Below are positions 1 through 57,852 of a stretch of 57,852 nucleotides of DNA, piece after piece. Positions within the stretch are counted from its first letter, which is position 1. Every line of letters begins with the position of its first letter. Position numbers and translations under genes: made by a program. The stretch covers positions 1-57,852 of IMG/VR virus record IMGVR_UViG_3300008110_000418; one strand, written 5' to 3'. Source of the stretch: a virus. The notes under the pieces were generated by a model that was not told the origin of the DNA, made no database searches, and saw nothing but the letters and a program-made list of their open reading frames with translations.

Positions 1-1183
1 CCGCAGAAAGCAAATTATTCGCGGCTGTGGTAGCTACGATAAATGATGTTGGTGTACCTACTCCTGTTGTTTTCCACGTGCGTACTTTCTTAGCAGGATT
101 TCCGCTTGCATCAAGCCAATTGGTTGATCTTGAAATAAATGGATTAACCAATACTTTCAAATTAGCAGAATTATTATTGACAACATCACCAATAAAGAAT
201 GACTTTGGTGGGCCCCCTAAAGGATCTGCAACTCGGCGCGAAGCATCGAGTGAACCTACATATGATTCTACCAGTACTTTGTCAAGAATATTTGTACCAG
301 ATCCGGCATAAATCGATTTACGTACTTTAAACAAGCCAATTGCAATTGCGTCATTGTAACTTGTTAAGTCAAATGTAAAGTTCGGAATTGATTCTAGAAT
401 CTCAGAAACAGAACCAGGCAATCCTGTGAATGATGCACTAAGTGCAAATGCAAGGCGTGTGGAATTAATGGTACTGAACGCAGTCGCGCTGCTGACTGAT
501 TTTACATTGATTACATCTGTATAATCTGTCGCAGGATTTGATGCTGCGTTGTCGATAACGCCAAGATAATAGCCTTCTTGGACATTATTTGTCATTGATC
601 TTGATGTGTCAACCACAATCATACCAGCCTGTCCTAGATTATTAACATTTGTTAAATTATTGTATACAGAGCTAAGTGTGGTTGCTGAAATAGAAGCAGA
701 CCAACTAATATTATTGTTGATAATATCAAGATATTGATCATTTGTTAATTCAATGTGAACAGGTTCTGCTAAAACATATGTATCACCTGCAGAAAGTGTA
801 ATTACAGTACTTGCTGCAATATTGGCTGCGTTGTTGCTCGTAACAGAACTCGTGGATGCGATAATAGGATAAACTAAAGCGCCATATTTTTCACCATAAC
901 TGCTACCAGCACCATCTCCGTATGGAATTCTTGTAGCAATAAGATTTGCACCGGAATTTAGATATTCACGGCATGTGTGATAAAAATATCTTTCAGCTGC
1001 GTTTGTAGGTTCGCCATAAACTGATTCAAATTCTGAAAAGCTGCTAATAGTAATAGGTTCTTCAGTTGGACCTTGGTTTGCATATCCAAGCACCCATGTA
1101 TTTGTACCAACTGTCGGTTCAATACGTAGGGTTAAGTCGCGTTCTCTGATTTCTACTCCTGGTGATTCGATTGTACGTGCCAT
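1..1183 (-). CDS. Tail sheath protein (gp18-like), C-terminus cut by window edge
   Basis: Reading the minus strand from the ATG at 1183 gives an uninterrupted frame of 394 codons that runs off the left edge. The N-terminus (MARTIESPGVEIRERDLT) is the classic opening of contractile-tail sheath subunits, with the 'SPGVEIRE' strand that links neighbouring subunits, followed by 'FSEFESVYGEP' and 'YFYHTCREYLNSGANL', also typical of T4 gp18-type sheaths. The sheath forms the contractile outer cylinder of the tail. It lies directly downstream of the tail tube and terminase genes, as expected in a T4-type late block, although here the tube precedes the sheath. A TGTAAGTA element at 1194-1201 (minus strand), 10 bases before the start, may be a weak late promoter. 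Confidence 0.93.
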   Translation of the reverse strand, partial: MARTIESPGVEIRERDLTLRIEPTVGTNTWVLGYANQGPTEEPITISSFSEFESVYGEPTNAAERYFYHTCREYLNSGANLIATRIPYGDGAGSSYGEKYGALVYPIIASTSSVTSNNAANIAASTVITLSAGDTYVLAEPVHIELTNDQYLDIINNNISWSASISATTLSSVYNNLTNVNNLGQAGMIVVDTSRSMTNNVQEGYYLGVIDNAASNPATDYTDVINVKSVSSATAFSTINSTRLAFALSASFTGLPGSVSEILESIPNFTFDLTSYNDAIAIGLFKVRKSIYAGSGTNILDKVLVESYVGSLDASRRVADPLGGPPKSFFIGDVVNNNSANLKVLVNPFISRSTNWLDASGNPAKKVRTWKTTGVGTPTSFIVATTAANNLLSA

Positions 1184-1225
1184 AATTACAATCTACTTAC
1201 ATTTTTCTTATCGGGGGTTTTTAAA

Positions 1226-1858
1226 TTAGTCGCAATTTTGTGTAGAATTGTCTACAACAGGATCATTTACAGTATCAAAAGAAGTATCGCATATTAAGTC
1301 AGCATAAAACTGAGAATACATAAAGCTGAAGCTGCAAGTAACTAATCCATCACTTTGGTATGACCATTCAACACCACCAAGAAATGTAGGGAATGCATTT
1401 GTGTATACAAATTTAATTGTCTGTGCTTTTTGATACTCATCTAATGCATATATTGTAAGATTTGTCTGGTATCCTATTCCAGGCATTCCTCTAACTATCT
1501 GTCCTACATTTTTAGCATCATATATGCCATGCTGATCGTCGGATATAAAATCAAGCCATTTATAAATAAACCAATAATTATTAAATTCATTGTCAATTAT
1601 AAATTTTACGGTTATAGGTTCTGGCGCAGATTTACTGTGCTGAGAAATTGCAAATGATTGCCCACCAAATCTATCGACTTGATAATTGACATTAATGCTT
1701 GGTATTATAGATCCATTGATCGTATATTGCATTGAATTGACATTAAGCAATTTTTGCTCTCTGGCATTTTTTGTTTTTAAATGTCTTAATGCTGGTGGTG
1801 CATCAATAACCAGTAAAAATCTATCTACTGTTTGTTTATTTAATGGACTAGAAATCAT
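1226..1858 (-). CDS. Tail tube protein (gp19-like)
   Basis: This is a 210-residue protein starting MISSPLNKQTVDRF. Its length and its pattern of beta strands (NYQVDRFGGQSF, PEPITVKFIID, VTCSFSFMYSQF) match phage tail tube subunits, which polymerise inside the sheath and carry DNA and tape measure. An upstream in-frame ATG at 1921 lies deep inside the terminase gene. I chose 1858 because it matches the usual tube N-terminus and has a perfect TATAAATA late box 5 bases upstream. It overlaps the terminase stop by 11 bases. Its position between terL and the sheath gene supports the call. Confidence 0.8.
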   Translation of the reverse strand: MISSPLNKQTVDRFLLVIDAPPALRHLKTKNAREQKLLNVNSMQYTINGSIIPSINVNYQVDRFGGQSFAISQHSKSAPEPITVKFIIDNEFNNYWFIYKWLDFISDDQHGIYDAKNVGQIVRGMPGIGYQTNLTIYALDEYQKAQTIKFVYTNAFPTFLGGVEWSYQSDGLVTCSFSFMYSQFYADLICDTSFDTVNDPVVDNSTQNCD

Positions 1859-3533
1859 ATAGATATTTATAATCCTCTTCTGTAAACGAATCTGCTGTAT
1901 TGAAGTAAACAGGCGACGCATTATAGTATACAGGATCTATACTTTGCCTTAGTTCACTTAATTGCATTGATTCATAGAACATATTTGGGTCTGTTAATTT
2001 AGAAACCTTACCATTACGATCTCTATCATATACATCAAAGTATTTTTCTGCAATGCCGTTCTCAATAGAGAAAAGAGCCCATATCATTGCCATTACTCTA
2101 TCATCCCAAATATTTTTACCGTTGATCTTTTTCCAAATGCCGTTTGAATGTTTTACAAAGGTTCGCATTTCTTCGATTAAACTACCACTTCGAATATCTA
2201 CACATTTCAGCATATGCACCCAATAGCGCATATTTAAAACAGCATCATGTCTTACATTTGTATGGCTAAAAATTCCTCTTCTGGTGAAGTCTGCTTGTTT
2301 TGAAGGCAAATAATCTATTAATCTAGTATAATGATAATTTGAAACTAAAGTATCGACAACGGTGCCGCCCATATTATTTCTTTCAATACCAATTATTGGC
2401 ATGCCCCATTGCAATGCCATTTGATATAATTTTCTTGTAAAGGTAAGAGGTTCGGCTGTTCTATTATGATATTCGGCTACTTGTTTGATCATTCCTAAAT
2501 CAGTAATATCAAATACCTCAACAACAGAAGCGGCTTCGCCAATACCATCGGAAACGTCTACACCCATTACATATACTTTACTTTTATCCGGGAAATCATA
2601 TATTTTATAATGCTCATCATCAAGCTCCATAATAGGATCTTGAACCTTGGATCTCAATTCTTCTATAAATTCTTCATCAACAGAACCACCCCCAGTACTA
2701 ATAAATTTGTTATCATATTCTTGCGCAAATGCTTCCTCATCACCGTTTAAACTAGCAAGCATTGCTTCTTTCCATTTTTTACCACGACCAGGAACATCAG
2801 TCCAATGAATAGATTCTGCATGCCATTGATCATCTGTACTTTCCGGATCTACTGATGTCGCTTTTTTATAAATCTCATAAAACATATTATCAGTGCCATT
2901 TGCAGTACTGACTACAAAAATTTGCGATGTTTTGGATGAAGAAATCGTAGCAGATATCGACTTCCAGAATTGCGACATAATATTCGGAGCAATAAATGCC
3001 ATTTCATCGACGATGATTAAATTAGCAGCTTTACCACGACCTGTATTCACCGATGTTGTTTCAACGGATAGATAAGAACCATTTTCAAGCTTCATTCCAG
3101 TTTCGCCCCATTTTTCAACACCAGGCTTAATCCAATTTGGCAATTGTTCATACGCCAATTTTATACGACTAAAAATTTCAATAGCAGTATCTTCGCGGTT
3201 AGCAGCAATAACAATACGTTGATGTTTATTGAAACAAGCTCTCCATAATGAGTAAACACACATTAGTGTACTTTTACCAACCTGACGAGATGCTAAAGTG
3301 ATAACAAATCGGTGTTTACAAAGAGATTTGAGAATTCTTTTTTGTGCAGGATACAACTCAATTTTTTTAATACCATCGTCTACATTGACAATAATAAAAT
3401 AATTTTGCGCGAAATGAATGAGGTCTTTTTTACTACGAGCAATCTCCTCGATCATCTCAGGAGTATAATCGTGTTTTGTCTCTGGCAATGGAAGATTCTC
3501 ATTGTTCAGATAATGTGTTCTTTTTGAAATCAT
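1848..3533 (-). CDS. terL: Terminase large subunit, DNA packaging ATPase/nuclease (gp17-like)
   Basis: This 561-residue packaging motor protein pumps DNA into the prohead and cuts concatemers. The ATPase half has a Walker A at 81-90 (ASRQVGKSTL), a Walker B at 171-180 (NLIIVDEMAF) and a coupling-motif-like STANG near 209-213. The RNase H-like nuclease half has its acidic residues in MGVDVSDG (D326, D329), IGIERNNMGG (E384) and WDDRVMAMIWAL (D477/D478). Size and motif order fit T4 gp17. The start overlaps the upstream gene by 4 bases, and the tube gene starts inside its 3' end. The small terminase subunit is not identified in this window. Confidence 0.97.
   Translation of the reverse strand: MISKRTHYLNNENLPLPETKHDYTPEMIEEIARSKKDLIHFAQNYFIIVNVDDGIKKIELYPAQKRILKSLCKHRFVITLASRQVGKSTLMCVYSLWRACFNKHQRIVIAANREDTAIEIFSRIKLAYEQLPNWIKPGVEKWGETGMKLENGSYLSVETTSVNTGRGKAANLIIVDEMAFIAPNIMSQFWKSISATISSSKTSQIFVVSTANGTDNMFYEIYKKATSVDPESTDDQWHAESIHWTDVPGRGKKWKEAMLASLNGDEEAFAQEYDNKFISTGGGSVDEEFIEELRSKVQDPIMELDDEHYKIYDFPDKSKVYVMGVDVSDGIGEAASVVEVFDITDLGMIKQVAEYHNRTAEPLTFTRKLYQMALQWGMPIIGIERNNMGGTVVDTLVSNYHYTRLIDYLPSKQADFTRRGIFSHTNVRHDAVLNMRYWVHMLKCVDIRSGSLIEEMRTFVKHSNGIWKKINGKNIWDDRVMAMIWALFSIENGIAEKYFDVYDRDRNGKVSKLTDPNMFYESMQLSELRQSIDPVYYNASPVYFNTADSFTEEDYKYLYDF
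1864..1871 (-). promoter_or_regulatory. Late promoter TATAAATA for tail tube gene
   Basis: A perfect T4-type late -10 box on the minus strand, inside the 3' end of terL and 5 bases before the tube ATG. In T4 the transcription start lies about 6 bases after the box, so the mRNA would begin at or next to the ATG. Confidence 0.75.
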
Positions 3534-3967
3534 GTTATATTTGGCGGTGCTAAAAGTTGAGTAACTCTTTGTGCTGTTAATATATTTCTTGCTACTAATA
3601 TTTGCATGGCATTAACGACTCTAGGATCATCACTCCATACTTCGGATGGCCATACAGACAGCGCTACTAATAAATATTTAACCTCCGCCTCATTTCTCGA
3701 TACAATAGATAATTGCTCTGCTTCTGTAAATTCTCCCCAAAAATGAGCAGTGGTTGGCCATACTTTACGATTGGGTGGTATTGGTTTTGCTATTAATTCC
3801 CAAACACCTTGACCCCATACACAATCGTGGATTTTTGGATCATATTGTGGTTTATCTGGTAATATAGCAAATCTTGTTGCTCTTGGATGATTATTGGCTA
3901 CCCAAGTATTCCATGTACTCGCATTTACTTCATGCAGACTATAGTCGGTTGTGTTGTATATTGTCAT
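3530..3967 (-). CDS. Unknown protein of the tail-fibre block
   Basis: This 145-residue protein (MTIYNTTDYSLHEVNAS) has no domain I recognise. It is rich in Trp and Pro, with segments such as WGQGVWELIAKPIPPNRKVWP and an alpha-helical C-terminus. Its ATG overlaps the stop of the LamG-like gene (ATGA), so the two are translationally coupled, and it overlaps the terminase start by 4 bases. Its place directly after two tail-fibre genes suggests a fibre-assembly, chaperone or receptor-tip role. That is inferred from position only. Confidence 0.6.
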   Translation of the reverse strand: MTIYNTTDYSLHEVNASTWNTWVANNHPRATRFAILPDKPQYDPKIHDCVWGQGVWELIAKPIPPNRKVWPTTAHFWGEFTEAEQLSIVSRNEAEVKYLLVALSVWPSEVWSDDPRVVNAMQILVARNILTAQRVTQLLAPPNIT

Positions 3968-4638
3968 GGTATTAAATTTGGATGGCTAACAGTTGATACA
4001 TTTGTTTCAGTTCCTATAGTAAATTGCAAATTGACTGGTGTTCGATGCCTCACTAACGGGGCATAAAATTCTAATGATTGAGGTGCAATGTATTTTGGTG
4101 AAAATCCTTTAGCCAAAGCAGCGACTTCAGCATCTGATAATTCTGCACTCCAAATAGCAGCATCTGCAAATCCTCCAGGTAAACCTCTATCTGCGGCAGA
4201 TCTATTTCCAATGGTTAATGGTGCATTTGTATCACTTGTTCGTGTCCCGCTACCTGTGCCATTTAAAGCAAGAGCTGCTGGTGTGCCATTTATCCAAATT
4301 TTTGCGTTTGATGTTGTACCCGGGAATGTACCATCCCAATATCCAGCAACATGCTGCCATTTATTTGTTCCTGCAGACAAAAGAGCTGTTTGGGTATTAA
4401 CTATATAGTTTGAAAACGAGCCTACTACACCAATAGCAACACGGCCATCACCAGCATAAAAATACATTAAATATCCACCAGGGGATTCTTTGGCTATTAA
4501 TCTTGGAAATGTTCCTGTTGTAAAACTAACAGGTCTAATCCAACAAGCTATTGTAAATTTTGCGATATTATCTAACGGCGATGCTCTATATGAATATGTT
4601 AATCTTGAAGTATTTGAATTACTCAACTCAATAGCCAT
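3964..4638 (-). CDS. LamG/concanavalin-like lectin-fold protein, probable receptor-binding tail protein
   Basis: This 224-residue protein is almost entirely one LamG-like beta-sandwich. It carries FTIACWIRPVSF, KWQHVAGYWDGT, NAKIWINGTPAA, LTIGNRS and FADAAIWSAELSDAEVAALA, the recurrent strand signature of LamG_3 domains. Such domains bind glycans and are common on phage fibres and tips. It directly follows the long repeat fibre gene and precedes a small coupled gene. Its role as an adhesin or decoration of the fibre tip is an inference. No separate promoter is seen, so it is probably co-transcribed with the fibre gene. Confidence 0.75.
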   Translation of the reverse strand: MAIELSNSNTSRLTYSYRASPLDNIAKFTIACWIRPVSFTTGTFPRLIAKESPGGYLMYFYAGDGRVAIGVVGSFSNYIVNTQTALLSAGTNKWQHVAGYWDGTFPGTTSNAKIWINGTPAALALNGTGSGTRTSDTNAPLTIGNRSAADRGLPGGFADAAIWSAELSDAEVAALAKGFSPKYIAPQSLEFYAPLVRHRTPVNLQFTIGTETNVSTVSHPNLIP

Positions 4639-4641
4639 AGA

Positions 4642-7152
4642 TTATGAAATGGGTTGTAATACCGTCGCTTGAACAGCAATCAGTTCGACGTCACCTCTTG
4701 CGAAATCATTATTGATGTCGCGGCGAATACGAACTCTAAAATAATCATTAGCGGATAATGTCGACAATGCTGAATATCCTAATGTAGTTGATGTGACCTT
4801 TGATACACCGGATGTTGTAGGCACTGTTGCACCAATGATAGTGGCAGAATTGCTCCAAATCATACTAACCGAATCAAGGCTGCTTAAATCAAGAGATTGC
4901 GTATCGACAATCCATCCGACCGTACAAAGTGCATTTGTTTCCGTAGTGCAAGACCATCTTACAGCAATTTCCATGCCCCCTGTGAAATTTGTACTAATTG
5001 GAATTACTACAGGGAATATAGCTGCATTTTCTGTTGTTTCAGTAAAGTCTAATACGTCAATACCTCCTCTTGTATCAAGTGTTGCGAAGTTTGCAGATGG
5101 TGGTTGATTGTGTCTTGGAAACCATGTTTTTAATAACGTAGCACGAGCACTACTTGTAGAACCACCCCATGTACTGCTATTAGTAGTTACAGTTGTATAT
5201 ACATTATTCCAATTTGCACTATTAGCTGTAAGGTTAGTATACGCTTGATTCCAGTTGCCGCTGTTAGCAGTCACTGTATTATTGACCGCAGAATTGCTTG
5301 TACTGGTGCCCCATGTACTACTATTAGCAGTTACTGTTGTGTACGTTAAATTCCAATTACCACTATTAGCAGATGTTGTACTGAAAGCATTATTCCAATT
5401 ACCACTATTGGCTGTAAGATTAGTATAGCTTTGATTCCAATTACCACTATTAGCAGTAAGGTTTGTATACGATTGATTCCAATTACTACTAGTACTTGAC
5501 AATGCTGTATAGCTTTGGTTCCAGTTTGAACTATTAGCAGATGTTACATTGAAAGCATTATTCCAATTACCACTATTGACTGTAAGATTAGTATAGCTTT
5601 GATTCCAGCTTGCACTATTAGCAGATGTTGTATTGAAAGCATTGTTCCAATTACCACTATTGACTGTAAGATTAGTATAGCTTTGATTCCAATTACCACT
5701 ATTAGCAGTAAGATTAGTATAGCTTTGATTCCAATTTGCACTTGTGCTTGTAAGGGCCACAAATCCTTGATTCCATCTTGCACTATTGGATGTGAGATTT
5801 GTATATGATTGATTCCAATTACTGCTATTAGCAGTAAGATTAGTATAGCTTTGATTCCAGCTTGCACTATTAGCAGATGTTGTATTGAAAGCATTGTTCC
5901 AATTCGCACTATTAGCAGTAAGGTTTGTATACGATTGATTCCAGCTTGCACTATTAGCAGATGTTGTACTGAAAGTATTATTCCAATTACTGCTATTAGC
6001 AGTAAGATTAGTATAGCTTTGATTCCAATTGCCACTATTAGCAGTCACTGTATTATTGACCGCAGAATTGCTTGTGCTGGCCCCCCAAGATGCACTATTC
6101 GCTTGTACAATTGAATAAGTCGAATTCCATGTTGCACTAGTTGACGTTAAAGCAACGTATGATTGATTCCAATTACTGCTATTAGCTGTAACAACATTAT
6201 TAACTGCGGAATTACTAGCACCAATACCCCATGTGCTGCTATTTGATTGCACTGTTGAGTAAGTTGAATTCCAATTACTGCTATTGGCAGTAAGGTTAGT
6301 ATAGCTTTGATTCCAATTGCCACTATTAGCAGTCACTGTATTATTGACCGCAGAATTGCTTGTGCTGGTTCCCCAAGATGCACTATTCGCTGTTACTGTT
6401 GAGTAAGCCGTGTTCCAGTTACCACTATTAGCTGTAAGATTTGTATACGATTGATTCCAATTAGCACTATTAGATGTCACTGCATTATTGACTGCAGATG
6501 TAATGGGACTAGTACCCCACGTGCTGCTATTTGATTGTACTGTTGAATATGCTTGATTCCAATTACTACTAGTGCTAGACAATGCTGTATAACTTTGGTT
6601 CCAGTTTGAACTGTTGGTAGATGTTACATTGAAAGCATTATTCCAATTTGCACTATTAGCCGTAAGATTAGTATATGATTGATTCCAATTTGCACTATTG
6701 GATGATACTAAATTATTAATAGCAGAATTTCCGGTGCTAACTCCCCAAGATGCACTATTCGATGACACCGTCGAATATACTGAATTCCAATTAGCACTAT
6801 TAGCAATAACAATATTATTAACAGCAGAATTGCCTGTACCTGAACTCCATGTACTACTATTGGCTGTAAGAACTGCATATGATTGATTCCAAAAACTACT
6901 ATTGGAAATAACCAACGAATTGACTGCAGGATTTCCAGATCCAATACCCCATGTTGAGCTATTGGATGTAAGAGTGGTGTATGCTTGATTCCAATAACTA
7001 CTATTGGAAATAACCACTATAGAAACGCCCGGATCTGTTGGTGCAAATACTTTAACATCCCATTTATTAAGAGCAGCATTATATTGCCAAGTATTCAATC
7101 CGAATGAAACAAGCTGACCATCTGTTGCTGATATTGGAAATTGCAATGCCAT
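4642..7152 (-). CDS. Long repetitive tail-fibre protein
   Basis: This 836-residue protein has three parts. Residues 1-47 (MALQFPISATDGQLVSF) resemble the virion-attachment ends of phage fibres. Residues 48 to about 665 are some forty tandem units of about 14 residues with the core pattern ANSxxWNQSYTNLT. Longer variants (about 19 residues, ending SAVNN-V) are interspersed, mostly in the N-terminal half. The last about 170 residues are a non-repetitive domain beginning LLKTWFPRHNQPP, rich in beta strands. The regular Trp/Asn/Ser/Thr pattern predicts a fibrous trimer shaft. It has its own late-type promoter. The repeats produce many spurious reading frames on both strands. Confidence 0.88.
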   Translation of the reverse strand: MALQFPISATDGQLVSFGLNTWQYNAALNKWDVKVFAPTDPGVSIVVISNSSYWNQAYTTLTSNSSTWGIGSGNPAVNSLVISNSSFWNQSYAVLTANSSTWSSGTGNSAVNNIVIANSANWNSVYSTVSSNSASWGVSTGNSAINNLVSSNSANWNQSYTNLTANSANWNNAFNVTSTNSSNWNQSYTALSSTSSNWNQAYSTVQSNSSTWGTSPITSAVNNAVTSNSANWNQSYTNLTANSGNWNTAYSTVTANSASWGTSTSNSAVNNTVTANSGNWNQSYTNLTANSSNWNSTYSTVQSNSSTWGIGASNSAVNNVVTANSSNWNQSYVALTSTSATWNSTYSIVQANSASWGASTSNSAVNNTVTANSGNWNQSYTNLTANSSNWNNTFSTTSANSASWNQSYTNLTANSANWNNAFNTTSANSASWNQSYTNLTANSSNWNQSYTNLTSNSARWNQGFVALTSTSANWNQSYTNLTANSGNWNQSYTNLTVNSGNWNNAFNTTSANSASWNQSYTNLTVNSGNWNNAFNVTSANSSNWNQSYTALSSTSSNWNQSYTNLTANSGNWNQSYTNLTANSGNWNNAFSTTSANSGNWNLTYTTVTANSSTWGTSTSNSAVNNTVTANSGNWNQAYTNLTANSANWNNVYTTVTTNSSTWGGSTSSARATLLKTWFPRHNQPPSANFATLDTRGGIDVLDFTETTENAAIFPVVIPISTNFTGGMEIAVRWSCTTETNALCTVGWIVDTQSLDLSSLDSVSMIWSNSATIIGATVPTTSGVSKVTSTTLGYSALSTLSANDYFRVRIRRDINNDFARGDVELIAVQATVLQPIS
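5155..7011 (-). repeat. Tandem 42-bp coding repeats in tail-fibre gene
   Basis: About forty degenerate copies of a 42-base unit encode ANS-x-x-W-N-Q-S-Y-T-N-L-T. Roughly ten of the units are extended to about 57 bases (the SAVNN variants). Some neighbouring copies are nearly identical at DNA level, notably around 5390-5720 and 5830-6020, which suggests recent duplication or homogenisation. Confidence 0.9.
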
Positions 7153-7160
7153 GTATTAAT

Positions 7161-7168
7161 TATTTACT
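7161..7168 (-). promoter_or_regulatory. Late promoter AGTAAATA for fibre operon
   Basis: A late-type box on the minus strand, 8 bases before the fibre ATG at 7152, in the 139-base gap between divergent genes. Confidence 0.5.
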
Positions 7169-7291
7169 TCAATGCCAACCGAATCTTATAGTATATAAAA
7201 TGAATTATAATGGCTGTAATCATTATTCGATGTATTTTTAATCAGACTACAAAGAAAACTTATGAAATTCACATAAGTACGTTACATACAT

Positions 7292-8038
7292 ATGAACGCC
7301 AAATTGAAACAACTTTTAGAAAAGCGTAAAGCAATGAAGAAAACCGGCAAAGGTAACTTCAAGCAAACAACCGCTACAAAACTTCCAGATCGTCCAACAC
7401 CAAAGAAGGGTCCATCTGGCGCTGGTCCTGAAGGTGTTAAAACACCAGTCAAGCCGAAAAAAGTCAACGAATCAGTACCAGCTTTTGGTTCTAGATTTAA
7501 TAGACTATGGGAACAAACTCTAACAGAGAATCAAAATTTCTTAGCAGAAGACGACGCATCCGATCTATACTATGAGTATGATATGATGAACGATGAAGAC
7601 TACGGAGATGCTGATATGATGGGTGGAGAATCAGAAGGTGGTGATAATGTTACACTAACACTCGATAAGCAAACTGCTCAAATGCTTCTTGATCTTTTGC
7701 AAGCCGCTGTTGGTGGTGGTGAAATGGAAGAGCTTGAAGGTGGTGAAGAGGAAGAAGTAACAGGAGAATCAAAAGACGACGAAGATGAAGATGAAGATAA
7801 GGAAGTCGTAGAAGAAGAAGGAAGCTACAGCATGACTAGCGCTAATCTTGGTGCTGGTGCTAAGCTTGCTCAACCAGGATCAAAAACAGTTAAAAGCAAA
7901 CTAGGTGCACGACCTGGTAAAGCCGGAAATGTTAAGACCTATGATAGCAGTGGCAAACTAACTGCTGTCGGTGCTCCAAAACAATTAGGACTACAAGTGA
8001 AATCGAACATGAGTTCTGCTGGCAAGGATCTCTTCTAA
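7292..8038 (+). CDS. Acidic structural or prohead-core-like protein, unknown
   Basis: This 248-residue protein has a strongly basic N-terminal third (KLKQLLEKRKAMKKTGKG), a very acidic middle (EDDASD, then E/D runs around 145-180) and a basic Gly-rich tail ending SSAGKDLF. No catalytic motif is seen. The charge layout and several (L/I)-x-E tripeptides (TLTE, FLAE) recall T4 prohead core/scaffold proteins that are cut by the prohead protease. It is a single-gene unit: divergent from the fibre gene and followed by a strong terminator. A CATAAGTA element 12 bases upstream is a weak late-promoter candidate. The core-protein role is inferred. Confidence 0.65.
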   Translation: MNAKLKQLLEKRKAMKKTGKGNFKQTTATKLPDRPTPKKGPSGAGPEGVKTPVKPKKVNESVPAFGSRFNRLWEQTLTENQNFLAEDDASDLYYEYDMMNDEDYGDADMMGGESEGGDNVTLTLDKQTAQMLLDLLQAAVGGGEMEELEGGEEEEVTGESKDDEDEDEDKEVVEEEGSYSMTSANLGAGAKLAQPGSKTVKSKLGARPGKAGNVKTYDSSGKLTAVGAPKQLGLQVKSNMSSAGKDLF

Positions 8039-8066
8039 AAAGAAATCAATAAATACATAACAAAAC

Positions 8067-8096
8067 AAAAAAAGGGTCGCAGTGCGACCCTTTTTT
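8067..8096. terminator. Bidirectional intrinsic terminator
   Basis: A 7-bp GC stem (GGGTCGC/GCGACCC, 8074-8080 and 8084-8090) with a 3-base loop, flanked by A and T runs. It lies between convergent genes ending at 8038 (+) and 8098 (-) and can serve both, including the queC operon. Confidence 0.9.
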
Positions 8097-8097
8097 A

Positions 8098-8439
8098 TTA
8101 CTCAAATTTAATATGAAGTTGGTTATTTAAAAATTTACTTGTTTTGTATTTTCCTATATACAAAGAAAGATTTTTATAACCCTTAGTATTCTTTACTGCA
8201 ATTTTGCTTATATCGTAATCAAAAACGATCAAATCGTTATTAGTTGTGTAGTGGAATGGTATTGGCAGTGAAATTATTTCAGCGGTAGGTTTGTTCGATT
8301 TAATATACAAATCTAAAGTAAATAAATTTGGTCTTACCAAAATAAATTTACCTTTCTTTATTACCTGGGTTCCTCCAATGGTAATTTCAATATTTTTCTG
8401 AAATTGGGTTTTGAAAAAATTTTCTAAAAAGTTAATCAT
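8098..8439 (-). CDS. Unknown small protein, last gene of queC operon
   Basis: This 113-residue protein (MINFLENFFKTQF) is rich in Lys, Ile and Asn, with alternating hydrophobic stretches that suggest a beta-rich fold. I recognise no motif. Its ATG overlaps the stop of the upstream gene (TAATG), so it is coupled to it. It ends next to the terminator at 8067-8096, making it the distal gene of the operon. Confidence 0.6.
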   Translation of the reverse strand: MINFLENFFKTQFQKNIEITIGGTQVIKKGKFILVRPNLFTLDLYIKSNKPTAEIISLPIPFHYTTNNDLIVFDYDISKIAVKNTKGYKNLSLYIGKYKTSKFLNNQLHIKFE

Positions 8440-8837
8440 TAGCTATTCATAAACTTCAACTTGTCTTCAGGGGAAAGAGACATAATGTTATCATCAAAGT
8501 ATTTCCAAAATGATTCTATTTCTGCGTCTGTTGTTACTGGTATAGCAGTAATAACCTGAGACCCCTCAGCACCAAATAATCGATATTCTTGCCACAATAA
8601 ATCCCACGCCAGTACTAAATTCTTTGCTACTACATTAAATCCCAATCCAGATGCACCGTCTTTAATACCAGTATATCTCAGGGTTACCTTGCCTCGAGGG
8701 CTATTAAGCAAAACAGTATTATTAGTAATAAATGCTCTTCTTGTAGCAGCATTTCCTGGTTTTGGCTTTCTACGTACAAACTTAGCTTCAATTACGTTTG
8801 TATCGAGCAAGCCATATAGTTCAGACAACGATGCCAT
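8439..8837 (-). CDS. Unknown protein downstream of the co-chaperonin
   Basis: This 132-residue protein starts MASLSELYGLLDTNVIEAKF. It has a basic patch (RRKPKPGNAATRRAF), then beta-rich sequence and an acidic C-terminal helix (SPEDKLKFMNS). I recognise no family. The start lies one base after the stop of the gp31-like gene, and the stop overlaps the next start. The tight packing in the queC/clamp-loader operon suggests early or middle expression. A nucleic-acid-binding role is possible from the basic patch but unsupported otherwise. Confidence 0.6.
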   Translation of the reverse strand: MASLSELYGLLDTNVIEAKFVRRKPKPGNAATRRAFITNNTVLLNSPRGKVTLRYTGIKDGASGLGFNVVAKNLVLAWDLLWQEYRLFGAEGSQVITAIPVTTDAEIESFWKYFDDNIMSLSPEDKLKFMNS

Positions 8838-8838
8838 G

Positions 8839-9180
8839 TTATTCTTGTGGTTTGAGTTTTACTTTGCCGAATAATCTATCCTCATTGATATATCTTACTT
8901 CTTGGCCTGCATGCTTAATTCCAGGAATACCTCGATCATTAGGAAAGAGAACCATATCACCCACCTCAATGTTATTTGTGCATTTAGGACCTTTGAGTAA
9001 AACTTTACCAACACGCCACATAGAATATGTAACACTTGGGTCTACATAAAGAGAACCTCTTTTAATCATACCATCTGTTGTGGCATCAGTATATACAACC
9101 ATTAGAGTGTCTCCAAATAGTTCTGTGATTTCGAAATCTTCTGGAAGTTGAACTCCATGATACTTTTCAATATTTTCCAT
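8839..9180 (-). CDS. Co-chaperonin, GroES/gp31-like
   Basis: This 113-residue protein has the GroES-type beta-barrel signature. PLEDFEITELFGDTLMV-like first strands are followed by YSMWRVGKVLLKGPKC and IEVGDMVLFPNDRGIPG, with a closing strand EVRYINEDRLFGKVKL. GroES and T4 gp31 cap the host GroEL chamber, and T4 needs gp31 to fold its major capsid protein. The length fits gp31 (111 residues). The mobile-loop region (about 35-45, TDGMIKRGSLYVDP) is GroES-like in position. It sits between gp62-like and two unknown genes in the same operon. Confidence 0.75.
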   Translation of the reverse strand: MENIEKYHGVQLPEDFEITELFGDTLMVVYTDATTDGMIKRGSLYVDPSVTYSMWRVGKVLLKGPKCTNNIEVGDMVLFPNDRGIPGIKHAGQEVRYINEDRLFGKVKLKPQE

Positions 9181-9196
9181 ATATCATCAATTATGA

Positions 9197-9586
9197 TTAC
9201 TTTTTGTAAATATCAACATTAAATGGTTTTTTATCAATTTCTGTTTTTTCAAGATACATACGTACCTCTCTTTCTGAAATTTCTAAATTACGTGCAATTG
9301 CACTAATCACTTCGTCAGGTTTTTCATTTTTATCTTTTGATTTCTTAATGTAATTAAGCTTGCGGAATTTAACGCGAGGAAGCATCGTAATAAATGCATC
9401 ATACCAATCTTGCTTTGTATTGAATGATGCCCAATAGCGATTGGTTGTTTCATTAACAATCAATGCCATTTCGGGAGAATGCATTGTTAGCCACCTCTGA
9501 ATCAAAAAAGGCACAAAATCATTATCCTCTTCAAGAATCTCTGGGTTCTTTTGATAGAGAATATTTTTAAGATAATCAAAAAGCAT
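9197..9586 (-). CDS. Clamp loader small subunit (gp62-like)
   Basis: This 129-residue protein starts MLFDYLKNILY. The pattern DFVPFLIQRWLTMHSPEMALIVNE, then NRYW, QDWYDAF and PRVKFRKLNYIKK, then a C-terminal helix-turn region, fits the phage clamp-loader A family. gp62 joins gp44 to load the gp45 clamp on DNA. An upstream in-frame start at 9616 would overlap the DUF366-like gene. I chose 9586, right after that gene's TAA (TAATATG arrangement). The gp44 partner is not in this window; the gp45 clamp is at 52293. Confidence 0.75.
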   Translation of the reverse strand: MLFDYLKNILYQKNPEILEEDNDFVPFLIQRWLTMHSPEMALIVNETTNRYWASFNTKQDWYDAFITMLPRVKFRKLNYIKKSKDKNEKPDEVISAIARNLEISEREVRMYLEKTEIDKKPFNVDIYKK

Positions 9587-9587
9587 A

Positions 9588-10178
9588 TTAAATAATTGCT
9601 GTCTTAGATGTAGCAATGAAAATATCTTGAATCATTGAATAAAATTCTTGAATAACATCATTTGCAAAGCTTAATACGACCTGATCTGTCATTCGTGTGG
9701 AGTATGCAAATGCTGGTGCTTTTGGTCCTGCATTGATATTAATGCCTAAATGTCCGAGTGTCGCCCCATTAACTTCATGGCAAATAGAAACGCTGGCTTT
9801 GCCTCTTGGTAATACCAAGCCATGATGGTCACTTACAAATTCATTTTCAACCATGATGTCATCGCCTTCTAATGTAATTCTTGGAATGCCTTTTGAATGA
9901 AGAATTTGAGCCACCTGTGCAATGAAAAGTCTTTGAAAACATACAGCACCAAAGCGATCAAGATTTGGAATCTCCCAAACAAATTGAATTGCATCGTCGC
10001 TATGAATGAAATCATTATTCAATACATCTTCAAGGTCTACAAGATTTGATGTTACATCCATTGACCCTCGAAATGCCATAATATCTCCTAATGGATTAAC
10101 TTTCTTGCGAAGATACTTGTATGCAAATCTTTGATGAATAAGAGAACCGTCGTAACTTTTAATTTCTGTGTTATACAT
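9588..10178 (-). CDS. DUF366-like protein in queC operon
   Basis: This 196-residue protein matches the DUF366 pattern known mainly from archaea and some bacteria: YDGSLIHQRFAYKYL, GDIMAFRGSMDV, LVDLEDV, HSDDAIQFVWE, a Gln-Arg-Leu helix (CFQRLFIAQVAQIL), EGDDIMV, KASVSICHEVNGATLGHLGININ and a final ATSKT. The biochemical function is not certain to me. Its place in an operon with queC and a stand-alone amidotransferase makes a step in 7-deazaguanine metabolism plausible. The start overlaps the endonuclease V-like gene by 8 bases, and gp62 begins one base after its stop. Confidence 0.7.
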   Translation of the reverse strand: MYNTEIKSYDGSLIHQRFAYKYLRKKVNPLGDIMAFRGSMDVTSNLVDLEDVLNNDFIHSDDAIQFVWEIPNLDRFGAVCFQRLFIAQVAQILHSKGIPRITLEGDDIMVENEFVSDHHGLVLPRGKASVSICHEVNGATLGHLGININAGPKAPAFAYSTRMTDQVVLSFANDVIQEFYSMIQDIFIATSKTAII

Positions 10179-10632
10179 AATAGAGTGGTGAAGTTGTTAG
10201 TGTATTAATATAATTTGGCATGCTCACAGAATCAATGTATTTTCCTCGATACCTCCAGAATAATTTATCTCCCTTGGCATGTATCTTTTCAACAATGCGT
10301 GTTTTGAGAATATCTGAATCTCTGTTACTTGGTCTCCAATCATTTAAAAGATGCTCTGGGTATTCATCTAACTTAAATTCTTTATCTGTTACTTTAAATT
10401 TTCGATTAATAATTTCGTTTTTAATTTCATTATGTCTTTTATGAAGGTAAAGAATTTTGTCAGTCCAAAAAAGAATATGACCTTTATTCAAAGTCATAGC
10501 AGGAGGTATTTTAGCCTTCATCTGAAAATTATATTTTCTCAGCATTCCATCAACAATTAATAGCTCTGACTGTTCTGCTATTAAATGTTGATCGCATAAA
10601 ATTTCAGGATTAATTCCTGCATTACATCTCAT
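10171..10632 (-). CDS. Pyrimidine-dimer DNA glycosylase, T4 endonuclease V (DenV)-like
   Basis: This 153-residue protein resembles T4 endonuclease V, which starts excision repair of UV dimers. It has LCDQHLIAEQSEL (compare the T4 DQHLMAEYREL segment with its catalytic Glu), then a KGHILFWTDKILYLHKRHNEI segment matching the T4 GHVTFFYDKLEFLRKR region, and RYRGKYIDS near the C-terminus (T4 YKYYGKAIYA). The T4 nucleophile is the residue-2 threonine; here the protein begins MRCNAGINPEIL, so the nucleophile and N-terminal processing may differ. The start overlaps the amidotransferase stop by 4 bases. Confidence 0.75.
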   Translation of the reverse strand: MRCNAGINPEILCDQHLIAEQSELLIVDGMLRKYNFQMKAKIPPAMTLNKGHILFWTDKILYLHKRHNEIKNEIINRKFKVTDKEFKLDEYPEHLLNDWRPSNRDSDILKTRIVEKIHAKGDKLFWRYRGKYIDSVSMPNYINTLTTSPLYYV

Positions 10633-11249
10633 GGTACAAAATAAAGTGGCTTGGTGTTGTATTTATGTGCTGATATTAATTCATGACCGACAACTTCAAA
10701 TACTGTATGTTCTGCAATACTTGTTTTACATGAATCAGTTTCTACAGAAGAAAAATCACCCGACCATCTATCAATAAATAAAGTATTTGCTGATCTGGTA
10801 ATGTATAACTTTTTTGTAGTCATATTATACATCCAACATGACCATGTACCTTGTAATTTTTCAAAAAATGAAAAATCTGAATATGCATATAATAAAAAAG
10901 GAATTATACTACTGTCAATTGCATAATCAGCAATGCTCAAATTATGTTCTTTTAGTAAAGCTTTATGATTTGTCAAAATGCCATTATGAGCAACTAACCA
11001 ATTCCTAAATGAAAATGGATGGCATGTGTCTGGTGTAAATTCAAGACCAGCACCAGTAGGTGCTCTTAAATGACCAAGATATACATCCGCATCGGTATTG
11101 ATTTTAGCTTTTACATCTTCAGATTTGTATATTGTTGCTTTATTATCACTAAGAAATAATCCACCAAAGCATTTCACTCCACGAACAGAATTCGCATCAT
11201 ATAACTCATTGAATCTTTCTAACTTACTTGATTTGAAAATACCACACAT
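10629..11249 (-). CDS. Stand-alone class II glutamine amidotransferase (Ntn type)
   Basis: This 206-residue protein begins MCGIF, giving the N-terminal catalytic cysteine of class II glutamine amidotransferases. Further family features are YLGHLRAPTGAG, DTCHPFSFRNWLVAHNGIL and a late LQGTWSCWMYN strand. It releases ammonia from glutamine but carries no synthetase domain of its own. QueC is two genes upstream in the same operon. In Gat-QueC proteins of archaea and some phages this type of domain is fused to QueC and linked to amidine (archaeosine-type) formation on preQ0. A split version of that pair is the most attractive reading. A role in another amidotransfer cannot be excluded. Confidence 0.85.
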   Translation of the reverse strand: MCGIFKSSKLERFNELYDANSVRGVKCFGGLFLSDNKATIYKSEDVKAKINTDADVYLGHLRAPTGAGLEFTPDTCHPFSFRNWLVAHNGILTNHKALLKEHNLSIADYAIDSSIIPFLLYAYSDFSFFEKLQGTWSCWMYNMTTKKLYITRSANTLFIDRWSGDFSSVETDSCKTSIAEHTVFEVVGHELISAHKYNTKPLYFVP

Positions 11250-11251
11250 AC

Positions 11252-11926
11252 TTAACTATACTTTGTTAAAAACAAATTTTCACTATTTTTCCACACTTTA
11301 TCACTCGTAGAATTTAGACCTCCTGATTGATGAGTAACATGCAATGGAATTGTTGACATTTTCAATCCTGCTTTGTTTGCTTGTATGCAGAAGTCAATAT
11401 CATAATGGTGGAAATGAAATTGAGGATCGAATAGCACTCCCTTATCGATAATTGCGTTTTTATTCAGTGCTAAAAACAGACCATCCATCACTACACATCT
11501 TTTTGGTGATAATCCAAAATTAGTAGCAAATGAATGATTGTCTGGTGTAAAATGATTTACAAACCCACACCAATTTTCTTTTGGCGACATCAAATGCCAT
11601 AATGCTGGTGATTTAATTTGCATTGCACTTGCACCTGCCAATCCAAGTATTTCAAATTCACGGAATCCTTGTTCTAATTTTTCCAGCCAAAATAAGTCTT
11701 CGACAATGACGTCATCATGGACACAAACCACGTAGTCTTGCTCGCAGTGTAAAATTGCATGATTATAAACATCAGGCAATCCAATTTTATTATTATACGC
11801 AATATATGCTTGATCGCTGACTTTTGCTTTTCTGAGAAATTTAGCAAGGTGTGAATCTTTCCAAAATTCATCATGTGATTTTTGGGTAGCAGATGCAAAG
11901 TAAATATCTGTAATTTTTATACTCAT
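11252..11926 (-). CDS. Glycosyltransferase, GT2-like (GT-A fold), inside queC operon
   Basis: This 224-residue protein has a GT-A architecture. A short Rossmann start (MSIKITDIYFASATQK) is followed by the donor/metal motif YVVCVHDDVIVED at about residues 65-77, where HDD stands in for DxD, and RCVVMDGLFLALNK. A C-terminal acceptor/catalytic region FHHYDIDFCIQANKAGLKM ends PLHVTHQSGG. Such enzymes transfer a sugar from a nucleotide sugar. It overlaps queC by 4 bases upstream and lies 2 bases before the amidotransferase gene, so all three should be made together. That makes DNA-base glycosylation worth considering beside surface-glycan modification. Confidence 0.8.
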   Translation of the reverse strand: MSIKITDIYFASATQKSHDEFWKDSHLAKFLRKAKVSDQAYIAYNNKIGLPDVYNHAILHCEQDYVVCVHDDVIVEDLFWLEKLEQGFREFEILGLAGASAMQIKSPALWHLMSPKENWCGFVNHFTPDNHSFATNFGLSPKRCVVMDGLFLALNKNAIIDKGVLFDPQFHFHHYDIDFCIQANKAGLKMSTIPLHVTHQSGGLNSTSDKVWKNSENLFLTKYS

Positions 11927-12663
11927 AGGATTCCGTATTTCTTATAATCAATGGAAATTGCATATTCCATGGGATCTTTCATTTTAGCATTAATGAACCC
12001 CTGTAATCTATTAGCACACGCCACACATTCACCACATGAAATTGTTTTGATTCCAGGCACATCGATTGGGTTATAACAAGTCCATGTTAATTCAAACGGC
12101 ACATTTAATTCAGCGCCTCTATGAATAATTTCTTCTTTATTCATGGTCATTAGAGGTGCTTTAATTTCGATTGCATTCTTTCTATTAAGACAAATGACCT
12201 TATTAATTGACTCAAGAAACTCTGCAGAAGCATCCCAATATCCGGATAGAGTGTCTGCTTGTTGTGCTCCATAATATACTTCATTTGATTCGGTGCTTTC
12301 AGCAAAACCAACTGCAGTGCTCAACATAATCATATTGCGATTGGGTACATAACTTAGAGGCTGAGGATCACCAAGAACGTCTCTCGCTTTTGGTATTTCA
12401 TATTCTCCATTCAAGAGTGCCGATTTTTGAAGATAATCAAAAACATGCTTTAGTGAAATCGAATGTAAAACGACTTTGTTTTGAATTTTTGAGGTCAAAT
12501 TATCGATCACATTCTCTGCTGCCTTACATTCAATTGAATGCCTTTGTCCATAGAAGAAATTAAGACAATATAAAATTTCCCCCTCTTTTAATTGTGATGC
12601 TACCTCATAAAGCAAGACGGTTGAATCTAACCCTCCGCTAAATATAATTACCTTGTTAGTCAT
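11923..12663 (-). CDS. queC: 7-cyano-7-deazaguanine (preQ0) synthase QueC
   Basis: QueC converts 7-carboxy-7-deazaguanine, ATP and ammonia to preQ0. This 246-residue protein has the PP-loop SGGLDS at 9-14, FYGQRHSIE at 37-45, YVPNRNMIML around 105-114 and the zinc cluster C196, C210, C213, C216 near the C-terminus, so all key residues are present. A longer in-frame start at 12735 would add a non-conserved hydrophobic stretch across the promoter region. I chose 12663, which leaves MTNKVIIFSGG as in the family. It is the first gene of the minus-strand operon and is preceded by a well-spaced sigma70-like promoter whose start point should fall at the ATG. Confidence 0.95.
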   Translation of the reverse strand: MTNKVIIFSGGLDSTVLLYEVASQLKEGEILYCLNFFYGQRHSIECKAAENVIDNLTSKIQNKVVLHSISLKHVFDYLQKSALLNGEYEIPKARDVLGDPQPLSYVPNRNMIMLSTAVGFAESTESNEVYYGAQQADTLSGYWDASAEFLESINKVICLNRKNAIEIKAPLMTMNKEEIIHRGAELNVPFELTWTCYNPIDVPGIKTISCGECVACANRLQGFINAKMKDPMEYAISIDYKKYGIL

Positions 12664-12669
12664 AAATAA

Positions 12670-12698
12670 AATATAATACACTGAAATCAACAATTCAA
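12670..12698 (-). promoter_or_regulatory. Sigma70-like promoter of the queC operon
   Basis: On the minus strand, TTGAAT (12698-12693), a 17-base spacer and TATATT (12675-12670), with only 6 bases between the -10 box and the queC ATG. The predicted start point is at or next to the ATG, giving a leaderless mRNA. Confidence 0.65.
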
Positions 12699-12704
12699 GT
12701 GATA

Positions 12705-12712
12705 AATAAATA
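12705..12712 (+). promoter_or_regulatory. Late promoter AATAAATA for the 12718 gene
   Basis: The box is 5 bases before the ATG at 12718. An overlapping GATAAATA lies at 12701-12708. It is divergent from, and interleaved with, the queC promoter. Confidence 0.65.
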
Positions 12713-12717
12713 TAGTT

Positions 12718-13536
12718 ATGTCCAAGCTTAAACAAATTTTCCTATCTACTCTTCGAGAGGCTGACGAAGAAAAAACATATGATCCTACTGCAGATGAAGT
12801 GCCTCTACGCAGCAGGCTTGAGAATGATGACATTGAACCAGATGCTCTTGATGTAGAACCAGGCCCTCCGAATACAGGATATAAAGCTGAAGTCGAGGCT
12901 GCTAAAAAATGGATTACTGAAATTGAAAGATTCGTTGAATATTTAAATGACATTGACCAAGGATCAATCAACCGCCAAATTAACGTGCTCGACAGAGACA
13001 ATAGTGTCTTTAAAGGCATTGCTTCACGTATTTCGGATAAGATTGCACGTGTATCATCTGACCTCGCTGAATTAAAAGAAATTATGGCTGGATTTGTTAT
13101 CGCATCTGATCGCAAAGCTAAAAACATTCGCCTTTCAGATTCATTAAGTGTTGCTGATGTTGTAGTCGAAACGTTGTCGAGAATCGGCTTTGAAACAACA
13201 TATTCAAGCCCAAAATTATGTCGTATGGTACTTGAGACCACAGAAGGCGAACTTAAAGCTGAAGTTCATGAAGACGGTACTGTAAACGGCGAAAGCATTG
13301 ATGCTTATTTAGATCGCCTTGCATCTGAATATGATATCAATGCAATTATCGAAGATGATGTTCTTCATGAAGAAATTGTGATGGATGAAAAAATCCTCAA
13401 ACAAATCAAAGAAATTGATGATAAACTAGCGGTGCAGTGGAATCAAGATTTGTATGCAAAGCGCAAAGCTCTCCAGTCAAAAATGGAAACAAATTATATT
13501 GATGTCGCGAAAAGCTTAATTGGCGAAAAAGATTAA
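12718..13536 (+). CDS. Unknown late protein with capsid-targeting-like N-terminus
   Basis: This 272-residue acidic protein starts MSKLKQIFLSTLREADEEKTY. The first 14 residues form an amphipathic basic segment ending L-R-E before A, which fits the (L/I)-x-E cleavage rule of the T4 prohead protease. The rest is helical, with coiled-coil-like stretches around 60-130 and 220-260, and shows no catalytic motif. It is a single-gene unit with a late promoter. Its stop codon overlaps the stop of the convergent primase gene. An internal head protein is a reasonable guess from the N-terminus and late promoter; no homologue is recognised. Confidence 0.65.
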   Translation: MSKLKQIFLSTLREADEEKTYDPTADEVPLRSRLENDDIEPDALDVEPGPPNTGYKAEVEAAKKWITEIERFVEYLNDIDQGSINRQINVLDRDNSVFKGIASRISDKIARVSSDLAELKEIMAGFVIASDRKAKNIRLSDSLSVADVVVETLSRIGFETTYSSPKLCRMVLETTEGELKAEVHEDGTVNGESIDAYLDRLASEYDINAIIEDDVLHEEIVMDEKILKQIKEIDDKLAVQWNQDLYAKRKALQSKMETNYIDVAKSLIGEKD

Positions 13537-14561
13537 GACTTCATATACGACATCTTAGCATCTAATCCTTCTTTTGCGTAATTGAGAATTAGTTGATAAG
13601 GAAATTCATTCTTGTTTTTATCAATGCATATTTCATTGATGTCTTTATATTGCCAATTTGGCCATATAAAAACTGTTTCTCCTCTGTCAACTAATTCGAG
13701 AAATTTATCTGTCACCTCTTCATTTTGATCTTGATAGGGATTGTCTAGCACCCATATAATTTTATAAAAGTCAGATAATGCTTTGATTTGTTTCTCTTGC
13801 TTTGTTGTGTAGTTAATACCAGCAACTGCAACTCCATTCTTCACAAAACATGCATCAATCGGCCCTTCAAATACAAAGATATATGGAATATCGGGAGTGA
13901 TATTACTGATATTGAAAATGGTCTTGTCTGAATTAATCTTTGATAGATATTTTGGCCCATCTTGATCTGCTTGAATTTTTCTTGATTGATAAAATTCAAC
14001 ATTCTTACCAGACTCATCGTAAAAAGGAATAATAATTCTATTTCGATGAAATCGATCCTTATGAGAATAATATAATGATTTTGGTCTATTAATTGCCGTG
14101 TCTAATTTTCTTGATCGAATATATTCATCAGCATCGACAACATTACGGTCACTTTTGTAAAAGTCGATAGTATTTTCATCTAAGAGATCAATGCAATCCG
14201 TTGGAATTGCTGGTGTGTCATTTGTGTATTTTTTGTTATCTACCTTTTTAAAGAATCGTCCACTTGGTTCTGTTTCAAATCCATAATTGGTTCTTGCTTC
14301 ATTAATGATCTGTGAGGGAGACATATTTGATGCCTCTTTAATCCACCATAATGCTGACCATGAGCCTTGGCAATTATGACAAAAGAAACTATTGGTTTGT
14401 GGGTAATAATACAGTCTCTTCTTTTTAAGCCAAGATTTACCTTCCCTGCAAATAGGACATGATGCATTGTATTTGTCTCCTACGCGACGAGGCTTGCCCG
14501 CATATAAAAAGAACTTTTCCAGTACATATTCGACTGGTAATATATTGTCGTATTCTCCCAT
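13533..14561 (-). CDS. DNA primase (gp61-like)
   Basis: This 342-residue DnaG-type primase makes RNA primers with the gp41 helicase. It has an N-terminal zinc ribbon (CPICREGKSW and FFCHNCQGSW, four Cys), a linker, and a Toprim core with IFVFEGPIDACFV (catalytic Glu) and KIIWVLDNPYQD (acidic pair replaced by D-N). The frame is open to 14618, but I chose ATG 14561 (MGEYDNILPVEYV). It has AGAGG 4 bases upstream, one of the few good Shine-Dalgarno sequences here, and leaves room for the divergent gene. Helicase gp41 is at 47840. Confidence 0.88.
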   Translation of the reverse strand: MGEYDNILPVEYVLEKFFLYAGKPRRVGDKYNASCPICREGKSWLKKKRLYYYPQTNSFFCHNCQGSWSALWWIKEASNMSPSQIINEARTNYGFETEPSGRFFKKVDNKKYTNDTPAIPTDCIDLLDENTIDFYKSDRNVVDADEYIRSRKLDTAINRPKSLYYSHKDRFHRNRIIIPFYDESGKNVEFYQSRKIQADQDGPKYLSKINSDKTIFNISNITPDIPYIFVFEGPIDACFVKNGVAVAGINYTTKQEKQIKALSDFYKIIWVLDNPYQDQNEEVTDKFLELVDRGETVFIWPNWQYKDINEICIDKNKNEFPYQLILNYAKEGLDAKMSYMKS

Positions 14562-14571
14562 TGCCTCTAAG

Positions 14572-14579
14572 TATAAATA
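14572..14579 (+). promoter_or_regulatory. Late promoter TATAAATA for the baseplate cluster
   Basis: A perfect box 6 bases before the ATG at 14586, opening the long plus-strand baseplate/hub gene run. Confidence 0.75.
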
Positions 14580-14585
14580 ATTACT

Positions 14586-14960
14586 ATGAATTATAGCGAG
14601 CTGATTGCTTTTTATCAACGGAATTTATTAGGAGAAAAGGATTACCGTGGTTTTGACCCTTATCGAAAATTAGGCCAAGATCAAGGATCTATGAATATTA
14701 CAGCCAAAAAAGATGAAAATAAATATAGGCCATACAATCAAAGCTCTAGTGAATTATCAACCGACACTGACCAACAGCTTAAAAAAATAGATGTCACCCG
14801 CATTGGCTCAACTTTGCCGATTTCTGAAATTGTTGCGAGAGAATTAATGTCATACTACAACATCAAGGTCAGTGCAGAAGAGCCACAAAAAATGATAGAT
14901 TCAAAAAGCAATTTATCATTAAATTTTGGAGAGAATGGTTATTATCTAAGAAAAAATTAA
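14586..14960 (+). CDS. Unknown late protein at head of baseplate cluster
   Basis: This 124-residue protein (MNYSELIAFYQRNLLGEKD) is polar, rich in Ser, Asp and Lys, with a C-terminal region LPISEIVARELMSYYNIKV and a final tyrosine-rich end. No motif is recognised. It is the first gene after a perfect late promoter, and the next gene starts one base after its stop, so it is probably a tail or baseplate component. Its function is not inferred beyond that. Confidence 0.65.
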   Translation: MNYSELIAFYQRNLLGEKDYRGFDPYRKLGQDQGSMNITAKKDENKYRPYNQSSSELSTDTDQQLKKIDVTRIGSTLPISEIVARELMSYYNIKVSAEEPQKMIDSKSNLSLNFGENGYYLRKN

Positions 14961-14961
14961 A

Positions 14962-15744
14962 ATGAGTTGTCAAGTACCACCCGCAGTAGAATTTAATCCA
15001 GAATCTGTTAATAACAACACAACAGAAGGACCTATACCTGCCTTTTTGGAAATGATTAGTAAATGGCCTGCGGGTGTGCCATTAGACAGCATGTGGTCTG
15101 TTTATTATGTAACTCCTGAAATTAATAAAGACTTTATTACAGAACCTAAAATATCATTAAATACAAATACTGTAAACGGTGCTGGTGTTGATTATAATAA
15201 AGCGTGGGATTTGGCTGAATATCGAAATCAAATAATCAAAGCAAGCGACAAGACAATTGCTGGTTGGTATAAAAGTAATATGATTGCAACTGGCATTAAA
15301 ATAGGAGGCGATAAAATAAAAACTTCAAGAGTTGGCTCAAAAGGTTCTGAAGGATATCTTAAAGGAATTGTTACGGATGGTCGTGAGGATTTAGATACGT
15401 TAGAAATTGCTTGCTTAGAAACAAATATTTCTTATGCTGATATGGTCATTAGGCCTTGGTTATTAAAAATCGCATCATATAGTCTTATCGCTGCGTCGTC
15501 GGATGCTTCAAATACTCGTAATTTTTTAAAATCGGATATTGTCTGTACACTTTACGGATTAGTAGGACCAGGCAAAACACCAATCAAAAGAAAATCTTAT
15601 TATTTCTATGATGCATTTCCTGTGCAAGTCGAGGGCGAGTCATATAATTTCAGTACATCGAAATCAATGGAAATCCGAAGCATTAAATTTGCGTATTCTC
15701 ATTATGCTATTATTCAAGGTGAAACTAATTACCCAAAAAATTAA
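14962..15744 (+). CDS. Baseplate tail-tube initiator-like protein (gp54/tube-fold candidate)
   Basis: This 260-residue protein has a C-terminal half that looks like a tube-fold subunit: ETNISYADMVIRPWLLKIASYS, SDIVCTLYGLV, KRKSYYFYDAFPVQVEGE and SMEIRSIKFAYSHYAI form the strand-helix-strand order of tail tube and tube-initiator proteins. In T4, gp48 and gp54 cap the baseplate and nucleate tube growth. A gp48-like gene follows at 19605. The alternative is a second tube-like or hub ring protein. It lies directly after the 14586 gene with no Shine-Dalgarno sequence. Confidence 0.6.
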   Translation: MSCQVPPAVEFNPESVNNNTTEGPIPAFLEMISKWPAGVPLDSMWSVYYVTPEINKDFITEPKISLNTNTVNGAGVDYNKAWDLAEYRNQIIKASDKTIAGWYKSNMIATGIKIGGDKIKTSRVGSKGSEGYLKGIVTDGREDLDTLEIACLETNISYADMVIRPWLLKIASYSLIAASSDASNTRNFLKSDIVCTLYGLVGPGKTPIKRKSYYFYDAFPVQVEGESYNFSTSKSMEIRSIKFAYSHYAIIQGETNYPKN

Positions 15745-15752
15745 ATTACTAA

Positions 15753-16544
15753 ATGCTAAAGTCATTTAATAGCATTTGGATGCCAAGTGTCAATACTGAA
15801 ATGTATTTTTCAGAAATGACTCATTATCAAGAGAAAATTTTAGCAAAGGCTGCAAAGCAATCTAGTCCACAAATGACATCCTTTTGCAAGGCTTTGGACT
15901 CGGTCATGGCAGAAAATTGCCATTCCAAAGGCGAACAACTGAATTTCAATACAAATATAAATGATATTGTTGCGAAATTAAACTACGAAACTGACCCACA
16001 TATTGTTCGTCTGGGTGAATATAATTTTACAATAGATTGGCCGACTGTATCTTCTGAATGGCAATATCGAAAAATATCTGAATCTGATAATTCGATTAGT
16101 GTTGTGCCATTATATGTCAAAAAAATCGAAATAAGCAATCATATCATAGATTTAATTCCATTTACATATGATCAAAAAAATACTCTCCTGACTTCTTTGA
16201 ATCCGGATATATACTATCAAATTGAAAACTCAGTTGTTCAATTTCTTAAAAATGAAAAAACTAAAGAAATAATATTTGAATATAATTGCCCTTCTTGTGG
16301 TGATATGATTTTTAATTTGACATCCCATCCATCACATTTGTATTCATTTGTCTTATCCATATACAATTGCGATTTAAGAGATTTGTATATCAAAGAACTA
16401 AATTATGCGACAATGTATCCTGGTCAGAATGTTAATGAAGTGGTGCCTATTGAGAGAGATTATATGGTTACACTGAAAACAGAAATAGCACAACAGAATC
16501 GAGATGCAAAGCAATTTGAAAATAAATTCGGAGACTTTGAGTAA
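15753..16544 (+). CDS. Baseplate hub assembly protein, gp26/gp51-like (copy 1)
   Basis: This 263-residue protein carries the opening IWMPSVNTEMYFSEMTHYQEKILAKAAKQ pattern (a 'P-x-x-N-x-x-x-x-x-E-x' strand followed by a helix) of the T4 baseplate-hub gp26 family. It also has a two-cysteine knuckle CPSCGDMIF at about residue 182 and a helical C-terminus. In T4 this family takes part in building the central hub. The neighbour at 16570 is a likely relative. Assignment rests on pattern plus position in the hub cluster. Confidence 0.55.
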   Translation: MLKSFNSIWMPSVNTEMYFSEMTHYQEKILAKAAKQSSPQMTSFCKALDSVMAENCHSKGEQLNFNTNINDIVAKLNYETDPHIVRLGEYNFTIDWPTVSSEWQYRKISESDNSISVVPLYVKKIEISNHIIDLIPFTYDQKNTLLTSLNPDIYYQIENSVVQFLKNEKTKEIIFEYNCPSCGDMIFNLTSHPSHLYSFVLSIYNCDLRDLYIKELNYATMYPGQNVNEVVPIERDYMVTLKTEIAQQNRDAKQFENKFGDFE

Positions 16545-16569
16545 CCCACGTGTAAATTAATTGAAAGAC

Positions 16570-17394
16570 ATGAGTGATACTTTAAAAATTTTAAATTTTA
16601 ATGATGCTTTGAGTTTGGTTAAAAAAACAACCGATTCTGCTGTATATGAAGTTTGGATTCCATCATTGGATAAAAACGTCAAATTTCGGCCACTTAATGC
16701 AGCACAACATAAAAGCATTATTCAATGTGCTTTAAAAGCTTCGATTCTGCCTTCTCAATTTAATAATGTCTTTTATAAGATTATTAAAGAATGTGTTGTA
16801 GATATTGAGGTAGAACCAAATTCATTCACAATTCTTGATAAAATTTTTATTGCATATCACATACGCAAAAATAGCATTGGTCCTGTTGTTGATTATACCT
16901 TATCCGTTAAAAATAAGAAAAAACAGATTCAATTCCAATTAGATGATGCTATTTCCAATTTTAAAACAAAGTATCGAGAATTTGCACCCCAAACAATTCA
17001 AAGTACTGATCTTGAAATTGATGTAAAGGTGCCTACTCTGGAAGCTGAAAATGCTACGGATAGATATATCATTGATAACAATATCGATCGCATTGATGAT
17101 AATAATGAAGAAAAAATTAATAACGTATTAACTGAATCTGTTGTTTATACAATTTCAAAATTCATTCAAGAAATTCGAATTGGGTCAAATGTCATATTAT
17201 TTTATAAACTCACTACTTCTGAAAAGATTCAACTATTGAATAGTCTCGATAAACCGACATTTGATAAAATTTATAATTATGTAGTTGAATTTAATAAATT
17301 GAAGACATTACTTATGCAGAATACTGTTAAAAGTGATAACTCAACGATTGACATTAATGTTGATGTGTTGACTCCGGAATTCTTTATAGAGTAA
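16570..17394 (+). CDS. Baseplate hub assembly protein, gp26/gp51-like (copy 2)
   Basis: This 274-residue protein contains YEVWIPSLDKNVKFRPL followed by the helix AAQHKSIIQCALK, the pattern of the same T4 baseplate family as the previous gene. The remainder is helical and acidic (around 150-190) with a C-terminal EIRIGSNVILFYKLTTSEKIQLL segment. A TTG at 16561 is in frame, but ATG 16570 is the better start. The tape-measure candidate follows after its own late promoter. Relatedness of this gene to the preceding one is inferred from shared local pattern, not from an alignment. Confidence 0.55.
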   Translation: MSDTLKILNFNDALSLVKKTTDSAVYEVWIPSLDKNVKFRPLNAAQHKSIIQCALKASILPSQFNNVFYKIIKECVVDIEVEPNSFTILDKIFIAYHIRKNSIGPVVDYTLSVKNKKKQIQFQLDDAISNFKTKYREFAPQTIQSTDLEIDVKVPTLEAENATDRYIIDNNIDRIDDNNEEKINNVLTESVVYTISKFIQEIRIGSNVILFYKLTTSEKIQLLNSLDKPTFDKIYNYVVEFNKLKTLLMQNTVKSDNSTIDINVDVLTPEFFIE

Positions 17395-17408
17395 CTTTTA
17401 TAATCAGC

Positions 17409-17416
17409 CATAAATA
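17409..17416 (+). promoter_or_regulatory. Late promoter CATAAATA for the tape-measure candidate
   Basis: The box is 6 bases before the ATG at 17423, in the 28-base gap between genes. Confidence 0.7.
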
Positions 17417-17422
17417 TATTAC

Positions 17423-19603
17423 ATGGCTGAACCCAATCAAGAATCACCAATTAACATTAATCGTGTAAATTTTACTGTTCAAAATTTACAAGATCTTATT
17501 GGGAAGGATCAGGTTGCCAGATTAGCGTCTGTATTAGAAGAACAGTTATCAAAATCGGCTAGTCAATTGAATTTGACTGCACGCATTGATCGTATATTTG
17601 ATCATATGTATAATGCCGATATGCAACGGAAATTAAAAGATCCTGTTGAAAAGGCATTAAGAAATGTATTGTCTAAAATACAAAACATTGATATCGATAC
17701 TAGTCGTAAATTAAGCCTCGAACGCCTCGACATTACTAAGCTCATTGATACGAAAAAACTTACGAGATCGGTATCTGATGATTTAAGAAATAATTATAAA
17801 ACCATTGTCGATAAGGTTTTTAATGCTATCGATATCAATAGTGCAACTATTAAGCCTGTTGATATAGGATCATTTTTTGATCGTGCTGTATTTGAACCCG
17901 ATGATAAATCGATTTCAAAATTTAATGATTTGCGGTTTAAAATTATAAGCCAAATCGAAAACGGAATGAAATCGACTCAAATAAGCATTCCGAAAGAAAT
18001 TGATTTAAGTGCAATCATAAAAGGCAGTCTTGCTGGCATGGATGTGGAATACGATCGATCTGTTCGCAACCAGCTCAATAAAATGAGAACAGCAGTTCTT
18101 GGTAAGATATCCGCTTATGTCAAAAATTTCGACAACAACAAAGATCTATTCAGTGGAGAAATTGACATTCATAATATTATGGATGTCATTATGGGGTCAA
18201 ATAATCCGGAAATGGGTGCATTGTCTTCTTTTAAATTTAATGTAATGAGGTATAATTTGCTGTCTAAATTAGGCAATGCCGTTAAGAATGCAAATTTTCA
18301 TTTTGATGATATCGATATTTTAAAAGTTTTAGGCGATACACCTAAGATGGGATTCTTTGATAGAAAACGCCTAAGCAAATCGAGAGAAAAAATATTAGAC
18401 AAAATCGACAAATATCAACTCGATAAAAATTGGGATTTTGATACAAAAATAGATGTCCTGAAAATTCTCGGCGATAGGCCTGATATGGGGATGTTCAATA
18501 GAATACGCCTGGGTAATTTACGCAAAAGTATACTCGACAAAATCGAATCGCTAGTAGAACGCATGACTAAGAAAGATCTGGTTACTGGTATTGACATATC
18601 GTCTATTTCTGGTATAAACAGAAATCTTGCAAATGCAGTGCCACCGGCATCTAGTGAAAATTCTAGTAATATTTTTACAGATGAGAATAAAATTGTGGAT
18701 GTTCGTCTTGTTGATGTGGCGTGGGATAAATTAGTCAATTGGTCTAATAACGAAATGCAAGGAACGTCAAATAAAGGTGATCAGAGTGATAGTAATCAAT
18801 CTACATTATTTGATATTATAACATCTAAATTAAGCACAATTGTTGCTGCTCTTGTGGGGTTTACTGGTGCTTGGAAAGGAATAGAATATGTCTTAAAAAA
18901 ATTAATTGGAACAACCGATGAAGATTTCAAAGCAGACATCAAAGCTAATGCAGAAGCAATCGAAAAACTAAGTGAATTAAAAGATGGCATACACGAGAAA
19001 CTTATTAAATCAAGGCCAGGTGGTGATCAAGCCCTTAAATATATTGAACAAGCCAAAGAACTAATTAAAAATGAAGCAACCGCATCTGAATTAGGACTTC
19101 CTGCTAATTTTAGTGGTTTTGACCCTAGTTCAATTGCAGCCTTAATCCGAAAAAATAATGGAAGCATAAGCGCCACAGACGGGGAATTGCGTCGAATTAA
19201 TTCACTACCGCCAGAACAAAAAGCAAAAGAAATAAAAATTCTGCAAAAGGATCAAGATGAATATATGAATAATTTTTTACAAGGTAAAAATATCTATCCT
19301 AGCAATACACCAACCCCAACAAATTACAGTCCACCGGCATCAAATGATGTGAAGACATCAATGAACAATACAATAAGTACTGGTATAGAAGATATGACGA
19401 ATATTATTAGCAGCAAATTAGACAAATTAAATTCAACTCTTCCTATGTTCGCTCAGCAAACATCAAGAGAGCCAATGCCTACCATGCAAGCAGGAAATAC
19501 AGGACAGTCTCCTGTAACGGATTTTGGAGGGTCAAGAGACCCTGCATATGAATTTAGAATAAATGCATGGACTCGCATACGAGGAGGTGGAATAATTTCA
19601 TAA
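17423..19603 (+). CDS. Probable tail tape-measure / hub protein (gp29 position)
   Basis: This 726-residue protein is mostly helical and repetitive in charge. It has several related segments of about 60 residues (ILKVLGDTPKMGFFDRKRLSKSREKILDKI and IDVLKILGDRPDMGMFNRIRLGNLRKSILDKI, around 295-380) that look like internal repeats. A hydrophobic segment at about 470-492 (STIVAALVGFTGAWKGIEYVL) would suit membrane insertion during DNA ejection. T4 gp29 (590 residues) sits between hub genes and gp48, as here. The C-terminus is Pro/Ser/Thr-rich and ends in a Gly-Gly stretch. Confidence 0.65.
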   Translation: MAEPNQESPININRVNFTVQNLQDLIGKDQVARLASVLEEQLSKSASQLNLTARIDRIFDHMYNADMQRKLKDPVEKALRNVLSKIQNIDIDTSRKLSLERLDITKLIDTKKLTRSVSDDLRNNYKTIVDKVFNAIDINSATIKPVDIGSFFDRAVFEPDDKSISKFNDLRFKIISQIENGMKSTQISIPKEIDLSAIIKGSLAGMDVEYDRSVRNQLNKMRTAVLGKISAYVKNFDNNKDLFSGEIDIHNIMDVIMGSNNPEMGALSSFKFNVMRYNLLSKLGNAVKNANFHFDDIDILKVLGDTPKMGFFDRKRLSKSREKILDKIDKYQLDKNWDFDTKIDVLKILGDRPDMGMFNRIRLGNLRKSILDKIESLVERMTKKDLVTGIDISSISGINRNLANAVPPASSENSSNIFTDENKIVDVRLVDVAWDKLVNWSNNEMQGTSNKGDQSDSNQSTLFDIITSKLSTIVAALVGFTGAWKGIEYVLKKLIGTTDEDFKADIKANAEAIEKLSELKDGIHEKLIKSRPGGDQALKYIEQAKELIKNEATASELGLPANFSGFDPSSIAALIRKNNGSISATDGELRRINSLPPEQKAKEIKILQKDQDEYMNNFLQGKNIYPSNTPTPTNYSPPASNDVKTSMNNTISTGIEDMTNIISSKLDKLNSTLPMFAQQTSREPMPTMQAGNTGQSPVTDFGGSRDPAYEFRINAWTRIRGGGIIS

Positions 19604-19604
19604 A

Positions 19605-20627
19605 ATGGCAGTTAACTATTCGGCAATCTTAGTAGATATAAAAAATGGCGGATCACAAAATTCCGGCCCATATAAATATGTATCTACAAATGGAACTATT
19701 AATGTAATACAAGACCACAAGTGGGCAATTTTTGATGGTAAAAATCAAAAAAATATTGAAAATGTTCCTTCTATTATATTAACAGAATATCAGCCGATAG
19801 GAAGCCAAACAGTTGGTGTATTGGAAAAATTCATAGGAAATATAAAAGATGCATGGGAAACTAATAATAGTAAAAGTGATGCTTTTTTAGATTATTACAA
19901 AGAACTATACAATGCAAAACTCACTGGGAACCAGTACATATTTCCTTATTTTAACTCATCAATAAGATCAAAAACAAACAGCTGGGCTAAAAATCCAGAT
20001 ATATCTAGTGCTGTGGATGCTTTGGGTAAATTGCCATATATAGGCACAGCCAAAGCAAAGTTAGCAGCTGAAACTGTCACTGCTGGAAATTTAGGAATTG
20101 AATATCCTAAAACATGGCAAGGAACTGATGCAGTTGCGACGTATAGTTTTGAATTTTATTTGCACAATACATTTAGTGAAGAGAATACAAAAAGAAATTT
20201 GGCTTTAGTGTCATTGTTATCATATAATAATTCATACAGTCGAAGAAATTTAGCAATTCAAGATGCTCCTGTAATATACACTGTCGAAATACCTGGTATC
20301 AGATATTCCCCGTTTTCTGTGTTTAAAAAGTTAACTATAGACGCTGTGGGTCAGATGAGAAAAATGAAAATCAATTTAGGTACTGGAGAGCCTCTTGATA
20401 TAATTTTACCCGAAGCATATAAAATATCAATAGAAATAGAAGATATATTTATAGAATCTAGACAGTTATTGCCTGCATCTTTGGGTGCTTCAAAGGTGGT
20501 AGTTTTGAGTGACTCTGAAGTTTCCGTTGCAATTGGTGGTTTTATAAGACGCGTTGAGGGTGCACTAGGAGGACAACCTCAAGGCGAAGGGACCCCCGGT
20601 TCTAGCCCTCCACCTACTTCTCAATGA
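19605..20627 (+). CDS. Baseplate tail-tube cap (gp48-like)
   Basis: This 340-residue protein has features of the gp48 tube cap. After a variable N-terminal half comes VATYSFEFYLHNTFSEENTKRNLALVSLL, then VIYTVEIPGIRYSPFSVFKKLTIDAVGQM and AYKISIEIEDIFIESRQLLPASL, which parallel the T4 gp48 strands ending ITLNRASL. The cap joins the baseplate hub to the tube. The Pro/Gly-rich tail (GQPQGEGTPGSSPPPTSQ) is likely disordered. It starts one base after the tape-measure candidate and its stop overlaps the gp53 start by 4 bases. Confidence 0.65.
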   Translation: MAVNYSAILVDIKNGGSQNSGPYKYVSTNGTINVIQDHKWAIFDGKNQKNIENVPSIILTEYQPIGSQTVGVLEKFIGNIKDAWETNNSKSDAFLDYYKELYNAKLTGNQYIFPYFNSSIRSKTNSWAKNPDISSAVDALGKLPYIGTAKAKLAAETVTAGNLGIEYPKTWQGTDAVATYSFEFYLHNTFSEENTKRNLALVSLLSYNNSYSRRNLAIQDAPVIYTVEIPGIRYSPFSVFKKLTIDAVGQMRKMKINLGTGEPLDIILPEAYKISIEIEDIFIESRQLLPASLGASKVVVLSDSEVSVAIGGFIRRVEGALGGQPQGEGTPGSSPPPTSQ

Positions 20628-20974
20628 AAAAAATAATTAAAGAAAAAATAGATATATACGAAATGTCATCTTTGTTTAACAAATACGAAGACGATGATGG
20701 TATGATTTTCTTTAATATACTTAAGCGCATTAATATCAATGCAGATAATTTAGAAGATCCTGAAGTATTTGAACCATACCTTATCAAGCCCGGCGATTCA
20801 TTCGCGAGTATAGCGCATCGATATTATGGCAATTTAAAAGTTTGGTGGGTTATATGCACACTCAATAAAATTGATAATCCATTTCAAAAATTAGAAATAG
20901 GAACTAAAATTTATCTCTTGCGACCTTCCTATATGGCTAATTTGTTAAATAATTTAGCATTTGCAAATGGATAA
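20624..20974 (+). CDS. Baseplate wedge protein gp53-like (LysM-like)
   Basis: This 116-residue protein contains the gp53 core YLIKPGDSFASIAHRYYGNL, then KVWWVICTLNKIDNPF and GTKIYLLRP, a LysM-like fold. In T4, gp53 clamps neighbouring baseplate wedges together. T4 gp53 is longer (196 residues), so this is a compact version. It overlaps both neighbours (4 bases upstream, 8 bases with the gp27-like gene). Confidence 0.85.
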   Translation: MKKIIKEKIDIYEMSSLFNKYEDDDGMIFFNILKRININADNLEDPEVFEPYLIKPGDSFASIAHRYYGNLKVWWVICTLNKIDNPFQKLEIGTKIYLLRPSYMANLLNNLAFANG

Positions 20975-22511
20975 AAATTTTTATATCAAAAATGGCAAAG
21001 AATACATCTTTAAGATTATTCTCGTCAATAATGATACACCAAACGAAACTACTGTTTTTGAATTCAATCCTAATATGGTTGAAGACCTTGTCATTGAAGA
21101 AAGTTTATTTCAATGGTATACCCAGGGCAATATGACTTATATTAACTATGATGAAGGGTTGGAAAGAGGAGGTCGTTCTGCGTTAGATCCTTTTAATACC
21201 GAAGATACTTTCCTCTACAAATATAGATTTGATTGCTATGATACTCTTATAATTTCAATTCAACCTTTAAATCTTGATCCAGCAGACGATCCGAATGAAT
21301 TTTTATTAGAGTATAAATTTGCAATCTATGATGTGCAAGATATCCCAGCAAAAGATAACGAGAAGAAAAGAAAGAAAATTTATTTCTGGGATATTGATTA
21401 TCAATTCATGCTAGATAAAAATGTTGCATGGTCTTCGATTATGCATCCTAAATTTAGTGAATTGTCAAAATATCAAATCAGCCAATTGACAAATTATCAG
21501 AGATCTATTCAGGTATCGGAGTTACTTGAACTATTTTTAGAGCATGAAAATATTTGTAATTTTGTTAACCGTATTGATCGAGACAATTGGCGATATACTG
21601 CAATAAACCATTTGATGTTTTATACATCTCCAAGTCAGAATTTCCTATCAGATGATTTGGATACCTTGATTTCGAATGCAATTGCAAGTGATCAATATGA
21701 TTATTCGCCAATGATTTTTTCTAAAGATCGTGCACCTAAAACAAAAGAAAACGGCAAATTCACACTATTGCCATTGTCTGAATATTATGAGAGATCACAA
21801 ACCGATCTTTTTATGGAAAACATGTTTATTCAATATAAAGGATATAATCAAGCAATTCCGCTAAAATCTCCAAAATATAAATCGTATCAAGAAAGTGTCA
21901 TTTTAAGCTATCAGTATGCGCAGTCTGCTGGAATCGATAATTCAAGAGCATATCAAATTAAACCACAAACAAACTATAATCACGGATCTGGACAATTTAA
22001 CTGGGACTCTGCATGGCATACACCGAGCGTTGCGAAAAAATTCGTTGCAAACAACATGACTAAACATTTAAAAGCTCTAGGCGAAAATCCTGAGAAGAAT
22101 ACTTTAGTGCTTCTTAATCAATACAAGAAATCAAAGTCATATACACTAACACCCGAATATTCAGATCAACCAACAAGAGAGGGTAGATTAGCCACAGGTC
22201 GTAATAAATTAATCAGTTCAATGGTACAATTGAATGATACAATTAATTTTGTAGCAAGAGGGTTAACTTTTAGGAGACCTGGTCGTTTTATAGGTATTGA
22301 TTTGTTATACGGCCATGATAATATGGATTTTGATAACCGTTTAATGGGTCAATGGCTAGTGGCAGAGGTTAAGCACGTTTTCCGTAGTGCTGAATATTTC
22401 AACGAAATGACGTGTATTAAAATTCATACGTATCAAAATCTACGACCTCTTGTGGAGGATTTAGATCCCGATGCATTAAATGTCGAAGGCTGGCCAGAGA
22501 GACGACAATAA
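20967..22511 (+). CDS. Baseplate hub protein (gp27-like)
   Basis: This 514-residue protein lies between gp53- and gp5-like genes. Its C-terminal region is typical of hub proteins of the gp27/gpD kind: FVARGLTFRRPGRFIGIDLL, MGQWLVAEVKHVFR and EMTCIKIHTYQNLR form the closing beta domain. gp27 trimers form the hub ring that holds the gp5 spike. The middle has charged helices and tyrosine-rich loops. The frame opens at a TTG at 20961, but ATG 20967, overlapping the gp53 stop, is preferred. Confidence 0.7.
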   Translation: MDKNFYIKNGKEYIFKIILVNNDTPNETTVFEFNPNMVEDLVIEESLFQWYTQGNMTYINYDEGLERGGRSALDPFNTEDTFLYKYRFDCYDTLIISIQPLNLDPADDPNEFLLEYKFAIYDVQDIPAKDNEKKRKKIYFWDIDYQFMLDKNVAWSSIMHPKFSELSKYQISQLTNYQRSIQVSELLELFLEHENICNFVNRIDRDNWRYTAINHLMFYTSPSQNFLSDDLDTLISNAIASDQYDYSPMIFSKDRAPKTKENGKFTLLPLSEYYERSQTDLFMENMFIQYKGYNQAIPLKSPKYKSYQESVILSYQYAQSAGIDNSRAYQIKPQTNYNHGSGQFNWDSAWHTPSVAKKFVANNMTKHLKALGENPEKNTLVLLNQYKKSKSYTLTPEYSDQPTREGRLATGRNKLISSMVQLNDTINFVARGLTFRRPGRFIGIDLLYGHDNMDFDNRLMGQWLVAEVKHVFRSAEYFNEMTCIKIHTYQNLRPLVEDLDPDALNVEGWPERRQ

Positions 22512-22519
22512 TTAATCTT

Positions 22520-23491
22520 ATGGCATTTACTTTAAGATCACCTCAAAATTCTGAATATCTACAGGACGAACAATTCTATGTTTATGTCAGCTCGAATCCA
22601 AATATTACAAGGGAGGATGCTAGAGTCATTGATGAAATAAGATGGTTTCTTCAATCACAAGATGCTATTAATTTGATTGCTTGTTTTGATGATAAGCTTC
22701 ACAAAGAAGAAGGAGATCCAAAAGCAAATGAAACATATTGTGATAACGCAAGAGTAAATAAAAGGCCTTGCAAATTGATTTATCCAAATATGTCAGCAGC
22801 ACAGTTACGCTACTTTGTTCGTAAAATTGAAAACATTCACCCAGAAATTAAGCAACTCGTATCTACACATGAAATGCATTTGCCGATATCACCATCTGTG
22901 GCAACTCTTGCTATGTTTTCTTCTGATGCCTCTTCAACCGATCTAATCAATTTAACAAAGACACATAATTTTACTAGCAAAGATGGTTTTGTTGATTTGG
23001 TGTATGACACAAATGCTAATATTCCTGCAGTTGCCCCTTTAAGTATAATACAGCAACAATATCCACAAGTAAATGAATGGGTCGATAAGCTGAATGCATC
23101 TGCAAATGGTTTATATGTACAGTCATTACCAGATAAAACATACGGCAAAGTAAAGACAGAATATAATTCTAGTGAAGCTCATGGCTTATTATTGGGCAAT
23201 GATGCATTAAAGGCTTCAAGAGTATCTGGTGCTGTAAATTCTATTTTAGAAAATGCCTACAATAGATACAAAGATCGTTATCGTTTAATGGATCATTTAG
23301 TGCCATTGGTGTCTCGATATGAACCAGGCAAGGCTGCTTTGTTTTACAAATTTGACATCGAGGGGATACAAACAGAAATGGACCCAAATGGTACAAAGAA
23401 AAATAGCAATAATGTGCCGAATAAAATCCTTTATGCCTATATTGAACGGTTTAATGATGACAATGTCAATGGTAAATATATCCAATCGTAA
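22520..23491 (+). CDS. Unknown baseplate-cluster protein
   Basis: This 323-residue protein (MAFTLRSPQNSEYLQDEQFYVYV) is found between the gp27-like hub and the gp5-like spike. It has four cysteines in the N-terminal third (around 66-95) and no motif I know. Its stop codon overlaps the ATG of the spike gene (TAATG), so the two are coupled. Position suggests a hub or spike accessory protein, or a domain that other phages carry within gp27 or gp5. Confidence 0.65.
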   Translation: MAFTLRSPQNSEYLQDEQFYVYVSSNPNITREDARVIDEIRWFLQSQDAINLIACFDDKLHKEEGDPKANETYCDNARVNKRPCKLIYPNMSAAQLRYFVRKIENIHPEIKQLVSTHEMHLPISPSVATLAMFSSDASSTDLINLTKTHNFTSKDGFVDLVYDTNANIPAVAPLSIIQQQYPQVNEWVDKLNASANGLYVQSLPDKTYGKVKTEYNSSEAHGLLLGNDALKASRVSGAVNSILENAYNRYKDRYRLMDHLVPLVSRYEPGKAALFYKFDIEGIQTEMDPNGTKKNSNNVPNKILYAYIERFNDDNVNGKYIQS

Positions 23492-26097
23492 TGAAAAAAG
23501 AGTATATCAAAAATTACCTCGGCATCGTCGTACAGAATAACGATCCGCTAAAAAGAGGTCGGGTTAAGGTTTGGGTTCCGCATGTGGAGATGACCGTGTA
23601 TGAAGGATGGAACAACACACAAGAAAATAGGCAATTTAATTTTCCAGGTGCTAATAATTTTTCAGGACTTGATGCTAACATCATTGAACAACTAAGAATG
23701 TCATTGCCGTGGGCTGAAGTTGCAATGCCAATGGTTGGTTCTGGTGGCTCCAGTGGCATATATAATTCGATACTCGATAGAGGTACAATTTCTGATAAGT
23801 CTGAATACCTATCAGAAGGTCTTGATTTTATCGATCAGAAAAAGAAAGATGAATTAGAAAGAGCTAAAAAAGAAATTGGTGAATGGAAACCAATTGATAA
23901 AAATAGGCTCGACCTATTAGCAAGAGAAGATGGCTTGCCTAAAACAAAAGGTAAAAAATTTCCAGAAATGGAAGACGATGTTTTTGTTCTTGGAACTAAA
24001 CCAGCAAAGCTATATCAAGAAAAGCCAGTAGTTGATGCGTTTGCTACTAGCGGTGAAGCACAACTCAATCGATATACTAATCCATATAGTAATCTGTACC
24101 GACCTATGCCATATTCAAATTCTTGCATGGGTTCTTTTAGTATTCCGAATGTAGGTGCGCATGTTTGGGTATTCTTTGAAAATGGTGATCCCCTTAAGCC
24201 TGTTATCTTTGCAGCTTCGTACGGCAAGGAAGATTGGAAATCAATTTATGATAGTCATGAAAATGATAAGTCATCGCTAGGTGCTGCTCCAGATTATCCT
24301 GGTAAGTTTGAAAACGGAACTAATCGTAATGATAAAGAATATCAAGCAAGCCGCGATGACATGATCTACCGCAGCAAGTATTCATTAGTACAGAGAGGAG
24401 GTGCGATTACAATTGTTAATACAACAGAGCGAGAGATTCTCAATTTAACGCATTTTAGCGGTTCATATAAAGAATTCAATAACTACACGAATACTGAATT
24501 TGCCGCGAATAACGATCAACGTCTGGTGATGAATGATGCATTCTATACAGTGAATGGCCACCGCTCGGAGTATGTCGGTGGTGACTATGATATCATCATA
24601 AAGGGTGCTTATCGTGTTACGTTTGGTGATCCTAAAAATCATAAAGAACCGTTGTCACAAATCAAAAGGCTTATGGAAGATTTCCATAAGAAATACAACC
24701 TGCCTTTCGAAATACAAAGATCAATTCTCGATGACTATGGTGGGCAGTCTGGTGAATTCACTTCATGTCCTACCTGTACAAAAGCAATTTATGCTTCATT
24801 AGAAAATGTTGCCGATCAGGTAACTCAATCAATATATTCACCATCATGCCCGTCTGAAACTAATTTAATGCCATCACCCAAAGCCTATTCACTTGTTTCA
24901 GTTCCGACTTTGGAATGTATGACATGTGGCGGCACTGGCAAAAGTCCATCTACTCAAGACGGATCATGGGGACAGAATCCTAACAAAGCAAGCATGACTG
25001 AGGCATTAATTGATCTTCAGAACCGAATGTTTCAATATGAAGAACAATTAGGCAATACAGAAGACAATATTATGAATTATGGCAAGAACCAGCATATTGT
25101 TGTTGGCTCCGAAATGCATGATTTTCAATCCTATCGAATCGATCCTGTTGGTAAAATGGCACCGGCAGGAGTAAAGCTTTCAAGCACTACTGCGTATCAA
25201 AAGATGGCAGCAACGCCATTAGTAGAAAAAGTTCATGTCGATGCACCACCAACTGGTTCGTTTAGTATGGTTTGTGGCTTTCGATATAACCTGTTAGTTG
25301 GTTCTGGTGGTATATCATTAAAGACTACAGGACCTGTAGATATCAGTGGATCTGTTACGACGATTGCAGGCAAACAGGTAGTAGTGTCGTCAGAGAATGA
25401 AGTTTACGTTGATGGTGGTAAACGTTTACAGCTCACTGCTGATAATATTAGTCTTGCACCAAAAGGCGGCAATGGTGCTCAGGTTTATGTTGGTGGTAAT
25501 TTAGAAATAGATAAGAATACTATCGTACGAGGCGGTGCTCACATCGAAGGTGAATTATCAGTACAGCACATTACTGCTCCTATTGAATATCAATCAACAG
25601 AAACAGAGGTTATGGCTGCACACATTGTTGATGATGTTGTGATAGGATATATACCAAATGGCACAGTTTTAGGAATTGATTCTTTGGGTGGTCTTGTGAC
25701 TGCTTTTGGGGATATTCCTATACTCGGTAAAAGCGAACCGATCCCACAAGTGTATACCAGACCTCATTACCATTTATTCAAGAATATACCGTTGCAGCTT
25801 GTTGAAACAAGCACAAGCGTTAGACAGCAAGCAATGGCATTGAACGGAAGTTCGCCTGTTCTAGCAAAACCTAGTGTCTTTTCTTCTGACATGGCAAAGA
25901 AATTTGAAAATGTTGATTTGTCTGTATTGGTGTCAAATGATCCAATTCAATCAACTTCAAATTCTGATGTAACATTGGATTCACTGTTATCTATTGGTGA
26001 AATCATTGCACCTCCTTTAGTTGTAGAATCTCAACCAAAAGAAGCAACATGCCCGATTGTGCATCAATTAAGTGAAGGACTAACGCCTATTGTTTAA
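23491..26097 (+). CDS. Baseplate central spike protein (gp5-like) without obvious lysozyme domain
   Basis: This 868-residue protein opens with the gp5 OB-fold pattern (YLGIVVQNNDPLKRGRVKVWVP) that continues with SLPWAEVAMPM and, after an insert, FSIPNVGAHVWVFFENGDPLKPVIFAASYG near 210-245. Residues about 425-480 hold a cysteine cluster (CPTC, SCPSE, CMTCGGTGK). The last third (GSGGISLKTTGPVDISGSV, then VVVSSENEVYVDGG) is beta-helix-like, as in the needle. T4 gp5 has a lysozyme domain after the OB fold; none is recognisable here. Its stop overlaps the stop of the convergent gene at 26094. Confidence 0.87.
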   Translation: MKKEYIKNYLGIVVQNNDPLKRGRVKVWVPHVEMTVYEGWNNTQENRQFNFPGANNFSGLDANIIEQLRMSLPWAEVAMPMVGSGGSSGIYNSILDRGTISDKSEYLSEGLDFIDQKKKDELERAKKEIGEWKPIDKNRLDLLAREDGLPKTKGKKFPEMEDDVFVLGTKPAKLYQEKPVVDAFATSGEAQLNRYTNPYSNLYRPMPYSNSCMGSFSIPNVGAHVWVFFENGDPLKPVIFAASYGKEDWKSIYDSHENDKSSLGAAPDYPGKFENGTNRNDKEYQASRDDMIYRSKYSLVQRGGAITIVNTTEREILNLTHFSGSYKEFNNYTNTEFAANNDQRLVMNDAFYTVNGHRSEYVGGDYDIIIKGAYRVTFGDPKNHKEPLSQIKRLMEDFHKKYNLPFEIQRSILDDYGGQSGEFTSCPTCTKAIYASLENVADQVTQSIYSPSCPSETNLMPSPKAYSLVSVPTLECMTCGGTGKSPSTQDGSWGQNPNKASMTEALIDLQNRMFQYEEQLGNTEDNIMNYGKNQHIVVGSEMHDFQSYRIDPVGKMAPAGVKLSSTTAYQKMAATPLVEKVHVDAPPTGSFSMVCGFRYNLLVGSGGISLKTTGPVDISGSVTTIAGKQVVVSSENEVYVDGGKRLQLTADNISLAPKGGNGAQVYVGGNLEIDKNTIVRGGAHIEGELSVQHITAPIEYQSTETEVMAAHIVDDVVIGYIPNGTVLGIDSLGGLVTAFGDIPILGKSEPIPQVYTRPHYHLFKNIPLQLVETSTSVRQQAMALNGSSPVLAKPSVFSSDMAKKFENVDLSVLVSNDPIQSTSNSDVTLDSLLSIGEIIAPPLVVESQPKEATCPIVHQLSEGLTPIV

Positions 26098-26420
26098 AAT
26101 GGCAGTTCTTCTGATAGGTAAGAATTAATTAAAGACAAAGCAATGTCTTTTGTATCTTGATCGACACCTTTCTCCCCTAATTCTGCTAGCTTGACTTTGT
26201 CAATGTCGCTGATTTTAGAAGGATCATAAAGCATTGCCCTTGCGACTAATTGCATTAGATTAAGTTCTCCCACATCATCTTGTTCTTCCGTATCAGGAGG
26301 AAGATCTTCTTCTGATTGATTAGGATTACCAGGAAGTTCAGATTGGTTCGGATCTCCTGGTTCTTGTTCAATTAGATATGAACGAATGACACTTTCAAAA
26401 TAGGTTGTAGGTTTTTTCAT
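26094..26420 (-). CDS. Small acidic protein with capsid-targeting-like N-terminus
   Basis: This 108-residue protein starts MKKPTTYFESVIRSYLIEQEP, a short basic-amphipathic segment with an L-I-E site, followed by a Pro/Asn/Gln/Glu-rich linker containing two copies of a GNPNQSE-type motif and then a helical domain (DDVGELNLMQLVARAMLYDP). No enzymatic motif is present. It lies 3 bases after the next upstream gene on the minus strand, so the pair is probably co-transcribed from the late promoter at 26652. Confidence 0.6.
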   Translation of the reverse strand: MKKPTTYFESVIRSYLIEQEPGDPNQSELPGNPNQSEEDLPPDTEEQDDVGELNLMQLVARAMLYDPSKISDIDKVKLAELGEKGVDQDTKDIALSLINSYLSEELPF

Positions 26421-26423
26421 ATA

Positions 26424-26645
26424 TTATAATGAAGAAGTCGATGTTGTTGATTTTAAGGCATCAGCTTTTTTACGAGCTTCCAATGCTTCTTGTTCTTCTT
26501 TTTGTTTTTGTGCCTCTGCAGCTGCTAGTTGTGCGTCTTTAGCTTTTTTCTGTGCAGCTACTACAGTTGGATCCGTTGATGTTGTATCTTCTTCGTCTAA
26601 TTGGCTTAGAAATTCATTGATCGCCATTTCAAATTTGGAACTCAT
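26424..26645 (-). CDS. Small coiled-coil protein, unknown
   Basis: This 73-residue protein starts MSSKFEMAINEFLSQLDEED. Residues 30-65 are a run of Ala/Gln/Lys/Glu (AAQKKAKDAQLAAAEAQKQKEEQEA) predicted to form a single charged coiled coil. The tail is Ser/Thr-rich. It has its own late promoter 6 bases upstream. I-N-E at 10-12 and L-D-E at 16-18 fit a prohead-protease site. A small scaffold or core protein is possible. Confidence 0.6.
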   Translation of the reverse strand: MSSKFEMAINEFLSQLDEEDTTSTDPTVVAAQKKAKDAQLAAAEAQKQKEEQEALEARKKADALKSTTSTSSL

Positions 26646-26651
26646 ATTCTT

Positions 26652-26659
26652 TATTTATT
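26652..26659 (-). promoter_or_regulatory. Late promoter AATAAATA for the 26645 gene
   Basis: On the minus strand, 6 bases before the ATG at 26645. It drives the two small acidic genes. The remaining 167 bases of this gap are T-rich on the plus strand with no reading frame I would call. Confidence 0.65.
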
Positions 26660-26826
26660 GTAATTTGAGCAGACTATGCCTTAAACCCTTTTCTTTTTTG
26701 CTCTTTGATTTATTTTCTTTTTTTAAATCCATATCTCAATGGCTCCCTTTCGCTATTTGCTAGCCCTTATTTCTACATACTCTTCGCTGATTTTTTTAGC
26801 AACGATAAAAATAAATAAAAAATAAA

Positions 26827-27342
26827 TTATTTAAATGTTGTGCTTAAAGCACACTTGACACTTAAATTGTCATTGACCTTTCTTTTTAAGCCAGATAAAG
26901 AATATTGCTCTAGAATATTCGATAATGCATTGAAATTGAACTTCCTCGATTTTTGAATTGCTTCAATAATTTCACCTGGTAAATCATTAAGGTCAAAATT
27001 ATGACTATAGGTAATATATTTTGTCTTGAAAATTTTCTTTAATGCATTTTTTAGTTGCATTATGGCCTTATCAGATTTATTACCAACTGCATTAGTAATG
27101 AAAGTGTATTCTTGTGGTCCACTATCAACGATAACAGTGGAAGCTCCTACTTTGAGCATTAAAATTAAAGTCTCAACAGCACAATGCAGAACTATCTTTT
27201 TGATATCACTTTGAAGACTATTTTCATTAATGCCGTATAAGCTGAAATATTCTTCAATTTTATTCTTGCTTTTGTGAATCAGATCATGCAATAGTATTAC
27301 TTGATAGGAGCTGTAACAATGTTTCAAATTCAAGGCATGCAT
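26827..27342 (-). CDS. Unknown protein downstream of nuclease
   Basis: This 171-residue protein (MHALNLKHCYSSYQVILLHD) is helical, Lys/Asn-rich and has no recognised motif. A central LILMLKVGASTVIVDSGPQEYTF stretch may be a beta-alpha element. It overlaps the end of the nuclease-like gene by 59 bases if the first ATG is used. A later start is possible, but the next good Met lies well inside the protein. It probably belongs to the same transcript as the nuclease. Confidence 0.5.
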   Translation of the reverse strand: MHALNLKHCYSSYQVILLHDLIHKSKNKIEEYFSLYGINENSLQSDIKKIVLHCAVETLILMLKVGASTVIVDSGPQEYTFITNAVGNKSDKAIMQLKNALKKIFKTKYITYSHNFDLNDLPGEIIEAIQKSRKFNFNALSNILEQYSLSGLKRKVNDNLSVKCALSTTFK

Positions 27343-27646
27343 AAGTCTTGGTATGGTTGCGCTTGAATACTAATAGAGGAATGCGGCCTTCTTTGCAATT
27401 AGATTCGCATTGTTTTATTGAAGCCCACACATTCATCTTTTCTTGGTTCTTGCATTCAATATCAAAAGGTATTAGCTTGCGTGCAGCTGGTGATAATTTA
27501 ATATCACTTCCACTTTCTCCCATAATAGCACATTTGATGTCGTCTTCTTCTAATTCTGTATGCAAGGACCGGAATGAATCACGGACATGATCTTGTAATC
27601 GACGGCCTTTGGCCTTTGCAGCACTGGTGGAAATCTTTTTTGGCAT
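27284..27646 (-). CDS. Small PD-(D/E)XK-like nuclease
   Basis: This 120-residue protein starts MPKKISTSAAKAKGRRLQ. It carries GESGSDIKLSPAARKLIPFDIECKNQEKMN: an Asp followed by an E-x-K pair (D51-like, then IECK), the core of PD-(D/E)XK nucleases. The N-terminal basic helix and the KQCESNCKEGRIPLLVFKRN strand fit resolvase-like or VRR-type phage nucleases. A TTG two codons upstream is in frame, but ATG 27646 is preferred. The role in DNA processing is unproven. It lies next to the uvsY/uvsW recombination genes, but on the other strand. Confidence 0.65.
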   Translation of the reverse strand: MPKKISTSAAKAKGRRLQDHVRDSFRSLHTELEEDDIKCAIMGESGSDIKLSPAARKLIPFDIECKNQEKMNVWASIKQCESNCKEGRIPLLVFKRNHTKTYACLEFETLLQLLSSNTIA

Positions 27647-27655
27647 TTCCAAAAC

Positions 27656-27856
27656 TTACACCTTTTTCGGTTCTAATACACCTTTAATTTTTTGACGACG
27701 AAACATTTTACCTTTAAACAAAGCCTTTGGTGCACGAGCATCACCTGGTGCATAATCACCTTTAACACTAATACCAACAGAAGCCGTAGTATTATCTTCG
27801 CCAATAATATTTGCTTTTTGAAGAAGAATGTTATATAGTGTATAAAATTTTGACAT
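27656..27856 (-). CDS. Unknown 66-residue basic protein
   Basis: MSKFYTLYNILLQKANIIGEDN is followed by a Gly/Lys/Arg-rich tail (GDYAPGDARAPKALFKGKMFRRQKIKGV). It has a clear late promoter 6 bases upstream and is divergent from uvsY. The basic C-terminus and late timing suggest a packaged or DNA-associated head protein, but nothing specific is recognised. Confidence 0.6.
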   Translation of the reverse strand: MSKFYTLYNILLQKANIIGEDNTTASVGISVKGDYAPGDARAPKALFKGKMFRRQKIKGVLEPKKV

Positions 27857-27862
27857 TATAAG

Positions 27863-27870
27863 TATTTATG
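27863..27870 (-). promoter_or_regulatory. Late promoter CATAAATA for the 27856 gene
   Basis: On the minus strand, 6 bases before the ATG at 27856. The box overlaps the ATG of uvsY on the other strand. Confidence 0.65.
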
Positions 27871-28263
27871 GATATCATTGAAAAGTACGAAGCAGAAATC
27901 AAAGAAGACGCGCATGTTGATGAATTAAATGTCAAAGATGTTGCAATGAGATTACCAGCCATTAAACACAAATGGGTTTCGCGTCTTATCTATCATAAAA
28001 GACAAGTATCAAAACTTAGCAACGAGTTAGATAATATTGTAGACCTTTCAATGAAAAAATTAAAGCAAATGGGCGACATACAGCTCAGTCCAAAAGCATT
28101 GCAAGCTCGCATTACAACTACAGCAGAGTATAAAAAAATCGAAGAAGACCGAGAATATCATCGTTCGATCGTGGATTACCTTGAACACGTCGAATCAATA
28201 TTCAGATACATGACGAATGACATTAAAAATGTTATTGAAATTATGAAACTTGAAATGACATAA
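27868..28263 (+). CDS. uvsY: Recombination mediator UvsY-like
   Basis: This 131-residue protein resembles T4 UvsY (137 residues), which loads the UvsX recombinase onto gp32-coated single strands. Both are small, helical and charged. Here an acidic N-terminus (MDIIEKYEAEIKED) is followed by KHKWVSRLIYHKRQVSKLSNEL and a C-terminal VESIFRYMTNDIKNVIEIMKLE, the same pattern seen in cyanophage UvsY. The gene precedes uvsW with a TAATG overlap, the order also found in T4 relatives. UvsX is at 46768 and gp32 at 50201. Confidence 0.75.
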   Translation: MDIIEKYEAEIKEDAHVDELNVKDVAMRLPAIKHKWVSRLIYHKRQVSKLSNELDNIVDLSMKKLKQMGDIQLSPKALQARITTTAEYKKIEEDREYHRSIVDYLEHVESIFRYMTNDIKNVIEIMKLEMT

Positions 28264-29729
28264 TGGCTTATTTAAAATTTAAATTCAAAAGAGCACATAA
28301 AGCAATATTAGATTCAGATATCTTAGATATTGTTCGCGAACAATTTTCTGTTGAAGGAACTAATTTTTTTCGCCGAGGTCGAAGATTTGGCGCTGCTAAT
28401 CCACGAACATATGCAATTACACCTTTAGGTGAATTAGATATTTGTTTGATACCGGAAGTTGTCAAACAAATATCTCAAATAGGATTGCCCGTATCAGTCG
28501 AATTAGACGATCTTTGCAGGAGAAGTCTTAAACCTGTATTGAATTTCAAAGGCTCAACTGCAATGGAGTTTAGTGAATTTCAGTTAAGACCTTATCAAAA
28601 AGAAGCGGTTGAAGTTTCAATACCAAAAGGCAGAGGTATAATCGTTTTACCTACTGCTACAGGTAAAACTTTAACAATGGCATCTTTGATTAAAACTATT
28701 TTATCTGAAAATGAATTTGACAGTAAGCATGTTCTTGTTGTAGTTCCTGATATCGGATTAGTCAATCAGACATATGCCGACTTTGTTAAATACGGGCTGG
28801 AATATTCATGCAGCAAATGGTCTGGTAGTTTTGATTTTGATAAAAACAGCAAAATCATTGTATGCAACCAGGCAATTTTAAGATCAGAGAGCCAATCAAG
28901 TATCACAGAATATCTTTCTAAGAATACAGGATTGCTCTTAATAGATGAAGTGCATACAATTAAAAGAGGTAATACATCTACAAAGTTATTGAGTAAATTT
29001 CAAACACTTCATCGATTTGGATTCACAGGCACATTACCAGAAAGTCCTCTCGACTTATGGGCATTGTTCGGTACTGTTGGTAGTGTGCTTACTAAAATTG
29101 AATCGAGAACAATGAGAGATGAAGAATGGATTGCAGATGCAATTGCCAAGATTATTCTGATTAAGCATCGAGAGCCTCCACATATCGTAGTTGATATTAA
29201 AGACCCAAATAAAGCTTATCTTGAAGAAATCGAATGGCTAGTTCAAAATAAATTCCGCAATAGTATTATTTGTAATTTTGCCAATAAACTAAGCAAAAAT
29301 AGTCTGCTATTAGTTAATCGAAAAGAGCATGGTAAACAATTATTGGAGATAGCAAAAGAAATGGACCCAACAGGCCAAAAAGAAATACATTTCATTGAAG
29401 GAGAAGTCGAAGTAGAGGATCGTGAAAAGGTTCAAAAAATGATGGAAGAAAGAGATAATATTATCTGTATAGCTATGTCATCTATTTTTAGCACAGGTAT
29501 TAGTATTAACAATTTGCATTATGTATTTTTTTGTTCAGGTGGTAAATCTCGAGTAAGAATCATTCAATCAATTGGACGTGGCAGTCGATTGCATCACAGT
29601 AAAAATAAAATGGTTTTATTTGATTTTGCAGATAATACCAGATATAGTTTTAAGCATCTGCAACGCAGAATAGAATTATATACACAAGAAAAAATTTCAT
29701 ATGAAACCATCGAAATCAGCGAAAAATGA
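28263..29729 (+). CDS. uvsW: UvsW-like superfamily 2 helicase
   Basis: UvsW unwinds branched DNA and RNA-DNA hybrids, and in T4 switches origin use late in infection. This 488-residue protein has the T4-like N-terminal domain, the Q-like motif FQLRPYQKEAV at 106-115, Walker A at 131-138 (TATGKTLT), DEVH at 228-231, motif III FTGTL at about 251 and motif VI QSIGRGSRLH near 438-447. The length is close to T4 UvsW (503). The start overlaps the uvsY stop, and the end overlaps gp55 by 29 bases. Confidence 0.93.
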   Translation: MAYLKFKFKRAHKAILDSDILDIVREQFSVEGTNFFRRGRRFGAANPRTYAITPLGELDICLIPEVVKQISQIGLPVSVELDDLCRRSLKPVLNFKGSTAMEFSEFQLRPYQKEAVEVSIPKGRGIIVLPTATGKTLTMASLIKTILSENEFDSKHVLVVVPDIGLVNQTYADFVKYGLEYSCSKWSGSFDFDKNSKIIVCNQAILRSESQSSITEYLSKNTGLLLIDEVHTIKRGNTSTKLLSKFQTLHRFGFTGTLPESPLDLWALFGTVGSVLTKIESRTMRDEEWIADAIAKIILIKHREPPHIVVDIKDPNKAYLEEIEWLVQNKFRNSIICNFANKLSKNSLLLVNRKEHGKQLLEIAKEMDPTGQKEIHFIEGEVEVEDREKVQKMMEERDNIICIAMSSIFSTGISINNLHYVFFCSGGKSRVRIIQSIGRGSRLHHSKNKMVLFDFADNTRYSFKHLQRRIELYTQEKISYETIEISEK

Positions 29730-30255
29730 GGTCCCGAAAAAAGGACCTAAAAAAAATAAAGAGTATTATGTGAAGCCAGAAGAGTTTCATGACGCAATAG
29801 TAAATTATTATGCAAGTAATACTGATGTAATTCCACATGAACTTGGTGATATGGTACAGAAGATTGCAAATAAAATTGGCTTCTTGCCAAACTTTAAAGA
29901 TTATTCATATAAAGAAGAGATGATTGGTGATGCTGTTGTGAGAATGATTACTGCACTTTCAAAAAAGAAATATGATATTTCAATTGGAAATCCATTCAGC
30001 TATTTTACAAAAATTGCAATCAATACGTTTATCGGTCGTATTAAAAAAGAAAAGCAAAATCAAAACACACTCAAAGAGTATCGTGATGAGCTGTATGCTA
30101 ATTTAGCCAACGACGAAGCTTGGTATCAGACACGCAGACAACAAAATGCAGAAAATGAATGGTGTGATTATCATCATTCATACCACACAGAAAGCTTCTA
30201 TAATGACGATAATCAAGAAGAGGATACGTTAAAAACGATTGATGATGAAATTTAA
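29701..30255 (+). CDS. Late-transcription sigma factor gp55-like
   Basis: This 184-residue protein matches T4 gp55 (185 residues), the sigma-like factor that directs host RNA polymerase to TATAAATA promoters. Family features are DYSYKEEMIGDAVVRMITALSKK, then NPFSYFTKIAINTFIGRIKKEKQ, equivalent to T4 NPFAYFTMITWHAFIRRIKKEK. The N-terminus is basic and the C-terminus acidic (NQEEDTLKTIDDEI); I do not see the hydrophobic clamp-binding tail typical of T4 gp55. Its presence explains the many late boxes in the window. It overlaps uvsW and gp47. Confidence 0.92.
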   Translation: MKPSKSAKNEVPKKGPKKNKEYYVKPEEFHDAIVNYYASNTDVIPHELGDMVQKIANKIGFLPNFKDYSYKEEMIGDAVVRMITALSKKKYDISIGNPFSYFTKIAINTFIGRIKKEKQNQNTLKEYRDELYANLANDEAWYQTRRQQNAENEWCDYHHSYHTESFYNDDNQEEDTLKTIDDEI

Positions 30256-31282
30256 TAACAATCAAATTGGTGTAATTGCTGATTTACATTTAGGTGTATA
30301 TCGTGATAGTGAATTATGGCATACCCTTGCGTTGGATTTTGCTAGATGGATGTCAAAGATATACAAAACAGTAGGCATTCAAGATATTGTTATTAGCGGT
30401 GATATTTTTCATAATCGCAGAGAAGTGTGTGTAAATACAATGCACACCGCATCTGAGTTTTTTAAGATACTCAAAGATTTTAATATCATATTGGTAACAG
30501 GAAATCATGACGCATACTATAGAGATAGAGCGGATGTCAATTCATTGAACATCCTTACTGGTTGGGAAAATATTCACGTTGTCTCTGAAGTAGAAACAAT
30601 TGAATATTGCAATAAAAAAATAACATTTGTGCCATGGGCGGCTGATACGAATGTTATTCCTCAATGTGATATTATGTTTGGTCATTTTGAAATTGCAAGC
30701 TTTTCAATTGCAAGAGATCAAGTATGTCAACATGGAGAATCTGCAACTAAATTGATTGACATTGCACCACTAGTAATCACAGGACATTTTCATATGTCAG
30801 AAATACGACAATATAAAAATGGCAAAATTGTTTATGTAGGATCTCCAATGGAACTTAGCTGGGGTGAAGCATATACAAAAAAATATATTTGGGTATTAGA
30901 TATTGAACAAAGCCAGATGAGAGCAATTGAGAATAATATATCACCGAAGCATTTAATCTTCAAGAGTTCTCAAGTCCGCAACAATCTCACGGAATATCGC
31001 GAACAAATCGCGAACAACTTTATCCGAATTCAAATTGATGAAGAGCTGCCGGTTTCTGATATCGAAACCCTACAAACAAATTTAGCAACGTTAAAGCCTA
31101 TTGAATTTAATTTTGAATATCAAGAGTCTGGTCGTGTAAATTTAGATCACATTAATGATGATTTCGATCCAATTGACATTGAAAAAACATTTAGTGAAAT
31201 AGTAGACAAGTTATCAGAACCAGCACATAAGAAGCAAAGAATATTACAAACATTGGTTGACATATACCACCAAGCCAATTAA
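30242..31282 (+). CDS. Recombination nuclease subunit gp47 (Mre11-like)
   Basis: gp47 with gp46 forms the Mre11/Rad50-type complex that resects DNA ends for recombination-dependent replication. This 346-residue protein has the metallophosphoesterase signature: IADLHLG near the start, IVISGDIFHNRRE, LVTGNHDAYY, then GHFEIAS and VITGHFHMSE. The length is near T4 gp47 (339). ATG 30242 or 30245 are both possible; a TTG at 30239 is unlikely. It overlaps the gp55 gene by 14 bases. The partner gp46 lies 6 kb downstream, separated by the glycosyltransferase island. Confidence 0.93.
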   Translation: MMKFNNNQIGVIADLHLGVYRDSELWHTLALDFARWMSKIYKTVGIQDIVISGDIFHNRREVCVNTMHTASEFFKILKDFNIILVTGNHDAYYRDRADVNSLNILTGWENIHVVSEVETIEYCNKKITFVPWAADTNVIPQCDIMFGHFEIASFSIARDQVCQHGESATKLIDIAPLVITGHFHMSEIRQYKNGKIVYVGSPMELSWGEAYTKKYIWVLDIEQSQMRAIENNISPKHLIFKSSQVRNNLTEYREQIANNFIRIQIDEELPVSDIETLQTNLATLKPIEFNFEYQESGRVNLDHINDDFDPIDIEKTFSEIVDKLSEPAHKKQRILQTLVDIYHQAN

Positions 31283-31291
31283 AATTATATT

Positions 31292-31570
31292 ATGAAACCA
31301 GAATTAATTACACCAGATCAATTAGAAGTAAACTCCGATACTAGTGAGGCCTCATTCGGGTGTGCACTAGATTTAATGGCAAAAGATGCAGACGCAAAAT
31401 CTATTAATGAAATTAAAATCAAAGACGAAAGAATCGATGCGAATGTTTTTCTATCTTTAGAAATGGATGGTCTTGTTCCTTCTCATGAAGACATAGAATC
31501 ATCTATGCTATCGGCAGAGGATCTTGTGAATATGATTCGTGAAATCGAAAAACACCAATCATCGACATAA
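31292..31570 (+). CDS. Small acidic protein, unknown
   Basis: This 92-residue protein (MKPELITPDQLEVNSDTSE) is strongly acidic, with a C-terminal helix EDLVNMIREIEKH. It lies 9 bases after gp47 and 3 bases before another small acidic gene. No motif is recognised. The acidic, helical nature would suit a DNA mimic or a protein-binding adaptor, but there is no direct support. Confidence 0.6.
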   Translation: MKPELITPDQLEVNSDTSEASFGCALDLMAKDADAKSINEIKIKDERIDANVFLSLEMDGLVPSHEDIESSMLSAEDLVNMIREIEKHQSST

Positions 31571-31573
31571 AAT

Positions 31574-31837
31574 ATGAATACAAATTTATTACAAACAGAC
31601 ACTGATGATATTAAGAAACAATCATCTGATGCGTTGTTGAAATCTTTTGAAAATGATCCAGACAATATAAACATATCAAATCTCTATACACCACAAGAGT
31701 CAATCGACTTGCGGGATCTTTTTAATGCTTTATCTCCTTATAAAACACAGACCAACCATGTACCAACATCGGACTTTGATGACATTATGAAAAGCATTGA
31801 TGATGATATAAAAAGCAGAATGAATGATGAAGGTTGA
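31574..31837 (+). CDS. Small acidic protein, unknown
   Basis: This 87-residue acidic protein (MNTNLLQTDTDDIKKQSSD) has many Asp and Ser and ends with FDDIMKSIDDDIKSRMNDEG. It is adjacent to and similar in character to the preceding 92-residue gene, but I see no clear sequence repeat between them. Nothing is recognised. It ends 6 bases before the glycosyltransferase island. Confidence 0.6.
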   Translation: MNTNLLQTDTDDIKKQSSDALLKSFENDPDNINISNLYTPQESIDLRDLFNALSPYKTQTNHVPTSDFDDIMKSIDDDIKSRMNDEG

Positions 31838-31843
31838 TCAATT

Positions 31844-32629
31844 ATGAAAATAGGAATAGGAATCATTACATGCAATCGTCCAGAGTTTTTAAAAAAATTA
31901 TGGGCAACTATACCAGACTATATCGATGATATAGCCATCGTCAATGATGGGAATAAAATCGATAATATAGAAGGTGCGTACATTATAAACAATACCCAAA
32001 AGTTACAAGTTGGTGGGTCAAAGAATGTGGCGATGAAATATCTTTTAAATCAAGGATGTGATTATATATTCACACTTGAAGATGATATTTTAATCGAAGA
32101 TCCTACTGTATTTTTACAATACATCGAAGCATACAAATCTACAGGTATTTGTCATTTTAATTTTGGGTTTTCAAATCTCGAAAATTTAGATGCATCTTTG
32201 CAACCTGTTTATAAAAAAGTCATTGAATATCCAAACGGTACAAAAATTGTATTAACACCTAATGTATTAGGAGCATTCACCTTTTACACAAGAAATGCAT
32301 TAATGGAAATAGGATTACATAATCGTATTTTTAATAAAGGCCATGGCGATCATCCAGAATTGACATATAGAGCATATAAGTATGGCTATACAACTCCATT
32401 TTGGTGGTTTGCGGATATTTACAATAGTTGGAATATGATTAAAAATCAATCAAATATGTCATCTGATAGCACAATCAGAAATAACAATTTTTGGGAATCA
32501 TTTAACGAGGCGAACGATGCATTCAAACAATTGCATGGGTATAAAATGACAGAGGTTCCGGATATCGGTGAAGAAAAAGTATATGAAATCCTTAAACAAT
32601 TAAAAAAGAAAAATGGCCATGAAAGATAA
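31844..32629 (+). CDS. Glycosyltransferase, GT2-like (island gene 1)
   Basis: This 261-residue GT-A enzyme begins KIGIGIITCNRPEFLKKL, with AIVNDGN at about 35, GGSKNVAMKYLLNQGCDYIFTLEDDILIED (nucleotide-binding E-D-D motif at about 80) and a C-terminal HGDHPELTYRAYKYG region in the place of the catalytic base. It is one of the few genes here with a plausible Shine-Dalgarno (GAAGG) upstream. The next gene overlaps it by 17 bases and is a clear structural relative. The acceptor may be a surface glycan, a virion protein or DNA. Confidence 0.8.
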   Translation: MKIGIGIITCNRPEFLKKLWATIPDYIDDIAIVNDGNKIDNIEGAYIINNTQKLQVGGSKNVAMKYLLNQGCDYIFTLEDDILIEDPTVFLQYIEAYKSTGICHFNFGFSNLENLDASLQPVYKKVIEYPNGTKIVLTPNVLGAFTFYTRNALMEIGLHNRIFNKGHGDHPELTYRAYKYGYTTPFWWFADIYNSWNMIKNQSNMSSDSTIRNNNFWESFNEANDAFKQLHGYKMTEVPDIGEEKVYEILKQLKKKNGHER

Positions 32630-33401
32630 AATAGGAGTCGGAATTACAACATACAATGCAGAATCATATTACAAAATACTATATGATTCTTTACCTCTTG
32701 ATCATATTGATTGTTTAGTTACTGTAAATGGAGGTGACAAATATTCAAACAATTACTCAGGGCATTGGATCCAGCATACCCAAAATAAATTTCCGTCAGT
32801 GTGCAGGAATGAATGTGTAAAATATTTACTTGATCAAAATTGTGAACATATCTTCATTATTGAAGATGATATGATTATTTTAAAATCCAATATATTCAAC
32901 GAATACATTAACGCTTCAAAAGAATCAGGTCTAAAATATTTGTGTTTTGTAAGTACTAGCCCAGGAGCAGGAAGTCCTCACAACAGAACACCAAAAACAA
33001 TAATTGACTATCCAAATAATAGAAGAATTGCATTTTATCAAAATATGTGCAATGAATTTACATATCATCATAAGACTGCATTTTTAAACACAGGATGGTA
33101 TGACGAAAATATGCGTGATGGTTTTGATGTTGACATGGCATATCGTGAATCTAAAAACAAGCACAGTTCATTATTTTGGTATTTTGCAGACATTATAAAT
33201 TCAGACGAATATATCATGAATAATCCAAACGCAACAAGTCGCCTACAAACAGAACGACCTGATGGCAGTAGAGCAGATATCATAGATAAAATATGGGAAT
33301 ATTTTTACTCCAAACACCAAATATTAGTTAATGATATCCCTCATCCAAGTTTAGATGATTTGAAAATCAAACTCAAACAAATATATGAATCAAAAAATTG
33401 A
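32613..33401 (+). CDS. Glycosyltransferase, GT2-like (island gene 2)
   Basis: This 262-residue protein is organised like its upstream neighbour: KIGVGITTYNAESYYKIL, DCLVTVNGGD, VCRNECVKYLLDQNCEHIFIIEDDMIIL (E-D-D), then a Trp/Tyr-rich C-terminal half with DGFDVDMAYRESK. The same strand-helix order and spacing suggest duplication followed by divergence. It overlaps both neighbours by 17 bases. ATG 32613 or 32619 are both usable. Confidence 0.8.
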   Translation: MAMKDKIGVGITTYNAESYYKILYDSLPLDHIDCLVTVNGGDKYSNNYSGHWIQHTQNKFPSVCRNECVKYLLDQNCEHIFIIEDDMIILKSNIFNEYINASKESGLKYLCFVSTSPGAGSPHNRTPKTIIDYPNNRRIAFYQNMCNEFTYHHKTAFLNTGWYDENMRDGFDVDMAYRESKNKHSSLFWYFADIINSDEYIMNNPNATSRLQTERPDGSRADIIDKIWEYFYSKHQILVNDIPHPSLDDLKIKLKQIYESKN

Positions 33402-34179
33402 CGTTTTTCTGCCAGTCGCACCAAAAGATCTTTTTAGATCAAGATTGGTTATTAAATATTTAACCAGGCATGTCAATAACATTAATAATATCCATATATG
33501 CACACCTACACCAGTGTTGCCTATATTTGAAAAAAATGAATTAGAGTATAATATTCAATATCATTTGGATAGTGAAATATTACCATATGTTGTGCCTCAA
33601 AAATGGAAATTTAGGCCTAATTGGATTCTACAACAATTTTTAAAGCTTTTTCAAGATGTAACGAATACAGACTATTACATAACAATTGACAGCGATGTAA
33701 TTGTTACTAATCAATTAAATTTTTTCGAAAACACAAATCCGATATGGTATTATGGCGAGGACCAATGTGAATCACAGTATTTTAATTTTAACAAATCAAT
33801 GTTTAATTTACCTCGAAAGGCTTCTCATACATACATAGGAGATATTGGGTTCTTTAATAAAAATATTGTCAAACATTTAATAGAATATTCTGGACTAACC
33901 AAAGAACAAATCATCGAACAAAGCTACAATATAATTACAAATACTTGTCATCTATCTGAGTTTGAATTGTACGGTAATTTTATCGAAACATTTTATCCTG
34001 ATTTATATATTACAAAACGGTTAAAGGCTCTTAAAAATGGAAAATTTCAATTCAATCCATATGAAACTAATTGGAATCTTGAGGAAACGTTACAATTAAT
34101 ACAAAAAGGAACAATCGAAAAATATGATGTTGTTAACATGCATTCTTGGTGCATAAATTCACATTCTTGGTTAAAATGA
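33385..34179 (+). CDS. Glycosyltransferase-like, DUF6492 type (island gene 3)
   Basis: This 264-residue protein begins MNQKIDVFLPVAPKDL. It has QQFLKLFQDVTNTDYYITIDSDVIVTN (D-S-D as metal-binding DxD at about 112), HTYIGDIGFFNKN and HLSEFELYGNFIETFYP, the pattern of the DUF6492 glycosyltransferase-like family. It is coupled to both neighbours by short overlaps (17 bases and ATGA). A sugar-transfer role is likely; donor and acceptor are unknown. Confidence 0.7.
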   Translation: MNQKIDVFLPVAPKDLFRSRLVIKYLTRHVNNINNIHICTPTPVLPIFEKNELEYNIQYHLDSEILPYVVPQKWKFRPNWILQQFLKLFQDVTNTDYYITIDSDVIVTNQLNFFENTNPIWYYGEDQCESQYFNFNKSMFNLPRKASHTYIGDIGFFNKNIVKHLIEYSGLTKEQIIEQSYNIITNTCHLSEFELYGNFIETFYPDLYITKRLKALKNGKFQFNPYETNWNLEETLQLIQKGTIEKYDVVNMHSWCINSHSWLK

Positions 34180-35054
34180 AAGCAATATTAATACATTTAT
34201 CTCCTCATAATTTGCCAATTAATGGCCAAATGATATGCGATAAATACGTATACAACACTCTGCCTTCTTATGCTAATATATGTGTAAACCAATGTACGAA
34301 ATATTTTCATGATCCTGTTGTAATTGATAATCAATATGTCATTGAACACATGAGAGATGATATTAAAAATCTTTATGATATTTGTCTTATAAAATATCCA
34401 ACACAATCATCAAATGCCTTTTGGTTTACAACAATGGCAAGATTATTTGTTTTATATCATTATTGTAAACATAATAGTATAAATGAGTTCATTCATTTAG
34501 AATATGACAACTTAATATATTCAGAGATGAATGAACTTAAAAAATTAAAACCATCGTTATATTTTACAAGCGTTGGTCCCTATATCGGATCTGCTGGATT
34601 TGTGTATTGTAATTCTTTATCACATTTAGAAAAATTTATTGTTCACCTAACAAAATTGATAAACACAGGAGAACAAATACTGTACAATGATAATATTGTT
34701 CCTCATTTCTTACCAGTTTCTGAAATGGTCATGATAGATTTGATCTATAGAGGAACACAAAATGTAATAGAGTATCTACCAACATTACCGCTGGGAGTAG
34801 GAAGTAATCATTTTAATGAGTTAGGAATACTGTTTGATGGTGCTTCATACGGCCAATACATAGGAGGTACAAATAACGGGCATAGCAAAGGATTCTGCGA
34901 CCCCAATCATTATGTGGGCCAAAATATTTCAAATAACACAATAAATGTTTTATTTCAAAATAAAAAACCATATACATCATATAACGGCAAATTAATTCCA
35001 ATCGTTAATTTGCACATTCACAGTAAACAACTAGAACTATATTCTAATGAATAA
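34176..35054 (+). CDS. Probable glycosyltransferase-like protein (island gene 4)
   Basis: This 292-residue protein starts MKAILIHLSPHNLP. FWFTTMARLFVLYHYCKHNSINEFIHLEYDNLIYSE has the helix plus E-Y-D-N motif seen at the donor site of some GT-A proteins, and it is followed by FTSVGPYIGSAGFVYCN. Catalytic residues cannot be fixed. The start at 34176 overlaps the previous stop (ATGA); a start at 34146 would extend further into the upstream gene. The assignment rests on the local motif plus its setting in the island. Confidence 0.55.
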   Translation: MKAILIHLSPHNLPINGQMICDKYVYNTLPSYANICVNQCTKYFHDPVVIDNQYVIEHMRDDIKNLYDICLIKYPTQSSNAFWFTTMARLFVLYHYCKHNSINEFIHLEYDNLIYSEMNELKKLKPSLYFTSVGPYIGSAGFVYCNSLSHLEKFIVHLTKLINTGEQILYNDNIVPHFLPVSEMVMIDLIYRGTQNVIEYLPTLPLGVGSNHFNELGILFDGASYGQYIGGTNNGHSKGFCDPNHYVGQNISNNTINVLFQNKKPYTSYNGKLIPIVNLHIHSKQLELYSNE

Positions 35055-35820
35055 TACTTTTATCACGGGTAATAAATTTAAATCTCTATGCGATGATTAT
35101 GTTGACATAGACAAACATTATATTGATATTTCAAAAAAACCAAAAACAATATTTGTAAAGACCGACTATATTCCTGCATTTTACAAAAAAATAATGCCAC
35201 TAATAGATTATAATTTTAGCTTAGTTACACATAATTCCGATCTACATATCAACGAAAGATATTCGGTAATATATGAGGATAAACGAATAATTAATTGGTA
35301 CGCTATGAATTGCGAAATAATTCATCCAAAGCTTAAACCAATACCAATAGGAATTGCAAATGAAATATGGGAACACGGAAATGTCGATATTTTAAATGAA
35401 ATCATAGAAAAAGAAATATCACATGACAATCTTTGCTATAGCAATTTTGATATATCTACTAACCCAAACAAACGCAAACATGTATACGACATCATACAAA
35501 GTAAATCATTTATTGATTGTGAAACAAAAAAATTACCCTTCAAAGAATATTTGACAAAATTAAAAAGCTATAAGTATGTAATATCACCACCGGGTAATGG
35601 AGTAGATTGTCATCGAATATGGGAATCAATTTACCTTGGTGTTATACCTATCGTAGAAAACCACGCCGCATTGAGAGAATTTAAAGATTTGCCTATATTG
35701 TTTGTCGATTCGTTTTCGGATATAAATGAACAAATGTTGAATCATCTATATTTAAAAATCAAATATAGAGACAAACACAAAGTAAATATGTTAAGTGATT
35801 ATAACAAAAACTTACTATAA
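35047..35820 (+). CDS. Exostosin/GT47-like glycosyltransferase (island gene 5)
   Basis: This 257-residue protein has a C-terminal half with LTKLKSYKYVISPPGNGVDCHRIWESIYLGVIPIVE, the GT-B nucleotide-sugar pocket typical of exostosin-like enzymes (S-P-x-G-x-G, D-x-H-R-x-W-E). The N-terminal part includes PIPIGIANEIWEHGN. It overlaps island gene 4 by 8 bases. A 123-base gap without a reading frame I would call follows, ending in a late promoter. Confidence 0.75.
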   Translation: MNNTFITGNKFKSLCDDYVDIDKHYIDISKKPKTIFVKTDYIPAFYKKIMPLIDYNFSLVTHNSDLHINERYSVIYEDKRIINWYAMNCEIIHPKLKPIPIGIANEIWEHGNVDILNEIIEKEISHDNLCYSNFDISTNPNKRKHVYDIIQSKSFIDCETKKLPFKEYLTKLKSYKYVISPPGNGVDCHRIWESIYLGVIPIVENHAALREFKDLPILFVDSFSDINEQMLNHLYLKIKYRDKHKVNMLSDYNKNLL

Positions 35821-35929
35821 TGCGCAACATTTTTTTACCACAATATAGGATAAGATTGTTTGCATGTCGAGGAATTAACTCACTTCTCACTAGCTACTAA
35901 ATCTTTTGGTTGCATAAAAAAAATACCTA

Positions 35930-35937
35930 GATAAATA
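35930..35937 (+). promoter_or_regulatory. Late promoter GATAAATA for methyltransferase gene
   Basis: The box is 6 bases before the ATG at 35944, at the end of a 123-base gap. Confidence 0.7.
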
Positions 35938-35943
35938 TAAGGC

Positions 35944-36537
35944 ATGATACCACATTTGATTAACGAAACACTAAATGGAACTGGTGATTCTTCACAGCAC
36001 ACAATGGCACTTTTCGGCTTAGCACTGACTTTAAAAGCAAAAAATATTTTAGAATTAGGAGTTAGAGCAGGGCTTACTACATTGCCTTTATTACACTCAA
36101 CATTATACACAGGAGGACACCTGACAAGTATTGATATCGAAGAAAATGCAGCAATAAGACAACTGCATAATAATAACTCAAGTAATTGGGATTATATTAT
36201 TTCAGAAGCACAACACTATTTAAAAAATTTACCACAAGATAAAATTTTTGATTTAGTTTTAATTGATGATTGGCATGATGGTGATCATCTTTTTGAAGAA
36301 ATAAAATTAATCGAGCCCCATATTACACCATCGTCATTAATTTTAATACATGATTGTATGTGTTATAATACACAGCCATCATATCATGTATACCTTGATA
36401 AAGAAGGTGAATTTGCAAATGGAGGTCCTTATGGTGCCGTGCAAAGATTGGATCGTGAAATATGGGAATATTCTACAATTCCTGTTAATAATGGCATGAC
36501 AATTTTAAGAAAGCTTGACAAAACTTTAATTTTTTAA
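35944..36537 (+). CDS. Class I SAM-dependent methyltransferase-like
   Basis: This 197-residue protein has the Rossmann SAM site ILELGVRAGLTTLPLL at about 37-52, then LTSIDIEE (acidic ribose-binding residue) and FDLVLIDDWHDGDHLFEEI, with late SLILIHDCM and GAVQRLDR. This resembles the Methyltransf_24-type enzymes often encoded beside glycosyltransferases. The substrate, whether a sugar chain or another small molecule, is unknown. The late promoter suggests action on virion or surface components rather than early DNA work. Confidence 0.75.
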   Translation: MIPHLINETLNGTGDSSQHTMALFGLALTLKAKNILELGVRAGLTTLPLLHSTLYTGGHLTSIDIEENAAIRQLHNNNSSNWDYIISEAQHYLKNLPQDKIFDLVLIDDWHDGDHLFEEIKLIEPHITPSSLILIHDCMCYNTQPSYHVYLDKEGEFANGGPYGAVQRLDREIWEYSTIPVNNGMTILRKLDKTLIF

Positions 36538-36576
36538 TTTATAAAATAAATTAAAAAATGCATAAAATTATTTCCG

Positions 36577-37140
36577 ATGGATCATTATTATTATAATATA
36601 GGCGAAGATTGGTTCACATACCCGAACATATACGCAATGGCTGTCAATGGCGCACATGCTAATGCTAAATTTGTTGAAGTAGGATCTTGGAAGGGACGCA
36701 GTTCATGTTTTATGGCTGTTGAAATTTTAAATTCTGGTAAAAATATAGAATTTTATTGTGTCGATACTTGGAAAGGTAGTGAAGAACACCAAGAAATGGA
36801 TATAATTCATAGTGACAATTTATATCAAGAGTTTATTAAAAACATTAAACCAGTATCTAATATCATTAAGCCAATTAGAATGGATTCTTTGGATGCAAGT
36901 AAAACATTTGAAGATGAAACACTCGATTTTGTTTTCATAGATGCCGCTCATGACTATGAATCTGTCAAAAAGGATATTATTCACTGGTATCCAAAGGTCA
37001 AGAAAAATGGAATTTTAGCTGGGCATGATTATGCACCATCATGGGGAGTCAAACGAGCAGTTGACGAATGGGCTGCTGAAAATAATATTGACATTGTAGT
37101 AGATCATGGCAGTATATGTTGGCTTTGCAAAAAGAAATAA
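36577..37140 (+). CDS. Class I SAM-dependent methyltransferase (Methyltransf_24-like)
   Basis: This 187-residue protein shows FVEVGSWKGRSSCFMAVE (SAM site at about 30-47), FYCVDTWKGS, LDFVFIDAAHDYESVKKDI and GILAGHDYAPSWGVKRAV, the full set of a Methyltransf_24-type enzyme. Family members act on sugar or cell-surface precursors. It follows the other methyltransferase after 39 AT-rich bases and precedes the gp46 promoter. No good ribosome-binding site is visible. Confidence 0.85.
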   Translation: MDHYYYNIGEDWFTYPNIYAMAVNGAHANAKFVEVGSWKGRSSCFMAVEILNSGKNIEFYCVDTWKGSEEHQEMDIIHSDNLYQEFIKNIKPVSNIIKPIRMDSLDASKTFEDETLDFVFIDAAHDYESVKKDIIHWYPKVKKNGILAGHDYAPSWGVKRAVDEWAAENNIDIVVDHGSICWLCKKK

Positions 37141-37147
37141 AACTGAC

Positions 37148-37176
37148 TTGCAAATCAATATATAATGTAGTATCTT
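37148..37176 (+). promoter_or_regulatory. Sigma70-like promoter of gp46 gene
   Basis: TTGCAA (37148-37153), a 17-base spacer and TATCTT (37171-37176), then 7 bases to the ATG at 37184. The predicted start is at or 1 base from the ATG. A TATAAT inside the spacer lacks a -35 box. Confidence 0.5.
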
Positions 37177-37183
37177 ATGCGTA

Positions 37184-38995
37184 ATGAAGCGTGTTGTCTT
37201 AAAAAAGCTAAAGGTCAAAAATTTTCTTAGTGTCGGTGATGAATGGGCAGAATTGGATATCAAACCAGGCCTAACATTCATCACAGGCCATAATCATGAT
37301 AAGAACAGTTCGAATGGTGTTGGCAAATCAGCACTATTCACAGATTCATTCTTTTTTGCTCTTTATGGCCACACACTGCGCAAGCTCAATAAAAAAGAAA
37401 TTGCTAATAACATTACACAGAAGCCATGCAAATCGATTATATCATTTGACGTTTATGATAATCACAATAAAGACGAATATATTCTAACAAGACAGCTCTC
37501 GCCATCTAAGATGCAGCTGTTTAAAAACGGAATTGACATTTCTCAAAATATTCGCGAAACTGATAATGTTATCGAAAAAACAATCAATGCTACTTCAGAT
37601 ATATTCAAGTATGCGGTCATTATGACTTTAAATGATTCTGTCGGGTTCATGAATCAAAATAAAAATGACCGACGTAAATTCATTGAAAGTATTTTGAATT
37701 TAGGTGTATTTGCAGATATGGTCAAACTGCATACTAAGATTATCTCAGAGTCAAAAAAAGATTTCGAAGTCGCTAATAGTAGGTTGCTTGATGCTAAAAG
37801 AACCCTTGACCAATATGAAGAACAGACAAAGAAAAGTACCGAAAGAAGACAGAATAAAATTAAAGAACTAAATGATCGAATTGATTCCAACAAAGAGGAA
37901 ATCAATCGTCTTTTAGATACGATTAATTCTATTCAAATTCCAGATATTAACAAGCTCCTGTCGAATAAAGATATCATAGAGCAAAAGCAAATTGAACTAC
38001 GTCAATCAAAAGAAACTGTATTGACTAATAAGACTCAAATTGAATTTCAAATTCAGCAACATCAAAAAAGAATTAATCATATTCAAAGCCATGGCCCATC
38101 ATGTGATAAATGCATGAGAGTGTTTACTGATGATGACAGGGCACATGAAGAAAATGAATTAGATACATTGAGACAAACAATTCAAGACTTAAAAGACAAG
38201 CTTGAGAAGTGGAATCATGCTAACAAAGAAATTGAGACTCGCATTAATAAATGCGTAGATGCATTAAAGCAAATCAATGATAATGTTCTTTTTGTAGAAA
38301 CAAAAAAATCAGAAAAGGCAAGCATCCAATCTAGAATTGAACAACTTCAAAATTGGAATGATGTTATTGAAAAAGACATGTCATCGTTAAATGTAGAAGA
38401 TGATAATTTTGTCGAAGCTATTAATGATATTAGTAATAGAGTAAATGATTTACAACAACAGACCAATACCGAATCAGAAAAAATTGAAATACTAGAAATT
38501 GTTCGATTCTTGCTTTCTGAAGAAGGAATTAAAAAATTTATTGTCAAAAAAATTCTTAAATTGCTTAATTCGAGATTGAGTCATTATCTCAAAGCTCTCA
38601 ATGCACCATGCACATGTATCTTTGATGATGTCTTCGAAGAAAAAATTGTCAATGATAAGGGCGTTGAATGTTCTTATGAATCATTTTCTGGTGGAGAGCG
38701 GAAAAGAATTGACCTTGCTATGCTTTTTACATTTCAAGATATTCGTAGATTGCAATCCAATACCACTATCAATATCAGTGTATATGATGAATTGATCGAC
38801 TCTGCATTATCAAGCGAGGGTGTTTTGAATGTTCTTGAAATGCTAAAAGAAAGATCAATCAAATACAACGAGGCGATGTATATTATTACACATCGAAAAG
38901 AGAACACTACACTGATGAATGATTCGAATGTCATTCATCTTGAGAAAAAAAATGGAATAACTGAATTGAAAATGACAGAGACTTGTACTATATAA
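37184..38995 (+). CDS. Recombination nuclease subunit gp46 (Rad50-like)
   Basis: This is the SMC-type ATPase partner of gp47. The 603-residue protein has Walker A in NSSNGVGKSALF at 41-52, a central coiled coil with the zinc-hook CDKC at about 306-309, the ABC signature FSGGERKRIDLA near 495-505 and a Walker B-like ISVYDELIDSAL, where T4 gp46 and relatives have a similar acidic motif. Length and order fit T4 gp46 (560). It is the first gene of a plus-strand run leading to DNA polymerase and dpdA. Confidence 0.95.
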   Translation: MKRVVLKKLKVKNFLSVGDEWAELDIKPGLTFITGHNHDKNSSNGVGKSALFTDSFFFALYGHTLRKLNKKEIANNITQKPCKSIISFDVYDNHNKDEYILTRQLSPSKMQLFKNGIDISQNIRETDNVIEKTINATSDIFKYAVIMTLNDSVGFMNQNKNDRRKFIESILNLGVFADMVKLHTKIISESKKDFEVANSRLLDAKRTLDQYEEQTKKSTERRQNKIKELNDRIDSNKEEINRLLDTINSIQIPDINKLLSNKDIIEQKQIELRQSKETVLTNKTQIEFQIQQHQKRINHIQSHGPSCDKCMRVFTDDDRAHEENELDTLRQTIQDLKDKLEKWNHANKEIETRINKCVDALKQINDNVLFVETKKSEKASIQSRIEQLQNWNDVIEKDMSSLNVEDDNFVEAINDISNRVNDLQQQTNTESEKIEILEIVRFLLSEEGIKKFIVKKILKLLNSRLSHYLKALNAPCTCIFDDVFEEKIVNDKGVECSYESFSGGERKRIDLAMLFTFQDIRRLQSNTTINISVYDELIDSALSSEGVLNVLEMLKERSIKYNEAMYIITHRKENTTLMNDSNVIHLEKKNGITELKMTETCTI

Positions 38996-38998
38996 ATA
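38991..38998 (+). promoter_or_regulatory. Late promoter TATAAATA for the 39006 glycosyltransferase
   Basis: A perfect box overlapping the gp46 stop codon, 7 bases before the ATG at 39006. Confidence 0.7.
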
Positions 38999-39005
38999 CA
39001 AAGTC

Positions 39006-40139
39006 ATGTCAATCCATAATCCATATACACAAGGAACTGTAATTGGTAAGCCAGTATTTGGCAATTATAACCCAGAATTTTTTCAACGAAGAGTTAACGC
39101 ACAATTCGAGCAACTAAGAAAGAATGCACCACCAGTACAATCGGCAGACTCCTCTGGTGCTGGACTAAAGAGAGCCTTACATTTTTATGCTGATTATGGT
39201 GGGTGTGGGTTGTGGCGTATGACATGGCCAGAATTACTTCTTAATGGATATGGAAAAGCCGTAGTCAATAGTTTGACTCAAATGGTTTCTGATCCTAATT
39301 TTTATCAGCCAATTAATGCAATTAAATTACAAAGACAAGCAACACCAGATCAGTATGAATTTGTGAAATTCCTTAAGAGCCTGCAAGGCGAGTTTGGATT
39401 TAAACTTATCTATGAGGTTGATGATGTTGTAATTGGTGAAGATATTCCTCTATACAATACTAGTCGTGTGGCATTTAATGTCATTCCAAATTATGCACCA
39501 AAATTCTGGCTGCATGATTTTTACAATCCAATCAAGATTGACAAAAATTATGTTAAAAATAAGAAGAAACCTGTGATTGGTTATATGGGATCTGGTACGC
39601 ACTTTGACCCATCAAATGCAGCGAATCAACAAGATGACTTTGCTCATGTTATCGATGCAGTTATTCGCACACGTAATAAATTTCAATGGGTCTTCTTAGG
39701 CGGGATTCCAATGAAACTTTTGCCCTATGTGCACCGCAAAGAAATTATTCATGTGCCATGGGTGAACATTTATGAAATGCCGCGTGTATTTGCTTCGCTA
39801 AATGTCAATGCTGTTGTAGCACCAATCGCACGCAATGAATTCAATCGTGCAAAATCGGACATTAAAATGCTCGAAGCTGGTGCATTGGGCATTCCAGGCG
39901 TCTTCCAGAATCTTGAACCATATCAAGCCGCACCTTATAAATTCGATACAGGAGATGAGATGATCGCACAGCTTGATCGACTTCTCAAAGATCGCAATGA
40001 GTATCTCAAACAATCAGAGAAGGCTCGTAAGATGGCGGAAAAGAGATGGCTAGACGATCATCTTGATGAGCATTACGAAATGCTCTTTAAAATGCCAAAC
40101 GAAAAACGTGATTCTCTCTCCGCCAATGGTTATAATTAA
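39006..40139 (+). CDS. Glycosyltransferase, GT-B fold (GT1/GT4-like)
   Basis: This 377-residue protein has an N-terminal HFYADYGGCGLWRMTWP (acceptor-side Rossmann), then VIGYMGSGTHFDPSNAAN, VFLGGIPMKLLPYV and, near the end, HVPWVNIYEMPRVFASLNVNAVVAPIA, with FNRAKSDIKMLEAGALGIPGVFQ (the glycine-rich donor region of GT4 enzymes). It sits between gp46 and DNA polymerase with its own late promoter. That timing differs from the early replication genes around it and suggests modification of virion or surface glycans. Confidence 0.85.
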   Translation: MSIHNPYTQGTVIGKPVFGNYNPEFFQRRVNAQFEQLRKNAPPVQSADSSGAGLKRALHFYADYGGCGLWRMTWPELLLNGYGKAVVNSLTQMVSDPNFYQPINAIKLQRQATPDQYEFVKFLKSLQGEFGFKLIYEVDDVVIGEDIPLYNTSRVAFNVIPNYAPKFWLHDFYNPIKIDKNYVKNKKKPVIGYMGSGTHFDPSNAANQQDDFAHVIDAVIRTRNKFQWVFLGGIPMKLLPYVHRKEIIHVPWVNIYEMPRVFASLNVNAVVAPIARNEFNRAKSDIKMLEAGALGIPGVFQNLEPYQAAPYKFDTGDEMIAQLDRLLKDRNEYLKQSEKARKMAEKRWLDDHLDEHYEMLFKMPNEKRDSLSANGYN

Positions 40140-40141
40140 CC

Positions 40142-42721
40142 ATGTGGAGAAATGTCTATTACGATAATAGCCGAAAGAAATTATTTTTGTGGAGTTGGGA
40201 TAAGCAAGGCAAGCGCCGAATGTATGACTTTGCCTTTGAACCATTTCTCTATGTAGAAACCACTGATGCAAAAAATGCAGATGGCAAGAGCTTGTTTGAT
40301 ACCAATTTGAAGAAGCTTACTTTCGCGAGTGAAAGCGCTCGTAATGCATATATTAAGCAATCAAATATCCGTAGGCTATTTTACAACCTAAAACCAGAAC
40401 AACAATTTCTTTTAGATCTTTATAGAGACAAGGACTTTGATTGGTCTGAATTGCCATTTAAGGTTTTTTATGCTGACATTGAGGTGTATTCTCCTTATGA
40501 ATTTCCAGAGGCAGATGAAGCAAAACACCCAATCAATGTTGTCACTATTTATGATAGCATTGCACAGACATATCATGTATGGGGATTGAATGATTATGAT
40601 AAGAGCAAGTTGAATGAAGTTCTACAAAAACAGAACATATCACCACTCGACATATCAAAAATCAAATACACACATTGCCGTTCGGAAACAGAATTGCTTC
40701 AGAAGTTTTTAGACTTCTGGACAAATGATTATCCTGATCTAGTGACAGGATGGAATATTGAAGGATTTGATATTCCATATCTCATTAACCGAATTTCATA
40801 TATACTCAGTGAAGCCGATGCAAGATCACTCTCACCAGTCAATAAGCTCTATGTAAGAGAGGGAATTGCTACAAAATTCGGTCGAGAAATTAACAAATGG
40901 TATATTCGAGGGCTTACTTGCCTTGATTATATGGATTTGTATAAGACATTCAGCAGAGGTGAGCAAGATTCTTATTCATTAAATAACATCGCAGCGGTCG
41001 AGCTTGATATTACAAAACTTTCACACAATGCAAGTGACCTTGCGTCTTTGAGTGAAAGTGATTGGAATATGTTTGTCAATTACAACATTCATGACGTAAA
41101 CCTCGTTCGTCTGCTCGATGAAAAGTTGAATTATGTGAACATTGCTCGCTTCTTGGCTTATAAAGGATTTACAAAAATTGAAGATTCTTTAGGCAAGATC
41201 ATGATTGTAACAGGCGCAATGTGTAAGGAAGCAAATCGGCTTGGTAAAATTATTCCAACATTCGCACCTTCAAATTCACAAGAGGATTATGTTGGTGGTT
41301 ATGTTAGAGAACCACAAAGAGGATTGCATGAAGCTGTAGTGTCATTTGATGCTAATTCACTATATCCTAATACAATCATTACACTTAATTTGTCACCAGA
41401 AACAAAAATTGGCAAGATCATTTACAAGGACGATGATGAATGCAGAGTCAAATTTATAAATGGTAAAATACAATCAATGAGCCATGAAAAGTTGCACGAA
41501 TTGTGCTCAAAAAACAATTTAGCATTATCAATGGCTGGTGTCTTATATAGACAAGATGTAAAGGGCATTTGCCCGTCATTTATCGATTCCTTATATCAAG
41601 AGCGTGTTGTTATTCAAAATCAAATTGAACAGCTAGAATCACAGAATTTGAAGGAGAACAAGGCGAAAATTAAGCATCTTGACCAGATGCAATATACGAT
41701 CAAAATCTTTTTGAATTCGGCATATGGTACTTATGCTAACAAGTATAGTCCTTTTTATGACATTGATATGGCGGCGAGTATTACAGAGACAGGACAGGCT
41801 GTAATCAAGCAAGCAGCTGGAGTTGTAAATCAATACTTTATACAAGAACACAATCTCCCTGATAAAGATTATATCATTTATGGAGATACGGATTCGATTT
41901 ATCTTACCATGAAGTCTTATCTTGCAATCAAGCAAGTTACTGTATTGCATGATAATGGAAATGTAACAGAAGAATTTGTTAAAGAAACAGACACTCTGCA
42001 GTCATATATCAATGACAAGATCAATAATTGGGCTCGCAATGTTTTACATTCAACAGATCCAAGATACTTCTTTAAGAGAGAATCAATTTGTGATGCTGGT
42101 CTCTTCTTGGAAAAGAAACGATATATTCTTAGTGTCCGATATGACGGAAAAAGACACAAACACAAATTTAAGTATGTCGGGGTTGAAGTACAGCGAAGCA
42201 CGTATTCCGCAGCAATCAAAACCATGATGAAAGACATTATCATGGAAGTGTTTCGCACCAAAGACAGGCTTAAATCAGATGCCAAATATCGTGAATGTTA
42301 CGAGAGGTTTAAGGAATTGCCTATTGATGAGATTGCTTTCAGATCTTCAATTAAAGACTACGAAAAATATGCAAGCCAATCGGATGGATTCAAAATAGCT
42401 TTGCATACACCTATTCATGTCAAGTCGGCAATTTATTATAATACATTGCTTGAAACATTAAAATTGAAAGCAAAATATCAAGCAATTGTTTCCGGCACCA
42501 AAATCAAATACATCTATACAGGACAAAACAAATACGGCATCAAGTGCATAGGCTTTAATGATACGATTCCAGAAGAATTTGATATTAAAGTTGATGTAGA
42601 AAAAATGTTTGAATCATTAGTTGCACCGTGCATTGAAAGAGTGTATAATTCATTGGGGTGGCAACTGCCTGACATGAGAAGACAATACCAATGTGATTTC
42701 TTAGAACTTTTCGGATTATGA
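40142..42721 (+). CDS. DNA polymerase, family B (gp43-like)
   Basis: This 859-residue polymerase has proofreading exonuclease motifs ADIEVYS at 111-117, TGWNIEGFDIPYL and YNIHDVNLVRLL, and polymerase motifs A (SFDANSLYPN, about 400), B (KIFLNSAYGTYANKYSPF, about 520) and C (YGDTDSIY, about 580). It is close to T4 gp43 in length (898). It is followed, with overlapping stop and start (ATGA), by the dpdA-like gene, so replication and base modification may be co-expressed. The partners gp45, gp62, gp32, gp41 and gp61 are elsewhere in the window. Confidence 0.98.
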   Translation: MWRNVYYDNSRKKLFLWSWDKQGKRRMYDFAFEPFLYVETTDAKNADGKSLFDTNLKKLTFASESARNAYIKQSNIRRLFYNLKPEQQFLLDLYRDKDFDWSELPFKVFYADIEVYSPYEFPEADEAKHPINVVTIYDSIAQTYHVWGLNDYDKSKLNEVLQKQNISPLDISKIKYTHCRSETELLQKFLDFWTNDYPDLVTGWNIEGFDIPYLINRISYILSEADARSLSPVNKLYVREGIATKFGREINKWYIRGLTCLDYMDLYKTFSRGEQDSYSLNNIAAVELDITKLSHNASDLASLSESDWNMFVNYNIHDVNLVRLLDEKLNYVNIARFLAYKGFTKIEDSLGKIMIVTGAMCKEANRLGKIIPTFAPSNSQEDYVGGYVREPQRGLHEAVVSFDANSLYPNTIITLNLSPETKIGKIIYKDDDECRVKFINGKIQSMSHEKLHELCSKNNLALSMAGVLYRQDVKGICPSFIDSLYQERVVIQNQIEQLESQNLKENKAKIKHLDQMQYTIKIFLNSAYGTYANKYSPFYDIDMAASITETGQAVIKQAAGVVNQYFIQEHNLPDKDYIIYGDTDSIYLTMKSYLAIKQVTVLHDNGNVTEEFVKETDTLQSYINDKINNWARNVLHSTDPRYFFKRESICDAGLFLEKKRYILSVRYDGKRHKHKFKYVGVEVQRSTYSAAIKTMMKDIIMEVFRTKDRLKSDAKYRECYERFKELPIDEIAFRSSIKDYEKYASQSDGFKIALHTPIHVKSAIYYNTLLETLKLKAKYQAIVSGTKIKYIYTGQNKYGIKCIGFNDTIPEEFDIKVDVEKMFESLVAPCIERVYNSLGWQLPDMRRQYQCDFLELFGL

Positions 42722-43521
42722 ATAAAACATACATTACACACGAAGCACCTATATCTATTTTAGATACAGTAGGTTCAATTACTGACTACGACTATTGTTT
42801 GGTTCATCTTCTAGATGAATCAGAAAAGTATCGTGATTATTTTTTCAGGCAGAAAAAAGCAGGACGAAGAATCATTCTTGACAATAGTATATTCGAACTT
42901 GGCACTGCATTTGATCATGCCAAATATGAGCAATGGATCGTCAAGCTAGAACCATTTATTTACATTATGCCTGATGTGCTTGGTGATTTGGATGCTACTG
43001 TTGAAAATGCAAATGTATGGAGTAAAAAGAAATTTAATAGCAGACCGATGGCAGTAGTGCAGGGTCAAAGCATGGATGAGCTTACTACATGTTATACAAA
43101 GTTCATTCATCTCGGTATCAATACAATTGCGATTGGATTTAATCATGACTTCTTTGTTCGTGATGAATCAACAAGGGACTGGGATCAAGCGAACGGCAGA
43201 ATAAAATTCGTTCAACATTTGCTGAATAAATTTTATTGGAATGGAGGCGCATTCATCAATGATGGCGAAGGATTTTATCACCATTTGCTGGGTTGCTCTT
43301 TGCCGGTGGAATTCTGTCATTCAATTTATCAATCGGTTCACATTAATAGCATCGACACTTCAAGCCCAGTATTGCACGGACTTCTTGGTGTTGATTATGA
43401 GCCACTAGGCATCTTAACAAAGAAGAAAATTAAAATGAATGATCTTATACATGCAAATGTTACATCAGAACAATTGCAAAAAATCATTGCAAACATTCAC
43501 ACCTTCAGCGATATTATTTGA
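42718..43521 (+). CDS. dpdA: DpdA-like DNA guanine transglycosylase (7-deazaguanine insertion)
   Basis: DpdA enzymes swap guanine in phage DNA for a 7-deazaguanine base. This 267-residue TGT-like protein has RRIILDNSIFELG at 51-62 (D55 as general base), IMPDVLGD at 83-90, AVVQGQSMDEL at 112-122, HLGINTIAIG around 131-140, NDGEGFYHHLLGCSLPVE near 181-198 and SIDTSSPVLHG at 211-221 (D213 as candidate nucleophile). No PUA domain is seen, as expected for phage DpdA and unlike archaeal tRNA enzymes. It is coupled to DNA polymerase by an ATGA overlap. QueC, FolE and the amidotransferase in this window could supply its substrate. Confidence 0.85.
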   Translation: MNKTYITHEAPISILDTVGSITDYDYCLVHLLDESEKYRDYFFRQKKAGRRIILDNSIFELGTAFDHAKYEQWIVKLEPFIYIMPDVLGDLDATVENANVWSKKKFNSRPMAVVQGQSMDELTTCYTKFIHLGINTIAIGFNHDFFVRDESTRDWDQANGRIKFVQHLLNKFYWNGGAFINDGEGFYHHLLGCSLPVEFCHSIYQSVHINSIDTSSPVLHGLLGVDYEPLGILTKKKIKMNDLIHANVTSEQLQKIIANIHTFSDII

Positions 43522-43522
43522 T

Positions 43523-44024
43523 ATGAAAATCTGTATTAGCGGGCCTCAATGTTCAGGTAAAAGCACACTCATGAAAGCGTTGGGTAATATTGAAATGTTT
43601 GAAGATTATCATTTCATTGATGAACCAGTACGCAAGCTTGTTGCTGAAAAAGGAATTAAGATTAATAAAATTGCAGACTATGAAAGTCAAATGATGATTC
43701 TCGAAGAACACCATCGAAACACGTATCGGCATTATTCTTTAATCACAGATCGTGGGGCATTAGATGCTTTTACGTATGCTACTTGGTCGTATCTCAAGGG
43801 CGATTATTCCTATAAGGAATGGACTGATTTTTCAGACATCTTCCAAAAAACAATGAGAAGATATGATCGAATTTTTATTATGCCTCCGGCAAAATGAAAT
43901 TGCTAATCTGATGGAAGATATTGCAAATGAATGGTGTGCCGTTAATAATTGGATTGTGCCGGTACATAATGTACCCACCGGCAATACAAATGATTATGTG
44001 AAATTTATTCTTAGCCTCGTATGA
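43523..44024 (+). pseudogene. AAA_28/NadR-type kinase with deletion and frameshift
   Basis: The frame from ATG 43523 encodes a P-loop (GPQCSGKST at 6-14), FIDEPVRKLV, ITDRGALDAF and YDRIFIMPP, then stops at 43897. Sense continues in the +1 frame from about 43890 to the TGA at 44022-44024 (NEIANLMEDIANEW, then PVHNVPTGNTNDYVKFI), giving the expected kinase C-terminus, whose stop overlaps the next ATG. Compared with the intact relative at 53789, about 18-20 residues of the lid segment between the IFIMPP strand and the NEI helix are missing. This fits a deletion that is not a multiple of three. It may be a natural null allele or an assembly error. Confidence 0.75.
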
Positions 44025-44500
44025 CTAAATTATACCTATCTTGGGACACCGTAACAGAAGCTTCAGAACAGCTTGCACATAATCTATATGATCAATTTCC
44101 AGGTGAATCAAAAAATGATATTGTTGTGTTTGCGCCTTATTATGGTGGCTGGCCTGTAGCATCGATGATCATTAATCAATTGCGCTCATTGTTTAATGAT
44201 GAACATTACAAGCCTGCCATTTTATCAGAAACAGATATGACAATGCATCTTTTGGTTCCGTTCTTGAAATCGAAGCATCTTGTCATTATTGATGATGTGC
44301 TTGATACTGGTCGCGTGATTAACAATATTATTTGGAGAATTGTATCGGAATGTCGTGCATTTATGACACAAGAAGAAATTCTGCAAAGGATTCATATTTG
44401 TACTGTCGGTAAGAAAAGAAATTGTGAATGGAAATGCAATCACTTTTATGTTCATGAATGGGATCCAAATAAATGGATTTGTTATCCATGGGAAACATAA
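44021..44500 (+). CDS. Type I phosphoribosyltransferase, purine PRTase-like
   Basis: This 159-residue protein starts KLYLSWDTVTEASEQLA and has VVFAPYYGGWPVASMI (substrate loop), HLVIIDDVLDTGRVI (the PRPP-binding D-D-x-x-D-T-G motif at about 88-102) and the ending EWDPNKWICYPWET, close to the 'W-I-x-F-P-W-E' end of hypoxanthine/xanthine/guanine PRTases of the COG2236 type. Such enzymes convert a free purine base and PRPP to a nucleotide. It overlaps the broken kinase by 4 bases, in the dpdA/polymerase run, so salvage of guanine displaced by DpdA is a tempting role. Confidence 0.85.
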   Translation: MTKLYLSWDTVTEASEQLAHNLYDQFPGESKNDIVVFAPYYGGWPVASMIINQLRSLFNDEHYKPAILSETDMTMHLLVPFLKSKHLVIIDDVLDTGRVINNIIWRIVSECRAFMTQEEILQRIHICTVGKKRNCEWKCNHFYVHEWDPNKWICYPWET

Positions 44501-44508
44501 GTTAGAAT

Positions 44509-44976
44509 ATGGCTAATTTTTTGCAATTTATTAACATCATCGAAGAAGAGATGAAATTAAGAGAATCGAGAACAAACAAATTTAATATCAAATGGCAGAT
44601 CGTAAGAACAGATGCTCGTGATATTAAAGACCCATCTAAAAAACTATCGTTTGTTTTGAATTTTCTTAAAAACAATCCTTCTAAACAAAATTATGACCGC
44701 GTTGCTAATTGGGTTAAAATGACAGGTGTTTCATACAAAGGAGAAGATCGTGAAAAATATGAAAAAGCACATGAAACCCTTAAAGCCAGCCAAGATGATT
44801 ATAAAGAAGGAGATGAAGAGAACGATCTAAGCAAAGCAAGTACATCAGAAATAGAGAAAGTATACAAAGATCTTAGTAAGCGCAAGTACGGATTTCAATA
44901 TAAATCAGTACCAAAAGATCATATTGCATTCATGAATGAATTAGAAAATGAACTAAAGAAAAGAAAAAATGCATAA
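44509..44976 (+). CDS. Unknown charged protein with capsid-targeting-like N-terminus
   Basis: This 155-residue protein starts MANFLQFINIIEEEMKLRES, an amphipathic helix with I-I-E/I-E-E cleavage-like sites reminiscent of T4 internal-protein leaders such as MKTYQEFIAE. The rest is highly charged and helical (about 100-155, ending ENELKKRKNA). No enzymatic motif is seen. It lies 8 bases after the PRTase and overlaps the following gene by 8 bases. No late box precedes it directly, which weakens the internal-protein idea. Confidence 0.6.
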   Translation: MANFLQFINIIEEEMKLRESRTNKFNIKWQIVRTDARDIKDPSKKLSFVLNFLKNNPSKQNYDRVANWVKMTGVSYKGEDREKYEKAHETLKASQDDYKEGDEENDLSKASTSEIEKVYKDLSKRKYGFQYKSVPKDHIAFMNELENELKKRKNA

Positions 44977-45490
44977 TGAAAAATTAGAAACAATTGTTAA
45001 TAAATGGAATAGAATACTTCGTCATAAAAGAAACGAAAAATCACTATTCGATGATGATTATAAACAAAATGTAAAAATTTCCACAGGCAAAAATTCAAAC
45101 AATCAACCAATTTATAAAGGAAAATCTTTTAATAGATTTACTTTGCTATTAAAAGATTTTGATTTTGATTGGCTAGAGAAAAATTTGTCAAAAATCAAAA
45201 GTACGATCAATGCAAAAATTACAGCATCAATAATTAATCAATTATTTAATGACTATTCTATATATACCAGCAACGAAATATATGCGAAAGTTGTATTAAA
45301 AGAACTTGCAGAAAAATCAAAAGATAAATTTTTAGATTCAAATTCACTGATGCAAACTTTTCAAAAATATAACATCAAATTGGATATTTACATAGCAGAA
45401 ATTGGCATTATAAAATATATCAACAATGCTTGTGGTAATCCTTATAGTTTGATGATTAATATGGGATTAAAAATACAACCTCCACGTTAA
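44969..45490 (+). CDS. Unknown Lys-rich protein
   Basis: This 173-residue protein (MHNEKLETIVNKWNRILRHKRN) is Lys, Asn and Ile rich, helical, and has no motif I know. It overlaps the preceding gene by 8 bases and is convergent with the GT11 remnant, with 2 bases between stop codons. Base composition is somewhat more AT-rich than the replication genes. Confidence 0.55.
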   Translation: MHNEKLETIVNKWNRILRHKRNEKSLFDDDYKQNVKISTGKNSNNQPIYKGKSFNRFTLLLKDFDFDWLEKNLSKIKSTINAKITASIINQLFNDYSIYTSNEIYAKVVLKELAEKSKDKFLDSNSLMQTFQKYNIKLDIYIAEIGIIKYINNACGNPYSLMINMGLKIQPPR

Positions 45491-45492
45491 TT

Positions 45493-46210
45493 TCAATAAT
45501 TTAATTCATTCCAACCATCAATTGAATACATATCACCAAACCACATGTGTCTATATTTGCCGTAATATATATTAGAATAAAAAGACAACCACCCGATCAC
45601 CGCAGAAAAAGAACCATGTGATAGTATGACATTTTTACAAGTACTACCAAATTGCATAGTATCAACCTCTGTTCTATTAAAATATTCAATATTATAATTA
45701 TCACTTAATTTTTTTACTATTTCATGATTAAAATCATCACTAGCTAAAAAAATCTTATCATATTGAAGATTGTTAATTGCCCTGCTGTAATAGTCATATC
45801 CTAAATTCCACTGCGCAGTATCAGTCAAACGAAGATGCAGAAAAATATCATGATTATTGTCATATCTTTCATTAAATGGATTTTTACCAATAATACTATT
45901 TTTTCATTTCAGTGTGAAGCCAATTATGAATCATTTTAGAAATATCTTTTGTTTGAAAATAATGAACATTGGCGTTTATATTACACTCAATTTGAGGACC
46001 ATTTAAAATATCAAAATAATTATCATCCGTCAATTCAATGCTACAATTAAAATCATTTTCTCCTGAAAATAATTCAATACCTAAAGATTGGATTAAATCA
46101 TGACTCGAATAGCGAACAGCCAAATTATTCTTTTTAGCAATAAAATGTAATGCAATATTTCTTATAATTTGATTACCGAGTCGCCCATGATAAATATTAG
46201 TTTCAGTCAT
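45493..46210 (-). pseudogene. GT11-like (alpha-1,2-fucosyltransferase type) gene split by a frameshift
   Basis: From ATG 46210 the minus frame encodes MTETNIYHGRLGNQIIRNIALHF, the GT11 N-terminal 'G-R-L-G-N-Q' donor motif. It ends ...EMKK-stop at 45896-45898 in a run of six A. Read in the next frame, the sequence goes on as NSIIGKNPF, DIFLHLRLTDTAQW (the GT11 'H-x-R' motif), YDKIFLASDDF and ILSHGSFSAVIGWLS (the C-terminal GT11 donor motifs) to 45493. Five A instead of six would restore one frame of 239 codons. This could be phase variation, programmed shifting, a mutation or a homopolymer sequencing error. Confidence 0.75.
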
Positions 46211-46218
46211 AAAAAAAA

Positions 46219-46226
46219 TATTTATT
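46219..46226 (-). promoter_or_regulatory. Late-type box AATAAATA before GT11 gene
   Basis: On the minus strand, 8 bases (all T) before the ATG at 46210. Confidence 0.45.
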
Positions 46227-46276
46227 TGTAGTTGATAACAAAGCACACCACATTTAAAATATAATATCATTAACCT

Positions 46277-46660
46277 ATGAGTACAGAAACAAACCTTAAT
46301 GTCTTCGTCAAAGAAAATCTGATCGCATTTATCGATCCTGCAGGCCGAACTGGTTTCGGCGAGCGTATTCCAACGCTAGATACTGATAGCACGATTGCAA
46401 TCAAGAATCCAGTCGTCGTCCATGTTATTCCACAAGGACCTAACATGGCACTACAGCTGTTGCCTGCCTTCTTCAAGGAATTCAGTGCTTCACAAGAAGA
46501 GCCAATCGTTTTCGATTATCCGAGAGGAGCGATTGCTATTACAAACAACGCGACATTTGACTTCAAGCTTTATGCGCAATATGAAAGCATGTTTGCACCT
46601 CCTCCACTAGTGCAGCCGGTTTTTTCAGATCCAAAAGTTGTCAAGCTGTTTGACGAATAA
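46277..46660 (+). CDS. Unknown compact protein with its own terminator
   Basis: This 127-residue protein (MSTETNLNVFVKENLIAFIDPAGR) looks like a well-folded beta-rich domain: VVVHVIPQGPNMALQLLPAFF, PIVFDYPRGAIAITN, FDFKLYAQYESMF. It ends acidic (VVKLFDE). Codon choice appears less AT-biased than in the neighbours, and it forms its own transcription unit with a strong terminator, both hinting at high expression. I do not recognise the family. TATAAT- and TATCAT-like boxes lie just upstream, but without a convincing -35 box. Confidence 0.7.
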   Translation: MSTETNLNVFVKENLIAFIDPAGRTGFGERIPTLDTDSTIAIKNPVVVHVIPQGPNMALQLLPAFFKEFSASQEEPIVFDYPRGAIAITNNATFDFKLYAQYESMFAPPPLVQPVFSDPKVVKLFDE

Positions 46661-46682
46661 AAATTGACAATATGTCAATTGC

Positions 46683-46717
46683 GCTCTCTTGGTGTAAAAG
46701 CCAAGAGAGCTTTTTTT
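46683..46717 (+). terminator. Intrinsic terminator after the 46277 gene
   Basis: A 10-bp perfect stem (GCTCTCTTGG/CCAAGAGAGC), 8-base loop and seven T. Confidence 0.93.
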
Positions 46718-46731
46718 GGCCTCTAAACCAT

Positions 46732-46760
46732 TTGATTTTATACTCACCATCGGTTATAAT
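46732..46760 (+). promoter_or_regulatory. Sigma70-like promoter of uvsX
   Basis: TTGATT (46732-46737), a 17-base spacer and a perfect TATAAT (46755-46760), then 7 bases to the uvsX ATG at 46768. The predicted start is at the ATG. Confidence 0.75.
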
Positions 46761-46767
46761 TTAATAC

Positions 46768-47868
46768 ATGAAAAATCCAATCCTAGAAAAGGCTTTTAAG
46801 AGTCTCAAGAAGATTAATCCAGACGCAGAATTTCTCAATAATAGTACATTATCAACGATCACAGGATATGTTGATACTGGTAGTTATGCGCTAAATGCCA
46901 TTATCAGCGGCAAGATCAAAGAAGGAGGTGTGCCGAAAGGTCGTATTACAGGATTTTCAGGACCATCAGGATGTGGCAAGACATTGATCATTAACAAGAT
47001 TTTCGGCAATGCACAAAAACATCATGGCATGATTCCTGTTATGTGGGATACTGAAGGTGCTGTTGATCGTAGAGCAGCAGAAGGTGTTGGATGTGATGTT
47101 AATAATTACATTTGGAATTCTGCAGATACGATTGAACAATGTCGAAATGATATGGTTAAATTTCTTGATGAGATTATCGCAGATCCAGAGATGAGAGGCA
47201 AATTTATATTTGCAATCGATTCTCTCGGCAATCTTATCAATGCAAAAGAATTGCAAGACATTTCAAAGGATAAAGATTCGGCAGATATGGGTTTGCGAGC
47301 AAGAGCAATGAAAAGTTTGATGAGAACATTGAGCAATAAGGCATCAAAAGCACAAGTACCTATTCTCTTTTCAAATCATATTTATGATGATCCATCTGCA
47401 ATGTTTCCTTCATTAATTAAGAACCAAGGCGGCGGTAAAGGACCAATTTATCTTTCGACTGTATTGGTTCAAATGGCAATGACACAGAATAAAGACGAAG
47501 AAGATGAGAATAAAAAGATTGCAATTGCTAATAAGGTTAGCGGCATTACAATGTCAGCAATGACAGTAAAGAATCGTATTGTACCGCCATTCCTCAAGAC
47601 AGAACTTGAGCTGAACTTCAAGACAGGATTGGATAAATATTCAGGACTTGAGGTGATGGCGATCGCGTATGACGTGGTAAAGCAGACAGGAGCAACCTAT
47701 CAGTTGCCGAATGGTACTAAGCTTGGATATTTCAAGCAATGGAGAAAGAATACTGAGCTTTGGGAAAATACAATTATTCCTGAACTGCAAAAGAAACTCG
47801 ACATCGAACTTACATACTCAACCGATAACATCGACCAAAATGACGAAGAAGACAGCGAAGAAGATTGA
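46768..47868 (+). CDS. uvsX: RecA-like recombinase UvsX
   Basis: UvsX catalyses strand exchange in T4-type recombination and recombination-dependent replication. This 366-residue protein has Walker A GPSGCGKT at 65-72, a catalytic Glu in MWDTEGAVDRRAAEG, Walker B KFIFAIDSLGNL and the L2-type loop KNQGGGKGPIYLST, with an acidic tail (NIDQNDEEDSEED). Length is near T4 UvsX (391). The helicase gene starts 29 bases before its stop. Confidence 0.95.
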   Translation: MKNPILEKAFKSLKKINPDAEFLNNSTLSTITGYVDTGSYALNAIISGKIKEGGVPKGRITGFSGPSGCGKTLIINKIFGNAQKHHGMIPVMWDTEGAVDRRAAEGVGCDVNNYIWNSADTIEQCRNDMVKFLDEIIADPEMRGKFIFAIDSLGNLINAKELQDISKDKDSADMGLRARAMKSLMRTLSNKASKAQVPILFSNHIYDDPSAMFPSLIKNQGGGKGPIYLSTVLVQMAMTQNKDEEDENKKIAIANKVSGITMSAMTVKNRIVPPFLKTELELNFKTGLDKYSGLEVMAIAYDVVKQTGATYQLPNGTKLGYFKQWRKNTELWENTIIPELQKKLDIELTYSTDNIDQNDEEDSEED

Positions 47869-49210
47869 TCTTAACCTATTTGAAGTGGTCATTGCTTATC
47901 ATGCTCTGTTCAATGCAGAGTATCTTGCTAGCATTATTGATTTTCTCAAGCCCGATTTATTCAATCGAGCAGAGACAAAGGCTGCAATCTTTCCGATTGT
48001 TGAATATTTCAATGAACATAATGAAATTCCGACGATCACAGAGATCAAAGTCCGTCTTCAGAATTCTACTGATCGTGAGTTATTTGCAAAGCTTTTAAGA
48101 GAGTTCCAGACAATTGACAAGACCTTTAATCTAAAAGAATTGCTCACAAATACAGAGCAGTTTTTGAAAGAAAGATCTCTTGTCTCATTCTTGAGTAAGA
48201 CCGCAACACAGCTTGCAAAAGAAGGCAGTGTTGATTATGAAGGTGCGTATGCAGAGCTAGAATCTGCTGTTACGATGTCATTGATCGATGATGTCGGTCT
48301 TGAATATTTTAAAGACTTTGATAAGCACCTAGAGTATCTTGACAAGAAAGAATCAAGATTGTCTACTGGATGGAAATGGCTCGATGAAAAGCTTGGTGGT
48401 GGTCTTCTTGAAGAAGGTAGATCATTGTATGTATTCTGTGGTACTACTAATGTAGGCAAATCAATCTTTCTTGGTAATATTGCAAATAATATTGTCAAGC
48501 AAGGCAAATGCGCAGTCATTATTACATTGGAAATGCCTGAGCAGATTTATGCAAAACGAATCTCTTCACAATTGACAAGAATTCCTATTAATACTCTTGC
48601 CGAACAAAAAGAGCATCTTAGAAGCTGGATGAATAATTATACATCGAATAATCTTGATTCGAAATTATTCATTAAAGAGTTTCCGCCTTCGTCCATTAGT
48701 GCAAATCATATTCGTGCTTATCTAACGAAACTGGTGCGCAAAGGAGTTAAGATTGATGCCATTATTATTGACTATCTTAATTTGATGATTCCATGTAGAG
48801 GATCTGGTGACGGTAATTCATATGAGAAGATCAAAAAGATTGCAGAAGAAACACGAGCACTGTCTTATGTATTCAATGCTCCTGTTATTTCAGCAACGCA
48901 ACTTAATAGATCTGCATATGATCAAGCGAATCCAGGTCTTGAGACGACAGGTGAATCTATGGGATTGCCAATGACAGCAGATGCTCAATTTGGTATTTGG
49001 TGTACTGACGAAGATCGTGAAGCCGGAATTCTACATCTTAACCTAATGAAGAATAGATTCGGCCCGAATTTTGGCAATACTACGTTTCAAATTGATTATG
49101 ATACTTTACATTTGTCAGAATATGATAATGAAACATTAGCATCAGATACGCAAATGTCTGAAGAAGATTTGGATTCTGTTATCAACGATCTCAAGTTGAC
49201 AAATGGATAG
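47840..49210 (+). CDS. Replicative DNA helicase gp41 (DnaB-like)
   Basis: This hexameric 5'-3' helicase moves the fork and recruits gp61 primase. The 456-residue protein has an N-terminal helical domain, the linker STGWKWLDEKLGGGL, Walker A GTTNVGKSI at 201-209, CAVIITLEMPEQIYAKR, Walker B IDAIIIDYLNLM and VISATQLNRSAYD near 345-360. The frame is open to 47711, but the extra 43 residues would lie inside uvsX. ATG 47840 (MTKKTAKKIDLNLF) is chosen. Length matches T4 gp41 (475). Confidence 0.95.
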   Translation: MTKKTAKKIDLNLFEVVIAYHALFNAEYLASIIDFLKPDLFNRAETKAAIFPIVEYFNEHNEIPTITEIKVRLQNSTDRELFAKLLREFQTIDKTFNLKELLTNTEQFLKERSLVSFLSKTATQLAKEGSVDYEGAYAELESAVTMSLIDDVGLEYFKDFDKHLEYLDKKESRLSTGWKWLDEKLGGGLLEEGRSLYVFCGTTNVGKSIFLGNIANNIVKQGKCAVIITLEMPEQIYAKRISSQLTRIPINTLAEQKEHLRSWMNNYTSNNLDSKLFIKEFPPSSISANHIRAYLTKLVRKGVKIDAIIIDYLNLMIPCRGSGDGNSYEKIKKIAEETRALSYVFNAPVISATQLNRSAYDQANPGLETTGESMGLPMTADAQFGIWCTDEDREAGILHLNLMKNRFGPNFGNTTFQIDYDTLHLSEYDNETLASDTQMSEEDLDSVINDLKLTNG

Positions 49211-49217
49211 TCATGAG

Positions 49218-49225
49218 GGTAAATA
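49218..49225 (+). promoter_or_regulatory. Late-like box GGTAAATA before the 49232 gene
   Basis: It sits 6 bases before the ATG at 49232, the same spacing as clear late promoters here, though the first two bases are less typical. Confidence 0.4.
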
Positions 49226-49231
49226 GGATGC

Positions 49232-49519
49232 ATGGAATTTGAACATAATGCGGAATCATCTGAATTTATTGGTGAAAATGAAATAGACGATTTCTTTATT
49301 AAAACATGCTCTTTGATATCCTTATTATCAAACAAAACACTTAGCCCTACATCGATTATCATTACAATGATTCAAAATCCAGAAATGAGACAATTGGTTT
49401 GTGAGATTACAGATATGTCTTATTTTGAATTTGTTAAAAAGATGTCTTACAATTACGATATTGTCAATAGATCCAAAAAAATCCTTTACGCATTAAATAA
49501 GGCAAATGACCGAGAATGA
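49232..49519 (+). CDS. Small acidic protein in the gp33 position
   Basis: This 95-residue protein (MEFEHNAESSEFIGENEIDDFF) has an acidic N-terminus and a helical C-terminal half. In T4 the gene order is 33-59-32, with gene 33 overlapping gene 59; here this gene overlaps a gp59-like gene by 14 bases, followed by gp32. gp33 is the late-transcription co-activator. I see no convincing gp33 sequence pattern and no hydrophobic clamp-binding C-terminus, so the link is positional only. Confidence 0.6.
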   Translation: MEFEHNAESSEFIGENEIDDFFIKTCSLISLLSNKTLSPTSIIITMIQNPEMRQLVCEITDMSYFEFVKKMSYNYDIVNRSKKILYALNKANDRE

Positions 49520-50165
49520 AAAATTAGTCTACAACAAATGGCTCGCTACTACATCACAAGCTATCAATAAACCATTCAGGCTTCGTGAAAATTGGCTTAA
49601 TTTTGATTGCAGGGATGATTATCCTTTATTGCAAAGATTATGTCATTTCTTTTCAAAACATACTCATATTAAATGGGATGATTTTTTTCTAGCACCTTAT
49701 AAAATCCGCAAGAATATTAATGCCGGTCGAATATCATTAGAATACTACACAAGCCCCAAAGCAATAAAGGATTATACGACATATATGAAGCATTTGATGC
49801 TTCTTGAACCAGACGATCACCAACAAATAAATCTTATTGTCGAATCATTTAAATATATTCGTGATTTTTGTCTCGAGCATAAATTATATGCACACCAATA
49901 TTGCCAATATAAAGGAGGATATACATCTGCATTCTTAAAGCATATCAAGCAGCATCACGTTTCAGTATATGCAGTATTTGCATTTCCAGAATCATTCAGT
50001 ACAATGAATGGACTACACCCTGAAGATTATGCGTTGTTTCTTGGCGATATTAACCTATATACATTAAAGACCAAATATGAAAAATCCCAAATAAAACCAA
50101 AAATACAACAATTATACCAAGCATTACAAAATTATCTTAAAAAAAATCTTGATTCACAACAATAA
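49506..50165 (+). CDS. Helicase loader gp59-like
   Basis: This 219-residue protein is close in length to T4 gp59 (217), which loads gp41 onto gp32-coated DNA. Weak pattern matches are VYNKWLATTSQAINKPFRL and YPLLQRLCHFFSKHTHIKWDDFFLAPY (T4: YFFQKLSEKYKL followed by a Phe-rich helix), then YYTSPKAIKDYTTYMKHL. It is basic and helical. Synteny (between a small gene and gp32, as in T4 33-59-32) is the stronger argument. Confidence 0.55.
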   Translation: MTENEKLVYNKWLATTSQAINKPFRLRENWLNFDCRDDYPLLQRLCHFFSKHTHIKWDDFFLAPYKIRKNINAGRISLEYYTSPKAIKDYTTYMKHLMLLEPDDHQQINLIVESFKYIRDFCLEHKLYAHQYCQYKGGYTSAFLKHIKQHHVSVYAVFAFPESFSTMNGLHPEDYALFLGDINLYTLKTKYEKSQIKPKIQQLYQALQNYLKKNLDSQQ

Positions 50166-50177
50166 CACATTTATATT
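50149..50177 (+). promoter_or_regulatory. Sigma70-like promoter of gp32 gene
   Basis: TTGATT (50149-50154), a 17-base spacer and TATATT (50172-50177). The leader to the ATG at 50201 would be about 17 bases, with no Shine-Dalgarno sequence. Confidence 0.55.
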
Positions 50178-50200
50178 AATCCATACAACCAAATAACATT

Positions 50201-51136
50201 ATGTCAATACTCGACGAAATCTTCAGTAAAATTCAAACAGCACAAACTCCAAGCACAGATTATAAACAACCCAAAAACGAAAATCTTTTCAAAGCCGAAG
50301 TAGGCGTTACCTACACCGTAAGATTTATTCCATACATGCCAAACCCAGCGTCATCGATGTTATCCTTCACGACTCATGGCTGGGAAAGTCGCCAAAATGG
50401 TAGATACATTTCTATCCCGTGCCTCAAATCGTGGGGGCGCTCAGAGCTATGCCCGTGCTGTGAAACACGATTCGCAGAATTAAAAATTGGCACCGAAGCA
50501 GCAAAAGCAAAGGCAAGATTGCTTCGTCAGAAAGATATGCATTTCGCTAATATCTATATCATTGAAAGCCCTGAAGCAGATGACATTGGTAAAGTAAAGA
50601 TCTGGAGATATGGTGCTGAAATTCATAAAATTCTTCAGGCTGCTATTGTAGGTGAAGATTCAGATGAATACGGTAAGAGAATTTTTGAATTGACTCCTGG
50701 TGGTGTTGATTTCCGTGTTCGTTGTGAAAGAAAGGGAACTGGCAAAGAAAGCACATTGACCTATACAAGCAGCAAATTCATCAGCAAGCCTCGTGATATG
50801 GGGCTGACTGCTGCTGACATTGAGAGAATTTACGGAATGTCACATGACTTATCAGCACAGCTGCCACCAAGAAAGACTGCAGAAGAAATTCAAAGAATTC
50901 TTGATGAACATTATTTTACATCACAAGACAAACAGCAATCATCCATTACATATGCGAAAGATGATGACGCAGAGCCATCAATTGGTACATATGGAGGACC
51001 ACCACCAGTTCTTGTTGCACGAAACGAATTCGTTAGAAATGAAATCGAACAATTGAATACAAAGCAGACAGTGTCGAATATCGATTCGATTAATTCCACT
51101 GTGGATGATCTTCTTAAAGAATTCGAACTTCCTTAA
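50201..51136 (+). CDS. Single-stranded DNA-binding protein gp32-like
   Basis: This 311-residue SSB coats ssDNA in replication and recombination. It has an N-terminal cooperative-binding region, an OB-fold core with a zinc site H59, C74, C84, C87 (the same H-C-C-C order and spacing type as T4 H64, C77, C87, C90), and an acidic C-terminal tail (STVDDLLKEFELP) that would recruit partner proteins. Length matches T4 gp32 (301). It has its own sigma70-like promoter. Confidence 0.95.
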   Translation: MSILDEIFSKIQTAQTPSTDYKQPKNENLFKAEVGVTYTVRFIPYMPNPASSMLSFTTHGWESRQNGRYISIPCLKSWGRSELCPCCETRFAELKIGTEAAKAKARLLRQKDMHFANIYIIESPEADDIGKVKIWRYGAEIHKILQAAIVGEDSDEYGKRIFELTPGGVDFRVRCERKGTGKESTLTYTSSKFISKPRDMGLTAADIERIYGMSHDLSAQLPPRKTAEEIQRILDEHYFTSQDKQQSSITYAKDDDAEPSIGTYGGPPPVLVARNEFVRNEIEQLNTKQTVSNIDSINSTVDDLLKEFELP

Positions 51137-51144
51137 TTTCTAAT

Positions 51145-51753
51145 ATGACAAAACAAACTTACAATCGAGAAGAAGCCGAAAAGGCTTATGGAGGATTTCT
51201 CAAAGCTCTTGGCTTTAATTGGCGAGACAATCCACACATGAAAGATACACCGAAGCGTGTAACCAAAGCATGGATTGAGGATCTTGCAAAAGGATGTTTT
51301 GAAGACACACCAAAAATTACTTCATTTGAAAATGATGGCAGTTATGATGGTATTGTATGTCAAACAAATATTCCTGTCGTGTCGATGTGTGCTCATCACA
51401 ATTTGCCATTCTTTGGATATTGTCATGTTGCATATATTCCGGAGAAAGACGGCAGGGTGGTAGGGCTTTCAAAGCTTAATCGTGTAGTTGATCATTTCAG
51501 CAGAAGACCACAAGTGCAAGAGACATTGACAATGGAAATACACAACTTTATTAATAATCTTTGTGAGCATAACAAAGGTGTATCAGTTCTAGTTGAAGCA
51601 AATCACACATGTTGTTCTCTTCGCGGTATTAAGCAAAATTCAACCATGAGAACTGCAAAGATGTCGGGTGCATTTATTGATCCACAAAACAACAGCCGCA
51701 ATGAATTTTACAAATTTGTAGAGTTTGCACAGTCAAGCCGTAGTTTAGTTTAA
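51145..51753 (+). CDS. folE: GTP cyclohydrolase I (FolE)
   Basis: FolE converts GTP to dihydroneopterin triphosphate, the first step of both folate and 7-deazaguanine synthesis. This 202-residue enzyme has PVVSMCAHHNLPFFG (zinc ligands C82 and H85), GLSKLNRVVDHFSRRPQVQETLT at 107-129 and EANHTCCSLRGIK (zinc ligand C156), all catalytic segments intact. It starts 8 bases after gp32 and ends one base before the next gene. Together with QueC and DpdA it points to deazaguanine production rather than folate. Confidence 0.97.
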   Translation: MTKQTYNREEAEKAYGGFLKALGFNWRDNPHMKDTPKRVTKAWIEDLAKGCFEDTPKITSFENDGSYDGIVCQTNIPVVSMCAHHNLPFFGYCHVAYIPEKDGRVVGLSKLNRVVDHFSRRPQVQETLTMEIHNFINNLCEHNKGVSVLVEANHTCCSLRGIKQNSTMRTAKMSGAFIDPQNNSRNEFYKFVEFAQSSRSLV

Positions 51754-51754
51754 T

Positions 51755-52318
51755 ATGCAAGAAGTATCTCGAGACGAAGCAATTGCAATGGCGAGAGTGG
51801 CTGCTTTTATGTCAAACCAACTTAATGGCATTGATAGTGCAGTTATTAATTCAAATAAAAATATTGTAGGCAACACGGGAGAAATATCAGTGGATAAGAT
51901 ATTGTCTGGTATTAAAATTGCAACACCACACCCACCACCAGGTCCTGTTATTGATGGTCTTGATGGAGAAAAGGTTGTTTTGCATGAAGTGCAAGGAGAA
52001 GTTGTAGATGCTCCTGTTCAAATTGACAATCCATTTGCAAAAGCATCATCACAAAACAAACCAATGGAACCACTACAATTGCCAGTAGGCAAATCACCAA
52101 TCGCAAACATCATGAGAACAACAATGTTAAAGGATCCAGGGCCTTTATCTGTAACTGATCGGACAGTTGAAACCGTATCTGATGTTATGCCCATCAAACA
52201 AACATCAACAAATGATGAAATACTTAAATTGATCATAGAAAAATTAGTAACAATTGAACTCAAGCTTAACAAATTAATCAAGAAAAAGAAAAATGAAAAT
52301 AAAAGTCCTCAAGGATAA
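51755..52318 (+). CDS. Unknown protein between folE and gp45
   Basis: This 187-residue protein (MQEVSRDEAIAMARVAAFMSN) has a Pro/Asp/Val-rich middle (TPHPPPGPVIDGLDGEKVV) and a basic coiled C-terminus (VTIELKLNKLIKKKKNE). I recognise no family. It starts one base after folE and overlaps gp45 by 26 bases. A disordered linker with a C-terminal coiled coil suggests a protein-binding role. Confidence 0.6.
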   Translation: MQEVSRDEAIAMARVAAFMSNQLNGIDSAVINSNKNIVGNTGEISVDKILSGIKIATPHPPPGPVIDGLDGEKVVLHEVQGEVVDAPVQIDNPFAKASSQNKPMEPLQLPVGKSPIANIMRTTMLKDPGPLSVTDRTVETVSDVMPIKQTSTNDEILKLIIEKLVTIELKLNKLIKKKKNENKSPQG

Positions 52319-53042
52319 TTTCAGCGACTTCTTGAGCCCTATTGCAAGAATTGGTGATACTAATATTTCTTGCGCTCTTCACATTGAAAATGGCCATTTG
52401 TATGTCATTTCACACGATGCAGGTGCAAATTGTATTTATTACGCAAAGCACATCCCACTTGAGATGATTAACTTCGATTCGCCGTTTACAATTTATGTTT
52501 CGGATATTCGTAAGATCATTAATGCATTAGATGCAATTGATGATGAAGAAGAAATTATTCTTGATGTTAATGATAAGTGTATTAGCTATACTTCAGCAAC
52601 ATTAAAGTTCAAATGTTATTTGCTCGATCCATCTGTGGCTGCTACGGAGAAGATTAGTGCTAAGCTTATTGATTCGTTTACATTCGATGTAGAATTTGTG
52701 TTGAATACAAGCATATTCAGCAAGATTAATAAAGGATGCAGTTTCACAGACGGAAAAGGTAAAATTTATTTTTATACCAATTCAACTGATAAGAAAGTAT
52801 ATGTTGATCTTGACGACAAATCGGTTAACCATAGTGTCAATAATATTACATTCATTGCGGCTGATAGTTATCTTGGTGGTGATTTAGCAGCAAATTCTCC
52901 ACTAGCAATTGATACATTTAAAATTATTAGTTCCCTTAAACATAATGTACAAACCAAGGTGAATCTTACAAAGGGTGTCTATATGTTTTATTATAAGGAT
53001 CAGAATACTGAAACCAAATATCTTCTTAGAGCAGTAAAATAA
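52293..53042 (+). CDS. Sliding clamp gp45-like
   Basis: gp45 is the trimeric processivity clamp for gp43 and the mobile activator of T4 late transcription. This 249-residue protein (T4 228) has the expected alternating clamp strands: ALHIENGHLYVISHDAGANCIYY, PFTIYVSDIRKIINALD, KFKCYLLDP, a central DSFTFDVEFVLNTSIFSKI, IYFYTNSTDKKVYVDL and NVQTKVNLTKGVYMFYY. It is preceded by a gene it overlaps. The clamp loader subunit gp62 is at 9197. Confidence 0.8.
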   Translation: MKIKVLKDNFSDFLSPIARIGDTNISCALHIENGHLYVISHDAGANCIYYAKHIPLEMINFDSPFTIYVSDIRKIINALDAIDDEEEIILDVNDKCISYTSATLKFKCYLLDPSVAATEKISAKLIDSFTFDVEFVLNTSIFSKINKGCSFTDGKGKIYFYTNSTDKKVYVDLDDKSVNHSVNNITFIAADSYLGGDLAANSPLAIDTFKIISSLKHNVQTKVNLTKGVYMFYYKDQNTETKYLLRAVK

Positions 53043-53064
53043 TTTAACCTAACACACAAACAAC

Positions 53065-53424
53065 ATGGCAAATAAAAATAAACCAACCAATGAGAGCTAT
53101 TTCGTCAAGAGACTTCGCGATAGTGGTTATCTTGTAGATAGGCTTCCAATTCGATATGGACAACACGACCCACGAACTTGGTCGGTTGTTATCGACCAAG
53201 GACATTCATCAGTCATTGCGACCTTATTTCGCAATTTAGATGGCGTCGATGAAAACTATATTGAATTTTATGACGGAGATCAATTTGTACCAAAGAGATT
53301 CCGTTTGACTACTGATTCGATGGAAGTGATCATGGAGTGGCTGTATAAGTTTGGCATCAATAATAAGACAAACTTATACAATATGAGAAGTGAAAACTAT
53401 CAGCCACCCACATCGGATCAATAA
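53065..53424 (+). CDS. Unknown protein
   Basis: This 119-residue protein starts MANKNKPTNESYFVKRLRDSGY. It looks like a compact alpha/beta domain (TWSVVIDQGHSSVIATLFRN, YIEFYDGDQFVPKRFRL, MEVIMEWLYKFGI). No motif is recognised. It lies 22 bases after gp45 with no Shine-Dalgarno sequence, and its stop overlaps the late promoter of the next gene. Confidence 0.6.
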   Translation: MANKNKPTNESYFVKRLRDSGYLVDRLPIRYGQHDPRTWSVVIDQGHSSVIATLFRNLDGVDENYIEFYDGDQFVPKRFRLTTDSMEVIMEWLYKFGINNKTNLYNMRSENYQPPTSDQ

Positions 53425-53427
53425 ATA
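53420..53427 (+). promoter_or_regulatory. Late promoter AATAAATA for the 53433 gene
   Basis: The box is 5 bases before the ATG at 53433, overlapping the upstream stop codon. Confidence 0.6.
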
Positions 53428-53432
53428 AATAT

Positions 53433-53792
53433 ATGAAGAAAAAATCCAAACCATCAGATTACGATTTGCATAAATCACTCAATGATCTTTCATCGCAATT
53501 ACAAAAAGAAGGGTTTGGATTGTCTCCCGAGGAGCTGCAAGAATTAAAAAATGCAGCTGCTCGGGAGTTTAGCTCCCATAAAAGCTTTAAAGAATTAAAA
53601 GACAACAGTCAAAAAATCGTTAATTATTTGGCTGAATATTTTGATACCTTTATTTTGCTTGGATACGATTCTAAAGGAGAAAGAATTCAATTGCAATTTT
53701 GTGATAATGCATTGAAAGAAGACGCATTAATGAAATTTTTAGAACAAGTATTTATCAAATATCACAGACAAAGAAACGAATCAGACACATGA
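53433..53792 (+). CDS. Unknown protein
   Basis: This 119-residue protein (MKKKSKPSDYDLHKSLNDLSS) has a basic start, a charged helical middle and the strand FDTFILLGYDSKGERIQLQF. It is coupled to the kinase gene that follows (4-base overlap) and has its own late box. No function is inferred. Confidence 0.6.
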   Translation: MKKKSKPSDYDLHKSLNDLSSQLQKEGFGLSPEELQELKNAAAREFSSHKSFKELKDNSQKIVNYLAEYFDTFILLGYDSKGERIQLQFCDNALKEDALMKFLEQVFIKYHRQRNESDT

Positions 53793-54502
53793 GAATAGCA
53801 GTAACCGGAACCCAATGTATAGGCAAAACGACATTCATTAATGATTTTTTAATGAGATGGCCGATGTATAAAAGACCCGAAAAGACATATCGTGATTTAA
53901 TTTCGGAGAAAAATATCCAACTCAATCAAGGCGGTACTAAAGAAAGCCAAGAAATAATTCTCGATGCACTTTGCGAACAAGCGGAAGAAAATAAAGATGC
54001 AAAGCATTGTATTCATGATCGGTGTGTAATCGATAATCTTGCATATACCTGTTGGCTTGCGGCCAAGAAAAAAGGTGGGGTTACTGATTCCGATGTCACT
54101 GCAGCTATTCTTCAAGCACGAATGGCTCTCAAGTATTATGATGTTATTTTCTTTTTGCCTGTTTCGACAACATCACCAATTGCAATTGAAGCAAAGGAAA
54201 ATAGAGACATTGATCTAGACTATCGGAATGAAATTGATCATTTCTTAAAAGCATTCAATGTTGATTATATTCAAAAGAAAGGCAAAATTTTTCCAACAGA
54301 AGATTGCCCTGCCGTCATTGAAGTTTTTGGTGATCGATCAGAAAGACTTCATTTAGTGTCGCTATATGTCAATGAACAAGGCAATGCATATGATGAAAAA
54401 GAAGGCTCATTAATTTCTTTTGATGGATTTACAGATGAAGAAGAAATGTCTGAATTAGAAAAGAACGAAATTTTGCGCCGTTTGACAGGTCCTAATTCAT
54501 AA
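53789..54502 (+). CDS. AAA_28/NadR-type P-loop kinase
   Basis: This 237-residue protein begins MRIAVTGTQCIGKTTF (P-loop at 6-14). It has RPEKTYRDLI, HDRCVIDNLAYTCW, YYDVIFFLPV and an intact lid (ENRDIDLDYRNEIDHFLKAF), the layout of AAA_28-type nucleotide or nicotinamide-riboside kinases. It is the intact relative of the broken kinase at 43523. The C-terminus is acidic and specific to this copy. The substrate is unknown; nucleoside or nucleotide phosphorylation is likely. Confidence 0.8.
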   Translation: MRIAVTGTQCIGKTTFINDFLMRWPMYKRPEKTYRDLISEKNIQLNQGGTKESQEIILDALCEQAEENKDAKHCIHDRCVIDNLAYTCWLAAKKKGGVTDSDVTAAILQARMALKYYDVIFFLPVSTTSPIAIEAKENRDIDLDYRNEIDHFLKAFNVDYIQKKGKIFPTEDCPAVIEVFGDRSERLHLVSLYVNEQGNAYDEKEGSLISFDGFTDEEEMSELEKNEILRRLTGPNS

Positions 54503-54517
54503 ATAGACAACCTTGCC

Positions 54518-54525
54518 AGTAAATA
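54518..54525 (+). promoter_or_regulatory. Late promoter AGTAAATA for the repeat protein
   Basis: The box is 5 bases before the ATG at 54531. Confidence 0.6.
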
Positions 54526-54530
54526 AATAC

Positions 54531-55923
54531 ATGGATATTTTACGTCTTTATAAATTTATCAACGAAAATACCGTTACAAGCATCTTCAATGAAGATGAAG
54601 TGATGGATGAAATGGCACAAATTACTGGCGATTTGGGTGCTGCTATTAGAGCCGCATACGAAAAGCACAAAGATCAACCTGATAATGTTGTCAGATCAAT
54701 GATCAAAAGTGACCCTGAAGTAAGAAATGCATTACAAGGCCAAAAGTTGCATGATAACCAACTAAACAACTTTATCAAAAATGCACGAGCTGGTAAAGAG
54801 CAAAGAACACGAAATGTTGCAAAAGTATACAATGCAGAGCCAAAGACCGTAAAACCATCAACCGAACCGACAACAAGCCAAGGAGATGATGAATATACTT
54901 GGACTGCAGATCAACCAAGTGATGAAGACGAGATTAAAGAAATGGCTCAAATTGCTGGTGATTTGGATACTGCAATTCGTTCGGTTATTGATAGCAATCG
55001 AAATCTATCCGATTCCGATCTTCGTCGCTTAATTCGTCGCGATCTTGCAGTCAGAGACGAACTTGAAAGAACAGGAGAAAAACTACACGACAATCAATTA
55101 AATCGTTTCATTGCAAAGGTTAAGGATGGCAAACCAACAGTCGCACCAAAAGCAGCGGAGCGTGAATGGTCTGAAGAAGAACCAGATAAAGCCGAAATCG
55201 CTGCAATGGTTCGCAAGACAATGGCAAATAAAGCAGGCCGTGCACTAAGTCTTGGATCTGGATTAAAACCAGCCCAGCTAGAAGACATTCTTACCACTCT
55301 CGATGCTGTTGAAGACAACGAAAGAGCATTTGAAGAAATCGCAAAACAACTTGCAGATGATTATGAGTTAACACCAGATGAAGTCAAATCTATCTATCAC
55401 CAAGAGAAAAGCGGCGAACAAGGATACGACGATGAAAGCGACATCCCAGAACCGACAGACAAGGAAGATGAGTATGCACCAAAGCTAAAAATTGATCTTC
55501 CTGAACCATCAACACAATCTGCTTCTAAAGCAGTATTTGACAAGGCATCTATTCTATTCTCATTCAAGATGGGCGAGACCTCTTCCAGCTGGTGCTGAAT
55601 ATGGCGAGCCTGGTAAAGCAAGAACCGACACATCAAAAGAAATGGAAAGAGAAATGGATATTGACTATAGTTCATTCCAAAACTTTGCTCAAACCTTTAG
55701 TGAAGGTATTAAGACACTCAAATCGACAGTTATTACAAGATATCCACAGCAAATTCAATTCAGTGAAGAATTCGTCAATAAATTAGCCGAAGAGTTCTTC
55801 AATCATAACGTAGTATCCGAAGATAGAGGTACAATTCGGAATCTCGAAGAGAAAATGCTCAAAGCGTTAAGAATGCACATTCACGAAATTGCAAGACAAT
55901 ATCGAGAAGCACAACAACAATAA
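54531..55923 (+). pseudogene. Late repeat protein with capsid-targeting-like N-terminus, split by a frameshift
   Basis: From ATG 54531 (MDILRLYKFINENTV) the frame encodes two related repeats of about 65 residues and an acidic C-terminal region, then stops at 55598 after a short unrelated tail (GETSSSWC). In the +1 frame, sense resumes as RPLPAGAEYGEPGKARTD and continues MDIDYSSFQNFAQTFSEGIK to a stop at 55921-55923, just before a terminator. Removing one base near 55575 (GGCGAGACC) would yield about 463 codons. The N-terminal I-N-E site fits a prohead-protease signal. No enzymatic motif is seen. A TTG at 54513 is not used. Confidence 0.7.
54606..55133 (+). repeat. Two protein repeats within the 54531 gene
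   Basis: Residues 26-89 (54606-54797) and 136-201 (54936-55133) share EMAQI-x-GDL-x-x-AIR, a VR/LR-x-x-I-x-x-D segment and KLHDNQLN-x-FI. They are separated by a Thr/Asp-rich linker. Confidence 0.85.
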
Positions 55924-55926
55924 AAG

Positions 55927-55956
55927 AAAAAAGGGAGCGCAAAGCTCCCTTTTTTT
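55927..55956. terminator. Bidirectional intrinsic terminator
   Basis: An 8-bp stem AAGGGAGC/GCTCCCTT with a 5-base loop, flanked by A and T runs. It lies between the convergent repeat-protein and neck genes. Confidence 0.9.
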
Positions 55957-55960
55957 GTGC

Positions 55961-56701
55961 TCAATAATTGCCAAATACGGAATCTCGATTATCACTATAT
56001 GTCTTAATATTGTTAGACATAGCTTCGACATTTTGATCGTACAACTTAGCCGGGTGTGGTGATTCAGGATTATGATCACCAGGCAGACGACCAAAAATAT
56101 CCTCGTCCGATACATCTGTAGTTTCTGCCTCTGGTGGTGCTCCTGGTTCGTACGCATATTCGTATCTTGAAGCTTCAATAAACCACCCATAATGCCTTCC
56201 AAGAAAATCACCACCGGCATTTTTGCGATCATACCTTTTTGTAACCTCAAAGACCTCTGCAGTCCTGCCTCCTTGACGGCCACATCCCGTATTAATAACG
56301 ACGAATACATCACCAGCTTTAGGTTCCTGTCCTTTGAAGTATTGATCCCAAGTATCAAAAGGTATAGCCAAACTAACAGCAGCTTTAACAACAATACCAA
56401 ACCGGCTTAAAGTATTGCTGTTTTCGCTAATTTCTACATATGCGCGGAATGTTTTATCAACATCAAATCCAGTGGTCATGTCTTCACCAAATAAAGAATT
56501 CATTTCTTCGAGTGAAAATTTATAGGGATAATATCGAATTATAACGCCATATAAATTAATAATTTCATGAAGCCAATTATTATATGATTTTTGTTCACCT
56601 GTTGGTTGATCACTACATCCTTGAATATATGACACAGGACCACCTAAATCAGCAGGATTAAATGAAAATGGTTCGTCAGTTGGATTGAAAGTAAAGGCCA
56701 T
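55961..56701 (-). CDS. Neck protein gp14-like
   Basis: This 246-residue protein is close to T4 gp14 (256), which closes the portal neck. Shared pattern: a start-proximal helix (NNWLHEIINLYGVIIRYYPYKF), SLFGEDMTTGFDVDKTFRAYVEI (T4 ELFGED...IEMYIE), LSRFGIVVKAAVSLAIPFDTWDQYF (T4 ISKFGLEVRDQVDFTISRRRFEE), then PKAGDVFVV. The C-terminal third is acidic and Pro-rich. It is divergent from the gp15-like gene with a shared palindromic late promoter. Confidence 0.75.
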   Translation of the reverse strand: MAFTFNPTDEPFSFNPADLGGPVSYIQGCSDQPTGEQKSYNNWLHEIINLYGVIIRYYPYKFSLEEMNSLFGEDMTTGFDVDKTFRAYVEISENSNTLSRFGIVVKAAVSLAIPFDTWDQYFKGQEPKAGDVFVVINTGCGRQGGRTAEVFEVTKRYDRKNAGGDFLGRHYGWFIEASRYEYAYEPGAPPEAETTDVSDEDIFGRLPGDHNPESPHPAKLYDQNVEAMSNNIKTYSDNRDSVFGNY

Positions 56702-56720
56702 TGATAAATATATTTATCAA
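56701..56720. promoter_or_regulatory. Palindromic divergent late promoter
   Basis: A perfect 20-base inverted repeat, TTGATAAATATATTTATCAA, holding a GATAAATA box on each strand: plus 56703-56710, 13 bases before the ATG at 56724; minus 56711-56718, 9 bases before the ATG at 56701. Its first base is part of the gp14 start codon. Confidence 0.65.
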
Positions 56721-56723
56721 AGA

Positions 56724-57852
56724 ATGCGCGACTATACTTACAATTTTGAAATAGAGGATCTAATCGTACAATTTATTGACGCATTTAATGATGTTGTCAT
56801 CAAAAGATACAACAAAGACCGTGCTGTAGAAGACCATCTTCATGTCAACTTTGTTTATGCACCAAAAAAGAGAGTTCTATATGACGTTGTAAATAAGAAT
56901 CCAAATCCTCGTAATCTGCCAATTATATCAGTCTATATTGATAGCATCGACAGAGATCGAGATAGAGTCGAAAATAAAATTGAAAAAAGTTATTTTGTAA
57001 ACGATTCAGGCACTCCAAAACAAAGACGCCAACCAGTACCAGTCAAAGTACAAATGAGTATGTCGGTGATCACAAAGAGCACCAATGACATGCTGCAGAT
57101 ATTAAGCAATTGGGTGCCATATACTGATCCTTATATTTATATTGATGTTATTGATCCATCAACTAAACAAACATTACGCACCAAGGTCGAATGGAGTGGT
57201 TCAATAAGACCAGAGCAAGAAATTGACGATCCAAAGGAGACATTCCGTACTGGTTTTAGCACATCATTTACCATTTACGGATATCTCTTCAAAAAAATAA
57301 TTGAAGATGGAGGAAATATTTGTAAGATTACAACAAACATGTCTTCAGTCACATCACTGAATAAATGTTTTTTTGATCTTAAAGAATTTGAGACATCTAT
57401 TGGTTTAACGTCTGCGTACAAGTCGACATTTGTAATTAATGGAGTTCCTTATCTGAAATGTATCAATCCAACCTATCTTGTTTTGGGTCACGAAAAATAT
57501 GATTTTACAATCACAGGCAAAAACTTGGATTTTACATCTCATTTATTCGTAAGCGGACAGCCTGGAATGTTTCCGGTTTCTGCATACTCGTATTATAATT
57601 TTTTCCCAAATCTGAGCACTGTGTCAGCGATTAGTCCTTGTGCAGAGGTGCCAGCAACCACAACAATTGTCATACAAAGCAGTTGCCAGCCATTTTCAGC
57701 TATTCCTATTTCGGCGTTTACTGTCACCGAAAATGGACAATCAATGCAATTTACATTGCCATATAATCCAGAAGCATTTGGTGTTTTTGATATTATAGCA
57801 ACGTCAAAATGTGGTTGTGCTCGTTTATCGCTTGATAGCATCTTAGATGAAA
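56724..57852 (+). CDS. Tail terminator/sheath stabiliser gp15-like, C-terminus cut by window edge
   Basis: An open frame of 376 codons runs off the right edge. The first 180 residues resemble T4 gp15: FEIEDLIVQFIDAFNDVVIKRYN, HVNFVYAPKKRVLYDVV (T4 RVPITYASKEHFMMKL), LPIISVYIDSIDRD, PVKVQMSMSVITKSTNDMLQILSNWVPYTDP (T4 KMIYELSIFTRYEDDMFQIVEQILPYFQP) and RTGFSTSFTIYGYLF. gp15 caps the finished tail. T4 gp15 has 272 residues, so this protein carries an extra C-terminal part of at least 100 residues with Cys pairs (CAEVP, SCQPF, CGCARL) and IPT/Ig-like strands. The start is the ATG nearest the palindromic promoter. Confidence 0.75.
   Translation, partial: MRDYTYNFEIEDLIVQFIDAFNDVVIKRYNKDRAVEDHLHVNFVYAPKKRVLYDVVNKNPNPRNLPIISVYIDSIDRDRDRVENKIEKSYFVNDSGTPKQRRQPVPVKVQMSMSVITKSTNDMLQILSNWVPYTDPYIYIDVIDPSTKQTLRTKVEWSGSIRPEQEIDDPKETFRTGFSTSFTIYGYLFKKIIEDGGNICKITTNMSSVTSLNKCFFDLKEFETSIGLTSAYKSTFVINGVPYLKCINPTYLVLGHEKYDFTITGKNLDFTSHLFVSGQPGMFPVSAYSYYNFFPNLSTVSAISPCAEVPATTTIVIQSSCQPFSAIPISAFTVTENGQSMQFTLPYNPEAFGVFDIIATSKCGCARLSLDSILDE

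Follow-up and report, generated by a model that had tools for sequence, protein, structure and literature searches.

Late promoter boxes at start codons predict leaderless late mRNAs in a T4-superfamily phage

The stretch of viral DNA analysed here (57,852 nucleotides of IMG/VR record IMGVR_UViG_3300008110_000418, hereafter the window) very probably belongs to a phage of the T4 superfamily whose late mRNAs are leaderless or carry a leader of about 1-2 bases. A preliminary description of the sequence had proposed that late promoters are placed so as to give leaderless or near-leaderless mRNAs, and this prediction is supported by sharp peaks of box-to-start distance in two large relatives (G2 and G6), by Shine-Dalgarno (SD) motifs at background level and by promoter geometry.

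Late boxes upstream of start codons in the window

The late -10 core TAAATA was found at the spacings first given, that is, 5 bases before ATG 1858 (minus strand), 12718, 53433 and 54531, 6 bases before ATG 14586, 17423, 26645 (minus strand), 27856 (minus strand) and 35944, and 7 bases before ATG 39006. The site at 49232, initially listed as a weaker eleventh, has TAAATA at spacing 6 (49220..49225, plus strand), and the box is conserved in G2 at spacing 5. A twelfth match in the window, beyond the first list, lies 6 bases before ATG 49506 (49494..49499, plus strand); it is not kept in G2 and is possibly a chance match.

Leaderless late mRNAs are predicted for the genes with spacing 5. The tail tube gene (1226..1858, minus strand; PHROG 45, E 3e-19; core at 1864..1869) starts at the predicted +1. 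This start is not the longest for its ORF, which would be 1921, and the alignment with the G2 relative begins at residue 1, G2 having TAATTA at the position of the box. At the other three sites the box is a tandem TAAATAAATA, which makes its register ambiguous: the second core (12707..12712, plus strand; spacing 4 in G2) precedes a called gene with a relative in G2 (12718..13536), and the first core precedes both an ORF of 119 aa with a G2 relative (53433..53792, plus strand; core 53422..53427, not kept in G2) and a called gene (54531..55598, plus strand; core 54520..54525, spacing 5 in G2). Near-leaderless late mRNAs are predicted for five genes with spacing 6: 14586..14960 (plus strand, gene call with a relative in G2; core 14574..14579, G2 spacing 8), the called 726-aa gene 17423..19603 (plus strand; core 17411..17416, G2 spacing 5), the called 73-aa gene 26424..26645 (minus strand; core 26652..26657, G2 spacing 5), the called gene 35944..36537 (plus strand; core 35932..35937), which has no reciprocal-best G2 relative, and the 95-aa ORF 49232..49519 (plus strand), which has a relative in G2. 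The core of the 66-aa gene 27656..27856 (27863..27868, minus strand) is absent from the G2 relative and shares one base with the start codon of the divergent gene 27868-28263, the two start codons lying 11 bases apart (27856 and 27868). Finally, a glycosyltransferase-like gene (39006..40139, plus strand; PHROG 7162, E 1.6e-15) follows a core at 38993..38998 that is not kept in G2. As first noted, a gp55-like late sigma factor is encoded at 29701..30255 (plus strand; PHROG 234, E 3e-22; 73% identical in G2), and it is presumed to be the reader of the TAAATA boxes.

In total, of the 72 TAAATA hexamers on both strands of the window, 12 are followed after 5-7 bases by an ATG that begins an ORF of 60 aa or more (4 at spacing 5, 7 at 6 and 1 at 7, vs 0.29 per bin at 10-40). 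Circular shifts gave a mean of 0.76 and a maximum of 5, and none of 2000 attained 12. At spacings 5-6, the 14 other hexamers of the same letters averaged 1.43 (maximum 5) in comparison with 11 for TAAATA; at 5-7 the best of them reached 8 (ATAAAT) and 7 (AAAATT) vs 12. The hexamer ATAAAT corresponds to the TAAATA box read one base leftward. A motif-blind gene caller chose the identical start at 10 of the 12 sites; it missed 49232 and 53433, both of which have reciprocal-best relatives in G2. One may object that an AT-rich hexamer will match by chance in an AT-rich genome and be picked out by an expectant reader. Indeed, when any ATG at 5-7 bases was counted with no ORF filter, the window gave 14 matches, and 200 first-order Markov sequences gave a mean of 7.7 and a maximum of 17. 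Since this range covers the value of the window, the raw count of motif plus ATG is unremarkable, and the signal resides in the fact that these ATGs open genes. The shift, same-letter and neighbouring-bin controls contradict a chance origin, as does replication of the pattern in six further genomes (see below), and we consider such an origin hardly credible.

Of the boxless genes of the window, 32 of 42 follow a same-strand gap of less than 12 bases; of the late-box genes, two of seven do. These data indicate that late-box genes sit at the heads of transcription units.

Box spacing, conservation and ribosome-binding signals in related phages

The scan of box-to-start distances, run on the window and on independent relatives, revealed the sharp peak anticipated in the preliminary description; in the relatives it was centred at exactly 5, and not spread over 5-7 as had been stated. 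TAAATA sites at 5, 6 and 7 bases numbered 17, 7 and 3 in G2 and 40, 7 and 11 in G6, with 2 at spacing 4 in the latter (ORFs of at least 60 aa). The totals at 5-7 (27 vs 1.88 expected in G2, 58 vs 2.93 in G6) were reached by none of 2000 shifts, and the shift control also replicated in G10, G8, G13 and the pelagiphage HTVC008M. Weaker peaks were obtained for G7, G5 and Mosig (1, 7 and 91 of 2000 shifts, respectively, reached the observed count), and no TAAATA site at 5-7 was found in G12, a 32-kb relative with no SD signal. The leaderless layout is thus not universal among the relatives. Analysed extents were 140000 of 141461 bases for Mosig, 220000 of 221292 for G6 and 320000 of 328603 for G13.

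The fixed placement first claimed for late boxes held for them and was understated, early promoters being likewise placed in relatives. The early box TATAAT occurs at 54 sites with spacing 6 in G6, with 5 and 4 at the flanking spacings (ORFs of at least 40 aa), and among the genes that these sites precede are those encoding UvsX, single-strand binding protein and DNA polymerase. In G2, the 53 TATANT sites at spacing 5 are partly duplicates that include repeated gene families, so they are not independent. Same-letter hexamers at 5-6 came closer to TAAATA in some relatives than in the window: ATAAAT with 14 vs 24 in G2, 11 vs 12 in HTVC008M and 9 vs 12 in G8, ATAATA with 40 vs 47 in G6, and TTAAAA with 11 vs 6 in Mosig. 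On inspection, the ATAAAT and ATAATA matches are probably for the most part shifted readings of late and early boxes. Some late-box genes encode virion proteins (tail tube in the window, protease and baseplate wedge in G2, tail fibre and head-tail adaptor in G6). Several others are not virion genes: in HTVC008M these make up five of the 12, in G6 they encode ribonucleotide reductase and endonucleases, and in the window a glycosyltransferase. Many products had no match; for some of these searches in relatives, proteins were hand-picked, mainly by length.

Among window-G2 reciprocal-best pairs, a box at 4-8 bases was present in both members of 6 pairs, only in the window in 6, only in G2 in none and in neither in 49 (Fisher 1.7e-5). 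Conservation was also significant between G2 and G6 (p 0.0026) and not between the window and G6 (2/7, p 0.61). Eleven of the 12 window sites have a G2 orthologue; the box is absent there in five of the 11, and orthologue spacings range from 4 to 8. The records with no SD signal form one clade, three of whose six members show a weak peak or none. A single origin of the layout was considered and set aside: the gp43 tree, with 4 label changes vs 4.3 in shuffles, is silent on one or several origins. In that tree G5, G7 and Mosig are labelled leaderless despite weak single-genome evidence, and XG4 (split polymerase), G1 (a near-copy of the window) and G10 (no polymerase hit) are omitted; the terminase tree omits G5, which gave no hit, and by choice also G1, G6 and G12.

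SD-like tetramers were found upstream of 3 of 63 genes in the window, with 5 in the control stretch 40-55 bases upstream, so that SD motifs are at background level there. Corresponding values were 17 of 172 genes in G2 (control 12), 23 of 283 in G6 (control 40) and 95 of 171 in HTVC008M. T4, which uses SD leaders as stated in the preliminary description, had SD-like motifs in 146 of 218 genes (control 26) when scored in the same way, and its boxes peaked at 25-29 bases from the ATG. Genes starting less than 60 bases from a record end were dropped from these counts (25 bases in the main count for the window and T4). The zero SD counts at spacing 4-8 obtained for HTVC008M, Mosig, G8, G13, T4, G6 and the window are a short-stretch artefact and carry no evidence.

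Leaderless spacing of TAAATA is also found in phages that do use SD motifs, namely HTVC008M, G8 and G13. In HTVC008M the core lies exactly 5 bases before 12 ATGs, all 12 of them annotated CDS starts and 7 of them starts of virion genes. When the distance to the first ATG was considered, G8 and G13 had no site at 8-13 bases vs 24 and 41, respectively, at 14-43, showing that leaderless and leadered site classes are split by an empty gap; this parallels the leader-length gap of Lactococcus cremoris, where, according to a passage of PMC10986495, leaders of between 4 and 14 bases were not found. The set lacking SD signals (the window, G2, G6 and G10) had 39 such sites at 8-13 and 52 at 14-43; the former spacings correspond to leaders about 3-8 bases long. 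In the 0-3 bin there were 15 sites in this set, 10 in the pelagiphages, 1 each in G8 and G13, and 16 in the leadered set. The 39 sites at 8-13, together with spacings that vary between 5 and 7 in the window and between 4 and 8 among orthologues, are what would be expected if a compact genome alone brought late promoters close, the short leaders being functional but of differing lengths and the exact spacing free of selection. The sharp modes of G6 for TAAATA (40 sites at 5, with 2 and 7 at the neighbouring spacings 4 and 6) and TATAAT, and the empty gap in G8 and G13, argue against compactness as the whole cause, which we judge quite improbable.

Predicted transcription start points and initiation

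The -10 box of sigma70-type promoters ends at -7. For the T4 late box, the numbering of its first two bases as -13/-12 in a passage of the review PMC2988020 places the end at -6, in agreement with the start-point geometry assumed from the outset. At spacing 5 the +1 position is then the A of the ATG, and at spacing 6 it is one base earlier; the ORF-spacing mode of 6 in the window would thus give a one-base leader under strict T4 geometry. The two modes of G6, 5 for TAAATA and 6 for TATAAT, differ by the one base that separates the known box positions, so that both set the A of the ATG at +1. At the spacing mode ATG was by far the enriched codon, and GTG, TTG, CTG and AAG were not, except for three GTG ORFs at TATAAT spacing 6 in G6; all distance counts other than this comparison are on ATG alone. 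TTGA at 15-19 bases was present at 1 of 12 late sites in the window, 3 of 24 in G2 and 4 of 41 in G6, vs 29 of 53 early sites in G2 and 14 of 54 in G6.

These features bear on another explanation, in which the A/T-rich element, instead of being a promoter, is an SD-independent translation signal like that of Bacteroidia, with leaders extending upstream. A/T-rich, G-poor stretches do lie upstream of boxless genes too, and Bacteroidia ribosomes are described in PMC9976891 as not recognising the SD. Against such a signal stand the score of the exact hexamer (11 vs 1.43 in the window, with a smaller contrast in some relatives), the presence in G6 of two hexamers at spacings one base apart, the early one before genes such as that for DNA polymerase, and TTGA at promoter distance, which is more common at early than at late sites. 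Moreover, the hexamer is the T4 late box core and keeps the same spacing in the SD-using HTVC008M, G8 and G13. We regard a translation signal as unlikely.

In the leaderless reading that we prefer, the gp55-type sigma would recognise TAAATA with no -35 element, and a box held 5-6 bases from the ATG would direct initiation about one helical turn away, on or just before the A; the sigma70-type early promoters of relatives would be placed likewise. Ribosomes would then start at the 5'-terminal AUG with no SD pairing, and downstream operon genes, also devoid of SD motifs, would presumably depend on coupling or on the SD-independent initiation usual in the host. A broader proposal, which we put forward tentatively and at somewhat less than even confidence, is that in one T4-superfamily branch the whole programme, early and late, is leaderless, with the start codon doubling as transcription initiator, and that the pelagiphages, G8 and G13 combine a leaderless class of late mRNAs with a leadered class; 5'-AUG initiation could then be a channel of phage translation with its own regulation.

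Relation to known systems

Phage T4, with its SD leaders, is the standard example of timed phage gene expression. Its late transcription (gp55, gp33, gp45; box TATAAATA) has in common with the window a gp55 homologue, the TAAATA core, an apparent lack of a -35 element and some virion genes among those served. The T4 boxes lie some 20 bases further from the ATG than the 5-6 bases of the window, 28 of the 44 T4 sites at 14-45 bases have an SD-like motif in their leader where SD motifs in the window are at background, and the outer TA ahead of TAAATA in the full T4 8-mer occurs at only 3 of the 12 window sites. Boxes of cyanophage Syn9 are, like those of T4, mostly 20-30 bases from the ATG.

Leaderless phage programmes are already known. 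In Thermus phage phiYS40, a passage of PMC3594737 describes most middle and late mRNAs as leaderless, with IF2 up and IF3 down. The phage of the window would share with it a temporal mRNA class with no leaders; in phiYS40 this comprises middle and late genes in Thermus, and here gp55-type late promoters are predicted, together with early promoters in relatives. A gene for the IF3 C-domain was found in none of six records. In mycobacterial leaderless mRNAs, according to a passage of PMC4633059, a -10 box lies upstream of an RTG at +1; the two systems share the lack of SD and a start codon that lies at promoter distance from the -10 box, although the mycobacterial cases are cellular genes with RTG starts and the window phage and its relatives use almost only ATG. 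As to the host, WhiB (PF02467) was absent from six records (G000, G001, G002, G006, G007 and G008) and psbA (PF00124) from six (G001, G002, G006, G007, G008 and G013), two exact tRNA patterns had no matches in genome contigs, and ribosomal protein bS21 was encoded in two of eight records, HTVC008M and Mosig only.

For T4-like phages, no leaderless promoters were reported in the literature searched, mostly at title or summary level; in PMC9004378 the term occurs in the title of a reference. The authors of a pelagimyophage survey state that they could not successfully predict middle and late promoters in these phages (PMC7029224); close box placement, if true, may explain that failure. Should the leader indeed be missing in relatives, the box could serve to recognise late genes, and the starts of genes, in uncultured T4-like phages. 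HTVC008M resembles the window in its TAAATA cores 5 bases before annotated genes, and differs in that its SD-like motifs make two classes coexist; if the prediction is true, this phage on Ca. Pelagibacter ubique would offer a cultured system for translation of leaderless mRNA during infection. Altogether, with the same layout in relatives that include one cultured ocean phage, the textbook expression programme of T4 seems to have been rebuilt with no ribosome-binding leaders.

Late boxes and start codons in the window

The preliminary description had proposed that late promoters lie at a nearly constant distance before start codons, and a genome-wide scan of box-to-start distances with controls revealed the corresponding local peak at 5-7 bases. 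When an ORF of at least 60 aa was required, an ATG was found at this distance after 12 of the 72 TAAATA boxes (the core of the T4-type late promoter) in the window, in comparison with a mean of 0.76 and a maximum of 5 in 2000 circular shifts. The histogram at 5, 6 and 7 bases was 4, 7 and 1, and bins at 10-40 bases held 0.29 sites each. The ten late boxes originally listed all exist at the spacings described, as does a weaker eleventh one at 49232 (spacing of 6), and a twelfth box, absent from that list, precedes 49506. At spacings 5-6, the 14 other hexamers made of the same letters gave a mean of 1.43 (maximum 5) vs 11 for TAAATA. Without the ORF filter the window count (14) was not unusual against 200 Markov sequences (mean 7.7, maximum 17), indicating that the non-random part is the position of the box before genes.

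Genes with late boxes, which include those for the tail tube and a glycosyltransferase, had an upstream neighbour on the opposite strand in three of ten cases, and the other seven were separated from the preceding gene by a median of 28 bases. For boxless genes this median was 1 base, with 32 of 42 at less than 12 bases. In the divergent pair 27856(-) and 27868(+), only 11 bases separate the start codons, and the late box of the former shares one base with the start codon of the latter.

The use of leaders with Shine-Dalgarno (SD) sequences by T4, mentioned in the preliminary description, was evident with the same scoring: late boxes peaked at 25-29 bases from the ATG (9 sites at 28), and SD-like tetramers preceded 146 of 218 called genes (26 in the control stretch 40-55 bases upstream). 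In the window such tetramers preceded 3 of 63 genes (control 5), none of them GGAG or GAGG. A T4 review numbers the first two bases of the late box -13/-12 (PMC2988020), so that the last base of TATAAATA is -6 and the A of the ATG falls on +1 when the spacing is 5. The commonest spacing in the window, 6, would then imply a one-base leader or a start moved by one base.

Relatives of the window and recurrence of the spacing

The window (57,852 bases of an IMG/VR virus record, 34.6% G+C) contains PHROGs matches to T4-type terminase, late sigma factor gp55, tail tube, DNA polymerase gp43, UvsX, primase, helicases and SbcCD-like genes. By sequence, named phages are distant from it: among the matches listed, identity did not exceed 31.5% for gp43 and 33.3% for terminase, and no identity of at least 60% to a named phage was found among 2580 and 2528 records, respectively. 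QueC-like, aminotransferase-like and GTP cyclohydrolase genes at 10629-12663 and 51145-51753 suggest 7-deazaguanine synthesis and, possibly, DNA modification.

The 71-kb contig L001/G1 represents almost the same virus and was not treated as an independent relative; its offset to the window drifts from 12988 at base 1 to 12715 near base 55001, which reflects indels between the two. Independent relatives are the viral records G2 (195,888 bases; 73% identity in gp55 and 79% in gp43) and G6 (221,292 bases; 50% over part of the terminase and 37% in gp43). Fragments G5 and G10 add little because they are very close to G2. ARAGORN called 39 tRNA genes and a tmRNA at 125.5-143.2 kb of G6 (L107, L108), some of which, for instance tRNA-Pyl(cta) and tRNA-Tyr(ata), may be false; 29 tRNAs were counted in G2, and record G8 also carries a tmRNA. 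In G6, the terminase match (38652-41562) falls on two ORFs with about 800 bases between them, which points to an insertion, for example of an intron or a gene. The gp43 gene of G2 (115426-118347) is broken into two ORFs, and that of G5 (23876-27128) is larger than in the window (1083 aa vs 859 aa); here, too, an insertion is suggested, for example of an intron or intein.

Late-box sites at spacings 5, 6 and 7 numbered 17, 7 and 3 in G2, 40, 7 and 11 in G6, and 4, 2 and 0 in G10. The observed total was reached by none of 2000 shifts in the window, G2, G6, G10, G8, G13 and the cultured pelagiphage HTVC008M, and by 1 in G7, 7 in G5 and 91 in phage Mosig. The corresponding numbers were 223 shifts in G9, 841 in T4, 1581 in XG4, 1690 in cyanophage Syn9, and 2000 each in phiM9 and G12. 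The same-letter control was less clean in relatives than in the window: ATAAAT scored 14 vs 24 for TAAATA in G2, 11 vs 12 in HTVC008M and 9 vs 12 in G8, and ATAATA 40 vs 47 in G6. We read these scores as probable shifted views of late and early boxes. ATG was the dominant codon at the modal spacing; GTG, TTG, CTG and AAG did not follow it, save three GTG ORFs at spacing 6 from TATAAT in G6. An SD excess was absent from G2 (17 of 172 genes, slightly above the control of 12) and G6 (23 of 283; control 40).

Conservation was assessed in reciprocal-best pairs, counting boxes at spacings 4-8. Among 61 window-G2 pairs, the box was present in both members in 6, in the window only in 6 (one being gene 4642-7152, at spacing 8), in G2 only in 0 and in neither in 49 (Fisher, 1.7e-5). 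The corresponding values were 6, 2, 13 and 54 for 75 G2-G6 pairs (p 0.0026), and 2, 5, 6 and 27 for 40 window-G6 pairs, with no significant association (p 0.61). Spacings varied by up to 2 bases between orthologues, so the box is retained but its exact position is not fixed. Six records (window, G2, G5, G6, G7 and G12) lacked an SD excess, and in the gp43 tree they formed one group with 100/100 support, so that SD loss marks a clade. Within it, three records had a strong spacing peak, G5 and G7 had a weak one and G12 had none; labelling the tree for leaderless genes says nothing on the number of origins.

Early promoters and gene classes

Sigma70-type early boxes showed similar placement. In G2, TATANT stood exactly 5 bases before the ATG at 53 sites (ORFs of at least 40 aa), several of them in repeated gene families, with TTGA at 15-19 bases in 29. 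In G6, TATAAT stood exactly 6 bases before the ATG at 54 sites (5 and 4 at neighbouring spacings), with TTGA at 15-19 bases in 14. Nine TATANT boxes in the window lay 5-6 bases before ATGs, as in genes 11923-12663 and 55961-56701 (both - strand); shifts averaged 2.0 and none of 2000 gave as many, so the window may have leaderless early or middle promoters as well. T4 had a single TATAAT at 5-6 bases, a value reached by 1764 of 2000 shifts. Sigma70 -10 boxes end at -7 and the T4 late box at -6; hence the early mode of 6 and the late mode of 5 in G6 would both set the ATG at +1. By this reckoning early sites in G2, with their mode of 5, fall one base short, a deviation within the usual scatter in start-point choice.

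Many G6 early boxes (134-214 kb, mostly - strand, L107-L111) carry GGAAC about 5 bases upstream in place of the -35 TTGA; a phage activator may bind there. G2 early promoters at 178-189 kb (L019-L020) share a spacer motif resembling CAACCCTCAGC between TTGAC and TATATT, and a repeated G2 family (0-1.4 kb and 192-195.6 kb), whose members start ATGCCAAAAGTG or ATGATCAAAG, has a near-identical promoter per copy.

Ten proteins per set were hand-picked, chiefly by length. G6 early-box proteins matched dUTPase, single-strand binding protein, UvsX, thymidylate kinase, glycosyltransferase, tRNA nucleotidyltransferase and phosphoesterase; one had an Fe-S redox family as second match and two only unknown families. 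An early box also precedes G6 gp43. G6 late-box proteins comprised tail fibre, head-tail adaptor, ribonucleotide reductase, homing endonuclease, one with an endonuclease second match and five matchless; those of G2 comprised baseplate wedge, head maturation protease, a weak RNA ligase match, two unknown families and five matchless.

Proposed mechanism and comparison with known systems

The window encodes gp55, as previously described, by a PHROGs late sigma match. TAAATA would be read by the gp55 holoenzyme, transcription would begin on or adjoining the A of the ATG, and the ribosome would initiate at the 5'-terminal AUG; we regard this explanation as a whole as highly probable. Boxless downstream genes likewise lack SD sequences, so presumably the host tolerates SD-free initiation, or translational coupling is used.

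Leaderless phage mRNAs as such are already known: they are described for phiYS40 in Thermus (PMC3594737), and another text remarks in passing that phage transcripts are often leaderless (PMC5312081). Searches of an open-access library turned up no description of leaderless promoters for T4-like phages. In the accessible portions of two related studies, prediction did not find late promoters in pelagimyophages (PMC7029224), and 15 were assigned in methylophage Melnitz by T4-box search with no mention of leader length (PMC9004378).

HTVC008M combines both classes: 95 of its 171 genes carry SD-like motifs, and late boxes number 12, 0 and 1 at spacings 5, 6 and 7. All 12 ATGs at spacing 5 are CDS starts in the annotation of others, corresponding to virion genes (tape measure, DNA end protector, head closure, tube cap, two baseplate wedge, tail completion) and to 2OG-Fe oxygenase, CsgF, adenylate/guanylyl cyclase, a hypothetical protein and a transcriptional regulator. 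Its divergent starts 18916(-) and 18943(+), 26 bases apart, each have their own late box at 5. Counts of first ATGs at 4-7, 8-13 and 14-43 bases were 106, 39 and 52 in the set without SD (window, G2, G6, G10), 14, 18 and 176 in the leadered set (T4, Syn9, XG4, G9), 20, 13 and 48 in pelagiphages, 14, 0 and 24 in G8, and 18, 0 and 41 in G13. In L. cremoris, leaders between 4 and 14 bases long are reported to be absent (PMC10986495), and the empty 8-13 bin of G8 and G13 fits this absence.
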